In this document: positions 1 to 64,000 of the stretch, in pieces | Layout: each line of letters begins with the position of its first letter | Numbering within the stretch: the stretch's first letter is position 1 | Origin: Xenophilus sp. Marseille-Q4582 | Lineage (GTDB): Bacteria; Pseudomonadota; Gammaproteobacteria; Burkholderiales; Burkholderiaceae_C | Reading direction: 5' to 3' | Assembly: GCF_916700565.1 (NCBI RefSeq) | Contig: NZ_CAKAKO010000001.1 | Location: 372,001-436,000, forward strand | DNA length: 64,000 nt | The notes under the pieces: generated by a model | Seen by the model: the letters and a program-made list of their open reading frames with translations, nothing else | Told to the model about the DNA's origin: nothing | The model's database searches: none | Position numbers and translations under genes: made by a program

Positions 1-2
1 CG

Positions 3-803
3 TCTCCCCGCGCCACGCGCCCGCCCCTGACGACGTGGCGGCAGGCCTTGTGGCGCCGCCGCAGGTTCAGCGGTCCGTTGCTGGTGCTGCTGGCCTGGTG
101 GCTGGTGGGCGCCGCCCAATGGTTGCCGGCCTCCTTGCTGCCTCCCCTGGGGTCTGTGCTCCAGGCGGCGACGGAGTCCATCGGCAGCGGTGCGCTGCCC
201 GCAGCGGCGGCGATCTCGGGCGGCCGGTTGCTGGCCGGCTTCGTGTTGGGCAGTGGGCTGGGCATCGTGCTCGGCCTCGTCAGCGGCCTGTCGCGGCATG
301 GGGAGGACCTGCTGGACAGCACGCTGCAGGGCCTGCGTGCCATCCCTTTCCTGGCGCTGGCGCCCTTCTTCTCGCTGTGGTTCAGCGTGGATGAGGTGGC
401 CAAGGTCGCCCTCGTGGCCTTTGGCGCCACCTTTCCGGCCTACCTGGGCACCGTGGCCGGCATCCGCGCCACGGACGTACGGCTGGTGGAGGCGGCCCGC
501 GTGTGCGGCCTGAGCGCCCGCGAGCGGGTGCGCGAAGTCATCCTGCCGGGCGCATTCCCGGAGCTCCTGACGGGGCTGCGCATCGGCTTCAGTTGGGCGC
601 TCGCCGCCCTGGTCTCGGCCGAGCTGACCAGTTCGTCGACAGGCATCGGTACGCTCATTGCCGAAGCCCGCGAATACGTGCAGACGGAACTGCTGTTCGT
701 TTGTGTTCTCACCTATGCCCTGCTGGGCCTGGCGGCTGACACCGGATTGCGCCTCGTCGCACGGTGGCAGATGCCGTGGCGGCGTGTGTTCGGCGGCCAA
801 TGA
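3..803 (+). CDS. ssuC: ABC transporter permease, sulfonate (SsuC-like) type, 5' end outside window
   Basis: Inner-membrane permease of a sulfonate/nitrate/taurine-class importer. The frame is open back to the first bases, so the true start is probably upstream of the window; a TTG at 48 is the first possible internal start. Hydrophobic segments follow one another from about base 70 onward. The cytoplasmic EAA-type loop that contacts the ATPase is visible around 487-575 (VEAARVCGLSARERVREV, then a Gly-rich stretch). The stop overlaps the next start as ATGA, so translation of the ATPase is probably coupled. The family is clear; the substrate is inferred from the desulfurisation genes downstream. 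Confidence 0.85.
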   Translation, partial: SPRATRPPLTTWRQALWRRRRFSGPLLVLLAWWLVGAAQWLPASLLPPLGSVLQAATESIGSGALPAAAAISGGRLLAGFVLGSGLGIVLGLVSGLSRHGEDLLDSTLQGLRAIPFLALAPFFSLWFSVDEVAKVALVAFGATFPAYLGTVAGIRATDVRLVEAARVCGLSARERVREVILPGAFPELLTGLRIGFSWALAALVSAELTSSSTGIGTLIAEAREYVQTELLFVCVLTYALLGLAADTGLRLVARWQMPWRRVFGGQ

Positions 804-1558
804 CCATGACTCCTGTTTCTGAACCCGCGGGCGCCAACACGTCCGGCCTCCCGTCGACCGTGGTCCTGCGCGGCCTGCATCGCCAGTTCGGTAGTCGCAA
901 GGTGCTGCGTGGGGTGGATCTCTCGCTGCGCTGCGGCGAATTCGTCGCGCTGCTGGGCCCCAGCGGCTGCGGAAAGTCCACACTGCTGCGGCAACTGGCG
1001 GCGCTGGATCAGCCAGATGCCGGCTCCGTGCAGGTGCCGGCGCGCGTCGGCGTGGTCTTCCAGGATGCCCGCCTGCTGCCCTGGCGCCGCGTATGGCAGA
1101 ACGTGGTGATGGGCGTGGGCCGGGACCAGCACCGCGCCCATGCAGCGCTCGCCGAAGTGGGTCTGCAGGCCCGCGCCGAGGACTGGCCCGGCACGCTGTC
1201 CGGGGGCGAGGCGCAGCGGGTTGCGCTGGCCCGGGCGCTGGTCCGTGAGCCCGAACTGCTGCTGCTCGACGAGCCCTTCGCAGCGCTCGATGCCCTGACC
1301 CGGCTGCGCATGCATGCGCTGGTGCTGGCCCTGTGGCGGCAGCACCAGCCCACTGTGCTGATGGTGACGCATGACGTTGACGAAGCGTTGCTGCTGGCCG
1401 ATCGCGTGCTGGTCATGCGCGAGGGCCACATCGTGCGGGACCAGCCACTGGACGCAGCCCGGCCGCGCGATCGCACCACCGCGGAATTCGAACAACTGAG
1501 GCGCCAGCTGCTGGTTGAACTCGGTCTTGAGGCGTCTTCCGTGCACGCGCCGGCATGA
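800..1558 (+). CDS. ssuB: ABC transporter ATP-binding protein, SsuB-like
   Basis: ATPase that energises the neighbouring permease; 252 residues, normal for SsuB/TauB proteins. Walker A GPSGCGKST lies near residue 53, the Q-loop VVFQDARLLPW near 90, signature LSGGEAQRVALARAL near 133, Walker B LLLLDEPFAALDAL near 153 and the switch histidine in VTHDVDEAL near 190. The ATG at 800 overlaps the permease stop (ATGA), which decides the start over upstream in-frame codons. The gene sits between the permease and a DszB-like desulfinase, so a sulfonate or sulfinate substrate is likely. All catalytic motifs are intact. Confidence 0.9.
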   Translation: MTMTPVSEPAGANTSGLPSTVVLRGLHRQFGSRKVLRGVDLSLRCGEFVALLGPSGCGKSTLLRQLAALDQPDAGSVQVPARVGVVFQDARLLPWRRVWQNVVMGVGRDQHRAHAALAEVGLQARAEDWPGTLSGGEAQRVALARALVREPELLLLDEPFAALDALTRLRMHALVLALWRQHQPTVLMVTHDVDEALLLADRVLVMREGHIVRDQPLDAARPRDRTTAEFEQLRRQLLVELGLEASSVHAPA

Positions 1559-1603
1559 CGAACTGTCCCACCACCTTCCTTTTCCAATCCTGAGCTCACA
1601 CAC

Positions 1604-2710
1604 ATGAACACCGTTGCCAACTCGGCCGACACCCAGGCGCCCCTACAGGTCTGGTACTCCCGCTGCCCCGTGCCCACCCCGTTTGCCGTCGCACTCAAGC
1701 TGGGGTGGCTGCAGCACGCCCTGGAAGCGCAAGACGCGCCCGGCCGCTACGAATGGTGCTCGCTGGGCGACTCCCGCGACGAGCGCATCCGGGCGGCCCA
1801 CTACACGCACGCCCATGTCGATGTGTTCCGCCACGGCGGCAACATCCCGCCCATCTGGGCACGCGCCCACGGCGCGGACACGCGCCTGATCGGCATCTCC
1901 TGGGTCACCATGCGCCAGCAGGTGCAGGTGCTGGCGGACAGCGGCATTCGCAGTCCCGCGGACCTCAAGGGGAAGCGGCTGCTGATTCAGCGCAACGACA
2001 ACGACGTCATCGACTACTGGCGCGCCTCGACCCTGCGGACCTATGAAGCGGCGTTGCACTCGGCCGGATTGAGCCTGGACGACGTGCAGTGGGTCGAACA
2101 GACGTCGCAGGTGGGCGCCCGGCACAAGCCCGGTGACGCGTTGTCGCCCGATGGGTCGCTGTGGACCAACCTGCGCAGCCAGGCGCGCCGCCGCGAACTG
2201 CTGTTGCCGCTGGTCCGCGGCGAGGTGGACGCCATTGCCACGCAGGCGCACTACGGCGTGGAGTTCGAGGGACTGATCGACGCGCGCACGATCTTCGACC
2301 GGTCGCTGGCCGAAGACCCGGCCGAGCGCGTGAACAACGACACGCCCGACGTACTCACCGTGAGCGGGCGGCTGCTGCGCGAGCGGCCGGAAATCGTCCA
2401 GACCGTGCTGCGCCAGCTGCTGCGCGCACGCGACTGGGCAGGCAGCCACCGGACCGAAGTGGTGCAGCTGATGGCGCAGGAGTTCAAAACCTCGGAAGCG
2501 CTGGTGGACGCCAGCTGGGGCGAAGACCTGACCAGCGGGCTGGATCTGGACCTCACACCACGCAAGGTGGCCGCCATCCAATCGCAACACGACTTCCTGC
2601 TGCGTCAGGGATTCATCGACCAGGCCTTCGATCTGGCCGAGTGGATCGACGAATCCCCCCTGCTGGAAGCCCAGCGTGCCCATGCGGCCGCACAGGCGGT
2701 CACGAACTGA
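1604..2710 (+). CDS. DszB-like aromatic sulfinate desulfinase (periplasmic-binding-protein fold)
   Basis: 368 residues with the solute-binding-protein fold but no signal peptide, so probably cytoplasmic. It matches, as I recall it, the pattern of DszB, the hydroxyphenyl-benzenesulfinate desulfinase of the 4S dibenzothiophene pathway. An N-terminal YSRCPVP carries Cys21, His66 precedes VDVFRHGGNIPP with Arg76, and the spacing (His to Arg ten residues) reproduces the DszB triad Cys27/His60/Arg70. A later LTVSGRLLRERPEIVQ segment also resembles DszB. Inferred role: release of sulfite from an organosulfinate. A reduced SsuA-like binding protein is the alternative, but the retained triad argues for an enzyme. 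It starts 45 bases after the ATPase gene. Confidence 0.72.
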   Translation: MNTVANSADTQAPLQVWYSRCPVPTPFAVALKLGWLQHALEAQDAPGRYEWCSLGDSRDERIRAAHYTHAHVDVFRHGGNIPPIWARAHGADTRLIGISWVTMRQQVQVLADSGIRSPADLKGKRLLIQRNDNDVIDYWRASTLRTYEAALHSAGLSLDDVQWVEQTSQVGARHKPGDALSPDGSLWTNLRSQARRRELLLPLVRGEVDAIATQAHYGVEFEGLIDARTIFDRSLAEDPAERVNNDTPDVLTVSGRLLRERPEIVQTVLRQLLRARDWAGSHRTEVVQLMAQEFKTSEALVDASWGEDLTSGLDLDLTPRKVAAIQSQHDFLLRQGFIDQAFDLAEWIDESPLLEAQRAHAAAQAVTN

Positions 2711-2763
2711 GATCCGGCGATGCCACAGGCAGAACGCCCCAACCGATTGGAGAAGAGCTGAGC

Positions 2764-3909
2764 ATGGAAGTCTATTGGTACGTTTTTTATGTCGATGGGG
2801 CCTACCCCTGGAATGCCGACAAGGTCCGGCAGGTGGACCGGCGCTACCTGAAGTCGCTGGCCACGGCGATCGACGGCGCCGGCTATCACGGGGCCCTGGT
2901 GGCGACCGGCGCTGCCGGGGGTTGGGATCCCTGGGCCATTTCGTCCTACCTGGCGGCGTACACGGAGCGCATGCGCTTTCTGATCGCCGTCCATCCTTCG
3001 TTGCTGTCCCCCACCTTGCTGGCCAAGCAGGCCGTGACGTTGGACCATCTGTCCGGCGGGCGCGTCGAGCTCAATATCGTCAATGGCCACGCCGGCCTGC
3101 AGGCTGGCGGCGTGCACCTGCAGCACGACGAACGCTACGCGCATGGCGATGAATACCTGGGCGTGCTGCGCCAACTGCTGACCGGGGACGACCGAAGCAT
3201 CGATCACCAGGGCAAGCACCTGGACATCCGCGGTGCCCGCCCGGTGGGACCAGGGGTCCACGCGCCATATCCGCCGATCTGGGTGGGTGGTTCGTCGGTC
3301 CAAGCCATGGATCTGGCGGCCAAACACGCTGATGTGTACGCCAATTGGGCCGAGCCGCTGGACAGGCACAAGGCGCATCTGGCGCAGTTCCGCGAACGCG
3401 CCGCACTGGCCGGGCGCCAGGTGGAAACGGCGATGACGGTGCATGTGGTCATCCGCGACACCGAAGAGCAGGCCTGGGCAGAGGTGAACACCATGCTGCG
3501 CCATGCCGACCAGAGCGCGGTGGACAACCTTCAGCGTGTGCTGTCGGCCGGTCAGTCCGAAGGGCAGCGGCGCGCCTCCTCGCTGCACACCGGTCGATTG
3601 CCGCGCGATGCGCGGGAACTGGAGATCGCCCCCAACGTCTGGACCGGCTATGGCCTGCTGCGCATCGGATCGAGCCTGGCCTTCGTGGGCACCGCCCGAC
3701 AGGTGGCCGACCGGCTGATCGAATACCACGAAGCGGGCGTCGACAAATTCATCCTGTCGCATCACCCCCTGCCCGAGGAGGCCTGGCGCGTGGCTGACGA
3801 ATTGCTTCCGCTGCTGCCGCTGAAGCCCGTGGGCGGCCAGCGCGAAGCCGCCGACCGACGCGTGCGCACCTTCAACAACCAGGTCAACGGCCTGGGAGCC
3901 CAGCGATGA
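2764..3909 (+). CDS. ssuD: FMN-dependent (LLM class) alkanesulfonate monooxygenase, SsuD-like
   Basis: 381-residue two-component flavin monooxygenase of the bacterial luciferase-like family. SsuD enzymes use FMNH2 and oxygen to cleave C-S bonds of sulfonates, giving an aldehyde and sulfite. Visible family segments are the N-terminal VYWYVFYVDG strand, ATGAAGGWDPWAISSYLA, the core LSGGRVELNIVNG near residue 100, and YPPIWVGGSSVQAMDLAAKHADVYANW. The ATG at 2764 follows a GGAGAAGAG ribosome site at about 2750. No flavin reductase is encoded nearby, so FMNH2 must come from elsewhere. With the DszB-like gene upstream it could oxidise a sulfone or sulfonate intermediate instead of a simple alkanesulfonate. 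Confidence 0.85.
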   Translation: MEVYWYVFYVDGAYPWNADKVRQVDRRYLKSLATAIDGAGYHGALVATGAAGGWDPWAISSYLAAYTERMRFLIAVHPSLLSPTLLAKQAVTLDHLSGGRVELNIVNGHAGLQAGGVHLQHDERYAHGDEYLGVLRQLLTGDDRSIDHQGKHLDIRGARPVGPGVHAPYPPIWVGGSSVQAMDLAAKHADVYANWAEPLDRHKAHLAQFRERAALAGRQVETAMTVHVVIRDTEEQAWAEVNTMLRHADQSAVDNLQRVLSAGQSEGQRRASSLHTGRLPRDARELEIAPNVWTGYGLLRIGSSLAFVGTARQVADRLIEYHEAGVDKFILSHHPLPEEAWRVADELLPLLPLKPVGGQREAADRRVRTFNNQVNGLGAQR

Positions 3910-4820
3910 GTGCGTCCCAGACACTGCGCGTGGGCGTGCACCCGCAATCCCCAGCCGGCCCGCTGCTTCAGCGGGCTCCGGCCCTGCAAGACGTCCGCGA
4001 TGCCCTGGGCAGCGATGTGGCGTTGGTGGCGTATGCGCATGGCACGCAGACGCCCGAACATTTCCTCGGTCAGCGCATCGATGTAGGCCTGACCGGCGCC
4101 ACGCCACCACTCACCATTCAGGCTGCAGGCGCCGACATCGTGTATCTCGGCGTTGGCCAACCGCGGCCGGACTCAGGTGCACTGGTCGTGCCGACCGACT
4201 CTCCGATCCGCTCCGTGGCCGACCTGCGAGAGCGGCGCGTGGGCTTTGCGGTGGGCTCGTGGCATTCGGCCTTTGTCGCCCTGGCCCTGGATGCCCAGGG
4301 TCTAGGCTACGAACAGATCCAGGCCGTCAGCTATGTGCAGACCGGCGGCCGCTTGGACCCATCGCGCGTCGATGCCTGGGTGGCCCGTCCCGAGGACATC
4401 GACAGTCCCGAGGTGCGCGTGCTCGTGCGCTCCGGTTCGTTGTGGAGCAACCGCAGCGTGGTCTTCGCACGCCGTTCGGCGCTGACGGACGAGGCCGGCG
4501 TAGCCCGTGCGGCGCGCCTGCTGACGGCTCTGCAGGCCACCGGTCTGTGGCTGGGCCGGCACCCGGACGCCGCCGCCGCACTGCTCGAGGACATCAGTCC
4601 GGTGGGACGCGCCGCCTTGCAACGCGGCTTCGAGATTCAGCCAGGCGCTGAAGGCCTGAGCCGTCCGGGCGCCGATTTCCTGCAGGAGCAGCAGCGGGCC
4701 GCGGACGTGCTGTCGCGGGCGGGCGTGTTCGCCCCCATCGCGCTGGCGCCGACTCTGGATGCGCCGCTGCTCGACCAGGTCTGGGGCCGCGTCGCCGAAG
4801 CGAACGCGCCAGTGCACTGA
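3906..4820 (+). CDS. Solute-binding-type protein of the SsuA/DszB superfamily, no signal peptide
   Basis: 304 residues with a periplasmic-binding-protein (NMT1/SsuA-like) fold: an RIDVGLTGATPPLTIQAAGADIVYLG segment and a later SPIRSVADLRERRVGFAVGS segment are typical of aliphatic-sulfonate receptors. The N-terminus (MSASQTLRVGV) enters the fold directly with no export signal. Unlike the upstream DszB-like protein it has no YSxCPVP cysteine. It starts by ATGA overlap with the monooxygenase gene, so it is co-translated with it. It may be a cytoplasmic enzyme relative or a receptor that lost its signal; the sequence does not settle which. Confidence 0.65.
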   Translation: MSASQTLRVGVHPQSPAGPLLQRAPALQDVRDALGSDVALVAYAHGTQTPEHFLGQRIDVGLTGATPPLTIQAAGADIVYLGVGQPRPDSGALVVPTDSPIRSVADLRERRVGFAVGSWHSAFVALALDAQGLGYEQIQAVSYVQTGGRLDPSRVDAWVARPEDIDSPEVRVLVRSGSLWSNRSVVFARRSALTDEAGVARAARLLTALQATGLWLGRHPDAAAALLEDISPVGRAALQRGFEIQPGAEGLSRPGADFLQEQQRAADVLSRAGVFAPIALAPTLDAPLLDQVWGRVAEANAPVH

Positions 4821-4854
4821 CTTCATTCATCCCTTCCCTCGGTTCACATCTGAT

Positions 4855-5829
4855 ATGAACAAGACCTTGCTTCAACTTTCGCGCCTGCTTGCTGCGGCGG
4901 CGCTCGGGGCTGCCACACAGGTGGGCTTTGCCGCCGACGTCAACTACGGCGTGATCCGGGGCCTGACCACTTCCAACCTGGCGTACGACAGCGGCCTGCT
5001 TCAAAAGAAATTGGCGGCTGTGGGGCATGAGCTCAAGTGGCGTGGCCCTTACGGTGGCACGCCCTACGATGCGCTGAATGCCGGCCAGGTGGACATCACC
5101 TTCACCACTTCCACCAATGCGGCGGCCGTGGTGCTGGGCGACTCCCGCTTCAAGATCTTCGGCTATCAGGCGCCCGACCTGGACGGCGAAGGCGTCTGGG
5201 TCAAGAAGTCGGCCGGCATCAAGACGCTGTCCGATCTCAAGGGCCGACGCATCGCGACGGACCGCGGCGGCAGCGGCCACCACGTGCTGCTCAAGACACT
5301 GGAAAAGGCCGGCCTGACACCCAAGGATGTGCAGATCAGCTACTTCGATCCGCCCGAAGCTTTGGCCGCCTTCAATGGCGGCCAGGTCGAAGCGTTGGCC
5401 ACCTGGCGCACGTTCGGCGTCTCGGCAGAGGCACGGGGCGACGGCGTCAAGCTCAGCACCGGCCGCGAGGTGGGCTCCGAGAACCTGTTGATCTACATCG
5501 TTCGAACCGACTTTGCCGACAAGCACCCTGAAGCAGTGCGCGCTGTCTTCGACGCACTGCAGGAGGCGGCCCGGCAGTCGGCAGCCAAACCCGAAGCGAC
5601 CGCTGAAGTCTGGGCCCGGCTGGGCAAGCTGCCGCTGGATGGAGCGCGACTGCTCGTCCCGCCAGCCTCGCGTACCTTTGAGTTCGTCACCCCTGCCTTG
5701 CTGCCCACGCTCAAGAATGCGGGCGACCTGTTCGTCAAGTACGGCGTGATCCCACGAAGCCCCAACTACGACAGCTTCATCTTCGATGTGAGCAAACTGC
5801 CGTCTAAGAGCGTGTTCAAAGTCTCTTGA
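4855..5829 (+). CDS. ssuA: Sulfonate ABC transporter substrate-binding protein (SsuA-like), 3' end altered by an IS
   Basis: 324-residue exported receptor. A classical signal peptide (LLAAAALGAATQVGFAAD) precedes the fold, and the family segments NYGVIRGLTTSNLAYDSG, FTTSTNAAAVVLGDSRFKI and KTLSDLKGRRIATDRGGSG follow. It is presumably the receptor for the permease/ATPase at the start of the operon. An IS5 element begins at 5808 inside the final codons: the resident reading frame would have ended Ser-Lys-Gly-Asp-stop using a TAG at 6664, whereas the element now supplies SVFKVS and a TGA. The protein should therefore be nearly normal. Upstream ATGs overlap the previous gene; 4855 is favoured because it directly precedes the signal peptide. 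Confidence 0.85.
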   Translation: MNKTLLQLSRLLAAAALGAATQVGFAADVNYGVIRGLTTSNLAYDSGLLQKKLAAVGHELKWRGPYGGTPYDALNAGQVDITFTTSTNAAAVVLGDSRFKIFGYQAPDLDGEGVWVKKSAGIKTLSDLKGRRIATDRGGSGHHVLLKTLEKAGLTPKDVQISYFDPPEALAAFNGGQVEALATWRTFGVSAEARGDGVKLSTGREVGSENLLIYIVRTDFADKHPEAVRAVFDALQEAARQSAAKPEATAEVWARLGKLPLDGARLLVPPASRTFEFVTPALLPTLKNAGDLFVKYGVIPRSPNYDSFIFDVSKLPSKSVFKVS

Positions 5830-6653
5830 GCAAGAGCACCAAGAATGCCAAGTGGACGAACTGCAGGCTGGTGTTGAGCCATCGCTCGCAGTTCTTCCAC
5901 AGCCTCCTGTTCTTGTCCAGCCAGGCAAAGCTGCGTTCCACGACCCAGCGCTTGGGCATCACCTTGAAAGTGTGAAGCTCGCTTCTCTTGGCGATCTGCA
6001 CCGTCACATGCCCTCCCAGAATCTGCTGCACGCCTTGCGCGAACGGCCGACCGATGTAGCCTGCATCGCACAGCAGGCTTTGTAGCCGGCTCAACCGGGG
6101 CTTGCAGCGCTGTAGCGCCTGCAGTGCGCCTTTGCGGTCCGTCACCTCGGCCGTGGTCACCGCTATCGCATGCGGCAATCCCTGGGTGTCCACCGCGATG
6201 TGGCGCTTGATGCCCGAGACCTTCTTGCCTGCGTCATAGCCCTTCAAGCCCGCCGTGTCCGTGTTCTTCACGCTCTGCGCGTCCACGATCAAGAGCGTGC
6301 TGCAGGCGTTGCGCCCCAGTTTCTCGCGGGCCGCGCCAACCTGATTTTTTTAATGCCTGCTCCAGCAGGCTGCCACCCTCGCGTGGCTCGCTCCAGATGG
6401 CAAAGTACGAGTGCACGGTGCGCCACTTGGGAAAGTCACTGGGCAGTGCCCGCCACTGACAGCCCGTGCGCAGCAGGTAAAGCACGGCGCAAAACACCTC
6501 GTACAGCTCCACTTTGCGTGGGGCAGTCTTTCTGCGCGCACTCTCCAGCAATGGCCGGATCACCTCGAACTGCTCGCGCTTGATGTCGCTGGGGTAGCCT
6601 TTTCTCACCCACCGAGCTTCTCACATCAAGAGGGTGAGACTTTGAACACGTTC
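5808..6653 (-). mobile_element. IS5-family insertion sequence (IS427-like group), 846 bp
   Basis: The ends are 18-bp inverted repeats differing at one base: GAGCGTGTTCAAAGTCTC at 5808-5825 and the complement of GAACGTGTTCAAAGTCTC at 6636-6653. A 3-bp target duplication TAA flanks them at 5805-5807 and 6654-6656, as expected for an element using TNA targets. It carries one minus-strand transposase in two frames. It is inserted in the last codons of the solute-receptor gene. Confidence 0.9.
5816..6608 (-). CDS. IS5-family DDE transposase in two overlapping frames
   Basis: The first frame (6608 down to 6234) encodes the N-terminal domain (YPSDIKREQFEVIRPLL, LYLLRTGCQWRALP). The second (to 5816) encodes the DDE core: VDAQSVKNTD (first Asp), CDAGYIG (second Asp) and WVVERSFAWLDKNRRLWKN (Glu). 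The join lies at a run of seven adenines on the coding strand, at 6345-6351. A run of six would make one continuous frame (LKNQVGAAREKLGRN), so expression needs slippage at the A-run or the copy is frameshifted. The stop lies inside the left inverted repeat region. Confidence 0.8.
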
Positions 6654-6656
6654 TAA

Positions 6657-7735
6657 GGGCGACTAGCATGGCTGCGTTGCGGCCCGCATGCAGATCATGC
6701 TGCATGCCGAGGACGGCAGGGTGGTGATGGGTACTGTCGCTGCGTTGGATGGTGACGGCCACGACGTATGTGATCTGCTTAACAGCCCTGCTGCCCATCT
6801 ATCGGCGACTGAGCGTAAAGCTGCGATACATGGCAACCGTGCTGCGGATGTCGATCGGCATCATGAACATCGTGCCTTGAGGCGGACCGCCCGCGCCGCA
6901 GTCGCCATGCACCTGGACGTGGCCGATGTTCTTGTCCCGTTGGCTCCCGTGCTGCTCATGGGCTTCCTGTGCAAGTCAGCCTAGGTTGCTCTTCGGCCTT
7001 TGCGAGTGCCGCCGCCTGGGCCCGCTCAAAGTTCCCTGAGCGTCGGCGGATCTGTTGTACGCGATGCGGGAACTGATCCTGGATCGACAGTCAGATGACC
7101 CACTCAAGTGCTGGACGTGGCACCACCTGGCGATGTTGTTCGGCAAGGACCTGAGGAAGGACGACTACCATGCCATTCACGAGAACGGACAGCCGTACGA
7201 CGACGATGTAGGCGGACCGCTGTTCGCCGTTGGCGATGACGGCATCGAGCTGCCAGATGCAGACCCAGCCGTTCAAGAGGTGGTCGGGCAGTTGGCGGTT
7301 GCGATCTACAGCAGAGATTGCTGAGCCCTGCGGGAAAGACAGTCCGAGCACGGCAGACGCCAATAGCGCTTGCCGTGATCGCGACAACCCCGCTCGGGAG
7401 AGTTGCGACACCCGCAACAGGACGCGCCTTGCAGGCGACGCGTCCCGGACAAGCGGCTGAGCCCGTGCCTGCCGCCCGGACCACTTATCGTGAGCGGCGG
7501 TAGGTCCGCCGTCGCTGCAGGCCGTTGTTGACCGAAGTCGCTTCGAGACTGTTTGCTGCCACTCGGGCTGGGTCAACTGAATGGCGGCGGGTGCCAGGAG
7601 CGGTCGCTCAACGTCCCTCTGGTGGGCCCACTCTTGTCACCCGGCGACAGGCCCGCGGTTCTGCCGAGGACAAGGTTAAGGCCACATCGTCGTGAACAAG
7701 CTAAGGGGTCCACTTGGCCGGCACGATCGGGGGTG
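6657..7735. other. Gene-poor interval between the sulfur operon and the NADAR operon
   Basis: About 1.1 kb with no gene I can support. The first bases contain the original TAG stop (6664-6666) of the interrupted receptor gene. Short open frames occur, the longest plus-strand ones at 6688-6984 and 7064-7324. Neither has a recognisable family, a convincing ribosome site or coding-like composition. It may be decayed DNA at the edge of the inserted operon that follows. Confidence 0.5.
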
Positions 7736-7756
7736 TGCACTGCTAAATGCAGTACA
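7736..7756. promoter_or_regulatory. Inverted repeat, candidate operator of the NADAR operon
   Basis: TGCACTGC-TAAAT-GCAGTACA: two 8-bp arms matching at seven positions, centred 52 bp upstream of the first gene. A possible -35 hexamer TTGACC follows at 7759-7764. The first gene encodes a small DNA-binding protein, so autoregulation at this site is a reasonable guess. Confidence 0.5.
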
Positions 7757-7797
7757 TTTTTGACCTTCTATATCGACTCACTGCACCGCCAATTTCA

Positions 7798-7992
7798 ATG
7801 GCCATCACGCGACGTCCAAAGGTCAAGACAGCCACGCTCACGGTTCGGCTGGACCCCAAGATCAAGGCTGCGGCCGAGGCTGCAGCAGAGTACGAGCACC
7901 GCAGTCTTACCAACTTGTTGGAGGTGCTCATCGTCAACCACTGCCAGACGCTTGGTCTGAGCCCCGAACACTTTGCCAAGGAACCCCGCTAA
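7798..7992 (+). CDS. Small ribbon-helix-helix-like (CopG/Arc type) DNA-binding protein
   Basis: 64 residues. The central KTATLTVRLDPKIKAAAEAA segment followed by YEHRSLTNLLEVLIVNHC has the beta-strand/helix/helix pattern of ribbon-helix-helix repressors. A longer in-frame start at 7747 lies inside the palindrome upstream and is unlikely; ATG 7798 begins MAITRRPKVK, basic as expected. The stop overlaps the next start by one base (TAATG). It is probably the local regulator of the operon, or the antitoxin-like partner if the operon is toxic. Confidence 0.65.
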   Translation: MAITRRPKVKTATLTVRLDPKIKAAAEAAAEYEHRSLTNLLEVLIVNHCQTLGLSPEHFAKEPR

Positions 7993-8597
7993 TGACAAAG
8001 ACGCCGCAAACGGCGCGCAAACGTCCAGCTACGCAGAGCGCCGCCATCCAGGAGATCCGTTTCTATCGGGCCAACGAGAAGCCGTATGGCGCCTTCAGCA
8101 ACCTGTACAAGCGTTCGATGGAGTTTGAGGGGACGACGTATCCCACCTCGGAACACGCGTATCAGGCAGGCAAGGCGCTCAAGCCCGCCGTGCGCCAGTG
8201 GATCCTCAGCGCGCCGACGCCTGCCCTGGCTGCGATGGCTGCGCACGGTCTGTACGTGTGGGACGTAGTGCCCAATTGGGCACAGATCAAGTTCGATCGG
8301 ATGCGCGCCGTGCTGCGCGCAAAGTTTGACCAGAACGCCGACTTGCGCGAGCTGCTGCTTTCCACCGGCGAGGTCAGGCTCGTGGAGGCCGGGACCGTCA
8401 ACAACGCCGTCAATCGGCTCTGGGGCGAGGTAGATGGCAAGGGCGAGAATATGCTGGGGGTCATGCTGATGGAGCTGCGAACGGCGTACGCCAAGCAGCG
8501 CCCCGCACGCGTACGCGTCGCCAAGCAGACTGCCGCGTCCGACAAGACTCAGGCAAGCTCGAAGGTCACCTCCAAACGGGTGGCCGTGACTGCATGA
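7992..8597 (+). CDS. NADAR domain protein (YbiA-like ADP-ribose-linked N-glycosidase family)
   Basis: 201 residues. The NADAR fold spans roughly residues 18-170: FYRANEKPYGAFSNLY, then TSEHAYQAGKALKP with the conserved glutamate, and near the end NNAVNRLWGEVDGKGENMLG, the family's WG-x-GxGxN-LG signature. Characterised NADAR proteins act on N-glycosidic bonds, including removal of ADP-ribose from guanine and turnover of riboflavin intermediates. Here it is the second gene of a six-gene overlapping operon next to a phosphoribosyltransferase-like protein, so it may remove or process a ribosyl adduct. Residues after about 170 are a basic tail (RPARVRVAKQTAASDKTQ) not typical of the domain. Confidence 0.88.
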   Translation: MTKTPQTARKRPATQSAAIQEIRFYRANEKPYGAFSNLYKRSMEFEGTTYPTSEHAYQAGKALKPAVRQWILSAPTPALAAMAAHGLYVWDVVPNWAQIKFDRMRAVLRAKFDQNADLRELLLSTGEVRLVEAGTVNNAVNRLWGEVDGKGENMLGVMLMELRTAYAKQRPARVRVAKQTAASDKTQASSKVTSKRVAVTA

Positions 8598-10579
8598 CTG
8601 CCCCGCGCATGCAGTCGGCGGCTAATCATTACGAGGACGAGCTCGCCCAGTTGGGGAACAGCTACTCGGCGGCGTGCGCCGCAGACATCGGGGCCTTGAA
8701 GCTCGCGATCGCCAGCACGGCCGAAGCCAGCATGATCGGCGTAGGCTCGGGAGGATCGTTCACGGTGGCGTCCTTGCTGTGCAGCCTCCACGAGGCTTAC
8801 ACCGGCCGGGTATCTCGCCCCTCCACACCGCTGGAGATCATCTGCACCCCGTCGCTGGCTTCGTCCAGCCCGGTCTTCCTGGTGTCGGCCGAGGGCAAGA
8901 ACCCAGACATCGTGGAGGCGCTCGAGCGGGCGCGACGGTTCAGCTCGCGCACGGTTCACGTGTTGACCAACCGACAGGACAGTCCTCTGATGGCGCACGT
9001 CCAAGCACTACCGGGCGTGAAGCCTTACGTGTTCGAGCTGGCGAAGAAGGACGGCTACCTGGCCACCAACAGCCTGCTGCTCGACGCGGTGCTGGTGGCG
9101 CGGGCCTACGGCGAACTCAACGGTCGCCCTCAGCCGATGCCCCCGGACGTCACGGCATTGCGGGTGGGCGAGCAGACCGTGCAAGAGTGGCTCGCGGCAG
9201 CGCAGCCCTTCATCGGCGAGGCGGTGCGCCGTGGCGCGCTCACAGTTATCTACTCGCCCTTGCTGCGGGCCATCGCCACCGACCTGGAGTCCAAACTCTC
9301 TGAAGGGGCGCTTCTGCACATCCAACTGGCCGACCTGCGTTCGTATGCCCATGGTCGGCACCTATGGCTGGCGCAGCGCCCCCAGGACTGCGCAATCCTT
9401 GCGCTGGTCGAACCGTCACTGGGCAAGCTGTGGGACGACATGCGCAGCAAGTTCCCCAGCGGCATTCCGACGCTGGCGATGCCCTTGTCCGGTGCTGATC
9501 CGGTCCATCTGATTGCTGGCCTGGTTGCGCAGATGCATCTCGTCGCCGCGGTCGGCCGCGAGCTCGGCACCGACCCCGGCCGGCCCGAGGTGCCGACCTA
9601 CGGGCGCGAGATCCACTACGCGAACCTGCGAGACATGATCCCGCTGCCGCTGCCGGCAGGGCCTGCCGAGGAGCAGTCCAAGTACGAGGTGCTCGGTGCC
9701 CATTGGCCTTCTCAGCGAGACCACGGCACGATGCGCCGGGCGGCTCGGGCCTTTGCGGACACGATTCGCGCGCAGCACTTCAAGGCCGTGGTGTTCGACT
9801 ATGACGGCACGCTGTGCAGCTCGCAGAGCAAAGACGGTCCGCCGCCGCCCAACGTCGTAGAGCATCTCGTGCGGTTGGCCCGCGCAGGCGTTGTCGTCGG
9901 CATCGCCTCTGGTCGTGGTGGCTCAATCCAGACTTGCCTGAAAGAAGTCCTGCCGCACGACGTCCTGCCCAAGATCAGGCTGGGGCTGTACAACGGCGGC
10001 TGGATCGACGCGGCGGACGCGCTGCCGGCGCCGCCGGCGGAGACCAGCGAGTTCCTAAGCCACGTGACGCGCATCGTGGTGCGCCTGAAGTCCATCGGCG
10101 TGCCCATCCTGGCTCACCGCACCACGCATCCCTACCAAGTTAGTGTCCGGTTCCGCGAGGGTCTGGCGACCGATGCCATGTGGTTTGTGATCGCGGACGC
10201 GCTGCGCCAGGCGGGCCTCGATCTTTCCACCATGGTTCGCAGCAAGCACTCGGTCGACATCCTCGCCAAGGGGGTGAGCAAGTCGGCGCTCGTGGCGGAC
10301 ATCATCCAGAAGGACAAGGTAGACCCATACGAGATCCTGACGATGGGCGACCAGGGGGCGTGGCCTGGCAACGACGCCGCGCTGCTTGAGCACCGATACT
10401 CGTTGAGCGTGGACATGCCTTCGCGTCGACTCGACCGGGCTTGGAAGCTCGCACCCGCAGAGCTGCGCGATGTCGATGCCACGCTGTGGTACCTAGATCG
10501 GATGATGCTTGAGGATGGCAGCGTGTTTCGCCTGGCCCTCCCGGATGTGCGCGACAACGGAGAGGCCGGCGATGCATGA
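8594..10579 (+). CDS. SIS domain-HAD hydrolase fusion protein
   Basis: 661 residues with two parts. Residues about 20-340 look like a double SIS (sugar-phosphate isomerase/binding) domain: the glycine loop GVGSGGSFTVASLL near 51, then STPLEIICTPSLASSSPVFLVSA. From about residue 395 a HAD hydrolase begins with motif I VVFDYDGTLC (catalytic Asp), followed by motif II-like GIASGRGGS, a lysine in DILAKGVSKSALV, and the acidic motif MGDQGAWPGNDAALL. Predicted activities are binding or isomerising a phosphosugar and removing a phosphate. It overlaps the NADAR gene by ATGA and the next gene by eight bases. I know of no standard name for this fusion. Confidence 0.8.
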   Translation: MTAPRMQSAANHYEDELAQLGNSYSAACAADIGALKLAIASTAEASMIGVGSGGSFTVASLLCSLHEAYTGRVSRPSTPLEIICTPSLASSSPVFLVSAEGKNPDIVEALERARRFSSRTVHVLTNRQDSPLMAHVQALPGVKPYVFELAKKDGYLATNSLLLDAVLVARAYGELNGRPQPMPPDVTALRVGEQTVQEWLAAAQPFIGEAVRRGALTVIYSPLLRAIATDLESKLSEGALLHIQLADLRSYAHGRHLWLAQRPQDCAILALVEPSLGKLWDDMRSKFPSGIPTLAMPLSGADPVHLIAGLVAQMHLVAAVGRELGTDPGRPEVPTYGREIHYANLRDMIPLPLPAGPAEEQSKYEVLGAHWPSQRDHGTMRRAARAFADTIRAQHFKAVVFDYDGTLCSSQSKDGPPPPNVVEHLVRLARAGVVVGIASGRGGSIQTCLKEVLPHDVLPKIRLGLYNGGWIDAADALPAPPAETSEFLSHVTRIVVRLKSIGVPILAHRTTHPYQVSVRFREGLATDAMWFVIADALRQAGLDLSTMVRSKHSVDILAKGVSKSALVADIIQKDKVDPYEILTMGDQGAWPGNDAALLEHRYSLSVDMPSRRLDRAWKLAPAELRDVDATLWYLDRMMLEDGSVFRLALPDVRDNGEAGDA

Positions 10580-11678
10580 CCAAAACGCGGCCGAGCTGCT
10601 GGCCAAGGTGATGGGATGGGAGGACTTGGAGACCGTGCCCCAGGTGCTGCCGACCCTGCAGTTGCTGGCCGACTTCAAGTACGACCACTACCAGCGCTTC
10701 GGTCCGGGGCGCCGCTTCATTGAGAGCCTGGCGCTGTGGCTCCATCAGTTCGAACCTCAGGATCGGCAGGCTGCCTTGGGCTTGGTCCTGGATCACTTGG
10801 TGTTCATCTCCGACGCCGAGTTCTCGCATCTAGTGCGCAGCGCGTACCGCGACTGGATCGTGCAGGAACGCATGCGATTGGTCTCCGAGGAACACGAGAT
10901 CCCTTCGTTCAGGGTCCAGGAGATCGCTCGCCACCGGCGCTTCGAGCAGCTGCGCCTGACGTCTTTGTACCTCGGCTTGAGCGACGGCGCGCGCACCAAT
11001 GAGCTGCGCCGGGCCAGCGATGGCGAGATCGGCAACGAGCAGATTTGGCAGGCCTATGAACTGGGCGACGAGAAGGCCGAGGACATGCTCCAGGACCTGG
11101 GAGCATCGTTACAACGCGCAGGCTTCGCGTCGGACGACCCTCACTTCAACCTGATCTGGCTGCTGGACGACTTCTCGGGCAGCGGCAACACCTACATCCG
11201 CTATGACGGCGCCTCGCGCCGGTTCAAGGGCAAGCTGCCCAAAATCTACCAGCGCCTTCACCAGCGCGGCATGGTCAGCCCGTCGCACTACGAAGTGTTC
11301 CTGATGCTCTACACCGCCACGCGTCAGGCGATCGACCACATCGAGTACTGGTCGGAGCGGTTCACGACGGATCAGGGCTTCAAGCCCCTGCAGGTGCGCG
11401 TGTTGTGCCCGATCGAGCCCGAAGTCTCGCTCGCTAACAACACCAGCCCAGCGCTGCAGGCCCTGCTGGCCAACCCGGCCTATAGCAACAACAGCGTGGT
11501 CGACAAGCATTTTCTCGTCGGCGGAACCGACGATGCCAGCCTGGGCTTTGCGGGATGCGCATTGCCGGTGGTATTGGGCCATAACACGCCGAACAACTCG
11601 GTGTTCCTGTTGTGGGGGCCGGAGCAGTTCAAGCCGCACGGACTGTTCCCCCGCGTCAGCCGCCATCGGGAGTTCTGA
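10572..11678 (+). CDS. Phosphoribosyltransferase-like protein (PRTase-CE-like)
   Basis: 368 residues. A phosphoribosyltransferase-type PRPP loop, LLDDFSGSGNT, lies near residue 197, preceded by a hydrophobic strand (FNLIWLL). Later strands (RVLCPIEP, VVLGHNTPNNSVFLLWG) fit the Rossmann-like core. The N-terminal 180 residues are helical and specific to this family. It resembles the PRTase group reported from prokaryotic conflict systems, where a P-loop ATPase is often adjacent, as here. The substrate is unknown. ATG 10572 (MHDQNAAELL) is preferred because it gives the same tight overlap seen throughout the operon; the next gene starts on its stop (TGATG). Confidence 0.75.
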   Translation: MHDQNAAELLAKVMGWEDLETVPQVLPTLQLLADFKYDHYQRFGPGRRFIESLALWLHQFEPQDRQAALGLVLDHLVFISDAEFSHLVRSAYRDWIVQERMRLVSEEHEIPSFRVQEIARHRRFEQLRLTSLYLGLSDGARTNELRRASDGEIGNEQIWQAYELGDEKAEDMLQDLGASLQRAGFASDDPHFNLIWLLDDFSGSGNTYIRYDGASRRFKGKLPKIYQRLHQRGMVSPSHYEVFLMLYTATRQAIDHIEYWSERFTTDQGFKPLQVRVLCPIEPEVSLANNTSPALQALLANPAYSNNSVVDKHFLVGGTDDASLGFAGCALPVVLGHNTPNNSVFLLWGPEQFKPHGLFPRVSRHREF

Positions 11679-13591
11679 TGGCCTACAACGCCAACCCCTT
11701 CCTGGAGCGCATGTCCGAGCGCACGACCTCGGACATGGAGTTCGTCCGCCTGTTCTCTCCGAAGATCTTGGAGAACTTGGCGGAGGATGCCTTCGACGGC
11801 GCCGTGCACGTGTTCCGCAGCACGCCGGGCGCCGGCAAGACGACGCTGCTGCGCGCATTCACGCCGCCGGCGCTGCGCGCCTTCTGGCATTCCCGCAATC
11901 GCCCCGAGCTGTCCGAGTCGTTCCAGAAGCTGCTCAACCGCGGACTACTGACTGAGGGCGAGAGCCCGCAGCTGCTGGGCGTTTACCTCAGCTGCGCATC
12001 TGGGTATGCCGATCTGCCGTCTAGCGAGGGCTTGCAGCAGGAGGGGCTCTTCCGGGCGCTGCTGGACTGCCGGATCGTGCTGCGCACGCTGCGCAGCCTG
12101 GGCGCACTGCTGGGCTTCAGCACCCCCGAGCAGTTGGCCGAGGTCTCGCTCGACCATTCGGCCCTACCTGGCCTGCAAGGCATCCCAGCGATCACGAACG
12201 CGTTGGAGCTGGCGACGTGGGCCGAGGAGCACGAGCAGCAGGTCTATGCGCAGCTCGACACGTTCATGGGGCCTGTCAACACGGCGCTGCCCGCCCAGTT
12301 CCGTTTCGAAGGCGTGCTGTGGTTGCAGTCGATTGCCTTCACCCACGAGGGGCGGATTGTCGGCGGCAAACGGCTACTGATGGTCGACGACATGCAGAAG
12401 CTGCGCCGTAAACAGCGGGCGCTCTTGGTTGATGAGCTGACGGTGATGCGCCCGTCCATCCCGATCTGGCTAGCCGAGCGAACCGTCGCGCTGGGAACCC
12501 AGCTGCTGTCGCAGGGCGCACGCGAAGGCCGCGACCTGCGCGAATACAACCTCGACAAGATGTGGAGCGATGCCAAGGGGATGAATCAGTTCGTCTCCTA
12601 TGCGCAGAACATCCTGGATCGGCGCATGAAGAACCAGGACTCGGTGCCGGTGGGGTCGTTCACCCAATGCCTGCGCGACGAACTGGTCAGCAGCGAGGTA
12701 CGAACCCAGGTCGTCAAGGGCATCGAACGCTTCCGCAGCCAGGTGGAGCGTCACCAATCCAAGCAGCGCTATGCCCAGTGGCTGGCGAGGGCCGACCAGT
12801 ACACATCCGACCAAAACCTGGAGTCGCTGCTGGAGCTTTATGTCACGCGCATACTGCTGGTGCGGGACGAGTCCAAGCGCCAGTTGTCCCTGGACCTGAC
12901 GTTGACCGAAGAAGAGCTCGAGAACCGAGACAGTTCCCAGGTCCGCAACGCCGCGGAGCTGTTCATGCACGAGGAACTGGGCATCCCGTATTACTTTGGC
13001 TTCGACCGCTTGTGCGTGATGGCCACAAGCAATGTCGAGGAACTGCTGGGGCTCGCGGCCGCGCTCTACGTCGGCCTGCAGGCGAAGCAGGTGCTGCGCA
13101 AGTCCGAACCCATCCTCTCGCCCCTGGAACAGGACAAGTTGCTGCGCGAGGCTGCCGCTCGCAAGCGCGACTTCATTCCCAAGTCTCACACCGAAGGTAC
13201 CCGGGCCCAGCAACTGCTGGATTCCATCGGCGCGTTCTGCTACGAACAGACATTTGCGCCGAACGCGCCCTACGCGCCTGGTGTGACGGGGGTGCGGCTG
13301 TCGCGTGCCGAGTTGGCCAAACTAACCGCGCCCGGTTCGTTCGGTCCACCGGGGCTGGCCCTGCAACGCGTGTTGGCCGAATGTGCCGCGGAGAACCTGC
13401 TGGTGCAACGAGAGAGCCAGGCCACCGGGTCGCGTGATAGCGGGACCGTCTTTTACCTCAACCGATCGCTGTGCGCCCACTACGGCCTACCGTTGCAGAT
13501 GGGGGGATGGCGGGACGTGACCGTCGGCGAGCTGATGAGATGGATGGAGCGTCGTCTTACGCCCAGCCGCAAGAACCTGGAGGCGAGCTAG
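11678..13591 (+). CDS. P-loop ATPase of ORC/CDC6-like (STAND/AAA) type
   Basis: 637 residues. Walker A STPGAGKTT lies near residue 47 directly after VHVFR; the Walker B-like KRLLMVDDMQKLRR lies near 229; an arginine-bearing WLAERTVALGTQLL segment follows and may be the sensor. The C-terminal 200 residues (after about 450) are helical and may hold a winged helix. It resembles the ORC/CDC6-like ATPases that accompany PRTase-type effectors in conflict operons, where the ATPase is thought to sense the invader or control the effector; this role is inferred. It begins at ATG 11678 overlapping the PRTase stop and ends one base before the next gene. Confidence 0.75.
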   Translation: MAYNANPFLERMSERTTSDMEFVRLFSPKILENLAEDAFDGAVHVFRSTPGAGKTTLLRAFTPPALRAFWHSRNRPELSESFQKLLNRGLLTEGESPQLLGVYLSCASGYADLPSSEGLQQEGLFRALLDCRIVLRTLRSLGALLGFSTPEQLAEVSLDHSALPGLQGIPAITNALELATWAEEHEQQVYAQLDTFMGPVNTALPAQFRFEGVLWLQSIAFTHEGRIVGGKRLLMVDDMQKLRRKQRALLVDELTVMRPSIPIWLAERTVALGTQLLSQGAREGRDLREYNLDKMWSDAKGMNQFVSYAQNILDRRMKNQDSVPVGSFTQCLRDELVSSEVRTQVVKGIERFRSQVERHQSKQRYAQWLARADQYTSDQNLESLLELYVTRILLVRDESKRQLSLDLTLTEEELENRDSSQVRNAAELFMHEELGIPYYFGFDRLCVMATSNVEELLGLAAALYVGLQAKQVLRKSEPILSPLEQDKLLREAAARKRDFIPKSHTEGTRAQQLLDSIGAFCYEQTFAPNAPYAPGVTGVRLSRAELAKLTAPGSFGPPGLALQRVLAECAAENLLVQRESQATGSRDSGTVFYLNRSLCAHYGLPLQMGGWRDVTVGELMRWMERRLTPSRKNLEAS

Positions 13592-13592
13592 C

Positions 13593-14765
13593 ATGCTTTG
13601 GGATCACTATGTGTTTCGCCGCGGCGACGGCGTCCACGAACTGTGGGACGACCTGTTGAAGGACCGCCCGGTCCAGTTGCTGTACATAGCCGGCCGGGGC
13701 TTCGACGTGCGTGCACAGTCGGTGATGCGCGAGTTTGTGGCGGGACAGCAGGGCGCTGGAAGGCAGACCGTGAGCGCCAAGCTGCTGCTGCTAGGCTTTC
13801 ACGGGTACGAGCTGGACGACGAGATCGAGGCGCTCACGCAGGAGAACGCCGGGGCGCTGGAGGCGGTGTTCGCACCTCTGGGTGAAACGGTCACGGTGAC
13901 CGTCACGCGGACCGAGGGCGAGGAAGAAGCCAGCGCGAGCGATGCCCTGCGCCAACGGGTCAAGGCCGTGCTCGACGAGATCGACGGCAAGACGGACATC
14001 ATCTTGGACGTCAGTTCGCTGCCGCGTGCGACCTATCTCGCGCTGCTCACGAACATCCTGCAAAGGCTCGTGCCCAACAAGGTGCCGATTGAGGGCGCCG
14101 AGCATCCGCTGTATGCCAATGGCGTCAACTTCCAGGTGCTGGTGGCCGAGGATGCCAAGCTGGACGGGCAGATCCGGGCAGAAGACCCCAGTAACGACCT
14201 CGTCAACATCCCGGGGTTTTTCGCGACCTGGCAGCTCGAAAGCGTGCAGGACTGGCCCCTCGTGTGGTTTCCGGTACTTGGCGAAGGGCGGGTCAACCAG
14301 TTGCAGAAGATCGCAGGCTCGATTCCGACGGAGGCCGAGGTCTGCCCGGTGGTGCCGCATCCGTCCAAGGACCCGCGCCGTGCCGATCGGCTACTGGTCG
14401 AGTACCGGGAGCCGCTATTCGACAGTCGCAAGACGCCGACGTCGAACATCTTGCATGCCCAGGAGTCCCAGCCGTTCGAAGCATACCGGCAACTGCTGGG
14501 GGCGATGAGGCGCTACCAGAACAGCATGACGATCCTGGGTGGGTGCCGGCTGGTGATGACGCCGCTGGGCAGCAAGCTCATCACCCTGGGCACCGGGCTG
14601 GCCTGTTTCGAGATGCGGCCAGTAGACTGGAACGCTAAGTACGGCGTGGCGATCCCCCACGCTGAGCCCAGGCGCTATGTCGCGTCGGTCGACGCGCTTC
14701 GCCAGTCCAAACCCGAAGTTTCGGTGCTGTTGCTGACGGGCGAAGCTTACGGAGCGGCGAACTGA
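13593..14765 (+). CDS. Unrecognised protein, last gene of the NADAR/PRTase operon
   Basis: 390 residues, family not recognised. The N-terminal third has an alternating strand-helix pattern suggestive of a Rossmann-like fold: PVQLLYIAGRGFDVRAQSV, AKLLLLGFHGYELDDE, and TDIILDVSSLPRATYLALL near residue 135. An acidic insertion (TEGEEEASASD) lies near 107. A second half around residues 190-330 has a WPLVWFPVLGEG segment and basic stretches. No signal peptide or membrane helix is seen. It starts one base after the ATPase stop, so it surely belongs to the same operon; it could be a sensor, an effector or a nucleotide-binding partner. Confidence 0.75.
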   Translation: MLWDHYVFRRGDGVHELWDDLLKDRPVQLLYIAGRGFDVRAQSVMREFVAGQQGAGRQTVSAKLLLLGFHGYELDDEIEALTQENAGALEAVFAPLGETVTVTVTRTEGEEEASASDALRQRVKAVLDEIDGKTDIILDVSSLPRATYLALLTNILQRLVPNKVPIEGAEHPLYANGVNFQVLVAEDAKLDGQIRAEDPSNDLVNIPGFFATWQLESVQDWPLVWFPVLGEGRVNQLQKIAGSIPTEAEVCPVVPHPSKDPRRADRLLVEYREPLFDSRKTPTSNILHAQESQPFEAYRQLLGAMRRYQNSMTILGGCRLVMTPLGSKLITLGTGLACFEMRPVDWNAKYGVAIPHAEPRRYVASVDALRQSKPEVSVLLLTGEAYGAAN

Positions 14766-14941
14766 GGTGTGGTCGGCAACAACTTCGATGGCGGTTATTG
14801 GGACCGACAGGCCGGTGTCACCATCGATGACTGCAATGTGGCCGACAGCGTGAGTACAGGGCGTGGCGGTCGCCGGCAGCAACCGCTGCACAGCAGCCAT
14901 TGCGGTTTCCGCAGCAGAGCTGAGCGCCGGAGGCGAATCGC

Positions 14942-15676
14942 TCAAAACAGACCGAACTGCTGGGGAGGCTCGGGTGGTGGTCGTTTCGGTGTCTTGGCTG
15001 GTTTCGCCTGGCTCTGCTCGCCTTCCCGCCTTCTCGCCCGTTCGACCTTGGGTCTCGCAGCAGGGTTGCCCACCAGCGGCCCGGCCCACATCTCGAAGAA
15101 GCGGGACGCCTGAGCCAGCGGGCAAGACATCCACTCGTCATAGTCCCCTGGCGCCAGAAATATCGGCATGCGCTTCTCGTGGCCAGGCTCATGGAACTGA
15201 CTGTAGAACGGATGCGCGTCGCAGTTCACCGTGAGCATCGCGTAGCTGAACTTCTCGACGCCACCCTCGACCCATTGGCTGTAGACCCCGGCGATGCCCA
15301 TCGGTGAGCCATCCTCATTCTCAATGCGCCACCGCTCGTGCGTGTGGTCCTCGTGGTACTTCTCTTCAAACACCGCCTCTGCCGGGATCACGCAGCGCAG
15401 CCCGCGCTTCCAGCTCTCCTTGAAGCTGGCCACCGTGCTGACCGTCTCGCAGCGCGCGTTGTACGTATAGCGCCCATGCTTGAGCTCCCGGCGCCACGCC
15501 GGCAATAGCCCAAAGACCCCGGCCTCGAACTCTCGCTGGCCATTGACCAGCCGTATGAACGATCCCATCCCCTGCGGCAACAACTCGGTCGGCAGTTCGG
15601 TCTTCACGTCCCGCTGCACACCGAAGTGCGCGAGCAGCAGGTCGTTGCGGGTCACCGGGATGTAGTTGGCGCACAT
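14942..15676 (-). CDS. SRAP-domain (HMCES/YedK) abasic-site shielding protein
   Basis: 244 residues, begins Met-Cys so that Cys2 becomes the N-terminal catalytic residue after Met removal. SRAP proteins form a covalent thiazolidine with abasic sites in single-stranded DNA. The conserved YNARCET near residue 70, VIPAEAVFEE near 97 (active-site Glu) and the H-x-RMP pattern (HEKRMPIFL, near 167) are all present. A Pro/Lys-rich tail (PAKTPKRPPPEPPQQFGLF) extends beyond the domain. It lies near the imu mutagenesis cassette and points away from it. No LexA-type box is visible upstream. Confidence 0.93.
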   Translation of the reverse strand: MCANYIPVTRNDLLLAHFGVQRDVKTELPTELLPQGMGSFIRLVNGQREFEAGVFGLLPAWRRELKHGRYTYNARCETVSTVASFKESWKRGLRCVIPAEAVFEEKYHEDHTHERWRIENEDGSPMGIAGVYSQWVEGGVEKFSYAMLTVNCDAHPFYSQFHEPGHEKRMPIFLAPGDYDEWMSCPLAQASRFFEMWAGPLVGNPAARPKVERARRREGEQSQAKPAKTPKRPPPEPPQQFGLF

Positions 15677-15776
15677 GCGAGTTCATCCAGAGCTTCGGAC
15701 CACCGCCGCGCCGCAAGAGCCGCCGCCGTAGTGAGACACGAGGACACTGATTCTGCGCCTGGCCCCACCCAGGGGA

Positions 15777-16568
15777 TCAGTGCACGGCCACGCCCGGCAA
15801 CAGGTCCAGCCCCACCCACTGCTGGAACTCCTGGTAACTCAGCGGCTTGTTGACCTTGGCATCGGGCGTGTTCTGCTGCCAGTGCACCCAGGTCCTCGCG
15901 GTCGAGGGGTCGTAGACCAGCTTGAACAGATGCGTGGGCACGTGAACCCGATTGGCTCCGATCACGCGCTGGTCAGCAAAGACCGGCCCCGTCATCACAT
16001 AGATGTCGCCCTTGGCCCGCAGCGCGTACTTGCGCGTGTCGTCTTCCACCTTGGCCCACGGGCCGGCGTTCTGCCGAGGGTCCTGCGGCACCATGTTGGC
16101 CAGGCTGAAGGACTGCGCCATGGCCGCAGGCGTGGGCATGTTGGCGGCAGCCGCCATGTGCCCACGCGAGTTGACCGACCCCTTGTAGTCAGACAGCTCC
16201 GCGCGCTCGGCCGCGGGCAGCCGGGCATCCGCATAGAAGCGATTCGTGCGCTCGATCTTCTGCGCCCGCAACACGATGTCCCTGTTCAGCCGCTCGGCCA
16301 CGTAGACCGGCGTGCGGGACTCGCCCGAGTGCAGCACGGCAAAGCTGTCGAAGCACAGCTCGCGCAGCCGGCCCGCGATCGCCACCGCCGGCGCCCGCCC
16401 GCTCACGAAAAACTGCGGGCAGTTCGCAAAACCCACCGTTGTGAGTGTTGCCCCAGGCCGTGCCGGCGGCTTGACTCCGCTGGAGCAACCCACCAGCAGG
16501 GCCGCCGTCCACACCACCGCCTGCAACGCAAGCCTTCGGCCGCGCCCGTTCTCTGTCTTCTTCAGCAT
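15777..16568 (-). CDS. DNA/RNA non-specific endonuclease-like lipoprotein
   Basis: About 263 residues. The start at 16568 gives a compact lipoprotein signal (basic Lys-Lys...Arg-Arg start, LQAVVWTAALLVGC with Cys as lipid anchor); GTG/ATG codons up to 16607 are possible. The C-terminal 150 residues are the beta-beta-alpha-metal nuclease fold of the NucA/Serratia nuclease family: SRGHMAAAANM replaces the canonical DRGHMAPAAD, and FSLANMVPQDPRQNAGPWAKVE follows with the metal-binding Asn and the usual helix. The catalytic His is kept but the preceding Asp is Ser, so activity may be altered. Probably periplasmic or surface attached. Confidence 0.8.
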   Translation of the reverse strand: MLKKTENGRGRRLALQAVVWTAALLVGCSSGVKPPARPGATLTTVGFANCPQFFVSGRAPAVAIAGRLRELCFDSFAVLHSGESRTPVYVAERLNRDIVLRAQKIERTNRFYADARLPAAERAELSDYKGSVNSRGHMAAAANMPTPAAMAQSFSLANMVPQDPRQNAGPWAKVEDDTRKYALRAKGDIYVMTGPVFADQRVIGANRVHVPTHLFKLVYDPSTARTWVHWQQNTPDAKVNKPLSYQEFQQWVGLDLLPGVAVH

Positions 16569-16711
16569 CCCTGGTCGCACCTTCATCCAGCCATGTTCGC
16601 AGGTCATCGGCAGCGGCTGCGCGGGCGAGGAGGGCAGGGCCCAGCCTCACGCTCCGGCGCTTGCGGCAACTCCGACGGTCTCTCTTGCGAGCTCTCTTGG
16701 GTTGGATGATA

Positions 16712-16724
16712 CTGTATGTCCATA
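16712..16724. promoter_or_regulatory. Left fragment of a split LexA (SOS) box
   Basis: CTG followed by TATGTCCATA. Joined to the CAG at 17829-17831 the pre-insertion site reads CTGTATGTCCATACAG, a full CTG-N10-CAG LexA-type box, 19 bp upstream of the imuA start. The 10-bp spacer is now duplicated on both sides of the IS1595 element. Confidence 0.75.
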
Positions 16725-17818
16725 TGGGGTATCCATTTAGCTCCAGCTACCAGAGATATATGGATGTATGTCCAGTAATTTACGCCGTGGCCGTCGCCCT
16801 GGGAAGTTTGTCGACAACATCGCGATAGGTCAGCGGATCGGTGACCACGGCCTGCTCAAGCAACCGGTAGAACAGCAGCCCTCGCGAGCGCGAAGTGCGG
16901 CGGTTGAAGCGAAAGACGAATTCGTCGAGATAGGCGTCCAGGTGACCCGGTTGCACGGCGCCCTGGTGCGTACCCAACACCCAGCGCTTGACCAGCGCGG
17001 CCACGCGGTGAACGCCGACCATGGAGACGTGTGCGGGAACGTCGGAGCCCAGATGGACCGTGCGGTGGCGCACATAGCCCAGATCCGCGAGATCGCGGTA
17101 GGCGGCTGAGCCGTCGGTGCGCACCTGCGAGCCAGGCTCGACGTTGGCCAGCACGAAGGGAATGAGTTGCTCGGCCGAGGCGTTGTTGATGCGCTGCAGC
17201 CGTAGCCGGCCGAAGCCCTTGGGCTCCAGCAACTCCACGGCGATCACCACATGCGTCTGGTGGGTCTGGCTTTTTCGCCCCTTGCCTCGACCACGCGCCA
17301 CAGGTTGGATGCGGTCGCTGATCGCCAGATACGTCTCATCGACCTCGACGATGCCGTGCAGCCGCTCGCGCTCGGGTCGCACCATCGCCCTGCGCAGGCG
17401 GTGCAGCATCGTCCAGGCGGTCTGATAGCTGCCCAGTCCGAGCACCCGCTGCAGGCCCAGGGCGCTGACGCCATGCTTCTGGTTGGTCACGTACCAGGCT
17501 GCAGCCAGCCACACGCGCAGCGGTGTGCGGGTTTTCTCGAAGATCGTGCCGGCGGTCACCGTGCTCTGGACCGAGCAACTGGCGCACATCAGCCGGCCGC
17601 GACTGGAGCGATAGGGCTCAGCAGCCACGCCGCAGCGAGGGCACACGAATCCCCGTGGCCAGCGCAGCCACTCCAGGTAGTCCAGGCACGCCTGTTCGGA
17701 GACGAAGCGCTCCAGAAACTCGCTCCAGTTGCGGGGGTAGTCTTTGCCGGCCTCCGGCGCTAAAGTATGGATGGACATCCAGTACCTCCTGTTCAACTGG
17801 AGCTAGCAGGATACCCCT
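16725..17818 (-). mobile_element. IS1595-family insertion sequence, copy 1, inside the imu SOS box
   Basis: 1,094 bp. Terminal inverted repeats: GGGGTATCCATTTAGCTCC at 16726-16744 and, reversed, GGGGTATCCTGCTAGCTCC at the right end. The flanking direct repeat is TATGTCCATA (16715-16724 and 17819-17828). Palindromes of the LexA-box type lie inside both ends, at 16760-16775 and 17767-17782. One minus-strand transposase fills the element. Confidence 0.9.
16780..17778 (-). CDS. IS1595-family transposase (copy 1)
   Basis: 332 residues. The N-terminal zinc ribbon CPRCGVA...CASCS is followed by the family's HTH-like LRVWLAAAWYVTNQKHGVSALGLQ. The ISXO2-like DDE core has VEVDETYLA (first Asp), RTDGSAAYRDL (second Asp) and, near the C-terminus, VKRWVLGTHQG...AYLDEFVFRFNRR (Asn/Glu position). 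The start at 17778 is set by an AGGAGG seven bases upstream; this ribosome site and start codon lie against the subterminal LexA-like palindrome at 17767-17782. The reading frame is intact, so the element may be active. Confidence 0.92.
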   Translation of the reverse strand: MSIHTLAPEAGKDYPRNWSEFLERFVSEQACLDYLEWLRWPRGFVCPRCGVAAEPYRSSRGRLMCASCSVQSTVTAGTIFEKTRTPLRVWLAAAWYVTNQKHGVSALGLQRVLGLGSYQTAWTMLHRLRRAMVRPERERLHGIVEVDETYLAISDRIQPVARGRGKGRKSQTHQTHVVIAVELLEPKGFGRLRLQRINNASAEQLIPFVLANVEPGSQVRTDGSAAYRDLADLGYVRHRTVHLGSDVPAHVSMVGVHRVAALVKRWVLGTHQGAVQPGHLDAYLDEFVFRFNRRTSRSRGLLFYRLLEQAVVTDPLTYRDVVDKLPRATATA

Positions 17819-17831
17819 TATGTCCATACAG
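17819..17831. promoter_or_regulatory. Right fragment of the split LexA (SOS) box
   Basis: TATGTCCATA followed by CAG, the other half of the box interrupted by the IS1595 element. A GGAG ribosome site at 17838-17841 and the imuA ATG at 17851 follow directly, so the operator lay within 20 bp of the coding region. Confidence 0.75.
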
Positions 17832-17850
17832 TTAATCGGAGCCGCACACG

Positions 17851-18708
17851 ATGCCTGCCCCCCTGTCATGGGTCGGCGACGCATCGCCCGACCCCATCCC
17901 TTCACCCGCGCCGTCTCTGCGCCTGGTCGACCCCCACAGCCTGGGCCTGCCACCTCGTGTGGAGGCGGCCCTCTGGCGCGGCGACCAGATCGGCACCCCC
18001 ATCGAGCAGACCGTGCCCTCGGGCTTCGGGGCCCTGGACACGGCCTTGCCCGGCGGCGGTTGGCCCTGCCAGTCGCTCACCGAACTGCTGCAGGTCCAGC
18101 CCGCCGTGGCGGAATGGCGCCTGCTGGCTCCGGCCATGCGCGGCCTGGTCGAGCAGGGCAAGCAGATCGTCATCGTCGGTCCGCCGCGCACCCCCCATCT
18201 GCCGGGCCTGCAGCTCCAGGGCATTGATGAGCGGCACCTGGTCTGGATTCGGGCCGAGGCGCCGCTGGAGCGCCTGTGGGTCACCGAGCAACTGATCCGG
18301 GCCAATGCTGCCGGCATGGTGCTGGCCTGGCTGCCCCAGGCCCGCCAGGAACAGATCCGGCGCCTGCAGGTGTGTGCCCAGAACTGCGATGCCCCGGTCG
18401 TCCTGTGCCGGCCCATCGCAGCCGCCACCGAACCGTCTGCGGCCCCGCTGCGGCTGGAGCTGCGCTTCGGCCTGGACTGGGAGCTGCGCGTCAACGTGCT
18501 CAAGCGCAAGGGCCCGCCGCTGGAGGAAGAACTGATCCTGCCTTCTGTTCCCGCCAGCCTGGACGCCGTGCTGACCCCGCGCCTGCGCCGACCGAGCGAG
18601 CTGATCGCCTCGCGCCTGTCCCGTGACCCTCAAGAGCTTTCCCATGCTGTGGGCCGCCCTGCACCCCGATCGCCAGCAACTGCCGACCGAAGCCGCACCG
18701 CGCACTGA
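17851..18708 (+). CDS. imuA: ImuA, RecA-like translesion mutagenesis protein
   Basis: 285 residues. ImuA is a RecA/SulA-related accessory factor that works with ImuB and DnaE2 in damage-induced mutagenesis. Family features are the GFGALDTALPGGGWPCQSLTELL segment near residue 60 (in place of a true Walker A), QIVIVGPPRTPHLPGL and LVWIRAEAPLERLWVTEQLIRANAAGMVLAWLP. The C-terminal 25 residues are Arg/Pro-rich and overlap the imuB start by 65 bases. In betaproteobacteria the cassette is SOS controlled; here the SOS box directly upstream has been split by an IS1595 element, so expression is probably altered. Confidence 0.9.
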   Translation: MPAPLSWVGDASPDPIPSPAPSLRLVDPHSLGLPPRVEAALWRGDQIGTPIEQTVPSGFGALDTALPGGGWPCQSLTELLQVQPAVAEWRLLAPAMRGLVEQGKQIVIVGPPRTPHLPGLQLQGIDERHLVWIRAEAPLERLWVTEQLIRANAAGMVLAWLPQARQEQIRRLQVCAQNCDAPVVLCRPIAAATEPSAAPLRLELRFGLDWELRVNVLKRKGPPLEEELILPSVPASLDAVLTPRLRRPSELIASRLSRDPQELSHAVGRPAPRSPATADRSRTAH

Positions 18709-20026
18709 CGCCCTGCAGGGGCTGGCCACCTGGTGCCTGCAGTACACGCCGCGGGTCGCGATCCAGGAGGCATTGCTGGAGCACCCGGCCGTGGTGATGG
18801 AGGTCGAGCAGAGCGTGCGGCTCTTCGGCGGCAAGCGCCTCCTGGTCCAGCGCATCCGCGAGGCGGTGCCGGAACTCGGTGTGTCGCAGCTGAGCTGGGC
18901 GCCCAACAGCCTGGCGGCCATGGCGCTGGGCCGCGCGGGCCTGACCAACGGCTTCGCCAAGCCGCTGGCAGAAATCCTTGATGGCCTGCCGCTGCACACG
19001 CTCACGGCGGTGGCCAGGCACACCGGCGTCCTGGCGCGCATCGGTTGCCAGACCCTGGGCCAGGTGCGGGCGCTTCCGCGCGGCGGCATGTCTCGCCGCT
19101 TCGGCAAGGAGCTGCTGGCGGCCCTGGACCAAGCCTACGGCCTGCGACCCGAGGCCCATGCCTGGGTCGCCTTGCCCGAGCGCTTCCAGGCCCGGCTGGA
19201 ACTGATGGCCCGCGTTGAACACGCCCCGGCCATGCTCTTCGGCTCCCGGCGCCTGGTGCTGCAGATGGCCGGATGGCTGCAGGCCCGCCGCTGCGGCGTC
19301 ACCGCCTTCACACTGCGCTGGTGGCACGACGCCATGCGGTCCAAGGAGGCGGGGGAGGGCGGTGAGATCACCGTGCGCGCCGCCAAGCCCACCCGCGACA
19401 CCGAGCACCTGATCCGCCTGCTGGCCGAGCACCTGGACAAGGTGACGCTGCTCGCGCCGGCGGGCGACCTGGAATTGCTCGCCACCGAAGTGGTGCCGTT
19501 GCACGAAGCCAGCGCCTCGTTCCTGCCCGAGGCCCGCCAGGATGGAGAAAGCCTGGCCCTGGTCCTCGAGCGCGTGGCCGCGCGCCTGGGCCCGGACCGG
19601 GTGCTGCGCCCTGTGCTCATCGAAGACCATCGTCTCGAATGGATGTGTCGCTGGCAGCCCGCCCCCGAAAAGCGCCCCAGCGGACGCGCCGGCATCGCGG
19701 AGGGCCCGCAGCCCACCTTCATCCTGCCCACGCCCCTGCGCCTGGCCGTCAAGGACAACCGGCCGCTGTACCAAGGTGTGCTGCAACTGCTGGTCGGGCC
19801 GCATCGCATCGAAGGCGGATGGTGGGACCGGGTCAGCGAGACGCCGCCCGAAGAGGCCAGCGACGGCACCCTGGCGCTGTTCCCCAACACGCCCCTCGAA
19901 TCCACCCGCCAGGTCAGCCGCGACTACTGGGTCGCGCTGAGCGAGCATGCCGGCGTGCTGTGGGTCTTCCAGGTCCGGTTGCCGCACGGCGATCACGCCT
20001 GGTACCTGCACGGCACCTTCGCCTGA
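18644..20026 (+). CDS. imuB: ImuB, catalytically inactive Y-family polymerase homologue
   Basis: 460 residues. ImuB is the hub that binds the sliding clamp, ImuA and DnaE2. The N-terminus MLWAALHPDRQQLP is the usual ImuB start, so ATG 18644 is chosen over GTG 18623. The palm segment reads VVMEVEQSVRLFGGKRLL, lacking the paired catalytic acidic residues of active Y-family enzymes, as expected. A little-finger-like region follows (LMARVEHAPAMLFGSRRLV). The C-terminal region has LALFPNTPLE, a hydrophobic patch that could be clamp binding. It overlaps the end of imuA and is followed 18 bases later by dnaE2. Confidence 0.9.
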   Translation: MLWAALHPDRQQLPTEAAPRTDALQGLATWCLQYTPRVAIQEALLEHPAVVMEVEQSVRLFGGKRLLVQRIREAVPELGVSQLSWAPNSLAAMALGRAGLTNGFAKPLAEILDGLPLHTLTAVARHTGVLARIGCQTLGQVRALPRGGMSRRFGKELLAALDQAYGLRPEAHAWVALPERFQARLELMARVEHAPAMLFGSRRLVLQMAGWLQARRCGVTAFTLRWWHDAMRSKEAGEGGEITVRAAKPTRDTEHLIRLLAEHLDKVTLLAPAGDLELLATEVVPLHEASASFLPEARQDGESLALVLERVAARLGPDRVLRPVLIEDHRLEWMCRWQPAPEKRPSGRAGIAEGPQPTFILPTPLRLAVKDNRPLYQGVLQLLVGPHRIEGGWWDRVSETPPEEASDGTLALFPNTPLESTRQVSRDYWVALSEHAGVLWVFQVRLPHGDHAWYLHGTFA

Positions 20027-20044
20027 CAGCAGCCGAGTCCTTCC

Positions 20045-23000
20045 ATGATCCCTAAGGAGTTGCCGGCCTATGCCGAGCTGCGCTGCGTGAGCAACTTCAG
20101 CTTCCTGCGCGGAGCCAGCCAGCCCGAAGAGCTGGTCGAACGTGCCAAGCAGCTGGGCTATGCCGCCCTGGCCCTCACTGACGAATGCAGCCTGGCCGGG
20201 GTCGTGCGCGCCCATGTCGCCGCCAAGGAGCATCAACTGCGGCTGCTCATCGGCAGCCAGTTCCAGGTCCAGGACGGACCGGTTCCCTTCGTGCTCACCA
20301 TCCTGGCCTGCCATTTCGAGGGCTACGGCAACCTCTCCAGCTTCATCACCAAGCTGCGGCGGGCTTCCGAGAAAGGGAGCTACCGCCTCACGATCTCCGA
20401 CATCACCGGCGCCGAGCTGGAGGGCTGCGTGGCCATCGCCTCGCCGCAGCGCATGGCCGAGCCCGAGCAGCTGGCCGCGCTGGGCCCCTGGCTGCTCACG
20501 CACTTCACCGGGCGCTGCTGGATCGGTGTGGAGCAGCTGCGCCAGATCGATGACGAGATGTGGCTGCACCGGCTGCGCGCCCTGGGCGAGGCCACGGCCA
20601 TCCCGCTGGTGGCCTGCGGCGACGTGCATTTCCACGTGCGCTCCAGAAAACCTCTGCAGGACGTCATGACGGCCACCCGCCTGGGCAAGCCGCTCACCGA
20701 ATGCGGCCTGGCCCTGCAGCCCAATGCCGAACGGCACCTGCGCACGCGCGTGCGCCTGTCGGCCAGCTTCGCGCCGGACCTGCTGGCCCAGACCCTGCAG
20801 GTCATGGCCCGTTGCCAGTTCAGCCTGGACGAGCTGCGCTACCAGTACCCCGACGAAGTGGTGCCCGAGGGCGAGACCCCGGCCGGCTACCTGCGCCGCA
20901 TCACCTACGAAGGAGCCGGCCGACGCTGGCCCGAAGGCGTGCCCGCCAGGGCCCAGCAGCAGATCGAGTACGAGCTGGACCTGATCAGCGAGCTGAAGTA
21001 CGAGCAGTACTTCCTCACCGTCGCCGACATCGTGCGCTTCGCTCGGTCGCGGCACATCCTCTGCCAGGGCCGCGGCAGCGCGGCCAACAGCGTGGTCTGC
21101 TACTGCACCGGCGTCACCGAGGTGGACCCGGCCCGGATGAGCGTGCTCTTCGAGCGCTTCATCAGCAAGGAGCGCAACGAGCCGCCCGACATCGATATCG
21201 ACTTCGAGCACGAGCGCCGCGAAGAGGTGCTGCAGTACCTCTACAGCAAGTACGGCCGGGACCGGGCCGCCATCACGGGCGTGGTGATCAGCTACCGGCC
21301 CAAGAGCGCGATCCGGGACGTGGGCAAGGCCCTGGGCATAAGCCTGGAGCTGGTGGACGCCATTGCCAAGGCCCATCAGTGGTGGGACGGCAAGGAGGTG
21401 CGCCCCGAGCGGCTGAGCGAGCTGGGGCTGTCCACGGACTCGCTGCAGATCCAGCAGCTGCTGCAGCTCACGGGGCAGCTCATCGGCTTTCCCCGGCACC
21501 TGAGCCAGCACACGGGCGGCTTCGTGCTCACGAAGGGGCCGCTGCACCGCATGGTGCCCATCGAGAACGCCAGCATGCCCGATCGCACGGTGATCGAGTG
21601 GGACAAGGACGACCTCGATGCGCTGGGCCTCCTGAAGGTGGACTGCCTGGCCCTGGGCATGCTCACGGCGATCCGCAAGAGCCTGGACTTCATCGGCGAG
21701 CGCAAGCGCTGCCTCTTCCAGCTTCAGGACATCCCGGCCGAGGACGAGGCCACCTACGACATGATCTGCAAGGCCGACACGGTGGGCGTGTTCCAGATCG
21801 AGAGCCGGGCCCAGATGACCATGCTGCCGCGGCTGCGGCCACGCTGCTTCTACGACCTGGTGATCGAGGTGGCCATCGTGCGGCCCGGGCCCATCGTGGG
21901 TGGCATGGTGCATCCGTACCTGCGGCGGCGGCAGGGGTTGGAGCCCGTGACCTACCCCAGCGAGGCGCTCAAGGAAGCGCTGGGGCGCACTCTGGGCGTG
22001 CCGGTGTTCCAGGAGCAGGTCATGCAGATCTCGATCCTGGCCGCGGGTTTCACGCCGGGCGAGGCCGATGGGCTGCGCCGGGCCATGGCCGCCTGGCGGC
22101 GCAAGGGCGGGCTGGAGCACTACTACGCGAAGATCGTGGACGGCATGACGGCGAACGGCTACGAAGAGTCCTTTGCGCAGGCGATCTTTGAACAGATCAA
22201 GGGGTTCAGCGAATACGGCTTCCCGGAGAGCCACGCCGCCAGCTTCGCGCTGCTGGTCTACGCGAGCTGCTGGATCAAGTGCCACCACCCGGCCGAGTTC
22301 CTGGCGGCGATGCTCAACAGCCAGCCGATGGGCTTCTACTCACCGTCGCAGCTGGTCCAGGACGCGAAGCGGCACGGCGTCGAGGTGCGACCGCCGGATG
22401 TGATGCACAGCGCGGTGGACTGCAGCCTGGAGGATCTGCCGCATCCGCCGGCGGTGCGGCTGGGCCTGCGCATGATCGCGGGGCTCAAGGCCGAGTCGGC
22501 GCAGCGCATCGTGCAGGGCAGGGCGCAGGCGCCCTTTGAGAGCGCGGACGACCTCGCGCGGCGCTGCGCGCTGGAGCCGCATGAGATGAAGCTCCTGGCG
22601 GCCGCCGATGGACTGATGAGCTTGTCGGGGCACAGGCGGCAGCAGGTGTGGGATGCCGCGGCCTGGCAGCGGGCGCCGGTGTTGCTCAAGGAGGCACCGG
22701 TGGACGAGGAGGTGCTGGAGCTGCCCGAGGCGCCGGAAGGCGAAGAGATCCTCTTCGACTACGCGGCGTTGGGCCTCACCTTGCGGCGGCATCCGCTGGC
22801 CTTGCTGCGCGGCCGGCTGCGGGCCCGGAAGTTCATGACGGCGACGCAGCTGGCCCGGGTGCCCAACGGCCGGCACGTGAGCCACTGCGGCATCGTGACC
22901 TTGAGGCAGCAGCCGGACACGGCCAACGGGACGATCTTCGTGTCGCTGGAGGACGAGACGGGGGCGGTGCAGGTGATTGTCTGGAAGAGCCTGCGCGAGA

Positions 23001-23158
23001 TGCAGCGTCAAGAACTGCTGGGCGCACGGCTGATGGGGGTGCACGGCGTCTGGCAGCGGCAAGGCGAGGTCACCAGCCTCATTGCGAGACGGATCGAAGA
23101 CCTGACGCCGCTGCTGGGGCGTTTGGCCGATGCAACGGCCAGCCGAGATTTTCGGTAG
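20045..23158 (+). CDS. dnaE2: DnaE2 error-prone DNA polymerase III alpha subunit
   Basis: 1,037 residues, the normal length for DnaE2 (ImuC). The PHP domain opens with YAELRCVSNFSFLRGAS and ALALTDECSLAG. The polymerase palm holds PPDIDIDFEHERREEVL with the catalytic aspartates near residue 380. GRGSAANS, the QHTGGFVLT stretch and the tandem VFQIESRAQM, AIVRPGPI and VPVFQEQVMQI motifs follow. A C-terminal OB fold is seen at VSHCGIVTLRQQPDTANG. It performs damage-bypass synthesis with ImuA and ImuB. It starts 18 bases after imuB and is the last gene of the cassette; 187 bases without a gene follow. Confidence 0.95.
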   Translation: MIPKELPAYAELRCVSNFSFLRGASQPEELVERAKQLGYAALALTDECSLAGVVRAHVAAKEHQLRLLIGSQFQVQDGPVPFVLTILACHFEGYGNLSSFITKLRRASEKGSYRLTISDITGAELEGCVAIASPQRMAEPEQLAALGPWLLTHFTGRCWIGVEQLRQIDDEMWLHRLRALGEATAIPLVACGDVHFHVRSRKPLQDVMTATRLGKPLTECGLALQPNAERHLRTRVRLSASFAPDLLAQTLQVMARCQFSLDELRYQYPDEVVPEGETPAGYLRRITYEGAGRRWPEGVPARAQQQIEYELDLISELKYEQYFLTVADIVRFARSRHILCQGRGSAANSVVCYCTGVTEVDPARMSVLFERFISKERNEPPDIDIDFEHERREEVLQYLYSKYGRDRAAITGVVISYRPKSAIRDVGKALGISLELVDAIAKAHQWWDGKEVRPERLSELGLSTDSLQIQQLLQLTGQLIGFPRHLSQHTGGFVLTKGPLHRMVPIENASMPDRTVIEWDKDDLDALGLLKVDCLALGMLTAIRKSLDFIGERKRCLFQLQDIPAEDEATYDMICKADTVGVFQIESRAQMTMLPRLRPRCFYDLVIEVAIVRPGPIVGGMVHPYLRRRQGLEPVTYPSEALKEALGRTLGVPVFQEQVMQISILAAGFTPGEADGLRRAMAAWRRKGGLEHYYAKIVDGMTANGYEESFAQAIFEQIKGFSEYGFPESHAASFALLVYASCWIKCHHPAEFLAAMLNSQPMGFYSPSQLVQDAKRHGVEVRPPDVMHSAVDCSLEDLPHPPAVRLGLRMIAGLKAESAQRIVQGRAQAPFESADDLARRCALEPHEMKLLAAADGLMSLSGHRRQQVWDAAAWQRAPVLLKEAPVDEEVLELPEAPEGEEILFDYAALGLTLRRHPLALLRGRLRARKFMTATQLARVPNGRHVSHCGIVTLRQQPDTANGTIFVSLEDETGAVQVIVWKSLREMQRQELLGARLMGVHGVWQRQGEVTSLIARRIEDLTPLLGRLADATASRDFR

Positions 23159-23345
23159 TGGAGCGCGCGGCCATGCTGTCGTTCATGCTGTTTCGAAAGC
23201 TGTGTCGCAGTAGGTTCCGAGGGAAAGGCCGAGAGGCTCGACCTACGAGCTCTCCATGACTGTCTATCCGCAGCGGTCCGTGGGTGCTGAGTGCCAGTTC
23301 GACCGACGTGCGTTGTCTCAGAACAGCAGTGCTGTGCGCATCCCA

Positions 23346-24479
23346 CTATCTCCGGCCGAAGAACGCATCGGACCGCGCTCGGCGCTGTTCCTGTTCTCGC
23401 GCCTGTGCTGCTTCGTGCAGGGCGAAGTCCCTCATCTGTCGCATGAGCGCCCTCAGCTGCTGGACCAGCGGCGAGTCGGTGTCTTGCGAAGCCAGCAGTA
23501 TCGCGAGCCGCTCGTCACGCGCATTGGCAATGATGATCTGCGGCAGATGCGTCAGCCCAATGATGAGCTTCAACTCCTGCTCCGCAAGGCCTTGCATCCC
23601 TGGATCGTGAGCAGCTCGCCGCAGAAGCTCAAAGTACTCGACCACATGGTCACGGTCGATGAGTTCGTGCCCTGGAGGTTCCACCTCGTCAAGCATCCGG
23701 CACAGCTTGACGATCTCCGTCTTGGCTGTTTCATGCAGTGCGACGGCGGCAGCGCTCTTGCTGGAGCGCTGCTCGCTGCGCTGACCTTGGTTTGACCCGA
23801 CCTGCTGCCTGCTCGCCAGAAAGCCAGCTACACCTTCGCACAGTCGCTTGATCTCATGCGCGTCCACCAGAGTGCATTCCATGAAGGTGCGACCGTTGAT
23901 CTGGACCTTCTCCTTGAGGGCTTCGATCTCTCGCACATGGGACCACGGCAGAGCTCCTGGTTGCTGCATCAGCTCCTTGTGAAGCAACTCTTCCTCCGTG
24001 AGCATCAGGCCTTCCCTGGCACCACCCATCATGGTCGTGTCGACCAGCGCCACGATGTCCCGCACCCCTTTGCCACGACCGTAGCTTTGCAGGGCGCCCG
24101 TGAGCTTGGCAAGCGGAATGTTCGGTGCCACGAACACCCGCCGGCAACCCAGCCCGACCGAGAAGGCCTGTGTCAGCGCTTGTTTGAGCGACAACGTCGT
24201 GGAGTCAGCGGAAGCGGCAGCAGCCTGGCTCTTCTGGCTGAATCCAGATCGCGTTGCGGTTGGCCGACCTGCGCCGCGGTCGTATTGGGCCTTCCGCCCT
24301 GAATCGCTGAGGATGGCGTAGGCCGCATTGACCTCCTGCATCTTCCCGGTGGCCCACCGAGCGCCCTCGGGATCGATGTACCGGTCCGGGTGATACTGAG
24401 TCCGGCGCCCCTTGTAGGCCAGTTCAATCTCCTGCGCCGAAGCCTGCGGTCGCAGCCCCAGAATTTCGTAGGGATCCAT
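23346..24479 (-). CDS. J-domain (DnaJ-like) protein with long C-terminal region
   Basis: 377 residues from ATG 24479 (MDPYEILGLRPQA). The N-terminal 70 residues form a J domain with the obligatory HPD (TQYHPDRYIDP) that stimulates DnaK-type Hsp70. The rest (VFVAPNIPLAKLTGAL, DIVALVDTTMMGGAREGLMLTEEELLHKE, NGRTFMECTLVDAHEIKRLC) is not a DnaJ substrate domain and is of unknown function. The stretch with GLMLTEEELLH resembles bacterial domains that bind membranes or act as PH-like folds, but this is weak. It is the last gene of a four-gene minus-strand operon with exported proteins. Confidence 0.75.
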   Translation of the reverse strand: MDPYEILGLRPQASAQEIELAYKGRRTQYHPDRYIDPEGARWATGKMQEVNAAYAILSDSGRKAQYDRGAGRPTATRSGFSQKSQAAAASADSTTLSLKQALTQAFSVGLGCRRVFVAPNIPLAKLTGALQSYGRGKGVRDIVALVDTTMMGGAREGLMLTEEELLHKELMQQPGALPWSHVREIEALKEKVQINGRTFMECTLVDAHEIKRLCEGVAGFLASRQQVGSNQGQRSEQRSSKSAAAVALHETAKTEIVKLCRMLDEVEPPGHELIDRDHVVEYFELLRRAAHDPGMQGLAEQELKLIIGLTHLPQIIIANARDERLAILLASQDTDSPLVQQLRALMRQMRDFALHEAAQAREQEQRRARSDAFFGRR

Positions 24480-24489
24480 CTTCGAACGG

Positions 24490-25263
24490 CTACTTCTGTT
24501 CGACGACCTGGCCTTGGGCAAAGACATAGGTCGCCTTGGCCCACACCCGCTGTTGCCCCTCATTGGCCATGTTGCTCATGCTCCCGCTGATTAGCTTGGG
24601 CATCAGCACGCGGATCCTGTTGCCTTCCTGGTAGGAGGCGATGAGGTCCGAACAGCTCCCGAACTCGGGGGTGAGGGTGATGCCCCGCGCCGTCACGGTG
24701 GCAAACCTGTACCGGGCCGGGCAAGCGGTCCCCCCGGAGTTCTGAAGCAGTAGTACATCTGCAGCGCCGACCTCGTACTGCCGGGCGATGCTGAACTGGC
24801 CAGTGACGTTGGGAACCGGCTTGCCCCTGAACAGCAACTGCAGCTCTTCATTCCCGGCGACCTTGCCAAAGCGGGTGTCGACGGCCTCCAGCCTCATCGA
24901 TTCCGAGGTCATCTCCACACCACGCACCCGCGTGAGCTCCATCCAGGCAGACGGCTGATCCTTGAATTGCTGCACTGGCGGGTTGCGCATCTCCCGCTCG
25001 CTGGACTGGTCGATGCGGCAGAGCATCTCCGTCATGCAGCCTTCGAGGATCGTCTTTCCCACGGGGGACCCATTGCGGAAGGCGTAGCCGACCAGGTCGC
25101 CGGATTCGGGGCTGACCACGAAGAGGGCGGAGCGGGTGCTGCCACGCTCCAAGACACCCTCAATGCCCTGGCCCATGGCCATTGCGGGCAGCAGCCCAAT
25201 GAGCCCGGACAGAGCCAGCAGCCCTGCTGGACGGCGACGAAGTCGAGAGATCATCATGCTCAT
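24490..25263 (-). CDS. Exported protein of unknown function
   Basis: 257 residues. ATG 25263 overlaps the stop of the upstream lipoprotein gene (ATGA), which sets the start. A signal peptide is evident: basic MSMMISRLRRRP, then LLALSGLIGLLPAMAMGQG. The mature part is soluble and mixed alpha/beta with several cysteines (CMTEMLCRI, GGTACPARY, GSCSDLI) that could form disulfides in the periplasm. No known family recognised. It lies 10 bases upstream of the J-domain gene. Confidence 0.65.
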   Translation of the reverse strand: MSMMISRLRRRPAGLLALSGLIGLLPAMAMGQGIEGVLERGSTRSALFVVSPESGDLVGYAFRNGSPVGKTILEGCMTEMLCRIDQSSEREMRNPPVQQFKDQPSAWMELTRVRGVEMTSESMRLEAVDTRFGKVAGNEELQLLFRGKPVPNVTGQFSIARQYEVGAADVLLLQNSGGTACPARYRFATVTARGITLTPEFGSCSDLIASYQEGNRIRVLMPKLISGSMSNMANEGQQRVWAKATYVFAQGQVVEQK

Positions 25264-25661
25264 TTGTTGCGCGGGGTGCGCATTGCCGAAGGATCGATAT
25301 AGAGGATCCGACATGTGTCCGACCCATAGATGGAGTTCAAAAGCTCACGCTTGCCCTCGTTGCTCAGCTTGTGCAGCGGCACGTCATCCTGGAAACGCTC
25401 CGTGGCCCGCATGGCATGGCGCGCCCGCTGGTCCGGGGGGACGGACTTTTCCAGTTCCAGCGCGTACTGGCGGACGTTCTCCATGGCGTTGTCCGCCTCC
25501 GTCGAGCGCCCCAACTGATAGGCGACCCGGGAACACTTGAACCCCTCGTAGAGCTTGTCCTCTGCCGCGTTGCCACAACCGACCAACGCGGCGATGGCAG
25601 CCAGCGTCAGCCCCTTGGTCCAGATGGCTCGATCCATCACCTCAGGCCGCTGCCGTTTCAT
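25260..25661 (-). CDS. Putative lipoprotein
   Basis: 133 residues from ATG 25661. The N-terminus has a lipoprotein signal with lipobox LVGC (Cys29) after a hydrophobic LTLAAIAALVG. The mature part is helical and polar (TEADNAMENVRQYALELEKSVPPDQRARHAMRATERF) with two further cysteines. No family is recognised. Translation is coupled to the preceding membrane-protein gene (TGATG) and the following exported-protein gene (ATGA). Confidence 0.65.
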   Translation of the reverse strand: MKRQRPEVMDRAIWTKGLTLAAIAALVGCGNAAEDKLYEGFKCSRVAYQLGRSTEADNAMENVRQYALELEKSVPPDQRARHAMRATERFQDDVPLHKLSNEGKRELLNSIYGSDTCRILYIDPSAMRTPRNK

Positions 25662-25969
25662 CAACGATCCCTGTCCTTGGGCCGACCGCCCTTGCTGCCA
25701 AAGAACACCAGCGCGGCAATGACCAAGACCCAGATCAGCCCGCCGATGAACTTCCCAAGCGCTGGAAACATCACCGCCGGCCAGACGATGCCTTGCCCCA
25801 GGTTGTAGAAAAGGCCCCGGTGCGACGTGGCCCCGAAGAAGTAGGCATAGAGCGCGTACAGCAGACCCACCGCGCCGTAGATCAACAGCAGGATGTGCCG
25901 AAGCTTCATCGGTTGAGCTGCCGGGGCTAGCTCGGAGGAGGGGGTATGAAAAGATGAATCTTCGGCCAT
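25661..25969 (-). CDS. Small inner-membrane protein
   Basis: 102 residues from ATG 25969 (MAEDSSFHTP). Two or three hydrophobic helices are clear: ILLLIYGAVGLLYALYAYFF, VWPAVMFPALGKFIGG and LIWVLVIAALVFFG. The tail KGGRPKDRDR is strongly basic and probably cytoplasmic. No family recognised. First gene of a four-gene minus-strand operon; its start is 52 bases from the divergent XRE regulator gene, so the two may share a control region. Confidence 0.6.
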   Translation of the reverse strand: MAEDSSFHTPSSELAPAAQPMKLRHILLLIYGAVGLLYALYAYFFGATSHRGLFYNLGQGIVWPAVMFPALGKFIGGLIWVLVIAALVFFGSKGGRPKDRDR

Positions 25970-26021
25970 ACGTGAAGCATACACCGTAGATGCAAATGTT
26001 TCGAATCGACACCCTCAAGGT

Positions 26022-26315
26022 GTGTCAGCCCAACTCAAAGCCCCGACGGAACTGCCCGACCCAAACGACTTGCGGGCGGTGCTGAGCTATTGGGTGCGGC
26101 TGCTGCGCGTCAGCCGGGGTTGGTCGCAGGAGCAGTTGGGCCTGGAGTGCGATCTGGACCGCACCTATGTGTCGTCGGTGGAGCGGGGGCGCTGGAACGT
26201 GTCTCTCTCGAACATCGAGCGCTTCGCCAAGGTCCTGGAAGTGCCTGCCTGGGCCTTGCTGGTTCCGCCAACCAAGCTGGGGCAGCTTCCGGTCCTTGAG
26301 GTTCGGTCGGTGTGA
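26022..26315 (+). CDS. XRE-family HTH transcriptional regulator
   Basis: 97 residues. A complete Cro/C1-type helix-turn-helix occupies residues 20-80: LRVSRGWSQEQLGLECDLDRTYVSSVERGRWNVSLSNIERFAKVL. This single-domain form with the conserved WSQEQLG...RTYVSSVERG is common in mobile elements and as a solitary repressor. The start is a GTG at 26022. It is divergent from the four-gene envelope operon and faces the DUF3987 gene. Confidence 0.85.
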   Translation: MSAQLKAPTELPDPNDLRAVLSYWVRLLRVSRGWSQEQLGLECDLDRTYVSSVERGRWNVSLSNIERFAKVLEVPAWALLVPPTKLGQLPVLEVRSV

Positions 26316-26588
26316 CGGGTGAGAAGACCAGATGAGTTGCGCGCACTTGCGCGCGTGAGGGGGCAGGCAGGTGCTTGTGGGCCCTGGCGCGGTTCTGCAT
26401 CGGGGGCGGTTGGCTGAATCAGACTTCAGGTCGAAAACCTGACGATGCCCTACCCGCATGGGCTGATGCCATATGCGGTCGGACTTCAGATTGCCGAAGA
26501 ACTGCCTTGCTCTTTCGGGCTCAGACATTGGTCTCGGCTGGCGGGGCTGCAGCCAGCCCTTCAGCCGGAACGCGGATTGAAGAGCTGC

Positions 26589-28106
26589 TTACAGCGCATC
26601 CAAGTAGCCCGACCGCCCACCGTACCGCAACCCAGGTTGGCCATATGTGAGCTGGATGTACTTGGTGTTGTGGTTATGCGGGCGCACGCAGGCGCGTCCG
26701 AAGTCTTCCAGGGCACGCAGGGCGCGCGAGCAACGCTTGCGCTCCCAGTCCGCGGGGCAGAAGCGCTGCAGATCACGCACCATCAGCGATTCACCTTGCT
26801 GCAGTGCGCGCTGGAGGTAGTTCTCCAGCACTTGCGCGTCGTACGCCGCCAGCGTCTGAGGCGATGCCTCATGTCGCATGTGCTGGAACTGGCGCGTGTG
26901 CCATTGAACGATGGCCTCGGCGCGTGCGAGCGTCTCGGCGCTGATCAAGCCCGGCAAGTCGTTGTAGACGTGGATCACACAGGCATAACGCGCGACGCGC
27001 TCGGCCATCTTGGCTGCGTAGCCGCCGAGGCCTCGCAACTGGCCGGCGGGGGCGCCCATGACGACGGTGCGGCGGAAGAGATCGTGGAAATAGGCCGCGG
27101 CGTCCCGGGTGAAGCCAACCGAGCGCCGAGAGAACCTGCGGTGCCTGAGCGCGGCGACGCCGTCGTTCAGGAAGTACTGAGCGCGATTCTGGAAGGCTTT
27201 CATCGCGTGGTAGACCGGCGCTGCAGTCAAGGTCGGGCGGATCTGCGCATGCGGCAGGAACGTGCACTCGACGCGGGCAAAGAACCCGGTGTCATCCGCC
27301 TCTTCCGCGCGACGCTTCATGAAGCGCAGAAGCACACCCGGCTGCGTGTACAGCAGGGCGCTTGCGCGCGGATTGCGGGCGCGCACCGAATCTTCGAGCG
27401 TGTCCAGGCGCACATCGTCGCCATCCCACAGGGTGAGGAGCAGATCGAACTCGCCCATCAGCTTGCCACTGAGCACATGCCCGGCATCCAGCGACGCGAT
27501 CAGCGTGGACGGGAAGCTGGCCAGACTGCGGGTCAGTGCGTTGGGTGTCACGCGGTCGTGCAGCAGATGCACGGGCCCCTGGGGCTCACGCTTGCGGTGC
27601 TCGGCGATGCTGTCTTCGAGCTTCGTGTCGGTCTCGCCGCTGGCAGCTTTCTGGGCACGCAACTCGAGCTGCGCCTCAAGGCTCTTCAGCCAGGCCTTGT
27701 ACTCCGCTCGGCGCTTGACGGCGCTGGGCGCCTCGCGCTCCAAGGCCTCCTGCACTTCCTTGTGCGGCTGCAGGAAGGGTTTGGCCGCAGTGCTCTTGCC
27801 GGCGCCGGAGGCTGCGCAAACGATGTTCAGCGTGCCGACGGGCGAGGGCGGCGCGTCCGGGCGCTGGACGTCAACGCGGACCTGCACGGCCGCTGCGGCG
27901 CTGCTCATGGCTGCGACAGCGGCGAGGGCGGGCTCGACGCCCGTGTTGTTGCAGTGCTCGCGGACTGCCGCAGCGATGAGTCCGCCAATGGAGTCGATCG
28001 GATAGGGGTCTTGGTTGTCTTGGTGGTAGTGCATATGAAGCTGCAGGTTGACGTGAATGGAGACATCAGTCCCCGGGGCTTCGAAGCGTATTTTTCTGGA
28101 CTGCAC
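26589..28106 (-). CDS. DUF3987 (YfjI-like) P-loop protein of mobile elements
   Basis: 505 residues. The Walker A sequence AASGAGKST lies near residue 97 after TLNIVC, as in the DUF3987 family found in phages, plasmids and islands and thought to act as a replicative primase/helicase-like ATPase. A helical linker (AEYKAWLKSLEAQLELRAQKA) follows, then TLIASLDAGHVLSGKL and LLLTLWDGDDVRLD, with the family's C-terminal helical region (YAAKMAERVARYACVIHVYND). The GTG at 28106 is uncertain; ATG 28034 is an alternative. A long plus-strand frame over the same bases is a shadow. Confidence 0.8.
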   Translation of the reverse strand: MQSRKIRFEAPGTDVSIHVNLQLHMHYHQDNQDPYPIDSIGGLIAAAVREHCNNTGVEPALAAVAAMSSAAAAVQVRVDVQRPDAPPSPVGTLNIVCAASGAGKSTAAKPFLQPHKEVQEALEREAPSAVKRRAEYKAWLKSLEAQLELRAQKAASGETDTKLEDSIAEHRKREPQGPVHLLHDRVTPNALTRSLASFPSTLIASLDAGHVLSGKLMGEFDLLLTLWDGDDVRLDTLEDSVRARNPRASALLYTQPGVLLRFMKRRAEEADDTGFFARVECTFLPHAQIRPTLTAAPVYHAMKAFQNRAQYFLNDGVAALRHRRFSRRSVGFTRDAAAYFHDLFRRTVVMGAPAGQLRGLGGYAAKMAERVARYACVIHVYNDLPGLISAETLARAEAIVQWHTRQFQHMRHEASPQTLAAYDAQVLENYLQRALQQGESLMVRDLQRFCPADWERKRCSRALRALEDFGRACVRPHNHNTKYIQLTYGQPGLRYGGRSGYLDAL

Positions 28107-28797
28107 TGATCCAGTGCTCAGCTCAAAAGTGCATGTGCGTAAAGGCTGGAGTACGAATTCGTGAGCCCCTGCACTGTGTGAGGCCTCGTTGGGTCATCAG
28201 CAAGCCCGATGCACTAGCGCGAACGCTGGTCACGGCTGAAACGCAAAACAGGAAGGATCTCGACACGGCACTGTTCCGTTTTCCATCGCGACATGAGTCC
28301 TGGATACACCTGAAGCTGGTGCTCAACTCCGTTGTGGCTGTCATCGAGAGCTGACGGCTGGATTGCACCGTTCTGCGAGGCGAGGATGCCGGGGACGAGA
28401 TTTCTTGCCCTCGTGCACGGACAAGAAATGCCCCGGGTTGCCGTTGGCCGCTCACATCAACCGCAGGAAAGGACCAGACGCACAGTGATCTCGGCGGGCA
28501 CAGCCTTCAAGGTTGGGTCAGCGTCGAACCTCGTCGGAGGTCGCGCTGGGGCCGTAGCGTGCGGCCCTTTGACGCACCACTTCTTCCTGGCGCCATGCCG
28601 TTGAGGCGAGCGTCCAGGCCTTTCAACAGCTTATAGGCGCCGAAGACGGCTCCACGGGTCCATCAGTTGCCGCCAGCGTCAGGACTGGCGAGAGCCTGAT
28701 GCGAAGGTTCCGACGTACGAATCCTTCGCACGGGACAGCTATTCGGCTGGATGCCCATCAGCGTCCAGTGCCTGCCCTCATTTCGACCAAGTTAAAC
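28107..28797. other. Interval without a supported gene
   Basis: About 690 bases between the DUF3987 gene and the first YagK/YfjJ gene. Only short frames of fewer than 100 codons occur and none has a family resemblance or a good start. It may hold the divergent promoters of both genes and possibly replication sequences. Confidence 0.45.
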
Positions 28798-29925
28798 ATG
28801 AGCAAACGCCTGATCATCGAAAGCAGCCACCGCAACAAGTTTAAGAGTCCCAGTCCGCCGCGCTACGTCTCCCGGCTGGCGTTCGTGAACGGCCAGCAGG
28901 TCATTCAGATGTGGGGTGGGGAGGAGAACACGCACGCGCGAAACGTCGCGTTCGTGTCCCGCACCGCCTACCTGGTTGCTCACTCGACGCGTGGTCTGTT
29001 CGGTCTGGAGACGGACCGCGAAAGCGGTGAGAAGAAGCTGACGGTCACCTCTCTGGGCGGCGCGCTCGTCAGCGTGCTCCGGCTGCCGCTGGACACCATG
29101 GCCGCGACTTTCCCCGAGTGCGATTTCAATCCGCTGTTCAACATCTTCCGGCAGGCAAGCATGCAGCGCATGCGCGCGCGCGAGCTCCTACCGCTGTGCG
29201 ACGACGTGATGGGTTTTGTCGGGCCGCAGGCGCCCTCGATGCATGACCAGTTCACGGCGTTGGTGAACGATCTGCGGGCGCGGCGGACGACGGATGAGAT
29301 CGCTCAAGCTCTGGAACCCGTGCGACGCCGCCAAGACATGCAGTGGCGCGACGCCAAGCAGGCCGTCACCGAAGCGTTCGACGGCTGTGCCAAGCTGCTG
29401 GCCGTACATCTGGATCTGCACTTCCTGGTGCGGAAGAGTGGGGACGAGATCTCGAAGGTCGATGCGATGGACTGCGTGCGAAAGTTCCAGCGCTATCTCA
29501 ACAGCCACTTTCCGTTGATCCGCTTCATGCGGTGCATCGAGTATGGGCGCGAGTCGGGTTTTCGCTTTCGCTTCATCGTGCTGCTGAACGCGCACCTCGT
29601 CGCCAATGCCGCTGTCCAGGGCGCCAAGATGGGTGAGCACTGGAATATCGTGATCACCCATGGCGCGGGTGCGTACGGCTGTTTCAACCTCCCGCAACGT
29701 CGTGGACTGGGCACGATTGCCTACAACGACAAGGAGCGAATCAGCGCGTTGATCACGCAGGAGGTCGCGCTCGTGGTCAAGCCCAACTTCTGGATCCACT
29801 ACGTTGGTCAGCTCAAGAGCTTTCAGATCAGTCCGAAGGCGCGTCGTCCGCTGTCGCCCCCGCAGGGACGGGCGCATGAAATCGTTCGTTGGGGGGGCGC
29901 AGGTCCTTCCACCTTCCCGCGCTGA
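28798..29925 (+). CDS. YagK/YfjJ domain protein (inovirus Gp2-like), HxH motif lost
   Basis: 375 residues from ATG 28798 (MSKRLIIESSHRNK). The C-terminal part matches the YagK/YfjJ domain of inovirus Gp2 family proteins, which are Rep-like: LLAVHLDLHFLV, then VRKFQRYLNSHFPLIRFMRCIEYG, then GFRFRFIVLLN where relatives, including the next gene, have a GFHLHLMLLI strand with histidines. The N-terminal third is specific. The two histidines of the metal-binding strand are therefore arginine or phenylalanine here. Role in replication or control of the mobile element is inferred. Confidence 0.7.
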   Translation: MSKRLIIESSHRNKFKSPSPPRYVSRLAFVNGQQVIQMWGGEENTHARNVAFVSRTAYLVAHSTRGLFGLETDRESGEKKLTVTSLGGALVSVLRLPLDTMAATFPECDFNPLFNIFRQASMQRMRARELLPLCDDVMGFVGPQAPSMHDQFTALVNDLRARRTTDEIAQALEPVRRRQDMQWRDAKQAVTEAFDGCAKLLAVHLDLHFLVRKSGDEISKVDAMDCVRKFQRYLNSHFPLIRFMRCIEYGRESGFRFRFIVLLNAHLVANAAVQGAKMGEHWNIVITHGAGAYGCFNLPQRRGLGTIAYNDKERISALITQEVALVVKPNFWIHYVGQLKSFQISPKARRPLSPPQGRAHEIVRWGGAGPSTFPR

Positions 29926-30588
29926 ACGTGCCCTCCGACTGACCAGTCGAGGGCGAGCGGCGCGCTATGCCTTGGAAGAAGCGCTGCTCTCAAACTTTTA
30001 TGGGCGTTGCTCATTTTTTGATGCACGGTCTCTAACTTGACATCGCCGCCGCCATCGTGGTGCCTCGATGTTCTCGGCGCATCCGATCCCCAGAGAGCCT
30101 GATCGGTCCCGAATCTTCGTGGCTTCTTCGCAGCGGCTGTTGCCTTGGTTCGGTGGAACTAAAGATGTAGTGGTGTAGTGGTGTAGTTCTTGTAGTTGTT
30201 CTGATAGTTCTAGATGTACTTGACGCTGATGTAGCGATCAGCATGTCAACCGCAGGTGGATCAGAGATCAATCAGAAGCGTTCGGACAGCTAGATCAGCA
30301 TCAGTTGAATCAGCCATACATCTGCGATGCGGTGTGCCTGACAAGGTCTATGCAGGATGCAGCACTTGGCCACCAGGCCAAGGTGCGACCAGCCCTCGTG
30401 ATGCGCTTGATCCAGCTACTGAATGTCTTGCTTTCCTGCAAAGCAGTCCAGCCAAGCAGGATCGGCAGAGTCGACGTCAATCGTCGGATCAAGACATGCA
30501 TGCACCGCGAATGCCAAGGCTGCCAGAGACCGTGCTTCAAGTTCCATGGGCCCTGTGCCCATGCCATCAACTGAACGCGAGCATTTTC
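29926..30588. other. Interval without a supported gene, contains a short direct-repeat tract
   Basis: Roughly 660 bases between two related Gp2-like genes. The 3' half is AT-richer than its surroundings. It contains the GTAGT repeat tract at 30164-30209 (listed separately). In-frame upstream extension of the next gene to 30256 has no coding look. A replication origin or promoter region is possible. Confidence 0.45.
30164..30209 (+). repeat. GTAGT-type short direct repeats (possible iterons)
   Basis: Four GTAGT units at 30167, 30175, 30183 and 30192, spaced 8, 8 and 9 bases apart, plus a variant ATAGT at 30204. The first three sit in a near-perfect GTAGTGGT tandem. They lie 380-420 bases upstream of a Rep-like gene, the usual position for iterons, but they are short. 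Confidence 0.4.
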
Positions 30589-31749
30589 ATGAACGACTCT
30601 TTCGAACCGCAAAAACACTTTGACAACGAGGGCGAGTGCCTCGACGCATTCATGCATGAGGAGATTCTCAACCTCCCATCCACCGGTGCACCTGCTTGCC
30701 TGGTCGACGACATCACCCGAGCAAGGCTCGAGGTCAAGAAGGTGATTCGCTACGCCCTGATCATTCTGGATCAGGAGCCGAAGAAGGCCGAAGCGGTCAA
30801 GGTGATCCACGGTGCACGCAGTGCCCGGGACTCGACCGTGACCACCCGGCCGAATGAAGCTGATCGCCAGAAGAAGCAGGCGCGCCAGCTCACGTACGCG
30901 GGCAAGGCGCTGAAGCTCGACCTTGATCTGATCCGGTACGAGTACCCTGGGCACGGCTTCCACCCGTGTGCCATGGCGCTGATGCACGCGGCTCAGGCGG
31001 CCAAGGATGCTTTGAACGCATGGCGACGGTCACCAGAGGGGCTGAATGCCAGCAACGCGGCGCAGATGCGCAAGCGTGAGCAGCTCGCGCAAGAGATTCT
31101 GGCTGAGGTCCAAGAGACCTCGCGCACGGCATCCTACCGTGAGGAAGCAGAACGCATTCGGCATACGACCTGGCAGCGCATGGACAGCACAAAGAACCTG
31201 ATCGAGCACATGTTCAATCAGCGGTCGCGGCTGCTTTGCGTGCGGGTCGATCTGCGGTACCGGCATTTCTTCCTTGGCGAGCGGTACGACGCATCGCTGC
31301 CTGGTCATCCCAGCTTCGAGATGGTGGGGGTGCACCGTGAGCACTTGCTCAACATCCTGCGCCGCCAGATCTTCAAAGACTGCCTCTTCGGCTACATCCT
31401 GCGCATCGAATGGGCACCGGGCACGGGATTCCACTTGCACCTGATGCTGCTGATCGATGGTCGTGAGCGTCGTGGGGGAGTGGAGATTGGCAACTTGATC
31501 GGGCGCAAGTGGCGCACGGAGGTGACGCAGGGTCATGGCTACGACTTCAACTGCAACCGCAAGGCCATGAATGGCGGCTACAAGATGCGGGGAACTGGCA
31601 TGTTTGAGCGTGCCGATGCGCAAGGGTGCAGGGGCTTGATGAAGGCAGCCGAGTATCTGGCCAAGGCCGATCACTTCATCAGCTTCTACCGCAGCGACCG
31701 GCAGCGGACCTACTTTCGCAGCCAGATCCGCCCGCCGGCGCAGGCCTGA
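30589..31749 (+). CDS. YagK/YfjJ domain protein (inovirus Gp2-like), HxH motif intact
   Basis: 386 residues from ATG 30589 (MNDSFEPQKHFDNEG). The C-terminal 150 residues carry the YagK/YfjJ domain: LLCVRVDLRYRHFF, LRRQIFKDCLFGYILRIEWAPGTGFHLHLMLLIDG and a basic NGGYKMRGTGMF region with a lysine-rich AAEYLAKADHF. The FHLHLM strand with two histidines resembles the metal-binding HUH strand of Rep proteins. It is the likely functional paralogue of the 28798 gene. The N-terminal half is helical, with a long polar helix near residue 170. Confidence 0.75.
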   Translation: MNDSFEPQKHFDNEGECLDAFMHEEILNLPSTGAPACLVDDITRARLEVKKVIRYALIILDQEPKKAEAVKVIHGARSARDSTVTTRPNEADRQKKQARQLTYAGKALKLDLDLIRYEYPGHGFHPCAMALMHAAQAAKDALNAWRRSPEGLNASNAAQMRKREQLAQEILAEVQETSRTASYREEAERIRHTTWQRMDSTKNLIEHMFNQRSRLLCVRVDLRYRHFFLGERYDASLPGHPSFEMVGVHREHLLNILRRQIFKDCLFGYILRIEWAPGTGFHLHLMLLIDGRERRGGVEIGNLIGRKWRTEVTQGHGYDFNCNRKAMNGGYKMRGTGMFERADAQGCRGLMKAAEYLAKADHFISFYRSDRQRTYFRSQIRPPAQA

Positions 31750-31879
31750 TTGTTCCAGCGATTGCGTCCGATGCGCACGGCGGCCAGGCGCAGCGCGACG
31801 ACGCTTTCAGATGTGAAGCCAACCTGATAGCCCGCCGTCACTTCGGCGTTGTCTCGCGCGGCCCGGTCAGGCAGTGACA

Positions 31880-33037
31880 ATGAGAAGTCATTTGAGTGTC
31901 CTGAATATGATCGAAAACTATCAACAGCGGATCAACGACCTAAAGCCTGCGACAAAAAATCTTGGCGAACTCGCTAAGATAACCCGCGTATCAATCAATC
32001 AGGTACTTGAGGCCGCCAGAGATCTAGAAATTGATTTTTGGAAGCACCGCCCGAATGCGCAGCCAAGCCCTCCCGATGCAGCGCGAGTCTATTTTGCGTG
32101 GCCTCCGGAGAAATACGCCCTTTATGTCTGCCTCGTCGGCACTGCGAAAGTCGGAAGCTCGGAGTATGAGCGTGAGTATGAGTTGAGAAGTAGGCGCAGC
32201 AACTATTTAGATGCCGTCGCGTCACAAGACATCAAGTTTGCTGCGGACCGCCTTGTTTTGCTGAATCTCTTTTACGGCTTGACATATTCGATGCTTATCA
32301 ATCGTCACGCTTCGGATCAGGCGATCACTGCTTCGGCTTTCCCTTGCGCGTTGGATGTCGGAAGATCTAACATGCCGATAGTGGACGCGAACACTCTAAG
32401 CAAGCGTTGCATTGACTATGAGGGAAATTGGGAATTAAGGTTGTACGTGCCACCCCTTGAGGTAGACCTGAACAGCCAGCCCACTGGTAGTGCCGAAAGT
32501 CTCGTCGTGCGCGTGCAAGATCTCGTTCTCTTGCCTGAATTGGTAGATCCGTTAATTCGAAAAATTACCGGAGGTATCGATGTCAAAACGCATTGCGCTG
32601 AACTACAACTCGTTTGCGAAATATTCAACGAACTCTGGGTAAACGCAGAAGAGGATGGGTGGAAAGACTGGCGCCGAAAAGTCCTGAAAAAATTGGATGG
32701 ATCTATTTTCTTCAAGAAAAGTCAGAACATGCAAAATCTTGTTTTTTGGATCTTCGACTCTCTGAATGACCAGATTAGGATCTTATCCCAAGAAGAAGAG
32801 GAGAAGAGAAAAAATTCCGTATTCCATAAACGAAAGAAAGCCGTTCCTGATCGATTGAAGGTGCTACTGGAAGTGTCGGCAAAATTTTGGGGGAAATATG
32901 ATGATAAGGAATCCTGTCCCTTTCAAAAGGACGTTTCCAGGGAGTTTGTCGCGCAAGGTTTTCCCGGGAAATGGGCAGATGCCGCAGCGAATTTGGTGGC
33001 CAAGGTGCGCAGGAAATCACCCGAAACACGAGTGTAG
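31880..33037 (+). CDS. Hypothetical protein of low GC content
   Basis: 385 residues from ATG 31880; GTG 31874 and ATG 31907 are alternatives. No known family. Composition is clearly AT-richer than the surroundings (many AAA, ATT and TTT codons), suggesting recent acquisition. The N-terminus has a short HTH-like stretch (NLGELAKITRVSINQVLEAARD); the middle has hydrophobic FAADRLVLLNLFYGLTYSMLI; the C-terminus is Lys/Glu-rich (EEEEKRKNSVFHKRKKAV) with RLKVLLEVSAKFWGKY. It could be an accessory defence or effector gene on the mobile element; this is inference. A degenerate IS follows at once. Confidence 0.65.
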   Translation: MRSHLSVLNMIENYQQRINDLKPATKNLGELAKITRVSINQVLEAARDLEIDFWKHRPNAQPSPPDAARVYFAWPPEKYALYVCLVGTAKVGSSEYEREYELRSRRSNYLDAVASQDIKFAADRLVLLNLFYGLTYSMLINRHASDQAITASAFPCALDVGRSNMPIVDANTLSKRCIDYEGNWELRLYVPPLEVDLNSQPTGSAESLVVRVQDLVLLPELVDPLIRKITGGIDVKTHCAELQLVCEIFNELWVNAEEDGWKDWRRKVLKKLDGSIFFKKSQNMQNLVFWIFDSLNDQIRILSQEEEEKRKNSVFHKRKKAVPDRLKVLLEVSAKFWGKYDDKESCPFQKDVSREFVAQGFPGKWADAAANLVAKVRRKSPETRV

Positions 33038-33077
33038 GGAGTCGGCCTGAACAAACCTGTTTTCATTCGCAGGCGGC

Positions 33078-34215
33078 TCAGTGCTCGCCCGGAGCGGCGA
33101 CCAGTGCAGCGATGGCCTCCTGCATCGCCAGTGCAAAGCGGGCGCAATACAGCCGCAGCACGGGCGTGATCAGGCGCAGGTTGTGCCCGGCGTCGCACAT
33201 CACCGCATGCAGCGCATCGCCCAGCGCACCCTTGAGCGCATCGCGGCCCAGTCGCCTTTCCATCTTCATGTGCCCGATGGCCGGCTCGATGGCGCTGCGC
33301 CGTTTGATCATGGCCTTCAGCGTCCTGAGGGCGCCGCGCCGGTGTCCCGAGCGCAGGATGCGCACGCCTTCGATCTCCACGCCCCGATAGCCGTTGTCCA
33401 CGATGGCCGTGGCCGGCGGCCTGTCCGTGCCGGTGAGGATGCCCACCTGCTCCAGCGTCGGGGCCAGGGTGTGGCCGTCGTAGGGGTTGCCCGGCATGGA
33501 GCGCATGCCCACCACCAGGCCTTCCTTCAGCGTGGTCGTGATGCTGACCTTCACGCCGAACTGGTACGGTGTCCTGGCCTTGCCTTTGCTGATGCACTCC
33601 ACCTCGGGCGCATGCGGGGCGTACAGCTTGTCTTTGTCTTTGGTGCGCTGGGCCAGGGTGCGGCCCGTGCGCTGCAGCAACTCCTGCAATTTGGCCTTGG
33701 CCGCTTCGGGTAACACGTTCAGTTGGCGGGCCGCCTCGCGTTGCACGCGGCCCACACGGGTGCGCAGCATGCACACCGCCTTCTTCATGCGCTTGAACTG
33801 CTTGGCGTGTGCGTAGCGCCCGACCTGCGCGGTCAGTCGTGGGGCGATGCGGTTGTAGTTCTGGCGCAGCCGCAGCCCGTTGTCTTGGGCCACCTTGACC
33901 AGATGCTGGCGGCTCTTGTCCAGCAAGCGGCTGTCGGTGGGATGGGCGACGGCCTTGGGCATGACAGTGGTGTCCACGACCACCTGCTGCGCGCTGGCCT
34001 TCTGGATCACGCTGCCACGCCGGGCGGCCTCAATGCTGGCCGCCAGCAGCGTCTCCACGCTTTTTCACCAACGCGCGTTTTTCAGCGCGTCAGGCTGGAC
34101 GGGTTCACGTCCAGTTCAGTCTGCAGGTAGGTCTGGCGCATGAGAACTGCCAGTGCGGGTTCTCCACCCAGGTGTCGACCAGCGCCTCTTTAGACGCATC
34201 GAAGCTGTGCTGCAG
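33078..34215 (-). pseudogene. Degenerate IS5-family transposase
   Basis: The last 326 residues (34058 down to 33078) keep family motifs: VVVDTTVMPKAVAHPTDSRLL with the first Asp, RYAHAKQFKRMKKAV, AIVDNGYRGVEIEGV with the second Asp, and RRSAIEPAIGHMKMERRLG with the Glu. The N-terminal part is broken. Upstream bases read as ALVDTWVENPHWQF and, in another frame, TYLQTELDVNPSSLTR followed by a stop where Trp-Arg-Lys-Arg is expected, then a further shift. No terminal repeats or target duplication were found, so it is a dead remnant. Confidence 0.8.
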
Positions 34216-34404
34216 GTGCGACGTGCCGCTTCCCGTAAACGAAGGTTGAGCATGAGAGAAGGCAATTTTTCCTTTCATATCAAATGGTTGCGTTGATCTC
34301 TTAGGTCATCCTTTCCCACTTGGAAGGTATGCGGAAGGTCCAGTGCCTGAAACTTCTCACAGGCAGCTGCGCAGCGCCCAAACCCCCAGAAAAGGAAATT
34401 CAAC

Positions 34405-34773
34405 ATGACCCAAATCCCCGTGCCCAACAAGGTGCGCGTCAAGGCCACCATCCCTGGCGGCAAGGCTCTCGCCGATGCCGCACCTGCTCAAAGCTGCGCA
34501 CAACTGCGGGCGTTCACGCCCGGGCCGCTGGCTGCCGTATCGAATGACATCCTCCCCGCGAGCCTGATCCGCAAGAACGAGCTCCTCGACAAGCTCAAGA
34601 TTTCCAAGTCCACGCTGCACGCCAAGCTGGATGTTCGCAGCCGCTACCACGACCCCTCCATCCCGCGTCCCCGCTACCTGGAGCGCAGCCGCATCCCGCT
34701 GTGGAGCGAGCAGGAGGTCAACGCCTGGCTGACCAAGCTGTTCGACGACGAGAACGGTGCCACCGAAGCGTAA
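34405..34773 (+). CDS. AlpA-family HTH transcriptional regulator
   Basis: 122 residues. The C-terminal 70 residues form the AlpA-like winged HTH: LIRKNELLDKLKISKSTLHAKLDVRSRYHDPSIPRP then SEQEVNAWLTKLF. AlpA proteins often control excision or gene expression in integrated elements. The N-terminal 50 residues are Pro/Ala-rich and less conserved. It begins the long array of small + strand mobile-element genes; its 3' end lies ten bases upstream of the next start. Confidence 0.75.
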   Translation: MTQIPVPNKVRVKATIPGGKALADAAPAQSCAQLRAFTPGPLAAVSNDILPASLIRKNELLDKLKISKSTLHAKLDVRSRYHDPSIPRPRYLERSRIPLWSEQEVNAWLTKLFDDENGATEA

Positions 34774-34783
34774 GGGCGAGACC

Positions 34784-35629
34784 ATGACGAAAAAGAAGTT
34801 CACCCGCACCACGATCGCGCAGGTGGTCGAGAAGGTCCAACACCGCACGAGTGCGTTCTGCGCCGTGGACCAGTTCGCCAAACTGAACCAGCGCGTCAAG
34901 AAGGCGGCTGGCGCCGCGGTCGACCTCGTGCTGAAGAACCCCTGCCTCTGCGGCGCCGTCCCTCCGCGCCGCAAGGGCAACTCCGAGCCCGAGAAGTGCG
35001 GTCCCTCGCTGAAGCTCAGCCACCAGGTCATCGCCGAGGCCCACGCTCTGTCGCCGACCTTCTTCGATTCGACGATGCGCACGACCCTGCCCCAGCGCTC
35101 GCGCTCGGAAAAGCAGTGGGCCCGGCAAGTGGGCGAGCGCATGGACCTCGCGGAGGTCATCCTGATCTGCTGTGCCGCAATGTGCTACCCGGCGAAGAAG
35201 CCGACTGCCCAGTTGTGGGCGCTGATGGAGATGTGCTGGCACCGCTGGGATGAACTCGACACGCTGGATGAATTGATACGGCGCAAGCGCAGCGACCACT
35301 GCCGTCTCGGCGGAATCAAGCGCCATGACAAGCATGCGGCGATCATGGAGCAAGCCATTCCCTTGTTGACATCGGCGGCGCCGACGCAGGGGTGGATGAG
35401 CAAGGCTCACGCGGGGGATGTTGTCGGCGAGTTGCTGATTCAGATCGCACAGGAGGCCGAGTACAAGGGCTCGCTCGAGCTGGACCAGTGGTCGCGCACG
35501 ATCCAGCAGTTCATCCGCGAGGATCCCCGGGCCAAGGCCGCCTTCGAGAAGAAGCGCAGCGCGCGCCGCTGCCACCGGGTCAGTGGCACGCGTGCGCAGC
35601 GGCCCTGCCGCGTGCGCCGCAAGGCGTGA
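34784..35629 (+). CDS. Hypothetical protein of the mobile-element array
   Basis: 281 residues from ATG 34784 (MTKKKFTRTTIAQ). Features: a cysteine pair in KNPCLCGAVPPRRKGNSEPEKCGP, a hydrophobic LAEVILICCAAMCYPAKKP, and a strongly basic C-terminus (RRCHRVSGTRAQRPCRVRRKA). Mostly helical and soluble. No family recognised. It follows the alpA-like gene by ten bases and is probably co-transcribed with it. Confidence 0.6.
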   Translation: MTKKKFTRTTIAQVVEKVQHRTSAFCAVDQFAKLNQRVKKAAGAAVDLVLKNPCLCGAVPPRRKGNSEPEKCGPSLKLSHQVIAEAHALSPTFFDSTMRTTLPQRSRSEKQWARQVGERMDLAEVILICCAAMCYPAKKPTAQLWALMEMCWHRWDELDTLDELIRRKRSDHCRLGGIKRHDKHAAIMEQAIPLLTSAAPTQGWMSKAHAGDVVGELLIQIAQEAEYKGSLELDQWSRTIQQFIREDPRAKAAFEKKRSARRCHRVSGTRAQRPCRVRRKA

Positions 35630-35931
35630 GGGCTGCGACGAGCCGGACGCCGAGGTCTGCACGTAATCGAGTGTGACGTGGCGCCGGCCGTCCCAAGCGT
35701 GCGGCTGGTGCCACGACCGCAGGCGCCGCAACGGCACTGCGGTATAGATTTTTTCGATCACATATCACCGCGGCGAGCCACCCCAGCGATGGCTCTATGT
35801 CCTCGTCGAGCACGCGCAGCGGTGATTGCCCTCATTCCAGGAGCCCGTCATCCTCCTGTTCACTGCATGTCGAGCTGCTTGCAACCTGCCGCAGCCCACT
35901 ACGTGGGCTCCGGCCCATCACTTCACCGCCC

Positions 35932-36228
35932 ATGCTCTTGCTTGAACAACTGGCCACCCAGGTGGTCGACCACTGGGATCGCGGCGACCTGGCCGCCAGC
36001 GTGCGCGCCCTGAGCGAGCACCTGCTGGAACTGCGCAACGACCGGCTGCGCCATCAGGCCAGCATCGCGTTCGCCCGAGACCACTACGCCATGCCGTCGG
36101 GCGACGACATCGAGATCGATGAAGCGCCGCTGACCAGTGCCAGCCATGAGGGCGTGTGGATCAGCGCCTGGCTCTGGGTCGATCACGACGAGGTGCCACA
36201 GGCCACCGCGCCACAAGAGGACGGCTGA
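35932..36228 (+). CDS. Small hypothetical protein
   Basis: 98 residues from ATG 35932 ([15 protein letters not shown]). The sequence is acidic and helical ([20 protein letters not shown]), ending in a Trp-rich [21 protein letters not shown] strand. No family recognised. A short perfect hairpin (AGCCCAC-TAC-GTGGGCT) lies upstream at 35893-35909. It is followed by an intrinsic terminator. Confidence 0.55.
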
Positions 36229-36287
36229 ACCGCCTGATCTCACGCCTGAATCCCCGGTACTTCCTTCCTCCTTCACTTCTTTCCATC

Positions 36288-36325
36288 GGCCCCGTGTGCT
36301 TCGTGCGCACGGGGCCTTTTCTTTT
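36288..36325 (+). terminator. Intrinsic terminator / leader hairpin before the radC-like gene
   Basis: Stem GGCCCCGTGTGC with GCGCACGGGGCC (11 of 12 pairs), 5-base loop, then TTTTCTTTT. It ends 20 bases before the next start codon. Confidence 0.8.
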
Positions 36326-36344
36326 GTCATCCCAGGACATCGCC

Positions 36345-36818
36345 ATGACCATCACTGCTGTTCCCCCACCCGCATCGCCGTACGACCGGCCTGCCATCGT
36401 TCGCCAGGCCCTCGACTGGCTTGAAGGTCAGGTGCGTCAGACGCGCCCCCTGGATTCGCCCACCATGGTGCGCGACTACCTGCGCCTGTGGCTGGCCGAC
36501 CGACCTCACGAAGTCTTTGCTGCCGTCTTCCTTGACGCTCAGCACCACGTCATCGACGCGCGCGAGCTGTTCCGGGGCTCCCTCAGCCAGACCAGTGTGT
36601 ACCCGCGCGAGGTCGCCGTCGAAGCCCTGCAGATGCACGCGGCCGCGCTCATCGTGGCGCACAACCACCCGTCCGGCAGCCCTGAACCCTCCAGGGCCGA
36701 CATTGCTCTGACCCAGCAGCTCAAGGCCTGCCTGGGTCTGTTGGACATCCGCCTGCTCGACCACTTCGTCGTCACGCGCACCACCACGGTCAGCTTTGCA
36801 GAGCGGGGGTTGCTGTGA
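36345..36818 (+). CDS. RadC-like (JAB/MPN) protein of mobile elements
   Basis: 157 residues. The JAMM-type metal motif is complete: [14 protein letters not shown] with the HxH-x7-Ser-x2-Asp pattern, preceded by an [16 protein letters not shown] strand and [19 protein letters not shown]. RadC-like proteins are widespread in integrated elements and antirestriction islands; the biochemical role is unsettled. ATG 36345 is the clear start after the terminator. It ends at GTGA overlapping the next gene. Confidence 0.9.
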
Positions 36819-37210
36819 GATCGGCGAGTTCGAGTGACGGCCTGTCTGTCGTGGCCCAGAACCCATTGCCGGCTGTTCGACCTTGCCCGAACTGTCGCAG
36901 CCCTCGGGTCACCACCCGGGATATCGGCCGCAACGCAGGCGCTGTCATCGGAACGGCCGCAGGTGCTGCGGCCGGCGCCGCTGGCGCACTGCGCGGAGCG
37001 CAGGCGGGGGCCAAGGTGGGCGCCGCCCTCGGAAGCCTCGTCGGTCCCGTCGGCGCCACGCTGGGCACCGTAGGCGGCGCGGTGGTCGGAGCTCTCCTTG
37101 GCGGTGCCATGGGCTGCGAGGTCGGCGCCTCCGTCGGCAAGGTTGTCGACGAAGAGGTGTTGTCCAACTACCGATGCCTGAGCTGTGGCCGCGTCTTCGG
37201 CAACGAGTGA
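36815..37210 (+). CDS. Glycine-zipper protein with split zinc-binding cysteines
   Basis: 131 residues. Two CxxC pairs, Cys24/Cys27 (CPNC) and Cys121/Cys124 (CLSC), could form one zinc ribbon. They are separated by a 90-residue run of Gly/Ala with glycine-zipper spacing ([18 protein letters not shown] and [17 protein letters not shown]), typical of membrane-inserting or self-assembling segments. GTG 36815 overlaps the radC-like stop. Function unknown; a membrane-associated role is inferred. Confidence 0.6.
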
Positions 37211-37278
37211 TTTCCCTCTCGGCGAAGCCTGCGCTCTCTTTCCAACCAAACGCTTTTCATCATCTCAAGGAGTTTTCT

Positions 37279-38253
37279 ATGGCACATCAAATCGAAAACA
37301 TGGCCTACGTCGGCGCCACCCCCTGGCACGGCCTAGGCAAGCAACTGCCTGCGAAGCAGTCCATCGACGTCTGGGCCCGCGAAGCTGGCATGGACTGGTC
37401 CATCGAGCAGACGCCCGTCTGCTTCCAGGCCGGTACCGAGTCCACCCCGGACATCCGCGGCTTCGACGAGCACAAAGTCCTGTTCCGCAGCGATACCAAG
37501 GCCCCGCTGTCGGTGGTCGGCGGCCGCTACCAGGTCGTTCAGCCGCGCGAGGTCCTGGAGTTCTACCGGGACCTGACCGAGATCTCCGGTTTCGAGCTGG
37601 AGACGGCAGGTGTCCTCAAGGCCGGCCGCAAGTTCTGGGCGCTGGCCCGCACCGGCCAGTCCACGGCACTGGGCGGCAAGGACGTGGTCAACGGCTACCT
37701 GCTGTTGGCCACCTCCTGCGATGGCACGCTGGCGACCACCTGCACGCCCACCACCGTGCGCGTGGTCTGCAACAACACCCTGACCGTGGCCCTGGACAAG
37801 GTCGGCAGCCAGGGCATCCGCGTGCCCCACAGCACGCGCTTCGACGCCCAAGCCGTCAAGAAGCAGCTCGGCATCGCCGTCGCTCGCTGGGACGACTTCA
37901 TGTACCGCATGAATCAACTCTCAGCGCGCAAGGTGCGCAAGACCCAGGTCGAGCGCTTCATCCGCCAGGTCTTGACCCCGGTGGACCTCGGTGCGGTGCC
38001 GGCCGGCAGTCCGCTGCCGACCAACGAGCGCGCCATGAAGAAGGTCCAAGCCCTGTTCGACGGGCAGGGCAGGGGAGCCGAGCTCAGCGCCGCCAAGGGC
38101 ACCGCCTGGGGTCTGCTGTGCGCCGTTACCGAGTTCGTGGACCACGAGCGGCGCGCGCGCAGCCAGGAGTACCGCCTGGACAGCGCCTGGTTCGGCCAGG
38201 GTGCGGGTCTGAAGCAGCGCGCCCTGGATGCCGCCCTCGAGCTCATTGCCTGA
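37279..38253 (+). CDS. DUF932 protein (phage/plasmid-like TIGR03299)
   Basis: 324 residues from ATG 37279, with AAGGAG at 37267-37272 as ribosome site. The family begins with the MAHQIENMAYVGATPWHGLG pattern, seen here, and is found on phages, plasmids and integrative elements. Other conserved segments: LSVVGGRYQVVQPREVLEFY, GRKFWALARTGQ, TPTTVRVVCNNTLTVAL and GTAWGLLCAVTEFVDHERRAR. The role is not established. The full family length is present. Confidence 0.88.
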   Translation: MAHQIENMAYVGATPWHGLGKQLPAKQSIDVWAREAGMDWSIEQTPVCFQAGTESTPDIRGFDEHKVLFRSDTKAPLSVVGGRYQVVQPREVLEFYRDLTEISGFELETAGVLKAGRKFWALARTGQSTALGGKDVVNGYLLLATSCDGTLATTCTPTTVRVVCNNTLTVALDKVGSQGIRVPHSTRFDAQAVKKQLGIAVARWDDFMYRMNQLSARKVRKTQVERFIRQVLTPVDLGAVPAGSPLPTNERAMKKVQALFDGQGRGAELSAAKGTAWGLLCAVTEFVDHERRARSQEYRLDSAWFGQGAGLKQRALDAALELIA

Positions 38254-38263
38254 GGACGCAGCC

Positions 38264-38848
38264 ATGGGAACGCTTGTCTACCGCAGCACCAAGGCCGAGG
38301 CCGTCCGACGTGAACTGGCGGACCTGCAGGGCCATTCCACCCTGCTGGCGAGCCGGCTCATCGGACCGCGCCTGTGGTTCCTCGCCGAGCGCAACGGCAT
38401 CCGCTGGATTGGCCTGACCCTGATCGAGAGCCGCGGCGACGAGGTGGCGGTGAAGCACATGGATGAAACCGTGGGCCCCTACCACTACGACTGCCCGCTC
38501 GCGTTCATCAAGAAGGCCAGCCCGCCCGCAGAGGGCTACGCGGGCCCCTGGCGCGAGAAAGTCCTGGCCTTCCACGCAAGACGAGCAGCCGAGCGGGCGC
38601 AGCGATCCCGGGCATGCACCGGCCAGCGCGTGAAGCTCGCCTCGGTCGTCTATGTGCTCCAGCAATCGCTGGGGCGACGTGGCTGGGCGGTCACACGCGA
38701 GACGGATGGGCTGCGCATGCGAATGCTGGCTCGCCAACTGCGCCAGGTCGAGTGGCTGCCGGCCGTTCCCTCGGATGAGCCTGCGGACCCACCGTGTCCG
38801 CCACCCCCTACCGCCGGTCCTTCCGGGCCGGATCACCCCCCTTCCTAG
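38264..38848 (+). CDS. Hypothetical mobile-element protein
   Basis: 194 residues from ATG 38264 (MGTLVYRSTKAEAV), ten bases after the DUF932 gene. Strand-rich N-terminus (LWFLAERNGIRWIGLTLIESRGDEVAVKHMDETVGPYHYDCPLAF) followed by a basic helical middle (RRAAERAQRSRACTGQRVKL) and a Pro-rich tail. It is commonly a neighbour of DUF932 genes in such elements, but I cannot assign a function. The stop TAG overlaps the stem of the following terminator. Confidence 0.6.
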   Translation: MGTLVYRSTKAEAVRRELADLQGHSTLLASRLIGPRLWFLAERNGIRWIGLTLIESRGDEVAVKHMDETVGPYHYDCPLAFIKKASPPAEGYAGPWREKVLAFHARRAAERAQRSRACTGQRVKLASVVYVLQQSLGRRGWAVTRETDGLRMRMLARQLRQVEWLPAVPSDEPADPPCPPPPTAGPSGPDHPPS

Positions 38849-38868
38849 CGCTCTTCGGAGCGCTTTTT
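38847..38868 (+). terminator. Intrinsic terminator / leader hairpin
   Basis: Stem AGCGCTC with GAGCGCT, loop TTCG, then TTTTT. It overlaps the preceding stop codon and lies 46 bases upstream of the next ATG. Confidence 0.75.
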
Positions 38869-38913
38869 ACTTTGTGGCGCGCCGCTGCCGTGGCGGCGCG
38901 CCCGGGAACACCC

Positions 38914-39162
38914 ATGTCTTATCCCTTCACCGTCCTTTTGCTCCAACCCGACTACGAGGCCGGCGCCTTCGGTCTGGACACCTACACCGCCTTCGTGTGC
39001 ATCGACGAAGACGACCTTCAGAGAGCCTGCCGGGTCGCCCAGCTTGAAGCGCTGGCTCACCACGCTCCCAAGGAGGGCGACCTGCTCGGGGATCTGGACG
39101 ACTACGCCCCACTGTTCATGTGCCGCGGGCACGTCACCAACCTGGTCTCCCAGCTGGCTTAA
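38914..39162 (+). CDS. Small hypothetical protein
   Basis: 82 residues from ATG 38914 (MSYPFTVLLLQPDYE). Acidic, with an AFGLDTYTAFVCIDEDDLQRA strand-helix and a C-terminal LMCRGHVTNLVSQLA-like end. No family recognised. It lies between a leader hairpin and the recombinase gene in the array. Confidence 0.5.
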   Translation: MSYPFTVLLLQPDYEAGAFGLDTYTAFVCIDEDDLQRACRVAQLEALAHHAPKEGDLLGDLDDYAPLFMCRGHVTNLVSQLA

Positions 39163-39190
39163 GCCGGCGCCGCATCCATTGAGGATTCCC

Positions 39191-40261
39191 ATGACCCCTT
39201 TGATTTCTTCCGTCACGGCCACCGAGGGCGCTGCCGCGTCGACGGTGGCTGGCGTTGCGGCATCGCCCCGCCGACCCGCCCTGCGCCTGGTCAGCACCCG
39301 CAACCTGAGCCGGGACGACTGGCTCGAAGTGCGCACCCGCGGCGTTGGCAGCTCCGACGCAGCCGCGGCCGTGGGCCTGAACCCCTACCAGTCCCGACTG
39401 GAGCTGTGGATGCAGAAGACTGGCCGGGGCCATCTGCTGCCCCAGATCGACCCCAAAGACGACAACACGCCCCTGTACTGGGGCACCTTGCTCGAACCCA
39501 TCGTGGCGGCCCACTACACCCGGCGCACCGGCCGGCGCGTGCGCCGCGTCAATGCCGTGCTGCAGCACCCGGAGCACGAGTGGATGCTGGCAAACATCGA
39601 CCGCGAGGTCCTGGGCGCACCAGCCGTCCAGATCCTGGAATGCAAGACCGCGGGCATCCAGGGCGCGCGGCTGTGGGAGGAGGGCGTGCCCGAGTACGTC
39701 CAACTCCAGGTCATGCACCAGCTGGCCGTGACCGGCAAGCAAGCTGCGGACGTGGCTGTGCTCGTTGGCGGGCAGGAACTGCGCATCCATCGGATCGAGC
39801 GTGACGAATCCATGATTCTGAATCTGATCAGCCTGGAGCGCGAGTTCTGGCACTTCGTCGAACGGGATGAAGCACCACCACCGGACGGCTCGGAATCCGC
39901 CGAGCATGCCCTTCGCTGCCTGTATCCCAAGGACCATGGCGGGGTCATCGACGCCCGGGAAGACACCGAGATGGCCAGCACCTTCTCGGAACTGGTGGCC
40001 GTGCGACAACGTCTGGTGGAGCACGAGTTGCTGCAGGCCCAGTTGCGCCAGCGCATCGAGCAACGCATGGGCGATGCCAGCCGCATCCTCTTCGAGGACG
40101 GCGAAGTCAGCTGGAAGCGAAGTCGGGACGGTCGGACGCTGGACACCACCCGGCTCCTGGAAGTGCAACCCGAGCTGCTCCAGACCTACGGTGTGGACAA
40201 ACCCGGAAGCCGGCGGTTCCTGGTCCGAAGTGGCACGGGGAACTCTCCTGCTGCCACATGA
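39191..40261 (+). CDS. YqaJ-like viral recombinase / exonuclease
   Basis: 356 residues from ATG 39191. YqaJ proteins are lambda-exonuclease-like PD-(D/E)XK nucleases of phages and mobile elements. Visible: VGSSDAAAAVGLNPYQSRLELW (GSS-DA-AA-G-NPY motif), GTLLEPIVAAHYTRRTG, then ANIDREV with the metal-binding Asp and ILECKTAG with Glu-x-Lys, and YVQLQVMHQLAVTGKQAADVAVL. A long helical tail follows (LVEHELLQAQLRQRIEQR). Active-site residues are all present. Predicted to process DNA ends for homologous recombination during element transfer. Confidence 0.88.
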   Translation: MTPLISSVTATEGAAASTVAGVAASPRRPALRLVSTRNLSRDDWLEVRTRGVGSSDAAAAVGLNPYQSRLELWMQKTGRGHLLPQIDPKDDNTPLYWGTLLEPIVAAHYTRRTGRRVRRVNAVLQHPEHEWMLANIDREVLGAPAVQILECKTAGIQGARLWEEGVPEYVQLQVMHQLAVTGKQAADVAVLVGGQELRIHRIERDESMILNLISLEREFWHFVERDEAPPPDGSESAEHALRCLYPKDHGGVIDAREDTEMASTFSELVAVRQRLVEHELLQAQLRQRIEQRMGDASRILFEDGEVSWKRSRDGRTLDTTRLLEVQPELLQTYGVDKPGSRRFLVRSGTGNSPAAT

Positions 40262-40485
40262 AGACCCTCTTCGCATGCCACTGCGGCAGCACCCTCGTGC
40301 TGCGAGATGCATACGTGGCGCTCAATGACCCGGACAACGTGCACACGTTTGACAGCCTGTGCTGCGGAGACTGCGGCTACGACGGGCACTCGGACTGGCA
40401 CCAGGTCGAACTGCCCGATGACCATGTCGACGAAGGCTGGGTCGACAAGACCCTCCTCACCCCGGCGACGCAGACGACCCTGTGA
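40258..40485 (+). CDS. Small zinc-ribbon-like hypothetical protein
   Basis: 75 residues; ATG 40258 overlaps the recombinase stop (ATGA). Cysteines are spaced CHC near residue 8 and CCGDC near 37, consistent with a small zinc site. Mostly acidic C-terminus. Function unknown. Confidence 0.5.
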   Translation: MKTLFACHCGSTLVLRDAYVALNDPDNVHTFDSLCCGDCGYDGHSDWHQVELPDDHVDEGWVDKTLLTPATQTTL

Positions 40486-40520
40486 ACGCAGAGGTCGACG
40501 CTTGGGCCACGGCCCCATCA

Positions 40521-40561
40521 AGATCCCCTCACCTTCGCGGTGAGGGGATCTTCTTCTTTTC
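40521..40561 (+). terminator. Intrinsic terminator / leader hairpin
   Basis: Perfect 13-bp stem AGATCCCCTCACC with GGTGAGGGGATCT, 5-base loop, then a T-rich tail (TCTTCTTTT). It ends 35 bases upstream of the next ATG. Confidence 0.85.
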
Positions 40562-40595
40562 TCCACCCCTCACTTATTCATTTGAAGGACCGACC

Positions 40596-41573
40596 ATGAT
40601 CAAGGGACTGGCCCTGACGCCCCCCGTGGTGGGGCGCATTTCCATTGGCAAGCTCATCACCCAGGGTGACAAGCGTCTGCCCGACAAGGACGACGAGTTC
40701 ACGGTCACCACCCAGGTGCAGACCCGGGACGGCTGGATTCCCCACCCGGTGGACCAGCAGCTGCGCAAGAGCCCAGGTGCCAAGCTGCGCAGCATCCCCG
40801 TGCGGTTGCTCTTCGACGACCCGGACCTGAACCTGCGCGCCAGGTACACGCTGTTCGATCGGGGCACCGGGCGGCCGCTGTGCGTGGGGGACGGCCAGAC
40901 CTGCCGGCGCGCCACGGCCGGCGGGATCAAGGATGCCGCGTGTCCGGCCCCGGCGAACTGCCCGCTGGGCGCGCAGGGCAACTGCAAGCCCTATGGGCGG
41001 CTGCATGTGCTCATCGGCCAGGACGACGAGGTCGGGACCTTCGTGTTCCGCACCACGGGCTTTAACAGCATCCGAACGCTGGCCACGCGGCTGCGCTACC
41101 TGCACGCGCTCTCGGGCGGACTGCTGTCGGCCTTGCCGCTGGAGCTTCGGCTGCGCGGCAAGAGCACGACGATGTCTCATCGGACGCCCATCTACTACGT
41201 GGATCTGACCATTGCGGCAGGAACCGCCACAGACCATGCCGTGGCGGCGGCCAAGCAGTTCTGGGAGGCGAGGGCCGTGAGCGGCTTTGATCAGAAGGCC
41301 CTGGACGAGGCCGCCCGCGCTGGCCTGGCGCTCGGCGAATTCGAGGACCTGGAGGACGAAGGCACGTCGGTGGTGGAGGAGTTCTACCCGGTGGACTTGG
41401 ATGCCCCGGCATCCGACGACTCGATCCGGCAGGACGCTGCTGGTGTCAGCCAGGGCAGCGAATGCCCGGGGAAGTCCCGACCGACGCTGTCTCACAAGCT
41501 CCGCCGCCGGGCGGCGCAACTTCTGCCTCCCTCGGGGGACTCGCGTCGCGAGCCCGTGCAGGCCACGGGATGA
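40596..41573 (+). CDS. Recombination-directionality-factor-like protein (Gp3-like)
   Basis: 325 residues from ATG 40596 (MIKGLALTPPVVGRISIG). The segment CPAPANCPLGAQGNCKPYGRLHVLIG with four or more cysteines and the RARYTLFDRGTGRPLCVGDG strand are typical of the Gp3-like family, whose founder is an RDF for a serine integrase; members in mobile elements are often annotated as metal-binding hydrolases. TGFNSIRTLATRLRYLHAL is also conserved. The last 35 residues (KLRRRAAQLLPPSGDSRR) look like read-through of a GC-rich intergenic repeat instead of conserved protein. It overlaps the next gene by ATGA. Confidence 0.7.
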   Translation: MIKGLALTPPVVGRISIGKLITQGDKRLPDKDDEFTVTTQVQTRDGWIPHPVDQQLRKSPGAKLRSIPVRLLFDDPDLNLRARYTLFDRGTGRPLCVGDGQTCRRATAGGIKDAACPAPANCPLGAQGNCKPYGRLHVLIGQDDEVGTFVFRTTGFNSIRTLATRLRYLHALSGGLLSALPLELRLRGKSTTMSHRTPIYYVDLTIAAGTATDHAVAAAKQFWEARAVSGFDQKALDEAARAGLALGEFEDLEDEGTSVVEEFYPVDLDAPASDDSIRQDAAGVSQGSECPGKSRPTLSHKLRRRAAQLLPPSGDSRREPVQATG

Positions 41574-42187
41574 CCACGCCACCCCGGGCGCTGCAGCACC
41601 GCTTTGTGGCGGGGCTGGGCTTTCGCACGCGCTGGACCTACCAGGCATCGGGCGGCCGGGAGCGATGGCTGCCTGCAGGCGACGGGCGATCCTCCTGCGA
41701 TGGTGGGTGGATCGTCGCTCAGCAGGCGGCTGCGTTGTGCACGGGGGCGTTGCCGCGAGCAGCCAGAGCGCGAAAGCCGAGCCTGGACGAGCAAGACGTC
41801 GCCAGTCTGCTGCAGAAGTGGATTCCGAATGCGGTGCTGCATACAAGCGCCGTGTCGCCCACTTCATCAGCCACGGAGCAGGCCCTCATCGTGAACGCGA
41901 TGTCCGCAAGGATCACCGCGGGCCACCTGGTCCTGCTTCGCCATGTCATCGGCGAGAGCTCCCCACGCTGGTGCCTGGCCAGCGGCGCGGAAATCTCTGT
42001 GTCCGCTGCAGATGGCGTCTCCGCTTTGCTGCTGCTCGACTCCGCACTGCCCCCGGTCTGGAGCTGTGGCTACAACGCGCGCCTCGACGCCGTCGCCGAC
42101 AGGCTGGTGCGGCGCACGCCGGATGGAGGCCTGGCTCAACTGCGGATCGTGTCCTGGCTGGCCGTGCTTCCCCTGCCGGCGCCTTGA
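41570..42187 (+). CDS. Hypothetical protein
   Basis: 205 residues from ATG 41570, coupled to the previous stop (ATGA). The middle has ARKPSLDEQDVASLLQKW and a hydrophobic HLVLLRHVIG; the C-terminus has VSALLLLDSALPPVWSCGYNARLDAVADRLVRRTPDGG and a LRIVSWLAVLPLPAP end. No family recognised. Likely soluble. Confidence 0.5.
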   Translation: MTTPPRALQHRFVAGLGFRTRWTYQASGGRERWLPAGDGRSSCDGGWIVAQQAAALCTGALPRAARARKPSLDEQDVASLLQKWIPNAVLHTSAVSPTSSATEQALIVNAMSARITAGHLVLLRHVIGESSPRWCLASGAEISVSAADGVSALLLLDSALPPVWSCGYNARLDAVADRLVRRTPDGGLAQLRIVSWLAVLPLPAP

Positions 42188-42323
42188 GCGAGCCGGCCCC
42201 GTGCTGGCCGCGCGCGTGAATCCAACTTCACGTGTCGACGGCCGCTCTTCTTTGTTTCTTTCATTCTCACCCGTGAGCCCGGTCGATCGACGGGGTCCTG
42301 GGTGCTTTCATCTGGAGATTCCT

Positions 42324-42632
42324 ATGCATGAAGTACCTGGGCAGGCCCCACCCAAGGGGGCGCCAAAGTTCGAGCTGGGCCGCGTGTTGATGACGCGCGG
42401 CATCCAGGCCTTGGTCATCGAAGAGCGATGTGATCCTTGGACGCTTGTGCAGCGCCATGTCATCGGCGACTGGGGGGACCTGGACGACGAGGACGGGCTT
42501 GCCAACGAAGCGTCGATTCACAACGGCGGTCGGCTGATGTCCGCCTACCGGATCGACGGCTCACTCACGGTCTGGGTCATCACCGAGGCCGGACGCGAAG
42601 TGACCACCGTCTTGCTCCCGTCGGAGTACTGA
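42324..42632 (+). CDS. Hypothetical protein of the mobile-element array
   Basis: 102 residues from ATG 42324. The compact mixed fold PKFELGRVLMTRGIQALV...SLTVWVITEAGREVTTVLLP recurs in similar elements, sometimes labelled a type I restriction subunit, which the sequence does not support: no methyltransferase motif is present. A weaker hairpin (CCCGGTCG with CGACGGGG) lies upstream near 42270-42290. A GGAG ribosome site precedes the start. Confidence 0.6.
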   Translation: MHEVPGQAPPKGAPKFELGRVLMTRGIQALVIEERCDPWTLVQRHVIGDWGDLDDEDGLANEASIHNGGRLMSAYRIDGSLTVWVITEAGREVTTVLLPSEY

Positions 42633-42656
42633 GAACACGACCAGGAGATCAATCCT

Positions 42657-43181
42657 ATGAGTCCCCTACTGAGCAACATCGAGGTGGTGATGGAACTGAT
42701 GCAGTTCAGCCGTCACGGTGCGCTGGCACAGGTGTTCATCCTCGAGGCCATCCGCAAGCAGGCGCGCCGAACGGCTGCGAGAGATCCGGCGCTGCTTGAC
42801 TCGCCCATGCTCTCGGGCAAGGCCTGGGTCGGCGTGGCCGCGGAAATCCGGGACCGGCTTGAGAAGCACTATGGCGCGGCAGAGTCCGCACCGTGGGCGC
42901 CACGCAAGCTCATGCTCTTCGCGGCGCTTCTGGCCGCCGACGAGATCACCGTGGATGACCATGAGGCTGACAAGGTGCGTCTCGCACCCTCGGGGCAGGA
43001 CCCGCAGCCCTATCTCAGCACCTGCGCAGGCGACGTCATCCTGATGAACGACCAGCCCATCGAGCTGGTCGACGACGACTGCGGCAGCCAAAGCACCTTC
43101 GTGGATGTGCAGGGTGTGACGCATCGGTTGCTGCTGCAGCACGTGGTGCGCTATCCCTTGCCGCCGTCTGCGGATGGTTGA
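42657..43181 (+). CDS. Hypothetical protein of the mobile-element array
   Basis: 174 residues from ATG 42657, 24 bases after the previous gene. Helical N-terminal half (MELMQFSRHGALAQVFILEAIRKQARR), then a helical segment with WAPRKLMLFAALLAADEITV, and a strand-rich C-terminal YLSTCAGDVILMNDQPIELVDDDC. No family recognised. Followed by a strong leader hairpin. Confidence 0.55.
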   Translation: MSPLLSNIEVVMELMQFSRHGALAQVFILEAIRKQARRTAARDPALLDSPMLSGKAWVGVAAEIRDRLEKHYGAAESAPWAPRKLMLFAALLAADEITVDDHEADKVRLAPSGQDPQPYLSTCAGDVILMNDQPIELVDDDCGSQSTFVDVQGVTHRLLLQHVVRYPLPPSADG

Positions 43182-43198
43182 GTGGGCGCCTTTGCCAT

Positions 43199-43250
43199 TG
43201 AACAGACCCCACCCGCGACAGCGGGTCTCCAGGGCTCTGTTCATTTTTTT
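43199..43250 (+). terminator. Nested intrinsic terminator / leader hairpin
   Basis: Outer stem TGAACAG with CTGTTCA encloses ACCCGC-GACA-GCGGGT; seven T residues follow at 43244-43250. It ends about 20 bases upstream of the next start. Confidence 0.8.
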
Positions 43251-43270
43251 GTTCACATTGGGAGTTGAAG

Positions 43271-43708
43271 ATGATGTTCGACACATCAAGCGGCCCGTCA
43301 GGTGGGCCCCTGTTCACAGGTTCGGGAACTCCGAGGCTCAACCGGTGGGCACGTGAGCCAGATCCAGCGCTTCGAAGCAGGACTGTGGCTCAGCCCCGCC
43401 TGCAGTCGCTGGCGCAGGAGTACGCTGCCAAACTTCGCCAGGCGGGGTACTCCGTGGCCCAGGGCGTCGCTGCGTTGCAGCAGTCTGGCAAGAGTGTGGC
43501 CGCCAGGCCTGCCGCCGCCGCTGGCGTGGCGGCGGAGATTCGGGAACTGGAAGCCATGGCGCGTGGGGTCTTTGGTGCCGATGTCGATCATTGGCTTCGG
43601 CAGCCCAATCACCTGTTGGGTGGGCATACGCCAGCGAGCATGATGTTCGCGCCGACTGGCCGGTCCAAGGTGCGGCAGCTTCTGAAGGCCTATGCGCTCG
43701 CAGCTTAG
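43271..43708 (+). CDS. MbcA/ParS/Xre antitoxin-tail (DUF2384)-like protein
   Basis: 145 residues from ATG 43271. The C-terminal VFGADVDHWLRQPNHLLGG with PASMMFAPTGRSKVRQLLKAY matches the toxin-binding tail of Xre-Res antitoxins (DUF2384): W-L-x2-PN-x2-LGG-x-P. The N-terminal half (LAQEYAAKLRQAGYSVAQGVAALQQSG) is a helix pair and not an XRE HTH. No RES or other toxin gene is next to it. A paralogue with the same layout lies at 47086. Confidence 0.6.
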   Translation: MMFDTSSGPSGGPLFTGSGTPRLNRWAREPDPALRSRTVAQPRLQSLAQEYAAKLRQAGYSVAQGVAALQQSGKSVAARPAAAAGVAAEIRELEAMARGVFGADVDHWLRQPNHLLGGHTPASMMFAPTGRSKVRQLLKAYALAA

Positions 43709-43827
43709 TGCCGGTGGCTTGGATGTGCGGGCCCCGGCCGCGTGATCGGCGGTTTCACAGCCAGCCGCAAAGTCGGCCCTAAACTGGAGTTCTTGCCCCA
43801 ATCACTTTCCCATTGAAAGCAGCCCCG

Positions 43828-44292
43828 ATGTCAGATATCCAGAAGGTGCTCCGCGAAGAGATCAGCCGCTTGGCCCGCAAGGAGGTCAAGAGCGAGATCG
43901 AGAGCTTGAAGAAGGCATCTTCTCAGCAGCGTTCCGCGATTGCCGGGTTGCGCCGTCAGATCGATGGGTTGGAGCGCCAACTCAAGCAACTGGCCAAGCA
44001 GGTCAACAGCGGCAAGCCGGCCTCCAACGCGCAGGATGCTGTCGAGGCACAGGGCGAGCCCACCCGCCGCTTCAGCGCCAAGCGCCTGGCCGCGCACCGG
44101 GCCAAGCTCGGCCTCTCCGCGGCTGCGTACGGAAAGCTGGTCAACGTCAGTGGCCAGACCATCTACAACTGGGAGCAGGGTGCGGCAAGGCCTCGGCCGG
44201 CGCAGTTGCAGGCCCTGGTGGCGGTACGCGGTGTCAGGCGCAGCGCCGCAGATGCGCTGCTGGCCGGGCACACCGAAGAAGCTACGGGCTGA
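43828..44292 (+). CDS. Coiled-coil plus XRE-like HTH protein
   Basis: 154 residues from ATG 43828 (MSDIQKVLREEISRL). The N-terminal 60 residues are a charged coiled coil (KEVKSEIESLKKASSQQRSAIAGLRRQIDGLERQLKQL). Residues about 85-130 form an XRE-type HTH: RLAAHRAKLGLSAAAYGKLVNVSGQTIYNWEQGAARPRPAQLQAL. Likely a multimeric DNA-binding regulator. The methyltransferase-like gene starts 43 bases after its stop. Confidence 0.7.
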   Translation: MSDIQKVLREEISRLARKEVKSEIESLKKASSQQRSAIAGLRRQIDGLERQLKQLAKQVNSGKPASNAQDAVEAQGEPTRRFSAKRLAAHRAKLGLSAAAYGKLVNVSGQTIYNWEQGAARPRPAQLQALVAVRGVRRSAADALLAGHTEEATG

Positions 44293-44335
44293 GTCGCCGC
44301 CGAACTTCCGATTGCCCCAGGTGCACAAGCAACCG

Positions 44336-45037
44336 ATGCCCCGAGCCGCGAAGGCGATTGCCGCGGGAACTTCCCTGGAAGCCTGGGAGGTGGAGCGCGA
44401 CAGGCTGGAAGATCTGGCGCCGTTGCTGCTGGATGCCCAAGACCGGCTTCGGGTCGTTGCGGCCGCTGAACTTGAAAGCAGCACACCGCAAGCACGGCTG
44501 CGCTTCGGGGTGACGTACGGCATCTATGGCTTTGTTACCCAGGAACTGGTGGATTGGCTGAACACCTTCATTGCTGGGCGGTCGGCCATTGAGATCGGGG
44601 CAGGCCATGGACAACTGGCTGCCGCGCTGGGCATTCCTGCCACGGACAACCGGCAGCAGGAAGAGCCTGCGGTTCGGGCGCACTACGCGGCCTTGGGCCA
44701 GCCCACGGTTCGCTATGGAGACAACGTCGAGAAGCTCGATGCCATGGCAGCGATCGCCCAGCATCGGCCCGAGGTGGTGGTGGCGTCCTGGGTGACCCAT
44801 GTCTTCCGGGCCGAACGGCCTGAAGCGGCAGGCAGTGTCTCAGGCGTGGACGAAGAGGCGGTGATCCGCAACTGCGAAGCCTATGTGTTGATCGGCAACA
44901 CGCATGTGCATCGCCACAAGTCGATCTGGTCCCTGCCGCACGAACTGTTCACCCCGCCCTGGCTGTACTCGCGCGCTGTCAACGGCAGCCCGGACTTCAT
45001 CGCGGTCTGGAAACGCTCGGGCCTGTCAAGTCCCTGA
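44336..45037 (+). CDS. SAM-dependent methyltransferase-like protein
   Basis: 233 residues from ATG 44336 (MPRAAKAIAAGTS). The Rossmann motif I AIEIGAGHGQLAAALG lies near residue 85, followed by acidic turn segments (ATDNRQQE, DNVEKLDAM) and PEVVVASWVTHVFR. The N-terminal 75 residues are helical (LEDLAPLLLDAQDRLRVVAA). The motif is close to small-molecule or nucleic-acid methyltransferases; no NPPY/DPPY catalytic motif is seen, so it is not an obvious DNA methylase. It follows the HTH gene by 43 bases and may be co-regulated. Confidence 0.65.
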   Translation: MPRAAKAIAAGTSLEAWEVERDRLEDLAPLLLDAQDRLRVVAAAELESSTPQARLRFGVTYGIYGFVTQELVDWLNTFIAGRSAIEIGAGHGQLAAALGIPATDNRQQEEPAVRAHYAALGQPTVRYGDNVEKLDAMAAIAQHRPEVVVASWVTHVFRAERPEAAGSVSGVDEEAVIRNCEAYVLIGNTHVHRHKSIWSLPHELFTPPWLYSRAVNGSPDFIAVWKRSGLSSP

Positions 45038-45224
45038 TCAATGGTCGACCGTGGTCAGACGCCAGCGAGTTGTTCGGCGTTTCTGTGGATATCTTTGTGC
45101 ACAGCGAGGGGAGGGCGCGCTCAAGGCCCAGACGGGGCGCGGATTGGCGCAGAACTGCTGTTTGCGAAGGCAGTCGGGCGAAGGTCGTGCCACGGCCCCG
45201 CGCACGGGCGGATGAAAAGACCGC

Positions 45225-45476
45225 TCAGGCCCGGCGCCAGAAGCGCCAGCGGGATCTGCGTTCCGGCTCCGGCAGAACAGCGAGGGTGTGGTCAGCCGGG
45301 GCCAGCGTCACCAGAAGAGGCGGCTGGGCCAGGCAGCGGCGCCTGACTTCCTTCTCCAATTCGTGGGCACGGCCATAGGCCGGGCGGTGCCCTTGAACTG
45401 CTTCGCGTCGCATTTCCCGCGCCATTGCCAGCAAAGCTTCATCGCTGAGGGTGCTCAGCTCCTTCTCCCACTCCAT
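45225..45476 (-). CDS. Small hypothetical protein
   Basis: 83 residues from ATG 45476 (MEWEKELSTLSDEALLAMAREMRREA). Helical N-terminus; a C-terminal strand LLVTLAPADHTLAVLP and basic RRSRWRFWRRA end. No family recognised. It is downstream of the small gene at 45575-45784 in the same direction, 98 bases apart. Confidence 0.5.
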   Translation of the reverse strand: MEWEKELSTLSDEALLAMAREMRREAVQGHRPAYGRAHELEKEVRRRCLAQPPLLVTLAPADHTLAVLPEPERRSRWRFWRRA

Positions 45477-45574
45477 CGTGTCTCGGTACCTGCCTGTGAA
45501 TCCTGTTGTGAATGAGCGACCCTGGGATGCGCAGCAGGGGCGGCATCGGCCCCAAACAACCCTGCCCCTTCTTG

Positions 45575-45784
45575 TCAGGCGCGGTGATGCCCGGCAATGA
45601 CAGTGTCTGCCATCGGGCTGAGCCAGCATTCCACCGCCTCGGCAGGGGCAAGTTGCGACAGTTCCGGGTTGCGCATCAACTCGCGGGCCGTGTCTTCAAG
45701 TTGCTGCGGATCGACCGTGCGCCAATGCAGTTGCAGGTGATGGGCAACTGCGGCGATCCAGATGCTGGGCGGTAACGGGGCCAT
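45575..45784 (-). CDS. Small hypothetical protein, probably SOS-controlled before IS insertion
   Basis: 69 residues from ATG 45784 (MAPLPPSIWIAAVAHHL). A longer start at 45832 uses bases contributed by the IS and is an artefact. Helical, with WRTVDPQQLEDTARELMRNPELSQLAP. No family recognised. Its start lies 23 bp from the position of a CTG-N10-CAG LexA-type box, which is now split by an IS1595 element; the spacing is like that of imuA and its box. SOS control is inferred from this. Confidence 0.5.
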   Translation of the reverse strand: MAPLPPSIWIAAVAHHLQLHWRTVDPQQLEDTARELMRNPELSQLAPAEAVECWLSPMADTVIAGHHRA

Positions 45785-45807
45785 GGAGGCAATCGTAGCC
45801 TCAATGG

Positions 45808-45820
45808 CTGTATATTTCAA
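45808..45820. promoter_or_regulatory. Left fragment of a second split LexA-type box
   Basis: CTG followed by TATATTTCAA. With the CAG at 46917-46919 the original site reads CTGTATATTTCAACAG, a CTG-N10-CAG LexA-type palindrome. The 10-bp spacer is duplicated on both sides of the IS1595 element. Confidence 0.7.
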
Positions 45821-46906
45821 TGGGGTATCCAATTAGCTCCAATTCGAGCCAACTGCTGGATGTTCATACAGCCATCCTACTCCGAGTTGGCAACCACGGG
45901 TTGCCGACTGACGACATCGTTGTAAGTGAGCGGATCGGTGATGACGGCTTGCTGCAGCAGCCGGTAGAACAGCAGACCACGAGAGCCGGAGGTCCGCCGG
46001 TTGAAGCGGAAGACGAACTCGTCCAGGTAGGCGTCGAGATGGCCCGGCTGGACAGCGCCATGGTGGGTTCCGAGGATCCATCGCTTGACCAGCGATGCCA
46101 CGCGATGGACGCCGACCATGGAGACGTGAGCGGGAACGTCGGAGCCCAGCATGACGGTGCGCTGGTGGGTGTAGCCGCGCTGCGTCAACGAACGGTAAGC
46201 CGCCGAGCCGTCGGTCCTCACCACGGAGCCTGGTTCGATGTTCGCCTCGACGAATGGCACGACGCAGACGTCCGCGTCGCTGTCGACGCGCTGCAGCCGG
46301 ATGCGGCCGAACCCCTTGGGCTCATGCACCTCCACCGCTATGGCGTTGAGCACCTTGCTGGTGTGGTTCCTGCCCTTGGCCTTGGAGATGGGCGCTTCAC
46401 GGTCGGTGATCGCCAGGTAGGTTTCGTCGACCTCGACCAATCCGCCCAGCCGCTCCCGATCCAGGCGGACCATCGCCTTGCGGAACCGATGCAGCATCGT
46501 CCACGCTGTCTGATAGCCACCCAGCCCCAGCACCCGCTGTAGGCCAAGCGCGCTGACCCCCAGCTTCTGGTTGGTCACGTACCAGGCGCCAGCCAGCCAC
46601 ACCCGCAGTGGCGTGCGCGTCTTGTCGAAGATCGTGCCTGCGGTGACCGTACTCTGATGGCCACAGTCTTTGCACAGCAGCCGACCGCGACTGACGCGTG
46701 AAGGCGAGGATGCGACTGCGCAACGCGGGCAGACGAACCCCTGCGGCCAACGCAACGCCTCCAGGTAGGTGAGGCAGGCCTCCTCAGTCGGAAAGCGGGC
46801 GAGAAATTCGCTCCACGTGCGCGGATAGGGGTTGACTCCGCCGGAGTCGATTGCTGTATATTTATCCAGCACTTTTTGGGCATCCTGGAGCTAACAGGAT
46901 ACCCCA
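45821..46906 (-). mobile_element. IS1595-family insertion sequence, copy 2, inside a second LexA-type box
   Basis: 1,086 bp. Ends: TGGGGTATCCAATTAGCTCC on the left (45821-45840) and, reversed, TGGGGTATCCTGTTAGCTCC on the right. The flanking 10-bp direct repeat is TATATTTCAA (45811-45820 and 46907-46916). Subterminal palindromes CTG-GATGTTCATA-CAG (45856-45871) and CTG-TATATTTATC-CAG (46854-46869) lie 35 and 37 bases from the ends. Confidence 0.9.
45877..46872 (-). CDS. IS1595-family transposase (copy 2)
   Basis: 331 residues with the same domain order as copy 1: zinc ribbon CPRCAVA...CKDCG, TNQKLGVSALGLQRVLGLG, DDE core with VEVDETYLA and RTDGSAAYRSL, then VKRWILGTHHG...YLDEFVFRFNRR. It is clearly diverged from copy 1 (for example DREAPISKAKG versus DRIQPVARGRG), so the two arrived as different members of the subgroup. 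The start is a GTG at 46872; the first codons lie inside the subterminal palindrome at 46854-46869. Catalytic residues are intact. Confidence 0.9.
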   Translation of the reverse strand: MLDKYTAIDSGGVNPYPRTWSEFLARFPTEEACLTYLEALRWPQGFVCPRCAVASSPSRVSRGRLLCKDCGHQSTVTAGTIFDKTRTPLRVWLAGAWYVTNQKLGVSALGLQRVLGLGGYQTAWTMLHRFRKAMVRLDRERLGGLVEVDETYLAITDREAPISKAKGRNHTSKVLNAIAVEVHEPKGFGRIRLQRVDSDADVCVVPFVEANIEPGSVVRTDGSAAYRSLTQRGYTHQRTVMLGSDVPAHVSMVGVHRVASLVKRWILGTHHGAVQPGHLDAYLDEFVFRFNRRTSGSRGLLFYRLLQQAVITDPLTYNDVVSRQPVVANSE

Positions 46907-46919
46907 TATATTTCAACAG
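46907..46919. promoter_or_regulatory. Right fragment of the second split LexA-type box
   Basis: TATATTTCAA followed by CAG, the other half of the box interrupted by IS1595 copy 2. Confidence 0.7.
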
Positions 46920-47085
46920 TACTCTGTACCGATAGACTTTGCGCGCGACCGGTCTCGATTGCGCGTTGCGCTCGGCCGTCGTGACGCCTTCGACTTCGTC
47001 GTCGTGTGCGCGGGTCCAGGCTTGGCGGCAGCCGCCGCCGCTCACAGGGCTCCTGTTTTTCTTCTTCAAGAATGTGTATTCCCTG

Positions 47086-47601
47086 ATGGAATCCCTGCCA
47101 ACTGATGCCTTGGCTGGCAGCGTTGTGGCGCCGTCGGCGATCGACCAAGAAATCCTGCGCCTGCAACAGGAGCGCGACAAGCTGCTCGCGCGCAGGGAGG
47201 TTGTCCGGCACGAGATGCTTCAGAACCTGGCGGATGCCTTTGCGCGCAAGCTTCACGCGGCAGGCTTCACGGTGCGCGAAGGCATCCAGGCGCTACGGCC
47301 CTACGCGAACGTCAAGCTCAATGCGGGCGGGGTCGAATGTCCCGGGGGAGAAGGCGGCGGGCAAGCCCTTCAACGTGCACCCACCCGGGCGTCCGGAGGG
47401 GGAGCGGCCGCCCAGCCCCAGCCTTCGGCACAGCAGTCGATCGAGAGCTATGCCCAACAAGTGCTGGGCACGGAGTGGAAGGAGTGGCTAGACAAGCCGA
47501 ATCTGTTGCTGGGCGGTGAGCGACCCAATGGCTTGCTTGGAAGCCGGGTCGGCTTGGCCCGCGTCCGAGCGCTGCTGGAGGCTTTCGAGCAGGGCGCTTG
47601 A
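47086..47601 (+). CDS. MbcA/ParS/Xre antitoxin-tail (DUF2384)-like protein, paralogue
   Basis: 171 residues from ATG 47086 (MESLPTDALAGS). Helical coiled-coil start (IDQEILRLQQERDKLLARREVVRHEM) and NLADAFARKLHAAGFTVREGIQALRPY match the helix pair of the 43271 gene. A low-complexity Gly/Ala/Pro linker follows, and a C-terminal VLGTEWKEWLDKPNLLLGGERPNGLL with RVRALLEAFEQG matches DUF2384. No partner toxin is adjacent. A small hairpin plus TTTTT (ACAGG-GCT-CCTGT, near 47044-47061) lies just upstream of the start, as in other genes of this array. Confidence 0.6.
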   Translation: MESLPTDALAGSVVAPSAIDQEILRLQQERDKLLARREVVRHEMLQNLADAFARKLHAAGFTVREGIQALRPYANVKLNAGGVECPGGEGGGQALQRAPTRASGGGAAAQPQPSAQQSIESYAQQVLGTEWKEWLDKPNLLLGGERPNGLLGSRVGLARVRALLEAFEQGA

Positions 47602-47747
47602 GTGTGCGGACTTCGGCGAACGGCTGTTCTGCAGCAGCGAATGCAGTCGTTGAACCCGGTGCCGGGATGGTCACCAGCAAGACGCCCAGCTGTCATTGGG
47701 CTCTCCCAGCTGCCGCGCGCGGAAAGATGTGTGCTACAGGGTCCTTA

Positions 47748-48620
47748 GAGCTACTAACAAAACCATGTCATCATCGAGCGCTTGATTGGTGTTTGATGAG
47801 GCATGGGTCGAAACAGGAATAGAGAAATCAGCGCCGCGCTGTTCAAGAAGGTTGCCCCGCTGTTGCCGGTAGTCGTTGCCTCGGCCAAAGGCGGTCGCCC
47901 ACGAGTGAGCGACGAGATGGCCCTGAACGGCATTCTGTTCGTGCTGCGCACCGGCATTCCCTGGGAGGAGTTGCCCCAGGAACTGGGCTTCGGCAGTGGC
48001 ATGACCTGTTGGCGGCGTCTGCGTGATTGGCAGGCTGCGGGCGTGTGGCATCGCCTGCATCTGTTGTTGCTCGGTGAATTGCGCGGCGCCGGCAAACTGG
48101 ACTTCAGCCGTGCGAGCATGGACGCGGCCAGTGTGGCCAGCCCCCGGGGGGCCACTACACCGGCCCCAACCCCACGGACAGGGGCAAACTCGGAAGCAAG
48201 CGCCACATCATCACGGACCGCCAAGGCATCCCACTGATCTTCTGCGTCACGGGCGCCAACCGGCATGACTCGGTGGTTTTCGAGCAACTGGTCGACGCGT
48301 TGCCAGCGGTACGTGGCTGTCGCGGTCGGCCCAGGCGCTGGCCGCACAAACTGCATGCCGACAAGGGCTATGACTATGCTCGCTGCCGCTTTCACCTGCG
48401 CAAGCTGGGGATCACCGCGCGTATTGCCCGGCGCGGCATCGAACGCAACGACCGGCTCGGGCGTCATCGCTGGGTGGTCGAGCGCACGCACGCCTGGCTG
48501 GCCGCCTTCGGCAAGCTGCGTACTCGTTTCGAGCGCCGCATCGACATTCATGTCGCGTTGCTCTCGCTGGCCTGCTGCGTTATCTGCATTCGCCATCTCC
48601 CACCGTTTTGTTAGCCGCTC
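47748..48620 (+). mobile_element. IS5-family insertion sequence, left copy
   Basis: 873 bp. Inverted repeats GAGCTACTAACAAAAC (47748-47763) and the complement of GAGCGGCTAACAAAAC (48605-48620). The flanking TTA at 47745-47747 and 48621-48623 is a perfect 3-bp target duplication. It has the same length and the same translated sequence as the copy at 61408. Confidence 0.9.
47803..48614 (+). CDS. IS5-family transposase, two frames joined by -1 frameshift (left copy)
   Basis: The first frame (47803 to about 48150) has the N-terminal IS5 domain (VLRTGIPWEELPQELGFGSGMTCWRRL) and the first Asp in FSRASMDAASV. The second frame continues as GGHYTGPNPTDRGKLGSKRH, with DKGYDYARC (second Asp) and HRWVVERTHAWLAAFGKL (Glu) to 48614. 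The join is at the C5-G6 run (48141-48151), where slippage by -1 gives a continuous product. The same arrangement in both copies argues for programmed frameshifting. Confidence 0.88.
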
Positions 48621-48640
48621 TTAGTCGTTCCCACCCGGTC

Positions 48641-48679
48641 AATCGTTCCCAGCCGGGAACCGGGAAGCTGGGAACGATT
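48641..48679. repeat. Perfect 13-bp inverted repeat next to the IS
   Basis: AATCGTTCCCAGC and GCTGGGAACGATT flank a 13-base loop that itself contains a CCGG/GGAACCGG pattern. It begins 20 bases after the IS right end. No T-tract follows, so it is probably not a terminator. Confidence 0.6.
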
Positions 48680-49345
48680 TGTGATGGTGGTGACGATGGT
48701 GATGATCACCGCCTATTGTTATGGTCGTTCAAAGCAGTGATCCCCCCCAGGCGAAAGGGGTCCTTCCTGGCGATATTCCAATACGGGGGGCGCGAGTGCG
48801 GCATCTCGCCACCGTCGGGCCGCGAAACCGGGTTACCACTTGAAGTTACCGGTTACCACGCGCCGACGATGCAAATCTCGGCCACCGGTGCAACCGCAAA
48901 CCCCTGCAAACCTTGTTTTGGGTTCGCACGGTGGCGAAGCGTCGCGCTCGCGCCTCCCGTATAGGCCACGGTGAAGAAGGACCCCTTTTGCCTCGGGGAT
49001 GGCCGTTACGCGACCGGCAAAACGGTGATGGGCGCAAACGCGGCAACGGCGCAGGCTTGCGGTCATTTCAACGCCCGATGGCGTCCAAACGGTGAGCGTG
49101 GGGGAGCGCTGGAAATGGGGGGACTGCTTTGTCGTCGTCGCGCGGCGCAAAACGGCCGACGAGAGAAAGTCAGCACTGGCGCGGCCTTGACGCGGTTTCG
49201 CCACCGGAAACAGGCACATCGGCTGACGTGTCGGCGGCGAGATGCCGAGGGTGTGAGCCGCGTTCACACCCCTGAGCCAGCGCCAAAAGGGTATCCAGAA
49301 ACTGGACACCCCAGTGGCGAAATCAGCAGGTGGTCAGACGGGTTC
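48680..49345. other. Interval without a supported gene
   Basis: About 670 bases between the inverted repeat and the first defence-island gene. A minus-strand frame at 48833-49309 (158 codons, with CLFPVAKPRQGRASADF) is of a type often annotated as hypothetical near similar islands, but it has no known family and no good start. I see no other structure here. Confidence 0.35.
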
Positions 49346-49699
49346 CTATTCTTCGACGAGGCCGCAGTGAATCACGAAGCCCGTGAGGTAGGGCAGTCCG
49401 CGCGGGATTCCGTACTGCTTGCTGGTCTGACGGCCAATCGTCCAGCCCATCCACTTTTGCGTGGCGGCGATGATGGCCTGGGGCAGCGCGTGGCCGTCGT
49501 GGATGGCGTTATGGACGTCTTCCGCGAGGTGGCGTCCGTGGCGGCTGTCGAGGAAGGCCCGGGTGTTGTCGAAGTCTTCGCCCGTGGCGTCGGCAATGGC
49601 GGTCATGGCCAGCGGCCAGGCAGTGGCGGCGTACTCGCTCATCGCGCCCCAGAAGCCCCACGTTTCGTTGCAGGTGGCCGGGATGGTGGTGTTGCTCAT
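49346..49699 (-). CDS. Hypothetical island protein
   Basis: 117 residues from ATG 49699 (MSNTTIPATCNETWGFWGAM). Helical and soluble, with TGEDFDNTRAFLDSRHGRHLAEDVHNAI and WMGWTIGRQTSKQYGIPRGLPYLTGFVIHCG. The same sequence type occurs in island backbones of gamma- and betaproteobacteria, but no function is known. It is downstream of the DUF3489 gene on the same strand, 86 bases apart. Confidence 0.6.
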   Translation of the reverse strand: MSNTTIPATCNETWGFWGAMSEYAATAWPLAMTAIADATGEDFDNTRAFLDSRHGRHLAEDVHNAIHDGHALPQAIIAATQKWMGWTIGRQTSKQYGIPRGLPYLTGFVIHCGLVEE

Positions 49700-49785
49700 G
49701 GTGTTCTCCGTGATGGCGATGATTGAAGTAACGCGCTGACGGAGCCGGAAGCCAAGCTCTTTCTGGCCTCCGGCTCCATCCTTCT

Positions 49786-50340
49786 TCACGCCACGCGGTA
49801 GATGCGCTCGCCGCCGGGCTGCTTTTCGGACACCAGCGTCAGGCCCAGCTTCTTCTTGAAAGCCCCGGCGAACGCGCCGCGTACCGTGTGCGCCTGCCAT
49901 CCGGTGGCATCACAAATCTGCCGCACGGTCGCGCCTTCGGGCCTTTGCAGCATTCGCACCACCTCGGCCTGCTTGCTGTGCGCCCGCGTGCGCGGTTTGG
50001 TCCACGTCGATTCAGCGGCGGCAACGGCGGCTTCCAGTTCCGCGTCGTTTGGCGTGCCTTCGGCATTGGAGATGATCTGGTCGAGCTTGGCCTCGAATGG
50101 ACCGATGCGCTTCTTGCCGACGCCGGAGCGCGGGACGCCAAGCGCGTCGTAGCCTGCGGCAATGACCCTCCACCGCGTGCCAACCTGCCCGATGAACTCG
50201 CGTTTGGCGAGGCCCGCCAGCACCTTCTGGCGCGCGCCGCCGTGGATGTTGGACGGGAACCATTCGACGCGCCCATCGGCGTGGTCGAGGGCGTGGGAGA
50301 GGATGGCGTGCTGGGTCGGGGTCAATGAGGCTGCGGTCAT
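49786..50340 (-). CDS. DUF3489 protein
   Basis: 184 residues from ATG 50340 (MTAASLTPTQHAILSHAL). DUF3489 is seen at the C-terminus: KQAEVVRMLQRPEGATVRQICDATGWQAHTVRGAFAGAFKKKLGL, a winged-helix-like fold, ending SEKQPGGERIYRV. The N-terminal half resembles another winged helix (HADGRVEWFPSN, ARQKVLAGLAKREF). Likely DNA binding. It is divergent from the small HTH gene of the defence operon, with 161 bases of shared upstream region. Confidence 0.8.
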   Translation of the reverse strand: MTAASLTPTQHAILSHALDHADGRVEWFPSNIHGGARQKVLAGLAKREFIGQVGTRWRVIAAGYDALGVPRSGVGKKRIGPFEAKLDQIISNAEGTPNDAELEAAVAAAESTWTKPRTRAHSKQAEVVRMLQRPEGATVRQICDATGWQAHTVRGAFAGAFKKKLGLTLVSEKQPGGERIYRVA

Positions 50341-50501
50341 GGAGTGCTCCTTCAAGGATGGTGATGTGGAGCTCGATGAACGCGCTGTTTGACCCGAAAG
50401 CCAAGCGTTTCATGGTCGGCGCAGAGATTCCCTGTTAGATTGGAGTCTTTACGATTGGATGCGATTTTGTGCCATCCAATTGCCTGCCACTGGAGCATGC
50501 C

Positions 50502-50717
50502 GTGACCGAGCCTTGGGTATCCGTCGAACAGATCGCCGAACACTTGGGCGTCAAACGCGATTCCATCTACCGCTGGATCGACCGCAAGCACCTGCCCGCG
50601 CACCGCGTGGGACGCTTGTGGAAGTTCAAGGTGACTGAGGTGGACGATTGGGTGCGCGCCGGTGGCGCGGATGAAGAACAACGCAGCGATGGCCAGGCGC
50701 CATCGCGCAAAGCTTGA
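50502..50717 (+). CDS. Excisionase-family (HTH_17) DNA-binding protein
   Basis: 71 residues from GTG 50502, with GGAG at 50492-50495 as the ribosome site. The MerR-like HTH occupies residues 3-50: WVSVEQIAEHLGVKRDSIYRWIDRKHLPAHRVGRLWKFKVTEVDDWV. Such genes precede restriction or methyltransferase operons and may regulate them. It ends 13 bases before the mod-like gene and is the first gene of the defence operon. Confidence 0.8.
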   Translation: MTEPWVSVEQIAEHLGVKRDSIYRWIDRKHLPAHRVGRLWKFKVTEVDDWVRAGGADEEQRSDGQAPSRKA

Positions 50718-50730
50718 GGGGATGGGCTGA

Positions 50731-52392
50731 ATGCCAACATTGAACTGGATCGGCAAGGAAGCCGTCGTCAAACACCACAAGGATGTCCCGTTCCGCCTGC
50801 TGGAGCCGGTGCCTGATCTTTCCTGCGGTCCGGCCGATTCAGGCAACCTGATCGTGCAGGGCGATAACCTGCACGCGCTCAAGGCGCTGCTGCCCCGCTA
50901 TGCCGGTCAGGTCAAGTGCATCTACATTGACCCGCCCTACAACACCGGCAACGAGGGCTGGGTCTACAACGACAACGTCAACAGCCCGGAGATTCGCCGC
51001 TGGCTGGGCGAGGTAGTGGGCAAGGAAGGCGAAACGCTAGATCGCCACGACCGCTGGCTGTCGATGATGTACCCGCGCCTGGTGTTGCTGAAACAGTTTC
51101 TGGACGAGGATGGAGTCATCTTCGTTTCTATTGATGATGACGAGGTGCATCATCTTCGTTCCTTAATGGATGAGTTATTCGGAACGCGACGGCGATTGGC
51201 AACATTTGTCTGGCGAACTGACGGCAACTTCGACAATCAGGCAAAGATCAAGAACTGCCACGAGTATGTGCTCGCCTACGCAAACAACCCAGACCTCTTT
51301 CCGCATCCTCCTGTCGTTGATCCATCAATCGGCAAGGAAAGCAAACTGAATCGGTCGCAAATTCAAAACACGATTGTCAAAAATGGACCGAAGAATCCCG
51401 TAAGTTCAATTGAGCTTCCTATGGGGTTCCCAGCCAACATAAACACAGGGGTTATCCGAGCGCGCTCGGATCAATGGCCGCACTACGCGACAGATGTGAA
51501 CATCGTGGGTGGAAAACTGGCAAACCCGGTTACTGTGTCCAGCGGATGGTCCTCGAAATCGATTCTGCAAAGTTTCATCGACTCCAACTTTGAATCTGTG
51601 CTTGACTCGAAAGGGCAGCGCACACGCTTTGTTGTGACAGGAACAGGAGCGATTGAATCCGTTAAGGATCGTGAGCAGGCTAGCCACGTTATCACTGTCA
51701 TTGGCGGTGTTGGTAGTACACAGTCGCAGTCGACTGCGCTTGCAGAAATGGGGTTTTCTTTCCCGTTTCCAAAACCAGTCGATCTGGTTCGCTATCTGGT
51801 CTCGATGATTCAAGGTAACGATTTCATAGTGCTGGATTCATTTGGTGGAAGCGGCACGACCGCACATGCCGTCCTGAAGTTGAATGCCGAGGACGGTGGC
51901 AACCGCCGCTTCATCCTGGTGGAAATGGATGAAAAAATCGCCCAAAACGTTACCCGCGAGCGGGTCAAGCGGGTGGCCGAGGGCTATTCCAACGCCAAAA
52001 ACCAAGCCATCGAGGGCCTCGGCGGCGGCTTCCAGTTCTGCCGCCTGTCCGCCGAACCGTTGTTCGACGCCGATGGCCAAATCCGCGCCGATGTGAAATT
52101 CGCACAACTGGCCGAATTCGTCTGGTTTGCAGAAACCGGTACGGGCTTCACCGGCACCACCGATTCGCCGCTCCTTGGCATCCACGAGGGACGCGCCATT
52201 TATCTGCTCTACAACGGCATCCTCAAGGACAAGTCCGTGGGTGGCGGCAATGTGCTCACCGGCCCGGTGTTCGACGTGCTGCCGAAGTTCGCCGGCCCGA
52301 AAGTGATCTACGCCGCCGCCAATCGCATGGGAGGCCGCGCCGCACGCGAGGGCATCACCTTCAAGCAAACCCCTTACGCGCTGGAGGTGTAA
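50731..52392 (+). CDS. Type III-like (beta class) DNA methyltransferase, Mod
   Basis: 553 residues. DPPYNTGN (catalytic motif IV) lies near residue 68 and the SAM motif I LDSFGGSGTTAHAVLKLN near 368, the order of beta-class amino-methyltransferases. In type III systems Mod recognises the site and methylates adenine with Res as nuclease; the adjacent downstream gene fits. The stretch between motifs (about 51115-51850) is AT-richer and corresponds to the target recognition domain, suggesting exchange. ATG 50731 follows a GAGG 14 bases upstream. It ends four bases before the next gene. Confidence 0.88.
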   Translation: MPTLNWIGKEAVVKHHKDVPFRLLEPVPDLSCGPADSGNLIVQGDNLHALKALLPRYAGQVKCIYIDPPYNTGNEGWVYNDNVNSPEIRRWLGEVVGKEGETLDRHDRWLSMMYPRLVLLKQFLDEDGVIFVSIDDDEVHHLRSLMDELFGTRRRLATFVWRTDGNFDNQAKIKNCHEYVLAYANNPDLFPHPPVVDPSIGKESKLNRSQIQNTIVKNGPKNPVSSIELPMGFPANINTGVIRARSDQWPHYATDVNIVGGKLANPVTVSSGWSSKSILQSFIDSNFESVLDSKGQRTRFVVTGTGAIESVKDREQASHVITVIGGVGSTQSQSTALAEMGFSFPFPKPVDLVRYLVSMIQGNDFIVLDSFGGSGTTAHAVLKLNAEDGGNRRFILVEMDEKIAQNVTRERVKRVAEGYSNAKNQAIEGLGGGFQFCRLSAEPLFDADGQIRADVKFAQLAEFVWFAETGTGFTGTTDSPLLGIHEGRAIYLLYNGILKDKSVGGGNVLTGPVFDVLPKFAGPKVIYAAANRMGGRAAREGITFKQTPYALEV

Positions 52393-52395
52393 GCC

Positions 52396-55098
52396 ATGTC
52401 CGGATTCGCACCGAAAATCTATCAGCAGCAAGTGCTCGACAGCGTGGAAGCCTATTTCAAGGCCTGCCACGAACTGCCCTCGCCCTCGATTGCTTTCACC
52501 GCCACCACCGAACGCCTGTGGGGGCGCGGCAACCCGTACAACCCGTTGTCGGGTTTCCCATCCGATATGCCGTATTTCTGCCTGCGGGTGCCCACTGGCG
52601 GCGGCAAGACCTGGCTGGCGGCGAAAAGCCTCCAACTCGTCAACACGCTCTTGCTGCGTTGCGAGCACAGCGTGATTCTGTGGCTGGTGCCCAGCAAGCC
52701 GATCCGCGAGCAGACCATCAAGGCACTGAAGGATCGCAGTCACCCGTATCACGCTGCCCTGCGCGAGGCGGGGCCGATCACGGTGCTGGATCTGGAAGAG
52801 GCCAAGAGCGTGACCCGTGCCACGCTGGACACCTCGACCACGGTGATCGTCGCCACGCGCCAGGCGTTCCAGGTAGAAGAGGAAGAATGCCGCAAGGTGT
52901 ATCAATCCAGCGGCGCACTGATGCACCACTTCGACAACCTGTCACCGACGCAGCGCGACGGGTTGCTGACCGAGGGCGAGGGCAGCGAGCGCACCACGCC
53001 GTATTCGCTGGCTAACGTGCTGCGCCTGCGCCGGCCCTTCGTCGTTGTTGACGAGGCGCACAACAGCCGCACAGAACTGGCCTTCGACATGCTGGCGCGC
53101 TTCCGCCCCAGCGGAGTGATGGAACTGACCGCCACGCCCGATCTGGAGCGCACGCCGACCAACGTGCTGCACAGCGTTTCCGCCGCCGAGTTGAAGGCGG
53201 AAGAAATGATCAAGCTGCCGGTGGTGCTGGAAACCGAACCCAATTGGCAGCAGTGCCTGGCCGATGCCATTGGCCGCCGCGATGCCTTGCACAAGCTGGC
53301 CGATGAAGATCGCCGCGCAGGTGCGGCCTATCTGCGCCCGCTGGTGCTGATTCAGTCTGAACCGCGCCGCGCCGGTATCGAGACGCTGGATTTCGAGAAG
53401 GTGAAGAACGAGCTGATCACCAATCACGGCATTCCCGCCAGCGAAATCGTGGTGGCCACTGGCGAGGAAAAGGGGCTGGAGCAGATCGATGCCGATTACA
53501 AACTGGGCATTGCCGATCCAGCTTGCCCGGTGAAGTTCGTCATCACCCAGAAGGCGCTGGCCGAGGGCTGGGACTGCCCGTTTGCCTACATTCTGGTGAG
53601 CATGGCCTCGCTGTCATCGGCCACGGCGGTGGAGCAGTTGCTCGGGCGCGTGCTGCGGCAGCCCGGTGCCAGCCATCGGCAGGCCAAGGCATTGAATCAA
53701 TCCTATGCCTTCGTGGCGTCGCGCAACTTTGCCGAGACGGCAGGTGCGCTGCGCGACCGTCTGGTGGCCGGTGCCGGTTTCGAGCGGCGCGAAGTGACCG
53801 AGTTCGTTACTGCCGCCAAGGCCGAGCAAGCGCGGCTGGACTTGGAGGGCCACGCCGGGCGCGTGGTCGTTCGGCCAGTTGCGATTACGTTATCCGAAAA
53901 GCCTAACCTGAAGAGCGTGCCGAAGCCGGTGCGTGACAAGGTCAGTTGGGACGGTAAGCTCAATACGCTGACCATCAGCACGCCGCTCACGGAAGATGAA
54001 GCCGAAGTCCTTAAGGCATCGGTCACTTCCGAAACTGCGGCAGCGGCGATTGTGGAAGCCGCCGAAGTCAGCCGCACTACGGCGATTGAATTCTTCCAGA
54101 CGCCTGCGGAGTTGGGCGAGCGGTTCCGCGTGCCGCAGTTGGCGTTACGTGTGCAGGGTGAGCTGGCGCTGTTTGATGACCCGGAGGTGCTGGAGTATCC
54201 GTGGGATCTCTCACCCTACGATGCTGCGCCGACAGCGGATGACCTGACGGCCTTGGGTGCCGCGTTGAAAGTGTCGGAAGGTGGCGAGATTGATATCGAT
54301 GATGGCGGCCACGTGGTTTCGCGCTTTTTACCCGATCTGCAGCGTGATCTGGGCCTTGTCTATCAACCTGAAAACTGGGATGAAGTCCGCATTGCCACCT
54401 GGCTGTGCCGCAACCTGCCCGAGCCGTCACTGACCCACGCCAGTAAGCAGACGTTTGTCGCTGCGTGGCTCACCGATTTGCTGCGCCGGGAAGGCTTTAC
54501 GCTGGCACGCGCCAACTTGCAGAAGTTCTTGATACGCAATCTGGTCGAGGCGCGCATTCGTGAACTGCGCAAGCAGGCCGTTAGCAAGGCTTTCCAACAG
54601 GCACTATTTGGTGACGATGCGGCCACGCGCGTGGCGGTGACCGACCAATACGCCTTCGAGTTTCACGCCCAAGCATACGCGCCCAGCCGTGACTACGACG
54701 GGCGCTTTGGACACTTCGATTTCCGCAAGCACTTCTACGGGCGGATAGGCGACTTTGACAGCAAGGAAGAGTTCGAGTGTGCCTGCCAATTGGATATGTG
54801 GGCGCAACAAGGCCGAATTCAGTTCTGGGTGCGCAACCTCGTTCGGCGCGAAGGCAGTTCTTTTTTCTTGCAGAAGGCCGATGGCCGTTTCTACCCGGAC
54901 TTTCTATGCCAGTTGCCAGGGACGGCAGGCCAACCGGGACCGATTCTCGCGGTTGAATACAAAGGGGCGGATCGATGGAACGGGGCTGAAGATGACCGCC
55001 TGATCGGAGGCCTGTGGGCCAACCTGTCGGAAGGTCGTTGCCGGTTCGTGATGGTCAAGGACAAGCGCTGGGATTGGGTTGAGGAGGTGCTGAAGTGA
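52396..55098 (+). CDS. Type III-like restriction helicase-nuclease, Res
   Basis: 900 residues. SF2 helicase motifs: Walker A VPTGGGKTWLAAKSL near residue 66, DEAH in VVVDEAHNS near 217, ELTATPDLERTP, ALAEGWDCPFAYILVSM and QLLGRVLRQPG (motif VI). The C-terminal region has a PD-(D/E)XK nuclease: FDSKEEFECACQLD, DGRFYPDFL near 832 and ILAVEYKG near 852. It is therefore a complete translocase-nuclease. It lies four bases after mod and overlaps the next gene by GTGA. Together with Mod it should form a type III-like restriction system. Confidence 0.88.
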   Translation: MSGFAPKIYQQQVLDSVEAYFKACHELPSPSIAFTATTERLWGRGNPYNPLSGFPSDMPYFCLRVPTGGGKTWLAAKSLQLVNTLLLRCEHSVILWLVPSKPIREQTIKALKDRSHPYHAALREAGPITVLDLEEAKSVTRATLDTSTTVIVATRQAFQVEEEECRKVYQSSGALMHHFDNLSPTQRDGLLTEGEGSERTTPYSLANVLRLRRPFVVVDEAHNSRTELAFDMLARFRPSGVMELTATPDLERTPTNVLHSVSAAELKAEEMIKLPVVLETEPNWQQCLADAIGRRDALHKLADEDRRAGAAYLRPLVLIQSEPRRAGIETLDFEKVKNELITNHGIPASEIVVATGEEKGLEQIDADYKLGIADPACPVKFVITQKALAEGWDCPFAYILVSMASLSSATAVEQLLGRVLRQPGASHRQAKALNQSYAFVASRNFAETAGALRDRLVAGAGFERREVTEFVTAAKAEQARLDLEGHAGRVVVRPVAITLSEKPNLKSVPKPVRDKVSWDGKLNTLTISTPLTEDEAEVLKASVTSETAAAAIVEAAEVSRTTAIEFFQTPAELGERFRVPQLALRVQGELALFDDPEVLEYPWDLSPYDAAPTADDLTALGAALKVSEGGEIDIDDGGHVVSRFLPDLQRDLGLVYQPENWDEVRIATWLCRNLPEPSLTHASKQTFVAAWLTDLLRREGFTLARANLQKFLIRNLVEARIRELRKQAVSKAFQQALFGDDAATRVAVTDQYAFEFHAQAYAPSRDYDGRFGHFDFRKHFYGRIGDFDSKEEFECACQLDMWAQQGRIQFWVRNLVRREGSSFFLQKADGRFYPDFLCQLPGTAGQPGPILAVEYKGADRWNGAEDDRLIGGLWANLSEGRCRFVMVKDKRWDWVEEVLK

Positions 55099-57602
55099 GC
55101 GACTTCCAAAAGCAATACGCCCTGTGGGATGAATTCCTGTCGGTCTGGCCCGCCTCCCGTCTGGCCACGATGACTCTGGACGACTACAGCCAGGCGGGGT
55201 CGAAGGACAGCTTCACCTACTGGATCGAATCGCGCCTGGATGAGCTGGGCAGCATTTGGGGAGGCTCGTCGTTCAAGTTCGGCGTGTTCTCGCGCAAAAA
55301 TCTTGAAACCCGCGAGAGTGCGGAAAACCGCAGCTACTCCGATACCCACGGCTGGTACTCCTCTCTGGGGGCAACGGCCGAAGAAGCCTTTGAAAAAGTA
55401 CGGGGCTACATTGGGCAGGTCGCGGATTTGGCCGCAAACGGTGATCTGGACGGCATTGAGGCTTTCGATCACTTGGGCGAAGCCACCAAGTGGAAGATCG
55501 CCTTCCACTACCAAAATCGTCAAGCGCCGGTGATCGTGGACATCTTCAAGCGTGCGCCGCTGGCGGTGTTCACGGGCGGCACGGCCAGCCAGTCGATGGC
55601 CGCGTTGCAGAAGGCCGCGTTGGCCAAGCGGCCCGAGGCGCTGGGCATTCTGGAATTCGGGCGGCAGGTGTGGGAGGCCTGGAGCCAGAAGAATCTGGCG
55701 GTCTGGAAGCTCTCGCACGGCAACCCGCCCAACTTCACCGACGCCGAGCGCCAGCAGTATCTGGATGGGCAATGGGCGGTGATGCACCGCGACACCGGCA
55801 AGGAGCAAGGCAAGAAGTTTGCCGAGGCACCGCTGGGTGCCTTGTTCTTCCTGTGCCACGGCAACAGCCCGCAGCGCATTGGCCAATTCACGTCGGCGGC
55901 CATGCCCTGCGCCAAGGGCGACGGCTGGTTGCAGCGCAGCTACCGCGTGCTCAAGCCCGCGCAGCGCACCGACCGCTACACCGCCAACTCCAAAAACTGG
56001 TCGCCGCAGGGCAATTCGACCTTCTGGCAGGTGGGCGCGCACGATCTGCCGGAATTCGAATCCACCTTGCTCAAGCCATTTTTCGGCACCGATCTGGCCG
56101 AACTGGCCGCGCTGGCCGGTGAGCCGATCGAGGCGGCCAGCCTGGGCGATGGCGTGGCACCGCCGCCGGTCGCTACACCGGGCACGGGCAACAAGCGCAA
56201 CGCGACCTGCTTCAACCGCATCTACTACGGCCCGCCCGGCACCGGCAAAACCTACACGCTTATGCAACTGCTCAAGCGCGATTACGAGCCGCAGGCCGCG
56301 TCCATCTCGACCGAAGAATGGCGCACGCAGGTCATTGCCGAGAAGGTGGCCGTGCTGAAGTGGTGGGAAGGGGCCGCTGCCGCACTGTATGACCTGGGCG
56401 GCAAGGCCAAGGTCGCGGACATTGCGGAGCACCGGTTCATTCAGGCCATGACCGCTGCCAACGGCTCGAACCGCAGTGTGCGGCAAACGCTGTGGCGCAC
56501 CCTGCAGACTCACACGGTCGAGGAGTCCACCACGGTCAAGCTGAAAAAGCGCCTGAGCCCGGCCGTGTTCGACAAGACGGCGGATTCGGTGTGGCAGTTC
56601 GCTGGGGACTGGCAGGATGCGTGCGCCGATTTGGTCACCTTGGTCGATCAGCTCAAGGCGGGCCAACAGGACACCGCCACGGTGCAGCGCTACAGCTTCG
56701 TGACCTTCCACCAGTCCTATGGCTACGAGGAATTCGTCGAGGGCTTGCGCCCCGTGCTGAATGGCGATGCCGAAGCGGGCGAAGTGGAATACGAAATTCG
56801 CCCTGGCGCGTTCAAGGAACTCTGCCGCAAGGCGCGGCAGGCGCCCGATCAGCGCTTTGCGATGGTCATCGACGAAATCAACCGGGGCAACATCAGCAAG
56901 ATTTTTGGGGAGCTGATCACCCTGATCGAACCTGACAAGCGCGACCCGCAGGATGGCGGCAAGCCGCCCATCGAACTGACGCTGGCCTATTCGGGCGAGA
57001 AGTTTTCAGTGCCTGCCAATGTGGACATCATCGGCACGATGAACACGGCGGATCGTTCACTGGCCTTGCTGGATACGGCGCTGCGCCGCCGCTTCGATTT
57101 CGTGCCGCTGCTGCCCGACACGCGCGCCGTGAAAGTGCCCGATGAGACGCACAGTGCGCCGCTGGCGGGCTTGGTTGTGACCACGGACGCGGGCGAGATC
57201 GACGTGCGCCGGTTGCTGGAACGCATCAACGAACGCATCGAGGCGCTGTACGACCGTGATCACTGCATCGGCCACGCCTACTTCACCCACCTGTGGCGCA
57301 CGACGGATGGCGCGCAGCGGTTCGAGGCCTTGGCCGATACCTTCCGCAATCGCGTGCTGCCCCTGTTGGAGGAATACTTCTTTGAGGACTGGCGCAAGAT
57401 TCGACTGGTGCTGGGCGACAACCAAAAGCCCGATGCCGCTCAGTTCATCACCGAGAGCGGCGCTCACGAGCAAGCATTGAGTGACCTGTTTGGCGACGAC
57501 CACGGGCTCGACAGCTACGCCACCCAGCGCCGCCATCAACTCCAGGCCTCGGCGTTCGCCAACCCTGCTGCCTACCTCGGCATCTACCAGCCCTTGGCGT
57601 GA
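55095..57602 (+). CDS. McrB-like AAA+ GTPase/ATPase with unknown N-terminal domain
   Basis: 835 residues from GTG 55095 overlapping the res stop. The N-terminal 360 residues (AEEAFEKVRGYIGQVADLA, KWKIAFHYQNRQAPVIVDIFKRAPL) are a specificity-type domain not recognised here. Walker A GPPGTGKTYTLMQL lies near residue 379, Walker B AMVIDEINRGNISKIFGELITLIE near 590, the McrB-like NTADRSLALLDTALRRRFDF sensor near 648 and a C-terminal helical lid. McrB enzymes read modified DNA and translocate with McrC. It precedes the mcrC-like gene by 10 bases. Confidence 0.85.
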   Translation: MSDFQKQYALWDEFLSVWPASRLATMTLDDYSQAGSKDSFTYWIESRLDELGSIWGGSSFKFGVFSRKNLETRESAENRSYSDTHGWYSSLGATAEEAFEKVRGYIGQVADLAANGDLDGIEAFDHLGEATKWKIAFHYQNRQAPVIVDIFKRAPLAVFTGGTASQSMAALQKAALAKRPEALGILEFGRQVWEAWSQKNLAVWKLSHGNPPNFTDAERQQYLDGQWAVMHRDTGKEQGKKFAEAPLGALFFLCHGNSPQRIGQFTSAAMPCAKGDGWLQRSYRVLKPAQRTDRYTANSKNWSPQGNSTFWQVGAHDLPEFESTLLKPFFGTDLAELAALAGEPIEAASLGDGVAPPPVATPGTGNKRNATCFNRIYYGPPGTGKTYTLMQLLKRDYEPQAASISTEEWRTQVIAEKVAVLKWWEGAAAALYDLGGKAKVADIAEHRFIQAMTAANGSNRSVRQTLWRTLQTHTVEESTTVKLKKRLSPAVFDKTADSVWQFAGDWQDACADLVTLVDQLKAGQQDTATVQRYSFVTFHQSYGYEEFVEGLRPVLNGDAEAGEVEYEIRPGAFKELCRKARQAPDQRFAMVIDEINRGNISKIFGELITLIEPDKRDPQDGGKPPIELTLAYSGEKFSVPANVDIIGTMNTADRSLALLDTALRRRFDFVPLLPDTRAVKVPDETHSAPLAGLVVTTDAGEIDVRRLLERINERIEALYDRDHCIGHAYFTHLWRTTDGAQRFEALADTFRNRVLPLLEEYFFEDWRKIRLVLGDNQKPDAAQFITESGAHEQALSDLFGDDHGLDSYATQRRHQLQASAFANPAAYLGIYQPLA

Positions 57603-57612
57603 GGGGGGGCGA

Positions 57613-58989
57613 ATGGCGCACACCCTGATCTACGAATTCGATGCACTGGTGGCTGCCGCCGCCGGTGTCACCGATGGCGTTGGGCTGCGCACGGTGCCGC
57701 CGCAGGTGTTTGTCTGGCTGGAAGCGCAGGCGCTGCGCCTGGCCGAGGTGGGTGAAACGCCCTGGCTGCGCCTGACCCAGCGACGCGGGCGACGCGCCGT
57801 ACAGGTGACCAATTTCGTAGGCGTGATGCGGGCACCGGATGGCTATCAGATCGAGGTGCTGCCAAAAGTCGGCAAAGCCATTGGCGGGGGCGATGTCGAG
57901 GCGCGTCAGTTGCTGATCGAAATGCTGCGCTGCTTGGGCGGCTTTCGCCACATCCAGACCGACAGCGCCAAGCTGTTCGCCACCTGTATGCCCTTGCTAG
58001 AAGTGTTCATCGCTGAATTCCTGCGCGCCGTGCAGCACCTCGTCAAACGCGGACTGCGCAGCGATTTCAGGACGCAGCAAGACAACTTGTTTGCCCTGCG
58101 CGGCAAGCTGCGAATGGCAGCACACCTGCGGCACAACCTGTGTCGGCGCGACCGATTCTTTGCCGAGTTCGACGAGTTCTCGCCCAACCGACCGGAGAAC
58201 CGTTTGCTGCACGCGGCGTTGCGAAGAGTGCTTTGCTGGACAGCCGCGCAGGCCAACCAGCAACTGGCACGCGAGCTGTGCTTCGTGTTTGCCGACGTGC
58301 CTGCATCGGAACATCCCGCCACGGACTTTCAGCGAGTGCGCCTGGATCGGGGCATGGCGCATTACGAAGGTGCGTTGGCTTGGGCGAGACTGATCCTGGA
58401 GGATGAATCGCCGCTCACCGGTGCGGGTGGTCATCATGCGCCGTCCCTGCTGTTTCCGATGGAGGCGGTGTTCGAGGCCTTTGTCGCCAAGCACCTTGCA
58501 CGGCAACTTGAGGGAGGTTTCACGCTGCGCACGCAGGCCCGCAGCCTGTCCTTGGTCAGGCACATCGAACAGAACTGGTTCCGCCTGAGACCCGATCTGT
58601 TGGTGCAGTCATTGAAGGCGAATCGTTTGGTGCTGGACACCAAGTGGAAGCTGATCGATGGCTCGCAGGCCACGGGCTCAGACAAATATGGCCTGGATCA
58701 GGGCGACTTCTACCAACTCCACGCCTATGGCCAGAACTACCTCGACGGCCAAGGGGACGTGGTGCTGATCTATCCGAAGACGGATGCCTTGAACAAGGCG
58801 CTGCCAGTGTTCGAGTTTCCGAAATCGTCAGGCCTGCGGCTTTGGGTGCTGCCGTTCTGCCTGCGGCGGCGTCAGCTCATCCTGCCTGCTTGCGGCAGTC
58901 TCGATGGGTACTTCTCGCGTGGGCCGTCTGCGCAGGCATGCAGGGACGCTGCGAGCGATGCCGCTGCTCAAGAAGCGGTCTTGGCATGA
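57613..58989 (+). CDS. McrC-like nuclease subunit
   Basis: 458 residues from ATG 57613 (MAHTLIYEFDAL). The N-terminal half has the McrC beta-rich region (QVTNFVGVMRAPDGYQIEVLPKVGK, EMLRCLGGF) that contacts McrB. The C-terminal PD-(D/E)XK core shows LRPDLLVQSLKANRLVLDTKWKLID, with Asp near residue 328 and Asp-Thr-Lys near 342, typical for McrC. Gene order after the McrB-like gene is canonical, so this is the nuclease partner. It overlaps the helicase gene by ATGA. Confidence 0.88.
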   Translation: MAHTLIYEFDALVAAAAGVTDGVGLRTVPPQVFVWLEAQALRLAEVGETPWLRLTQRRGRRAVQVTNFVGVMRAPDGYQIEVLPKVGKAIGGGDVEARQLLIEMLRCLGGFRHIQTDSAKLFATCMPLLEVFIAEFLRAVQHLVKRGLRSDFRTQQDNLFALRGKLRMAAHLRHNLCRRDRFFAEFDEFSPNRPENRLLHAALRRVLCWTAAQANQQLARELCFVFADVPASEHPATDFQRVRLDRGMAHYEGALAWARLILEDESPLTGAGGHHAPSLLFPMEAVFEAFVAKHLARQLEGGFTLRTQARSLSLVRHIEQNWFRLRPDLLVQSLKANRLVLDTKWKLIDGSQATGSDKYGLDQGDFYQLHAYGQNYLDGQGDVVLIYPKTDALNKALPVFEFPKSSGLRLWVLPFCLRRRQLILPACGSLDGYFSRGPSAQACRDAASDAAAQEAVLA

Positions 58990-61355
58990 TCGACACCGAT
59001 GCATTGGCATCGCTGCGCGCCGAAAACGCGCGCCTGACCGCACTGCTGGACGCGCACGGCATCGCGTGGCGCTTGCCGCCGCAGGCGCATACGCCTGCGG
59101 TTGCGGAGATCTCTCGGCTGACCACCGACGAGAAGGTGGCGCTGTTCCGAACGTTGTTTCGCGGTCGCACGGATGTGTATCCGATCCGCTGGGAAGGCAA
59201 GACCAGCGGCAAGTCTGGCTATGCCCCGGCCTGCGCCAACGAGTGGCGCGCGGGCGTCTGTGAGAAGCCGCGCATCAAATGTGGCGACTGCGCTCACCGT
59301 GTCTTGCAGCCGCTGACCGATTCGGTGATCTACGACCATCTGGCCGGCGAGCACACCGTCGGCGTCTATCCGCTGCTGGAAGGCGACACCTGCCATTTCC
59401 TGGCAGTCGATTTCGATGAGGCCGACTGGCGCGAGGATGCCAAGGCCTTCATCCAGTCTTGTACTGAACTGGGCGTGTCGGCGGCGCTGGAGATATCCCG
59501 CTCTGGCCAGGGCGCGCACGCCTGGGTGTTCTTCGCCAGTGCTGTATCGGCGCGCGATGCGCGTCGTCTGGGTACGGCCATCATCAGCCACGCCTGTACG
59601 CGCACCCGCCAACTTCAATTGACGTCCTACGACCGGCTGTTCCCGAATCAGGACACGATGCCCAAGGGCGGTTTCGGCAATCTGATTGCCTTGCCTTTGC
59701 AGAAGAAGCCACGCGAGCGGGGGTTCAGCGTATTCGTGGATGCTGACCTGCAGCCGTATCCCGACCAGTGGGCGTTTCTCGCATCCGTTGCGCGGATGCC
59801 CGCGCACGACATCGAACCGACCATCCTGCGCGCAACGGGCGGCGCGCATCCGCTGGACGTGACCTTCATCGACGACGAGGATCTGGCCACGCCGTGGAAG
59901 CGGGAAAGCAAGCCAGCCAAGCTGGCCGGTCTGATGCCCAAATCGCTGACCGTAGTCCTGGCCAATCAGATCTATTTCGAGAAGGCGCAACTGCCGCAGG
60001 CGCTGGCCAATCGCCTGATCCGGCTGGCAGCCTTTCAGAATCCGGAGTTCTATCGAGCGCAGGCGATGCGGATGTCGGTGTGGGACAAGCCGCGCATCAT
60101 CGGCTGCGCCGAGAATTTTCCGCGGCACATCGCGCTACCCCGCGGGTGTTTTGACGCCGCGCGCGACCTGTTGGTGGACAACGGCATTCGCCTCGACCTA
60201 CGCGATGAGCGCCACGCCGGAACAACCATCGCCGTCGGCTTCAGCGGCACGCTGCGCCCAGACCAGGAAGCCGCCGTGGCGGCGATGCTGGATCACGATG
60301 CTGGCGTGCTGTGCGCGCCAACGGCCTTCGGCAAAACGGTGACGGCCGCAGCGATCATCGCCCGGCGTGGCGTCAACACCTTGGTGCTGGTGCACCGCAC
60401 GGAACTGCTCAAACAGTGGCAGGTGCGCCTTGCCGCATTCCTGGATGCAGGCAAGGATGTGATCGGCGTCATCGGCGGCGGCAAGAACAAGCCCACCGGT
60501 CAGATCGACATCGCGGTAATGCAATCGCTTTCGCGTCAAGGTGAGGTCGATTCACTGGTGGAAAGCTACGGGCAGGTGATCGTGGACGAATGCCACCATG
60601 TCGGTGCAGCGTCCTTCGACGCCATCCTGCGGCGTGCGAAGGCAAAACACGTGGTCGGCCTGACGGCAACGCCGATTCGCCGCGACGGGCAACAGCCCAT
60701 CATCTTCATGCAGTGCGGGCCGATCCGGCACAAGGCGGCACCGCCGCTTGACGCGCCGCACGATCTGGCGGTGACGCCGCAGTTCATCGAGTCGCCTATC
60801 GCTCTGCCAGCGGAGGCGGGCATCCAGGATGTGTTCCGGCATCTGGCACAAGACGCGGCTCGCACGGCAGCCATCGCCAGCGCGATCACCGATGCCTTCC
60901 GGCAAGGCCGCAAGGTGCTGGCGCTGACCGAACGCACCGAGCACATCGACGCCATTCGCAGCGCGTTGGCCGATCAGGTGCCGGAACCGTTCGTGTTGCA
61001 CGGCCGGATGTCAAAAAAGCAGCGCGCCGCGTTGATCGCCGCGCTCGATGCCTTGTCGCCGGACGCGCCTCGCGTGCTACTGGCCACCGGCAAGCTGGTT
61101 GGCGAAGGCTTCGACCATCCACCACTGGACACCTTGGTGCTGGCGATGCCCGTCTCGTGGAAAGGCACGCTGCAGCAATACGCCGGTCGCCTGCACCGGG
61201 AACACGCCAGCAAGACCGACGTGCGCATCATCGACTTCGTCGACACGGGGCATCCGGCCTTGCTGCGGATGTGGGACAAGCGCCAGCGTGGCTATCGGGC
61301 GATGGGGTATCGCATCGATTCGGGAGCGCCGTCTGTAGGCCGTTTCGAATGGTGA
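58986..61355 (+). CDS. TOTE-type archaeo-eukaryotic primase plus SF2 helicase
   Basis: 789 residues from ATG 58986 (MIDTDALASLRAENARL). The N-terminal primase region (residues about 60-290) has YAPACANEWRAGVCEKPRIKCGDC (cysteines in the zinc-binding insertion), HFLAVDFDEADW with catalytic Asp-x-Asp, SRSGQGAHAWVFF with the conserved His, and FPNQDTMPKGGFGNLIALP. From about 430 an SF2 helicase follows: APTAFGKTVTAAAII (Walker A), VIVDECHHVG (DE-H box), GLTATPIRRDG and QYAGRLHRE. The family is known from TOTE conflict systems. It is the last gene of the defence operon, just before an IS. Confidence 0.87.
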   Translation: MIDTDALASLRAENARLTALLDAHGIAWRLPPQAHTPAVAEISRLTTDEKVALFRTLFRGRTDVYPIRWEGKTSGKSGYAPACANEWRAGVCEKPRIKCGDCAHRVLQPLTDSVIYDHLAGEHTVGVYPLLEGDTCHFLAVDFDEADWREDAKAFIQSCTELGVSAALEISRSGQGAHAWVFFASAVSARDARRLGTAIISHACTRTRQLQLTSYDRLFPNQDTMPKGGFGNLIALPLQKKPRERGFSVFVDADLQPYPDQWAFLASVARMPAHDIEPTILRATGGAHPLDVTFIDDEDLATPWKRESKPAKLAGLMPKSLTVVLANQIYFEKAQLPQALANRLIRLAAFQNPEFYRAQAMRMSVWDKPRIIGCAENFPRHIALPRGCFDAARDLLVDNGIRLDLRDERHAGTTIAVGFSGTLRPDQEAAVAAMLDHDAGVLCAPTAFGKTVTAAAIIARRGVNTLVLVHRTELLKQWQVRLAAFLDAGKDVIGVIGGGKNKPTGQIDIAVMQSLSRQGEVDSLVESYGQVIVDECHHVGAASFDAILRRAKAKHVVGLTATPIRRDGQQPIIFMQCGPIRHKAAPPLDAPHDLAVTPQFIESPIALPAEAGIQDVFRHLAQDAARTAAIASAITDAFRQGRKVLALTERTEHIDAIRSALADQVPEPFVLHGRMSKKQRAALIAALDALSPDAPRVLLATGKLVGEGFDHPPLDTLVLAMPVSWKGTLQQYAGRLHREHASKTDVRIIDFVDTGHPALLRMWDKRQRGYRAMGYRIDSGAPSVGRFEW

Positions 61356-61407
61356 TGTCGGCTGGGCAGGGTGCCGGAACAGGCGGGTAGACATACTGTG
61401 CCACTTA

Positions 61408-62280
61408 GAGCTACTAACAAAACCATGTCATCATCGAGCGCTTGATTGGTGTTTGATGAGGCATGGGTCGAAACAGGAATAGAGAAATCAGCGCCGCGCT
61501 GTTCAAGAAGGTTGCCCCGCTGTTGCCGGTAGTCGTTGCCTCGGCCAAAGGCGGTCGCCCACGAGTGAGCGACGAGATGGCCCTGAACGGCATTCTGTTC
61601 GTGCTGCGCACCGGCATTCCCTGGGAGGAGTTGCCCCAGGAACTGGGCTTCGGCAGTGGCATGACCTGTTGGCGGCGTCTGCGTGATTGGCAGGCTGCGG
61701 GCGTGTGGCATCGCCTGCATCTGTTGTTGCTCGGTGAATTGCGCGGCGCCGGCAAACTGGACTTCAGCCGTGCGAGCATGGACGCGGCCAGTGTGGCCAG
61801 CCCCCGGGGGGCCACTACACCGGCCCCAACCCCACGGACAGGGGCAAACTCGGAAGCAAGCGCCACATCATCACGGACCGCCAAGGCATCCCACTGATCT
61901 TCTGCGTCACGGGCGCCAACCGGCATGACTCGGTGGTTTTCGAGCAACTGGTCGACGCGTTGCCAGCGGTACGTGGCTGTCGCGGTCGGCCCAGGCGCTG
62001 GCCGCACAAACTGCATGCCGACAAGGGCTATGACTATGCTCGCTGCCGCTTTCACCTGCGCAAGCTGGGGATCACCGCGCGTATTGCCCGGCGCGGCATC
62101 GAACGCAACGACCGGCTCGGGCGTCATCGCTGGGTGGTCGAGCGCACGCACGCCTGGCTGGCCGCCTTCGGCAAGCTGCGTACTCGTTTCGAGCGCCGCA
62201 TCGACATTCATGTCGCGTTGCTCTCGCTGGCCTGCTGCGTTATCTGCATTCGCCATCTCCCACCGTTTTGTTAGCCGCTC
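61408..62280 (+). mobile_element. IS5-family insertion sequence, right copy
   Basis: 873 bp, same length, ends and translated sequence as the copy at 47748. Left flank TTA (61405-61407), right flank TAA (62281-62283): no matched target duplication. The right end abuts a truncated solute-receptor gene, so this copy probably marks a deletion or recombination joint. Confidence 0.9.
61463..62274 (+). CDS. IS5-family transposase, two frames joined by -1 frameshift (right copy)
   Basis: Same two-frame organisation as the left copy: the first frame 61463 to about 61810, the second continuing to 62274, joined at the C5-G6 run near 61801-61811. The DDE residues are the same as in the left copy. Both copies are oriented in the same direction, so recombination between them would excise the defence island and leave one copy. 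Confidence 0.88.
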
Positions 62281-63058
62281 TAAGCCGGGCGCTGCCGGTG
62301 CCATCGGCGCGGCCGACGTGGCCCGGAGCAAACCCGATGGCTACACCTTCCTGGTCGTGTGGCCGGATCCGCTGATCTCCGTCGTCGCCACCACGAAGAC
62401 GGCGTACCAGCCGGACCAAGACTTCAGGTTCATGACCAAGATCGCTGCCAACGGCTTTGTCCTGCTTGCAAGCCCCTCCATCAAGCCGAACAGCCTGCAG
62501 GAGCTGATCGCCGAAGCCAGAGCAGCGAGCGCGCCTCTAGCGTACGCATCGTTCGGACCTGGGTCGCTGCCCCAGTTGGTCATGCAGACAGTGTCGCGGC
62601 AAACTGGCGCGAAGTTCCTAGACGTCGCTTACAAGGGCAGCGGACCGGCCATCAACGATGTGATCAGCGGACAACTGCCGCCGTGCTTTGCCGCGCCGAT
62701 GCAGGCGGGACCGCTGGTGGCGGATGGTCGCCTGAAGGCGCTAGCCGTGACGGGCCCGCAACGCTCGAAGCTGCTGCCGCAGGTTCCCACGTTCAAGGAG
62801 GCGGGCGTCGACTCATTCCTCACCGGCAATGGCACCTGGATTGCGCTTGTCGCGCCCGCCGGGATGCCGCCCGGGGTCGAGGCCAAGATGTCTCAAGTTG
62901 TCCGCAACGCCATCGCGGACAATGACATCATGCGCTACCTCGAGGGCTTAGGGTTTGATCCTCTGGGCAACTCCCCGGCGGAGGCGACGACCGAATTCGC
63001 CGAAGAGTATGCGCAAGTGACCAGGCAGATCCGAGAGATGGGCATCAGCTCACGCTGA
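62281..63058 (+). pseudogene. Tripartite tricarboxylate transporter receptor (Bug/TctC) fragment, 5' truncated
   Basis: About 258 residues of a Bug-family periplasmic receptor. Family segments: GAAGAIGAADVARSKPDGYTFLVV, QPDQDFRFMTKIAANGFVLLASP, YASFGPGSLPQL and AYKGSGPAINDVISGQL. The signal peptide and the first 70 or so residues are missing; the first codons come directly from the IS end, so no proper start or ribosome site is left. The stop at 63058 is normal. Confidence 0.85.
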
Positions 63059-63157
63059 TACCTGCTGTCACGGGTTCGGGCAGCGCCGTGAGGCCGACCA
63101 TTGACGATGCCTGACGCGATACGTGCCTGGCTCCATGCCCGTGACCCTGTACCCGAA

Positions 63158-63574
63158 TCAGTACCGCTCGGAAGTAAACTTTCCCGGCTCCTCTGAAATC
63201 GCCGTTGCCGCCTGCAGGCAGCAACGGCGGGCGAAATCGGCAGGTGTCGCCCACCCCAGCGCAGAGTGGGGGCGACTCTCGTTGTAGTCCTGACGCCAAG
63301 CCCCGATCTTGGCCTGTGCGTCGGCCAATGACAAGAACCAGTGCGCGTTCAGGCACTCCTGGCGCAGCCGACCATTGAAGCTTTCGACGGCGGCGTTGTC
63401 GGTGGGTTTGCCTGGCCGACTGAAGTCGAGCTCCACACCGCGCTCATAGGCCCATTTGTCCATCACCTTAGAGATGAACTCGCTGCCGTTGTCGGTCTTG
63501 ATCGTGCGCGGCAGGCCGCGCTGTGCAGTGATGCCATTGAGCGTGCGCACGACGTCTTCTCTCTTGCTGTACCC
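63158..63574 (-). pseudogene. IS3-family transposase fragment (C-terminal part)
   Basis: About 135 residues of an IS3-family OrfB integrase core: RTIKTDNGSEFISKVMDKWA (second Asp), NAAVESFNGRLRQECLNAHWF with the Glu, and YNESRPHSALGWATPADFA. The N-terminal catalytic Asp region is missing; the frame opens near the stop of the tyrosine integrase at 63579. The element is therefore a remnant truncated at its 5' side. Confidence 0.85.
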
Positions 63575-63578
63575 GAGT

Positions 63579-64000
63579 TCACGCTGCGGGTTGCGAGTTC
63601 GCCTGGGAGGGGACTTGGAAGCCAGCGAAGATCGCCCAGTCTTCCATCATTTGGCGCCGCCTCTCTACGGCAGCGCTGCGCCGATAGGCCTCTTCAGTCT
63701 TGTTTCCGATCGCATGGGCCAAGGCAAACTCGGCCAGGTCCCGGGGGTACTCCGTTCGGTCCCCTGCCCAGTCGCGGAACGTCGAGCGAAAGCCATGGGG
63801 CACTGCATCGACTTTCATGCGCCGCAGGACTGCGGACAGGCTCATGTCCGAGAGCGGTCGCCCTTTCGTGCCCGGGAAAACCAACCCGGTGTCGGGCTGG
63901 CGGGGGAGGGCTTGCAACAGGGCCACCGCCGCCTTGCTCAGTGGCACGCGATGTTCTCGTTCCGCTTTCATTCGCTGCGCAGGGATGATCCACAGCGCCG
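63579..64000 (-). CDS. Tyrosine (P4-type) integrase, C-terminal part, runs off window
   Basis: The last 140 residues of a phage/island tyrosine recombinase. WIIPAQRMKAEREHRVPLS and LPRQPDTGLVFPGTKGRPLSDMSL are typical of the P4-integrase group. The catalytic residues HGFRSTFRDW (His, Arg), LAHAIG (His) and EEAYRR (Tyr) are present. The protein continues beyond 64000. The element whose insertion it mediates is outside the window; no tRNA gene is seen here. Confidence 0.9.
   Translation of the reverse strand, partial: ALWIIPAQRMKAEREHRVPLSKAAVALLQALPRQPDTGLVFPGTKGRPLSDMSLSAVLRRMKVDAVPHGFRSTFRDWAGDRTEYPRDLAEFALAHAIGNKTEEAYRRSAAVERRRQMMEDWAIFAGFQVPSQANSQPAA

Follow-up and report, generated by a model that had tools for sequence, protein, structure and literature searches.

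Two IS1595-family copies and the operators they split

The window, a stretch of 64,000 nucleotides from Xenophilus sp. Marseille-Q4582, contains two insertion sequence (IS) copies with the inverted ends and 8-bp target site duplication (TSD) typical of the IS1595 family (Table 1). Both transposases exceed the Pfam cut-offs for their two domains, and the nearest named element is ISCsp2; the subgroup is presumably the one called ISPna2-like. A TSD of 8 bp is the length given for the family in a published account (PMC8101967). Copy 1 lies upstream of the SOS gene imuA, which is followed by two ORFs (18623-20026 and 20045-23158) that received no name from the family search and that fit candidate imuB and dnaE2 by order and size. 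Copy 2 adjoins a small ORF with no Pfam match, a relative of which also adjoins an independent insertion (L032).

Table 1 Features of the two IS copies and their surroundings (window coordinates)
Feature	Position	Strand	Details
Copy 1 split LexA operator, left half	16712..16723		CTGT + TSD ATGTCCAT
IS copy 1	16724..17819	-	IS1595 family, 1096 bp; ends, 8-bp TSD, Pfam domains
Far-end (transposase-stop side) LexA-like box, copy 1	16760..16775		ATGGATGTATGTCCAG; one outer triplet degenerate; LexA score 6.5
Transposase, copy 1	16780..17796	-	Zn_ribbon_IS1595 + DDE_Tnp_IS1595; likely start ATG 17778-17776
Start-side LexA-like box, copy 1	17767..17782		ATGGATGGACATCCAG; over transposase start; one outer triplet degenerate; LexA score -2.0
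Copy 1 split operator, right half	17820..17831		TSD ATGTCCAT + ACAG
imuA	17851..18708	+	SOS gene 3' of the operator split by copy 1; NCBIfam NF033429 above cut-off
Small ORF	45578..45784	-	69 codons; adjoins copy 2
Copy 2 split LexA operator, left half	45808..45819		CTGT + TSD ATATTTCA
IS copy 2	45820..46907	-	IS1595 family, 1088 bp; ends, 8-bp TSD, Pfam domains
Far-end LexA-like box, copy 2	45856..45871		CTGGATGTTCATACAG; LexA score 14.4
Start-side LexA-like box, copy 2	46854..46869		CTGTATATTTATCCAG; over first codons of transposase; LexA score 23.9
Transposase, copy 2	45877..46872	-	Zn_ribbon_IS1595 + DDE_Tnp_IS1595
Copy 2 split operator, right half	46908..46919		TSD ATATTTCA + ACAG

Restoring the targets yields CTGT[ATGTCCAT]ACAG upstream of imuA for copy 1 (TSD copies at 16716 and 17820) and CTGT[ATATTTCA]ACAG upstream of the small ORF for copy 2, both exactly of the LexA operator (SOS box) type. 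When the 31 CTGT-N8-ACAG sites of this genome are ranked by LexA score, ranks 2 to 6 belong to its five IS copies.

All four IS ends carry a subterminal motif of the CTG-N10-CAG type 34-36 nt inward of the GGGGTATC core, each occurring once on the plus strand of the window. Such motifs had been noted in the preliminary description, together with stretches common to the right motifs and their own targets and an overlap with the transposase start, and all of these observations could be reproduced. A correction applies to copy 1, where both putative boxes have a degenerate outer triplet and are thus weak LexA matches. The right motif of copy 1 has ATGTCCAT in common with its target (minus strand, at 17771), while that of copy 2 has CTGTATATTT in common with its target (45808 in the target, 46854 in the motif). 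In copy 1 the likely ATG falls within the right motif and in copy 2 the right motif starts at transposase codon 2.

Target sites and hosts of the clade

Related loci (at least 58% identity) were narrowed from 105 to 87 with both ends, 81 that also had flanks, 62 with a TSD containing at most one mismatch and finally 51 independent insertions without shared sites, or 48 under a looser removal of shared sites; one locus set consisted of the best 80 of 341. CTG-N10-CAG is restored in 48 of the 51 insertions, and in as many (48) the cut keeps the register of the palindrome. An exact CTGT-N8-ACAG is found in 38 and a site within one letter of it in 49. Both CTG and CAG are present in 58 of the 62 loci, and among 19 loci with unlike TSDs, 11 have both half-sites and 8 have one. 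These counts bear out the earlier proposal that the targets are LexA-type SOS boxes and support the LexA operator as the probable target of the whole clade, far beyond chance. The flanks of 12 IS1595 elements related less closely to the clade, all with exact TSDs, were inspected as well, and none had a LexA-operator target. A few targets within the clade have low LexA scores (L066, L043 and L036), and two copies of one genome, both lacking subterminal boxes, occupy CTGG-N8-CCAG sites (L131 and L132).

SOS or repair genes adjoin at least 26 of the 51 insertions, including imuA, umuD, recA, lexA, dinG, uvrA, dnaE2 and others, and the promoters of lexA, recA and uvrA are among those struck; the remaining 25 are without an assigned SOS gene. 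Integron integrase genes adjoin two insertions (L026 and L029). Neighbor searches covered 70 ORFs from 49 insertions, and of the later additions L129, L130, L131 and L133 an ORF was searched for L131 only. Orthologous promoters without an IS at that place contain an exact operator within 150 bp in 21 of 29 cases for PA0069 and in 8 of 29 for imuA, with none exact in the rest. The target logo agrees with that of the unoccupied operators of the same promoters, down to the weakly conserved positions. The comparison with orthologous promoters shows that what is targeted corresponds to the predicted LexA operator.

Judged by record titles, the close relatives (best 80 of 341) reside in beta- and gammaproteobacteria. 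The host outside these classes is represented by a Sphingobium plasmid with copies in five places; the one place inspected has an IS91-type gene as its neighbor, an arrangement shared with other records, and the plasmid copies therefore look imported. A search of 385 genomes from another class of the phylum (presumably alphaproteobacteria), run with no positive control, returned no close relative at E values up to 1e-95, and phage records yielded two distant relatives only.

Subterminal boxes are confined to one subclade

Boxes were counted in a set of 64 transposases made non-redundant by 95% clustering, all with 58% or more identity to that of copy 1, accepting CTG-N10-CAG with at most one of six letters wrong. 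Among the ends that could be read, 33 of 59 on the start side and 21 of 54 on the far side have such a box at an offset of 33-36 nt, more often than the chance rate of about 0.019 per end calculated for equal base frequencies. The boxes resemble LexA sites with CTGG in place of CTGT, a substitution likewise seen in the Escherichia coli cho promoter. Median LexA scores, based on 28 operators less two false ones that were dropped, are 2.7 for start-side and 15.2 for far-end boxes; it should be noted that the lower-scoring start-side boxes are the ones on which SOS control of transposition would rely.

In the transposase tree, the 64-row targeting clade (support 100/95) contains a 37-row subclade (98/81), which is the only place where boxes occur. 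The clade as a whole is set apart from 8 out-group rows by residues W24, T91, A98, P283 and T323 only. The boxes are supported as a fixed-position, LexA-like feature of one large subclade and represent a later trait nested within the target specificity. The preliminary description had suggested that one protein, LexA or the transposase, binds ends and target alike; whole lineages of boxless elements, which that description itself would have counted against its reading, nevertheless lie in LexA-type targets (among them L048, L052, L061, L066, L074-L076 and L078-L081), and the boxes are thus dispensable for targeting.

Its further suggestion that the box of each copy mimics that copy's own target was rejected. 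Identical elements occur in 4, 3 and 9 different targets, and the similarity between own box and own target averages 11.52 of 16 compared with 11.25 after permutation, which is not significant (p=0.052, n=29). The idea of a promoter that reads outward from the far end into the SOS gene was likewise rejected, with no signal in 25 boxed far ends (mean z -0.59, general promoter weights).

Reading of the operator and possible consequences

We consider it probable that this clade targets the LexA operator of beta- and gammaproteobacteria, that the operator is likely read by the transposase and that boxes were acquired later in one subclade. Strand cleavage takes place just inside the CTGT and ACAG half-sites, with 8 bp between the two cuts, which makes the TSD the exact operator center and leaves the operator split. 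The transposase itself is the most likely reader, acting on operator DNA that is either bare or freed by LexA cleavage, and LexA would then be a competitor rather than a guide. Target specificity that follows the transposase tree, does so with no need of boxes and tolerates targets with low LexA scores argues for such direct reading. Weighing against this account are the small number of low-scoring targets, the poor LexA scores of the start-side boxes, the exact operator in just 8 of 29 imuA promoters (21 of 29 for PA0069) and the 25 insertions that have no assigned SOS gene.

Alternatively, the transposase could bind LexA and be recruited by LexA sitting on the operator and, where present, on the boxes. 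Targets that match even weakly conserved operator positions, the choice of the most LexA-like CTGT-N8-ACAG sites within the own genome and the host distribution, with its empty search of another class, would all agree with guidance of this kind. However, the cuts would fall within the LexA footprint, on DNA that bound LexA should cover, the low-scoring targets fit poorly and the boxes are dispensable; we thus regard recruitment by LexA as unlikely. Host range does not separate the two readings, since the named hosts are beta- and gammaproteobacteria save for the apparently imported Sphingobium copies.

It is more improbable still that the transposase binds its own subterminal boxes and accepts look-alike targets. 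Boxes and targets do have CTG-N10-CAG and the outer T/A letters in common, and the CTGG-N8-CCAG sites mentioned above are box-like, but the two elements in these sites are themselves boxless, boxless elements in general use the same target type, boxes carry CTGG where targets carry CTGT, and elements with fixed boxes are found in several different targets with no significant likeness to their own. Genes such as imuA and umuD are dispensable, as are many of those struck, yet loosely selective insertion with persistence only at dispensable promoters is highly improbable given the cut register, the insertions at lexA, recA and uvrA and the unrelated sites used by other IS of the family.

Returning to an operator read by the transposase, LexA may bind the boxes of the large subclade and, through the start-side box, may repress the transposase until DNA damage occurs, so that transposase synthesis might be SOS-induced; the far-end box may influence the split SOS gene. 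Tentatively, we hypothesize that the IS seeks and splits SOS operators and that the boxed subclade adds spare LexA boxes, placing the invaded SOS gene and the transposase both under LexA control and thereby rewiring and riding the SOS regulon, a scenario that we consider less likely than not.

Known systems resemble the window copies in part. In ISCsp2 (L110) both ends are boxed, a LexA-type half-site adjoins the element and the transposase is 71% identical to that of copy 1; it is a sequence relative and a different element, and a published passage on it describes no LexA targeting (PMC8406286). The IS name is taken from database records. IS that insert into REP palindromes also use a palindromic extragenic target, which in their case is a repeat element (PMC1525189) and not a transcription-factor operator. 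ISCR elements carry a CTGT-N8-ACAG LexA box in the transposase promoter, and the box is regulatory with LexA binding shown (PMC13393415), whereas the window copies use the operator as their site of insertion and have putative boxes of their own that are of the CTGG type. Integron integrase genes are likewise mobile-element genes under a LexA box, each a regulated gene (PMC3108266) and not a box-seeking element. A full-text literature search that was judged by its listings and covered few subscription papers listed none that deals with LexA boxes as IS insertion sites.

Among the ways in which IS choose their targets, a transposase singling out the operator of a transcription factor would be unusual. 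It can be tested directly whether DNA damage would both free the transposase and open its targets. Natural insertions have repeatedly occurred at SOS promoters, including those of imuA, umuD, lexA, recA and integron integrase genes, and SOS mutagenesis and integron activity may therefore evolve via insertion.

Insertion into LexA operators

The transposases of both IS1595-family elements of the window contain Zn_ribbon_IS1595 and DDE_Tnp_IS1595 domains exceeding Pfam cut-offs. Copy 1 is flanked by the repeat ATGTCCAT and copy 2 by ATATTTCA, giving the restored targets CTGT-ATGTCCAT-ACAG and CTGT-ATATTTCA-ACAG. A search of the same genome gave five copies, each with CTGT-N8-ACAG as its target. 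Elsewhere in the window, an identical 878-nt stretch, likely another insertion sequence, occurs twice and perhaps forms a composite unit with the genes it encloses.

Coordinates of mobile elements and enclosed genes in the window
Feature	Position	Remark
Copy 1, complete IS1595-family element	16724-17819	1096 bp
Copy 2, complete IS1595-family element	45820-46907	1088 bp
878-nt repeat, first occurrence	47744-48621	
Type III methyltransferase match	50731-52392	between 878-nt repeats
Type III restriction enzyme match	52396-55098	between 878-nt repeats
PrimPol/helicase-like protein match	58644-61355	between 878-nt repeats
878-nt repeat, second occurrence	61404-62281	

Relatives were drawn from GTDB genomes (best 80 of 341), other genomes, plasmids and viral contigs; L numbers denote their insertion loci. 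Among 51 independent insertions with a target site duplication (TSD) of at most one mismatch, exact CTGT-N8-ACAG is restored in 38 and CTG-N10-CAG in 48, with at most one of the eight letters deviating in 49 and at most two in all 51. Distant IS1595 relatives (31-54% identity) served as a built-in control: CTG-N10-CAG is absent from their 12 exact-TSD insertions (L087, L089, L090, L097, L099, L108, L109, L112 and L124-L127, the last four being one element in one genome; flanks read by eye). LexA-type targets, proposed in the preliminary description for the window copies, extend across this clade of closer relatives. The target logo matches that of 28 unoccupied PA0069 and imuA promoter sites (two of them false and later dropped) nearly position by position; the agreement extends to the outer TA and the weakly conserved centre. 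CTGT-N8-ACAG is also the beta/gamma-proteobacterial LexA consensus given in PMC13393415. At sequence level, the clade-wide insertion target is the LexA operator.

In other genomes, 21 of 29 PA0069 loci have an exact CTGT-N8-ACAG within 150 bp of the start (in 20 of these, 0-52 bp before it), as do 8 of 29 imuA loci. The Xenophilus genome still holds 26 intact sites. When all 31 are ranked by LexA score, the five occupied by an IS take places 2 to 6 (Mann-Whitney p=0.0006; 0.0026 with each repeated site entered once); the single higher-scoring site precedes the domain match of a second imuA by about 85 bp. At L041, L057, L008 and L046, TSDs differ between the two ends of one IS and LexA half-sites are kept on both sides, which may reflect recombination between copies at different operators.

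Subterminal LexA-like boxes

The four subterminal motifs reported earlier were located in the window as described. Across the relatives, boxes occur at both ends (copies 1 and 2; the pCNB copy of ISCsp2, L110), at the transposase-start end only (e.g. L027, L031, L032, L063) or at neither (e.g. L048, L052, L074-L076, L078-L081). In a midpoint-rooted tree of 80 transposases, with weak support at some inner forks, LexA-target elements fall within one clade of 64 rows (support 100/95; target readable in part of them). Boxes are confined to a 37-row subclade (98/81) inside it, and both-end boxes to a nested 33-row group (99/94); nine of these 33 rows group together and, where readable, have no far-end (transposase-stop) box. 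Given this nesting, LexA-operator targeting most likely predates the boxes.

The outer letters of the boxes resemble LexA sites, whereas position 4 is G in 93% of start-side and 73% of far-side boxes, against T in 89% of targets. In many elements, read by eye, the start codon alone accounts for start-side positions 5-7 (ATG). E. coli cho is under LexA control, and its promoter contains CTGGATAGATAACCAG, which shares 15 of 16 letters with the far-end box of L010. Median LexA scores are 29.7 for operators, 23.1 for targets, 15.2 for far-end boxes and 2.7 for start-side boxes (references: 15.2 for the Xenophilus lexA operator, 10.8 for cho); an earlier matrix gave -16.6 and -19.1 for boxless ends and 3.1 for the 99th percentile of shuffled ends. 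The boxes score -2.0 and 6.5 in copy 1 and 23.9 and 14.4 in copy 2. The transposase of copy 2 may plausibly be under SOS control; for that of copy 1 this is doubtful. For ISCR, a LexA shift was lost on mutating one terminal triplet, according to PMC13393415.

The idea that a box mimics its own target is not supported: the same fixed boxes are paired with four targets in the Xenophilus genome, and other elements combine fixed boxes with three and nine. The similarity of a box to its own target, 11.52 of 16, compares with 11.25 after permutation (p=0.052, n=29). The strings common to right motifs and targets do exist, and reflect the shared LexA-type consensus.

Adjoining genes and element orientation

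Based on family searches of flanking ORFs and clustering, SOS or repair genes adjoin at least 26 of the 51 insertions: imuA (L001, L018, L028, L038, L081), PA0069 radical SAM (L003, L007, L015, L017, L023, L030, L034), umuD (L010, L012, L019, L052), an rSAM-UDG-linked protein (L002), DinG or DinG/Rad3-like (L035, L004), dnaE2 (L006, L079), recA (L013), lexA (L063), a Y-family polymerase (L014, Pfam IMS), uvrA (L076) and a UvrD-like helicase (L075), with L004, L014, L023, L075, L076, L079 and L081 less firm (short or cut ORFs, clustering alone, or below the curated NCBIfam cut-off). Outside the 51, neighbours are lexA (L069), rSAM-UDG (L073), imuA (L046) and integron integrases (L026, L029), whose ORFs lie 13 and 31 nt from the IS ends.

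Some of the 25 insertions lacking an assigned SOS gene adjoin a FAN1-like nuclease (L074), DUF5131 (L016) or TnpB (L131), and some adjoin small ORFs found again at independent insertions (L005 with L032, L027 with L037). L131 and L132 (genome G753) are two copies of a boxless element in CTGG-N8-CCAG sites adjoining related ORFs, one of them the TnpB. L039 and L048, within the 51, cluster with ORFs of L041 and L050 that Pfam assigns to IS91-type transposases. This IS91-family gene type adjoins boxed and boxless elements (L039, L041, L045, L048, L050, L106, L110), so its promoter seems to have been hit repeatedly.

Among 38 insertions with an assigned neighbour (a hand-made list, some without exact TSD and some being one element in one genome), the far end points toward the gene in 18 of 23 both-box elements (p=0.011) and 5 of 15 others (Fisher p=0.008 between groups), both tests being chosen after seeing the data. 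This bias would fit transposase transcription that continues through the far-end box and reaches the SOS gene; a far-end search gave no signal for an outward promoter.

Recognition of the operator

Insertion into LexA operators is shown by the restored sites, and the operator could be read by either of two proteins. LexA might guide the element: those hosts that carry a name belong to the beta/gamma-proteobacteria, which have a CTGT-type LexA, and the Xenophilus lexA promoter, the sole one checked for host LexA type, carries the CTGT-type CTGTATTTTTAACCAG. The transposase is the likelier reader, since specificity is inherited with it, targeting needs no boxes, some poor LexA sites are tolerated and the cuts fall inside the LexA footprint.

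Our full-text literature search, of partial coverage, found no report of IS insertion into LexA operators. Insertion sequences seeking REP palindromes (PMC1525189) and mobile genes under LexA (PMC13393415; PMC3108266) have been described. Beside such palindrome-seeking elements and LexA-regulated mobile genes, an insertion sequence with the LexA operator as its target appears to be a new form of a familiar type.
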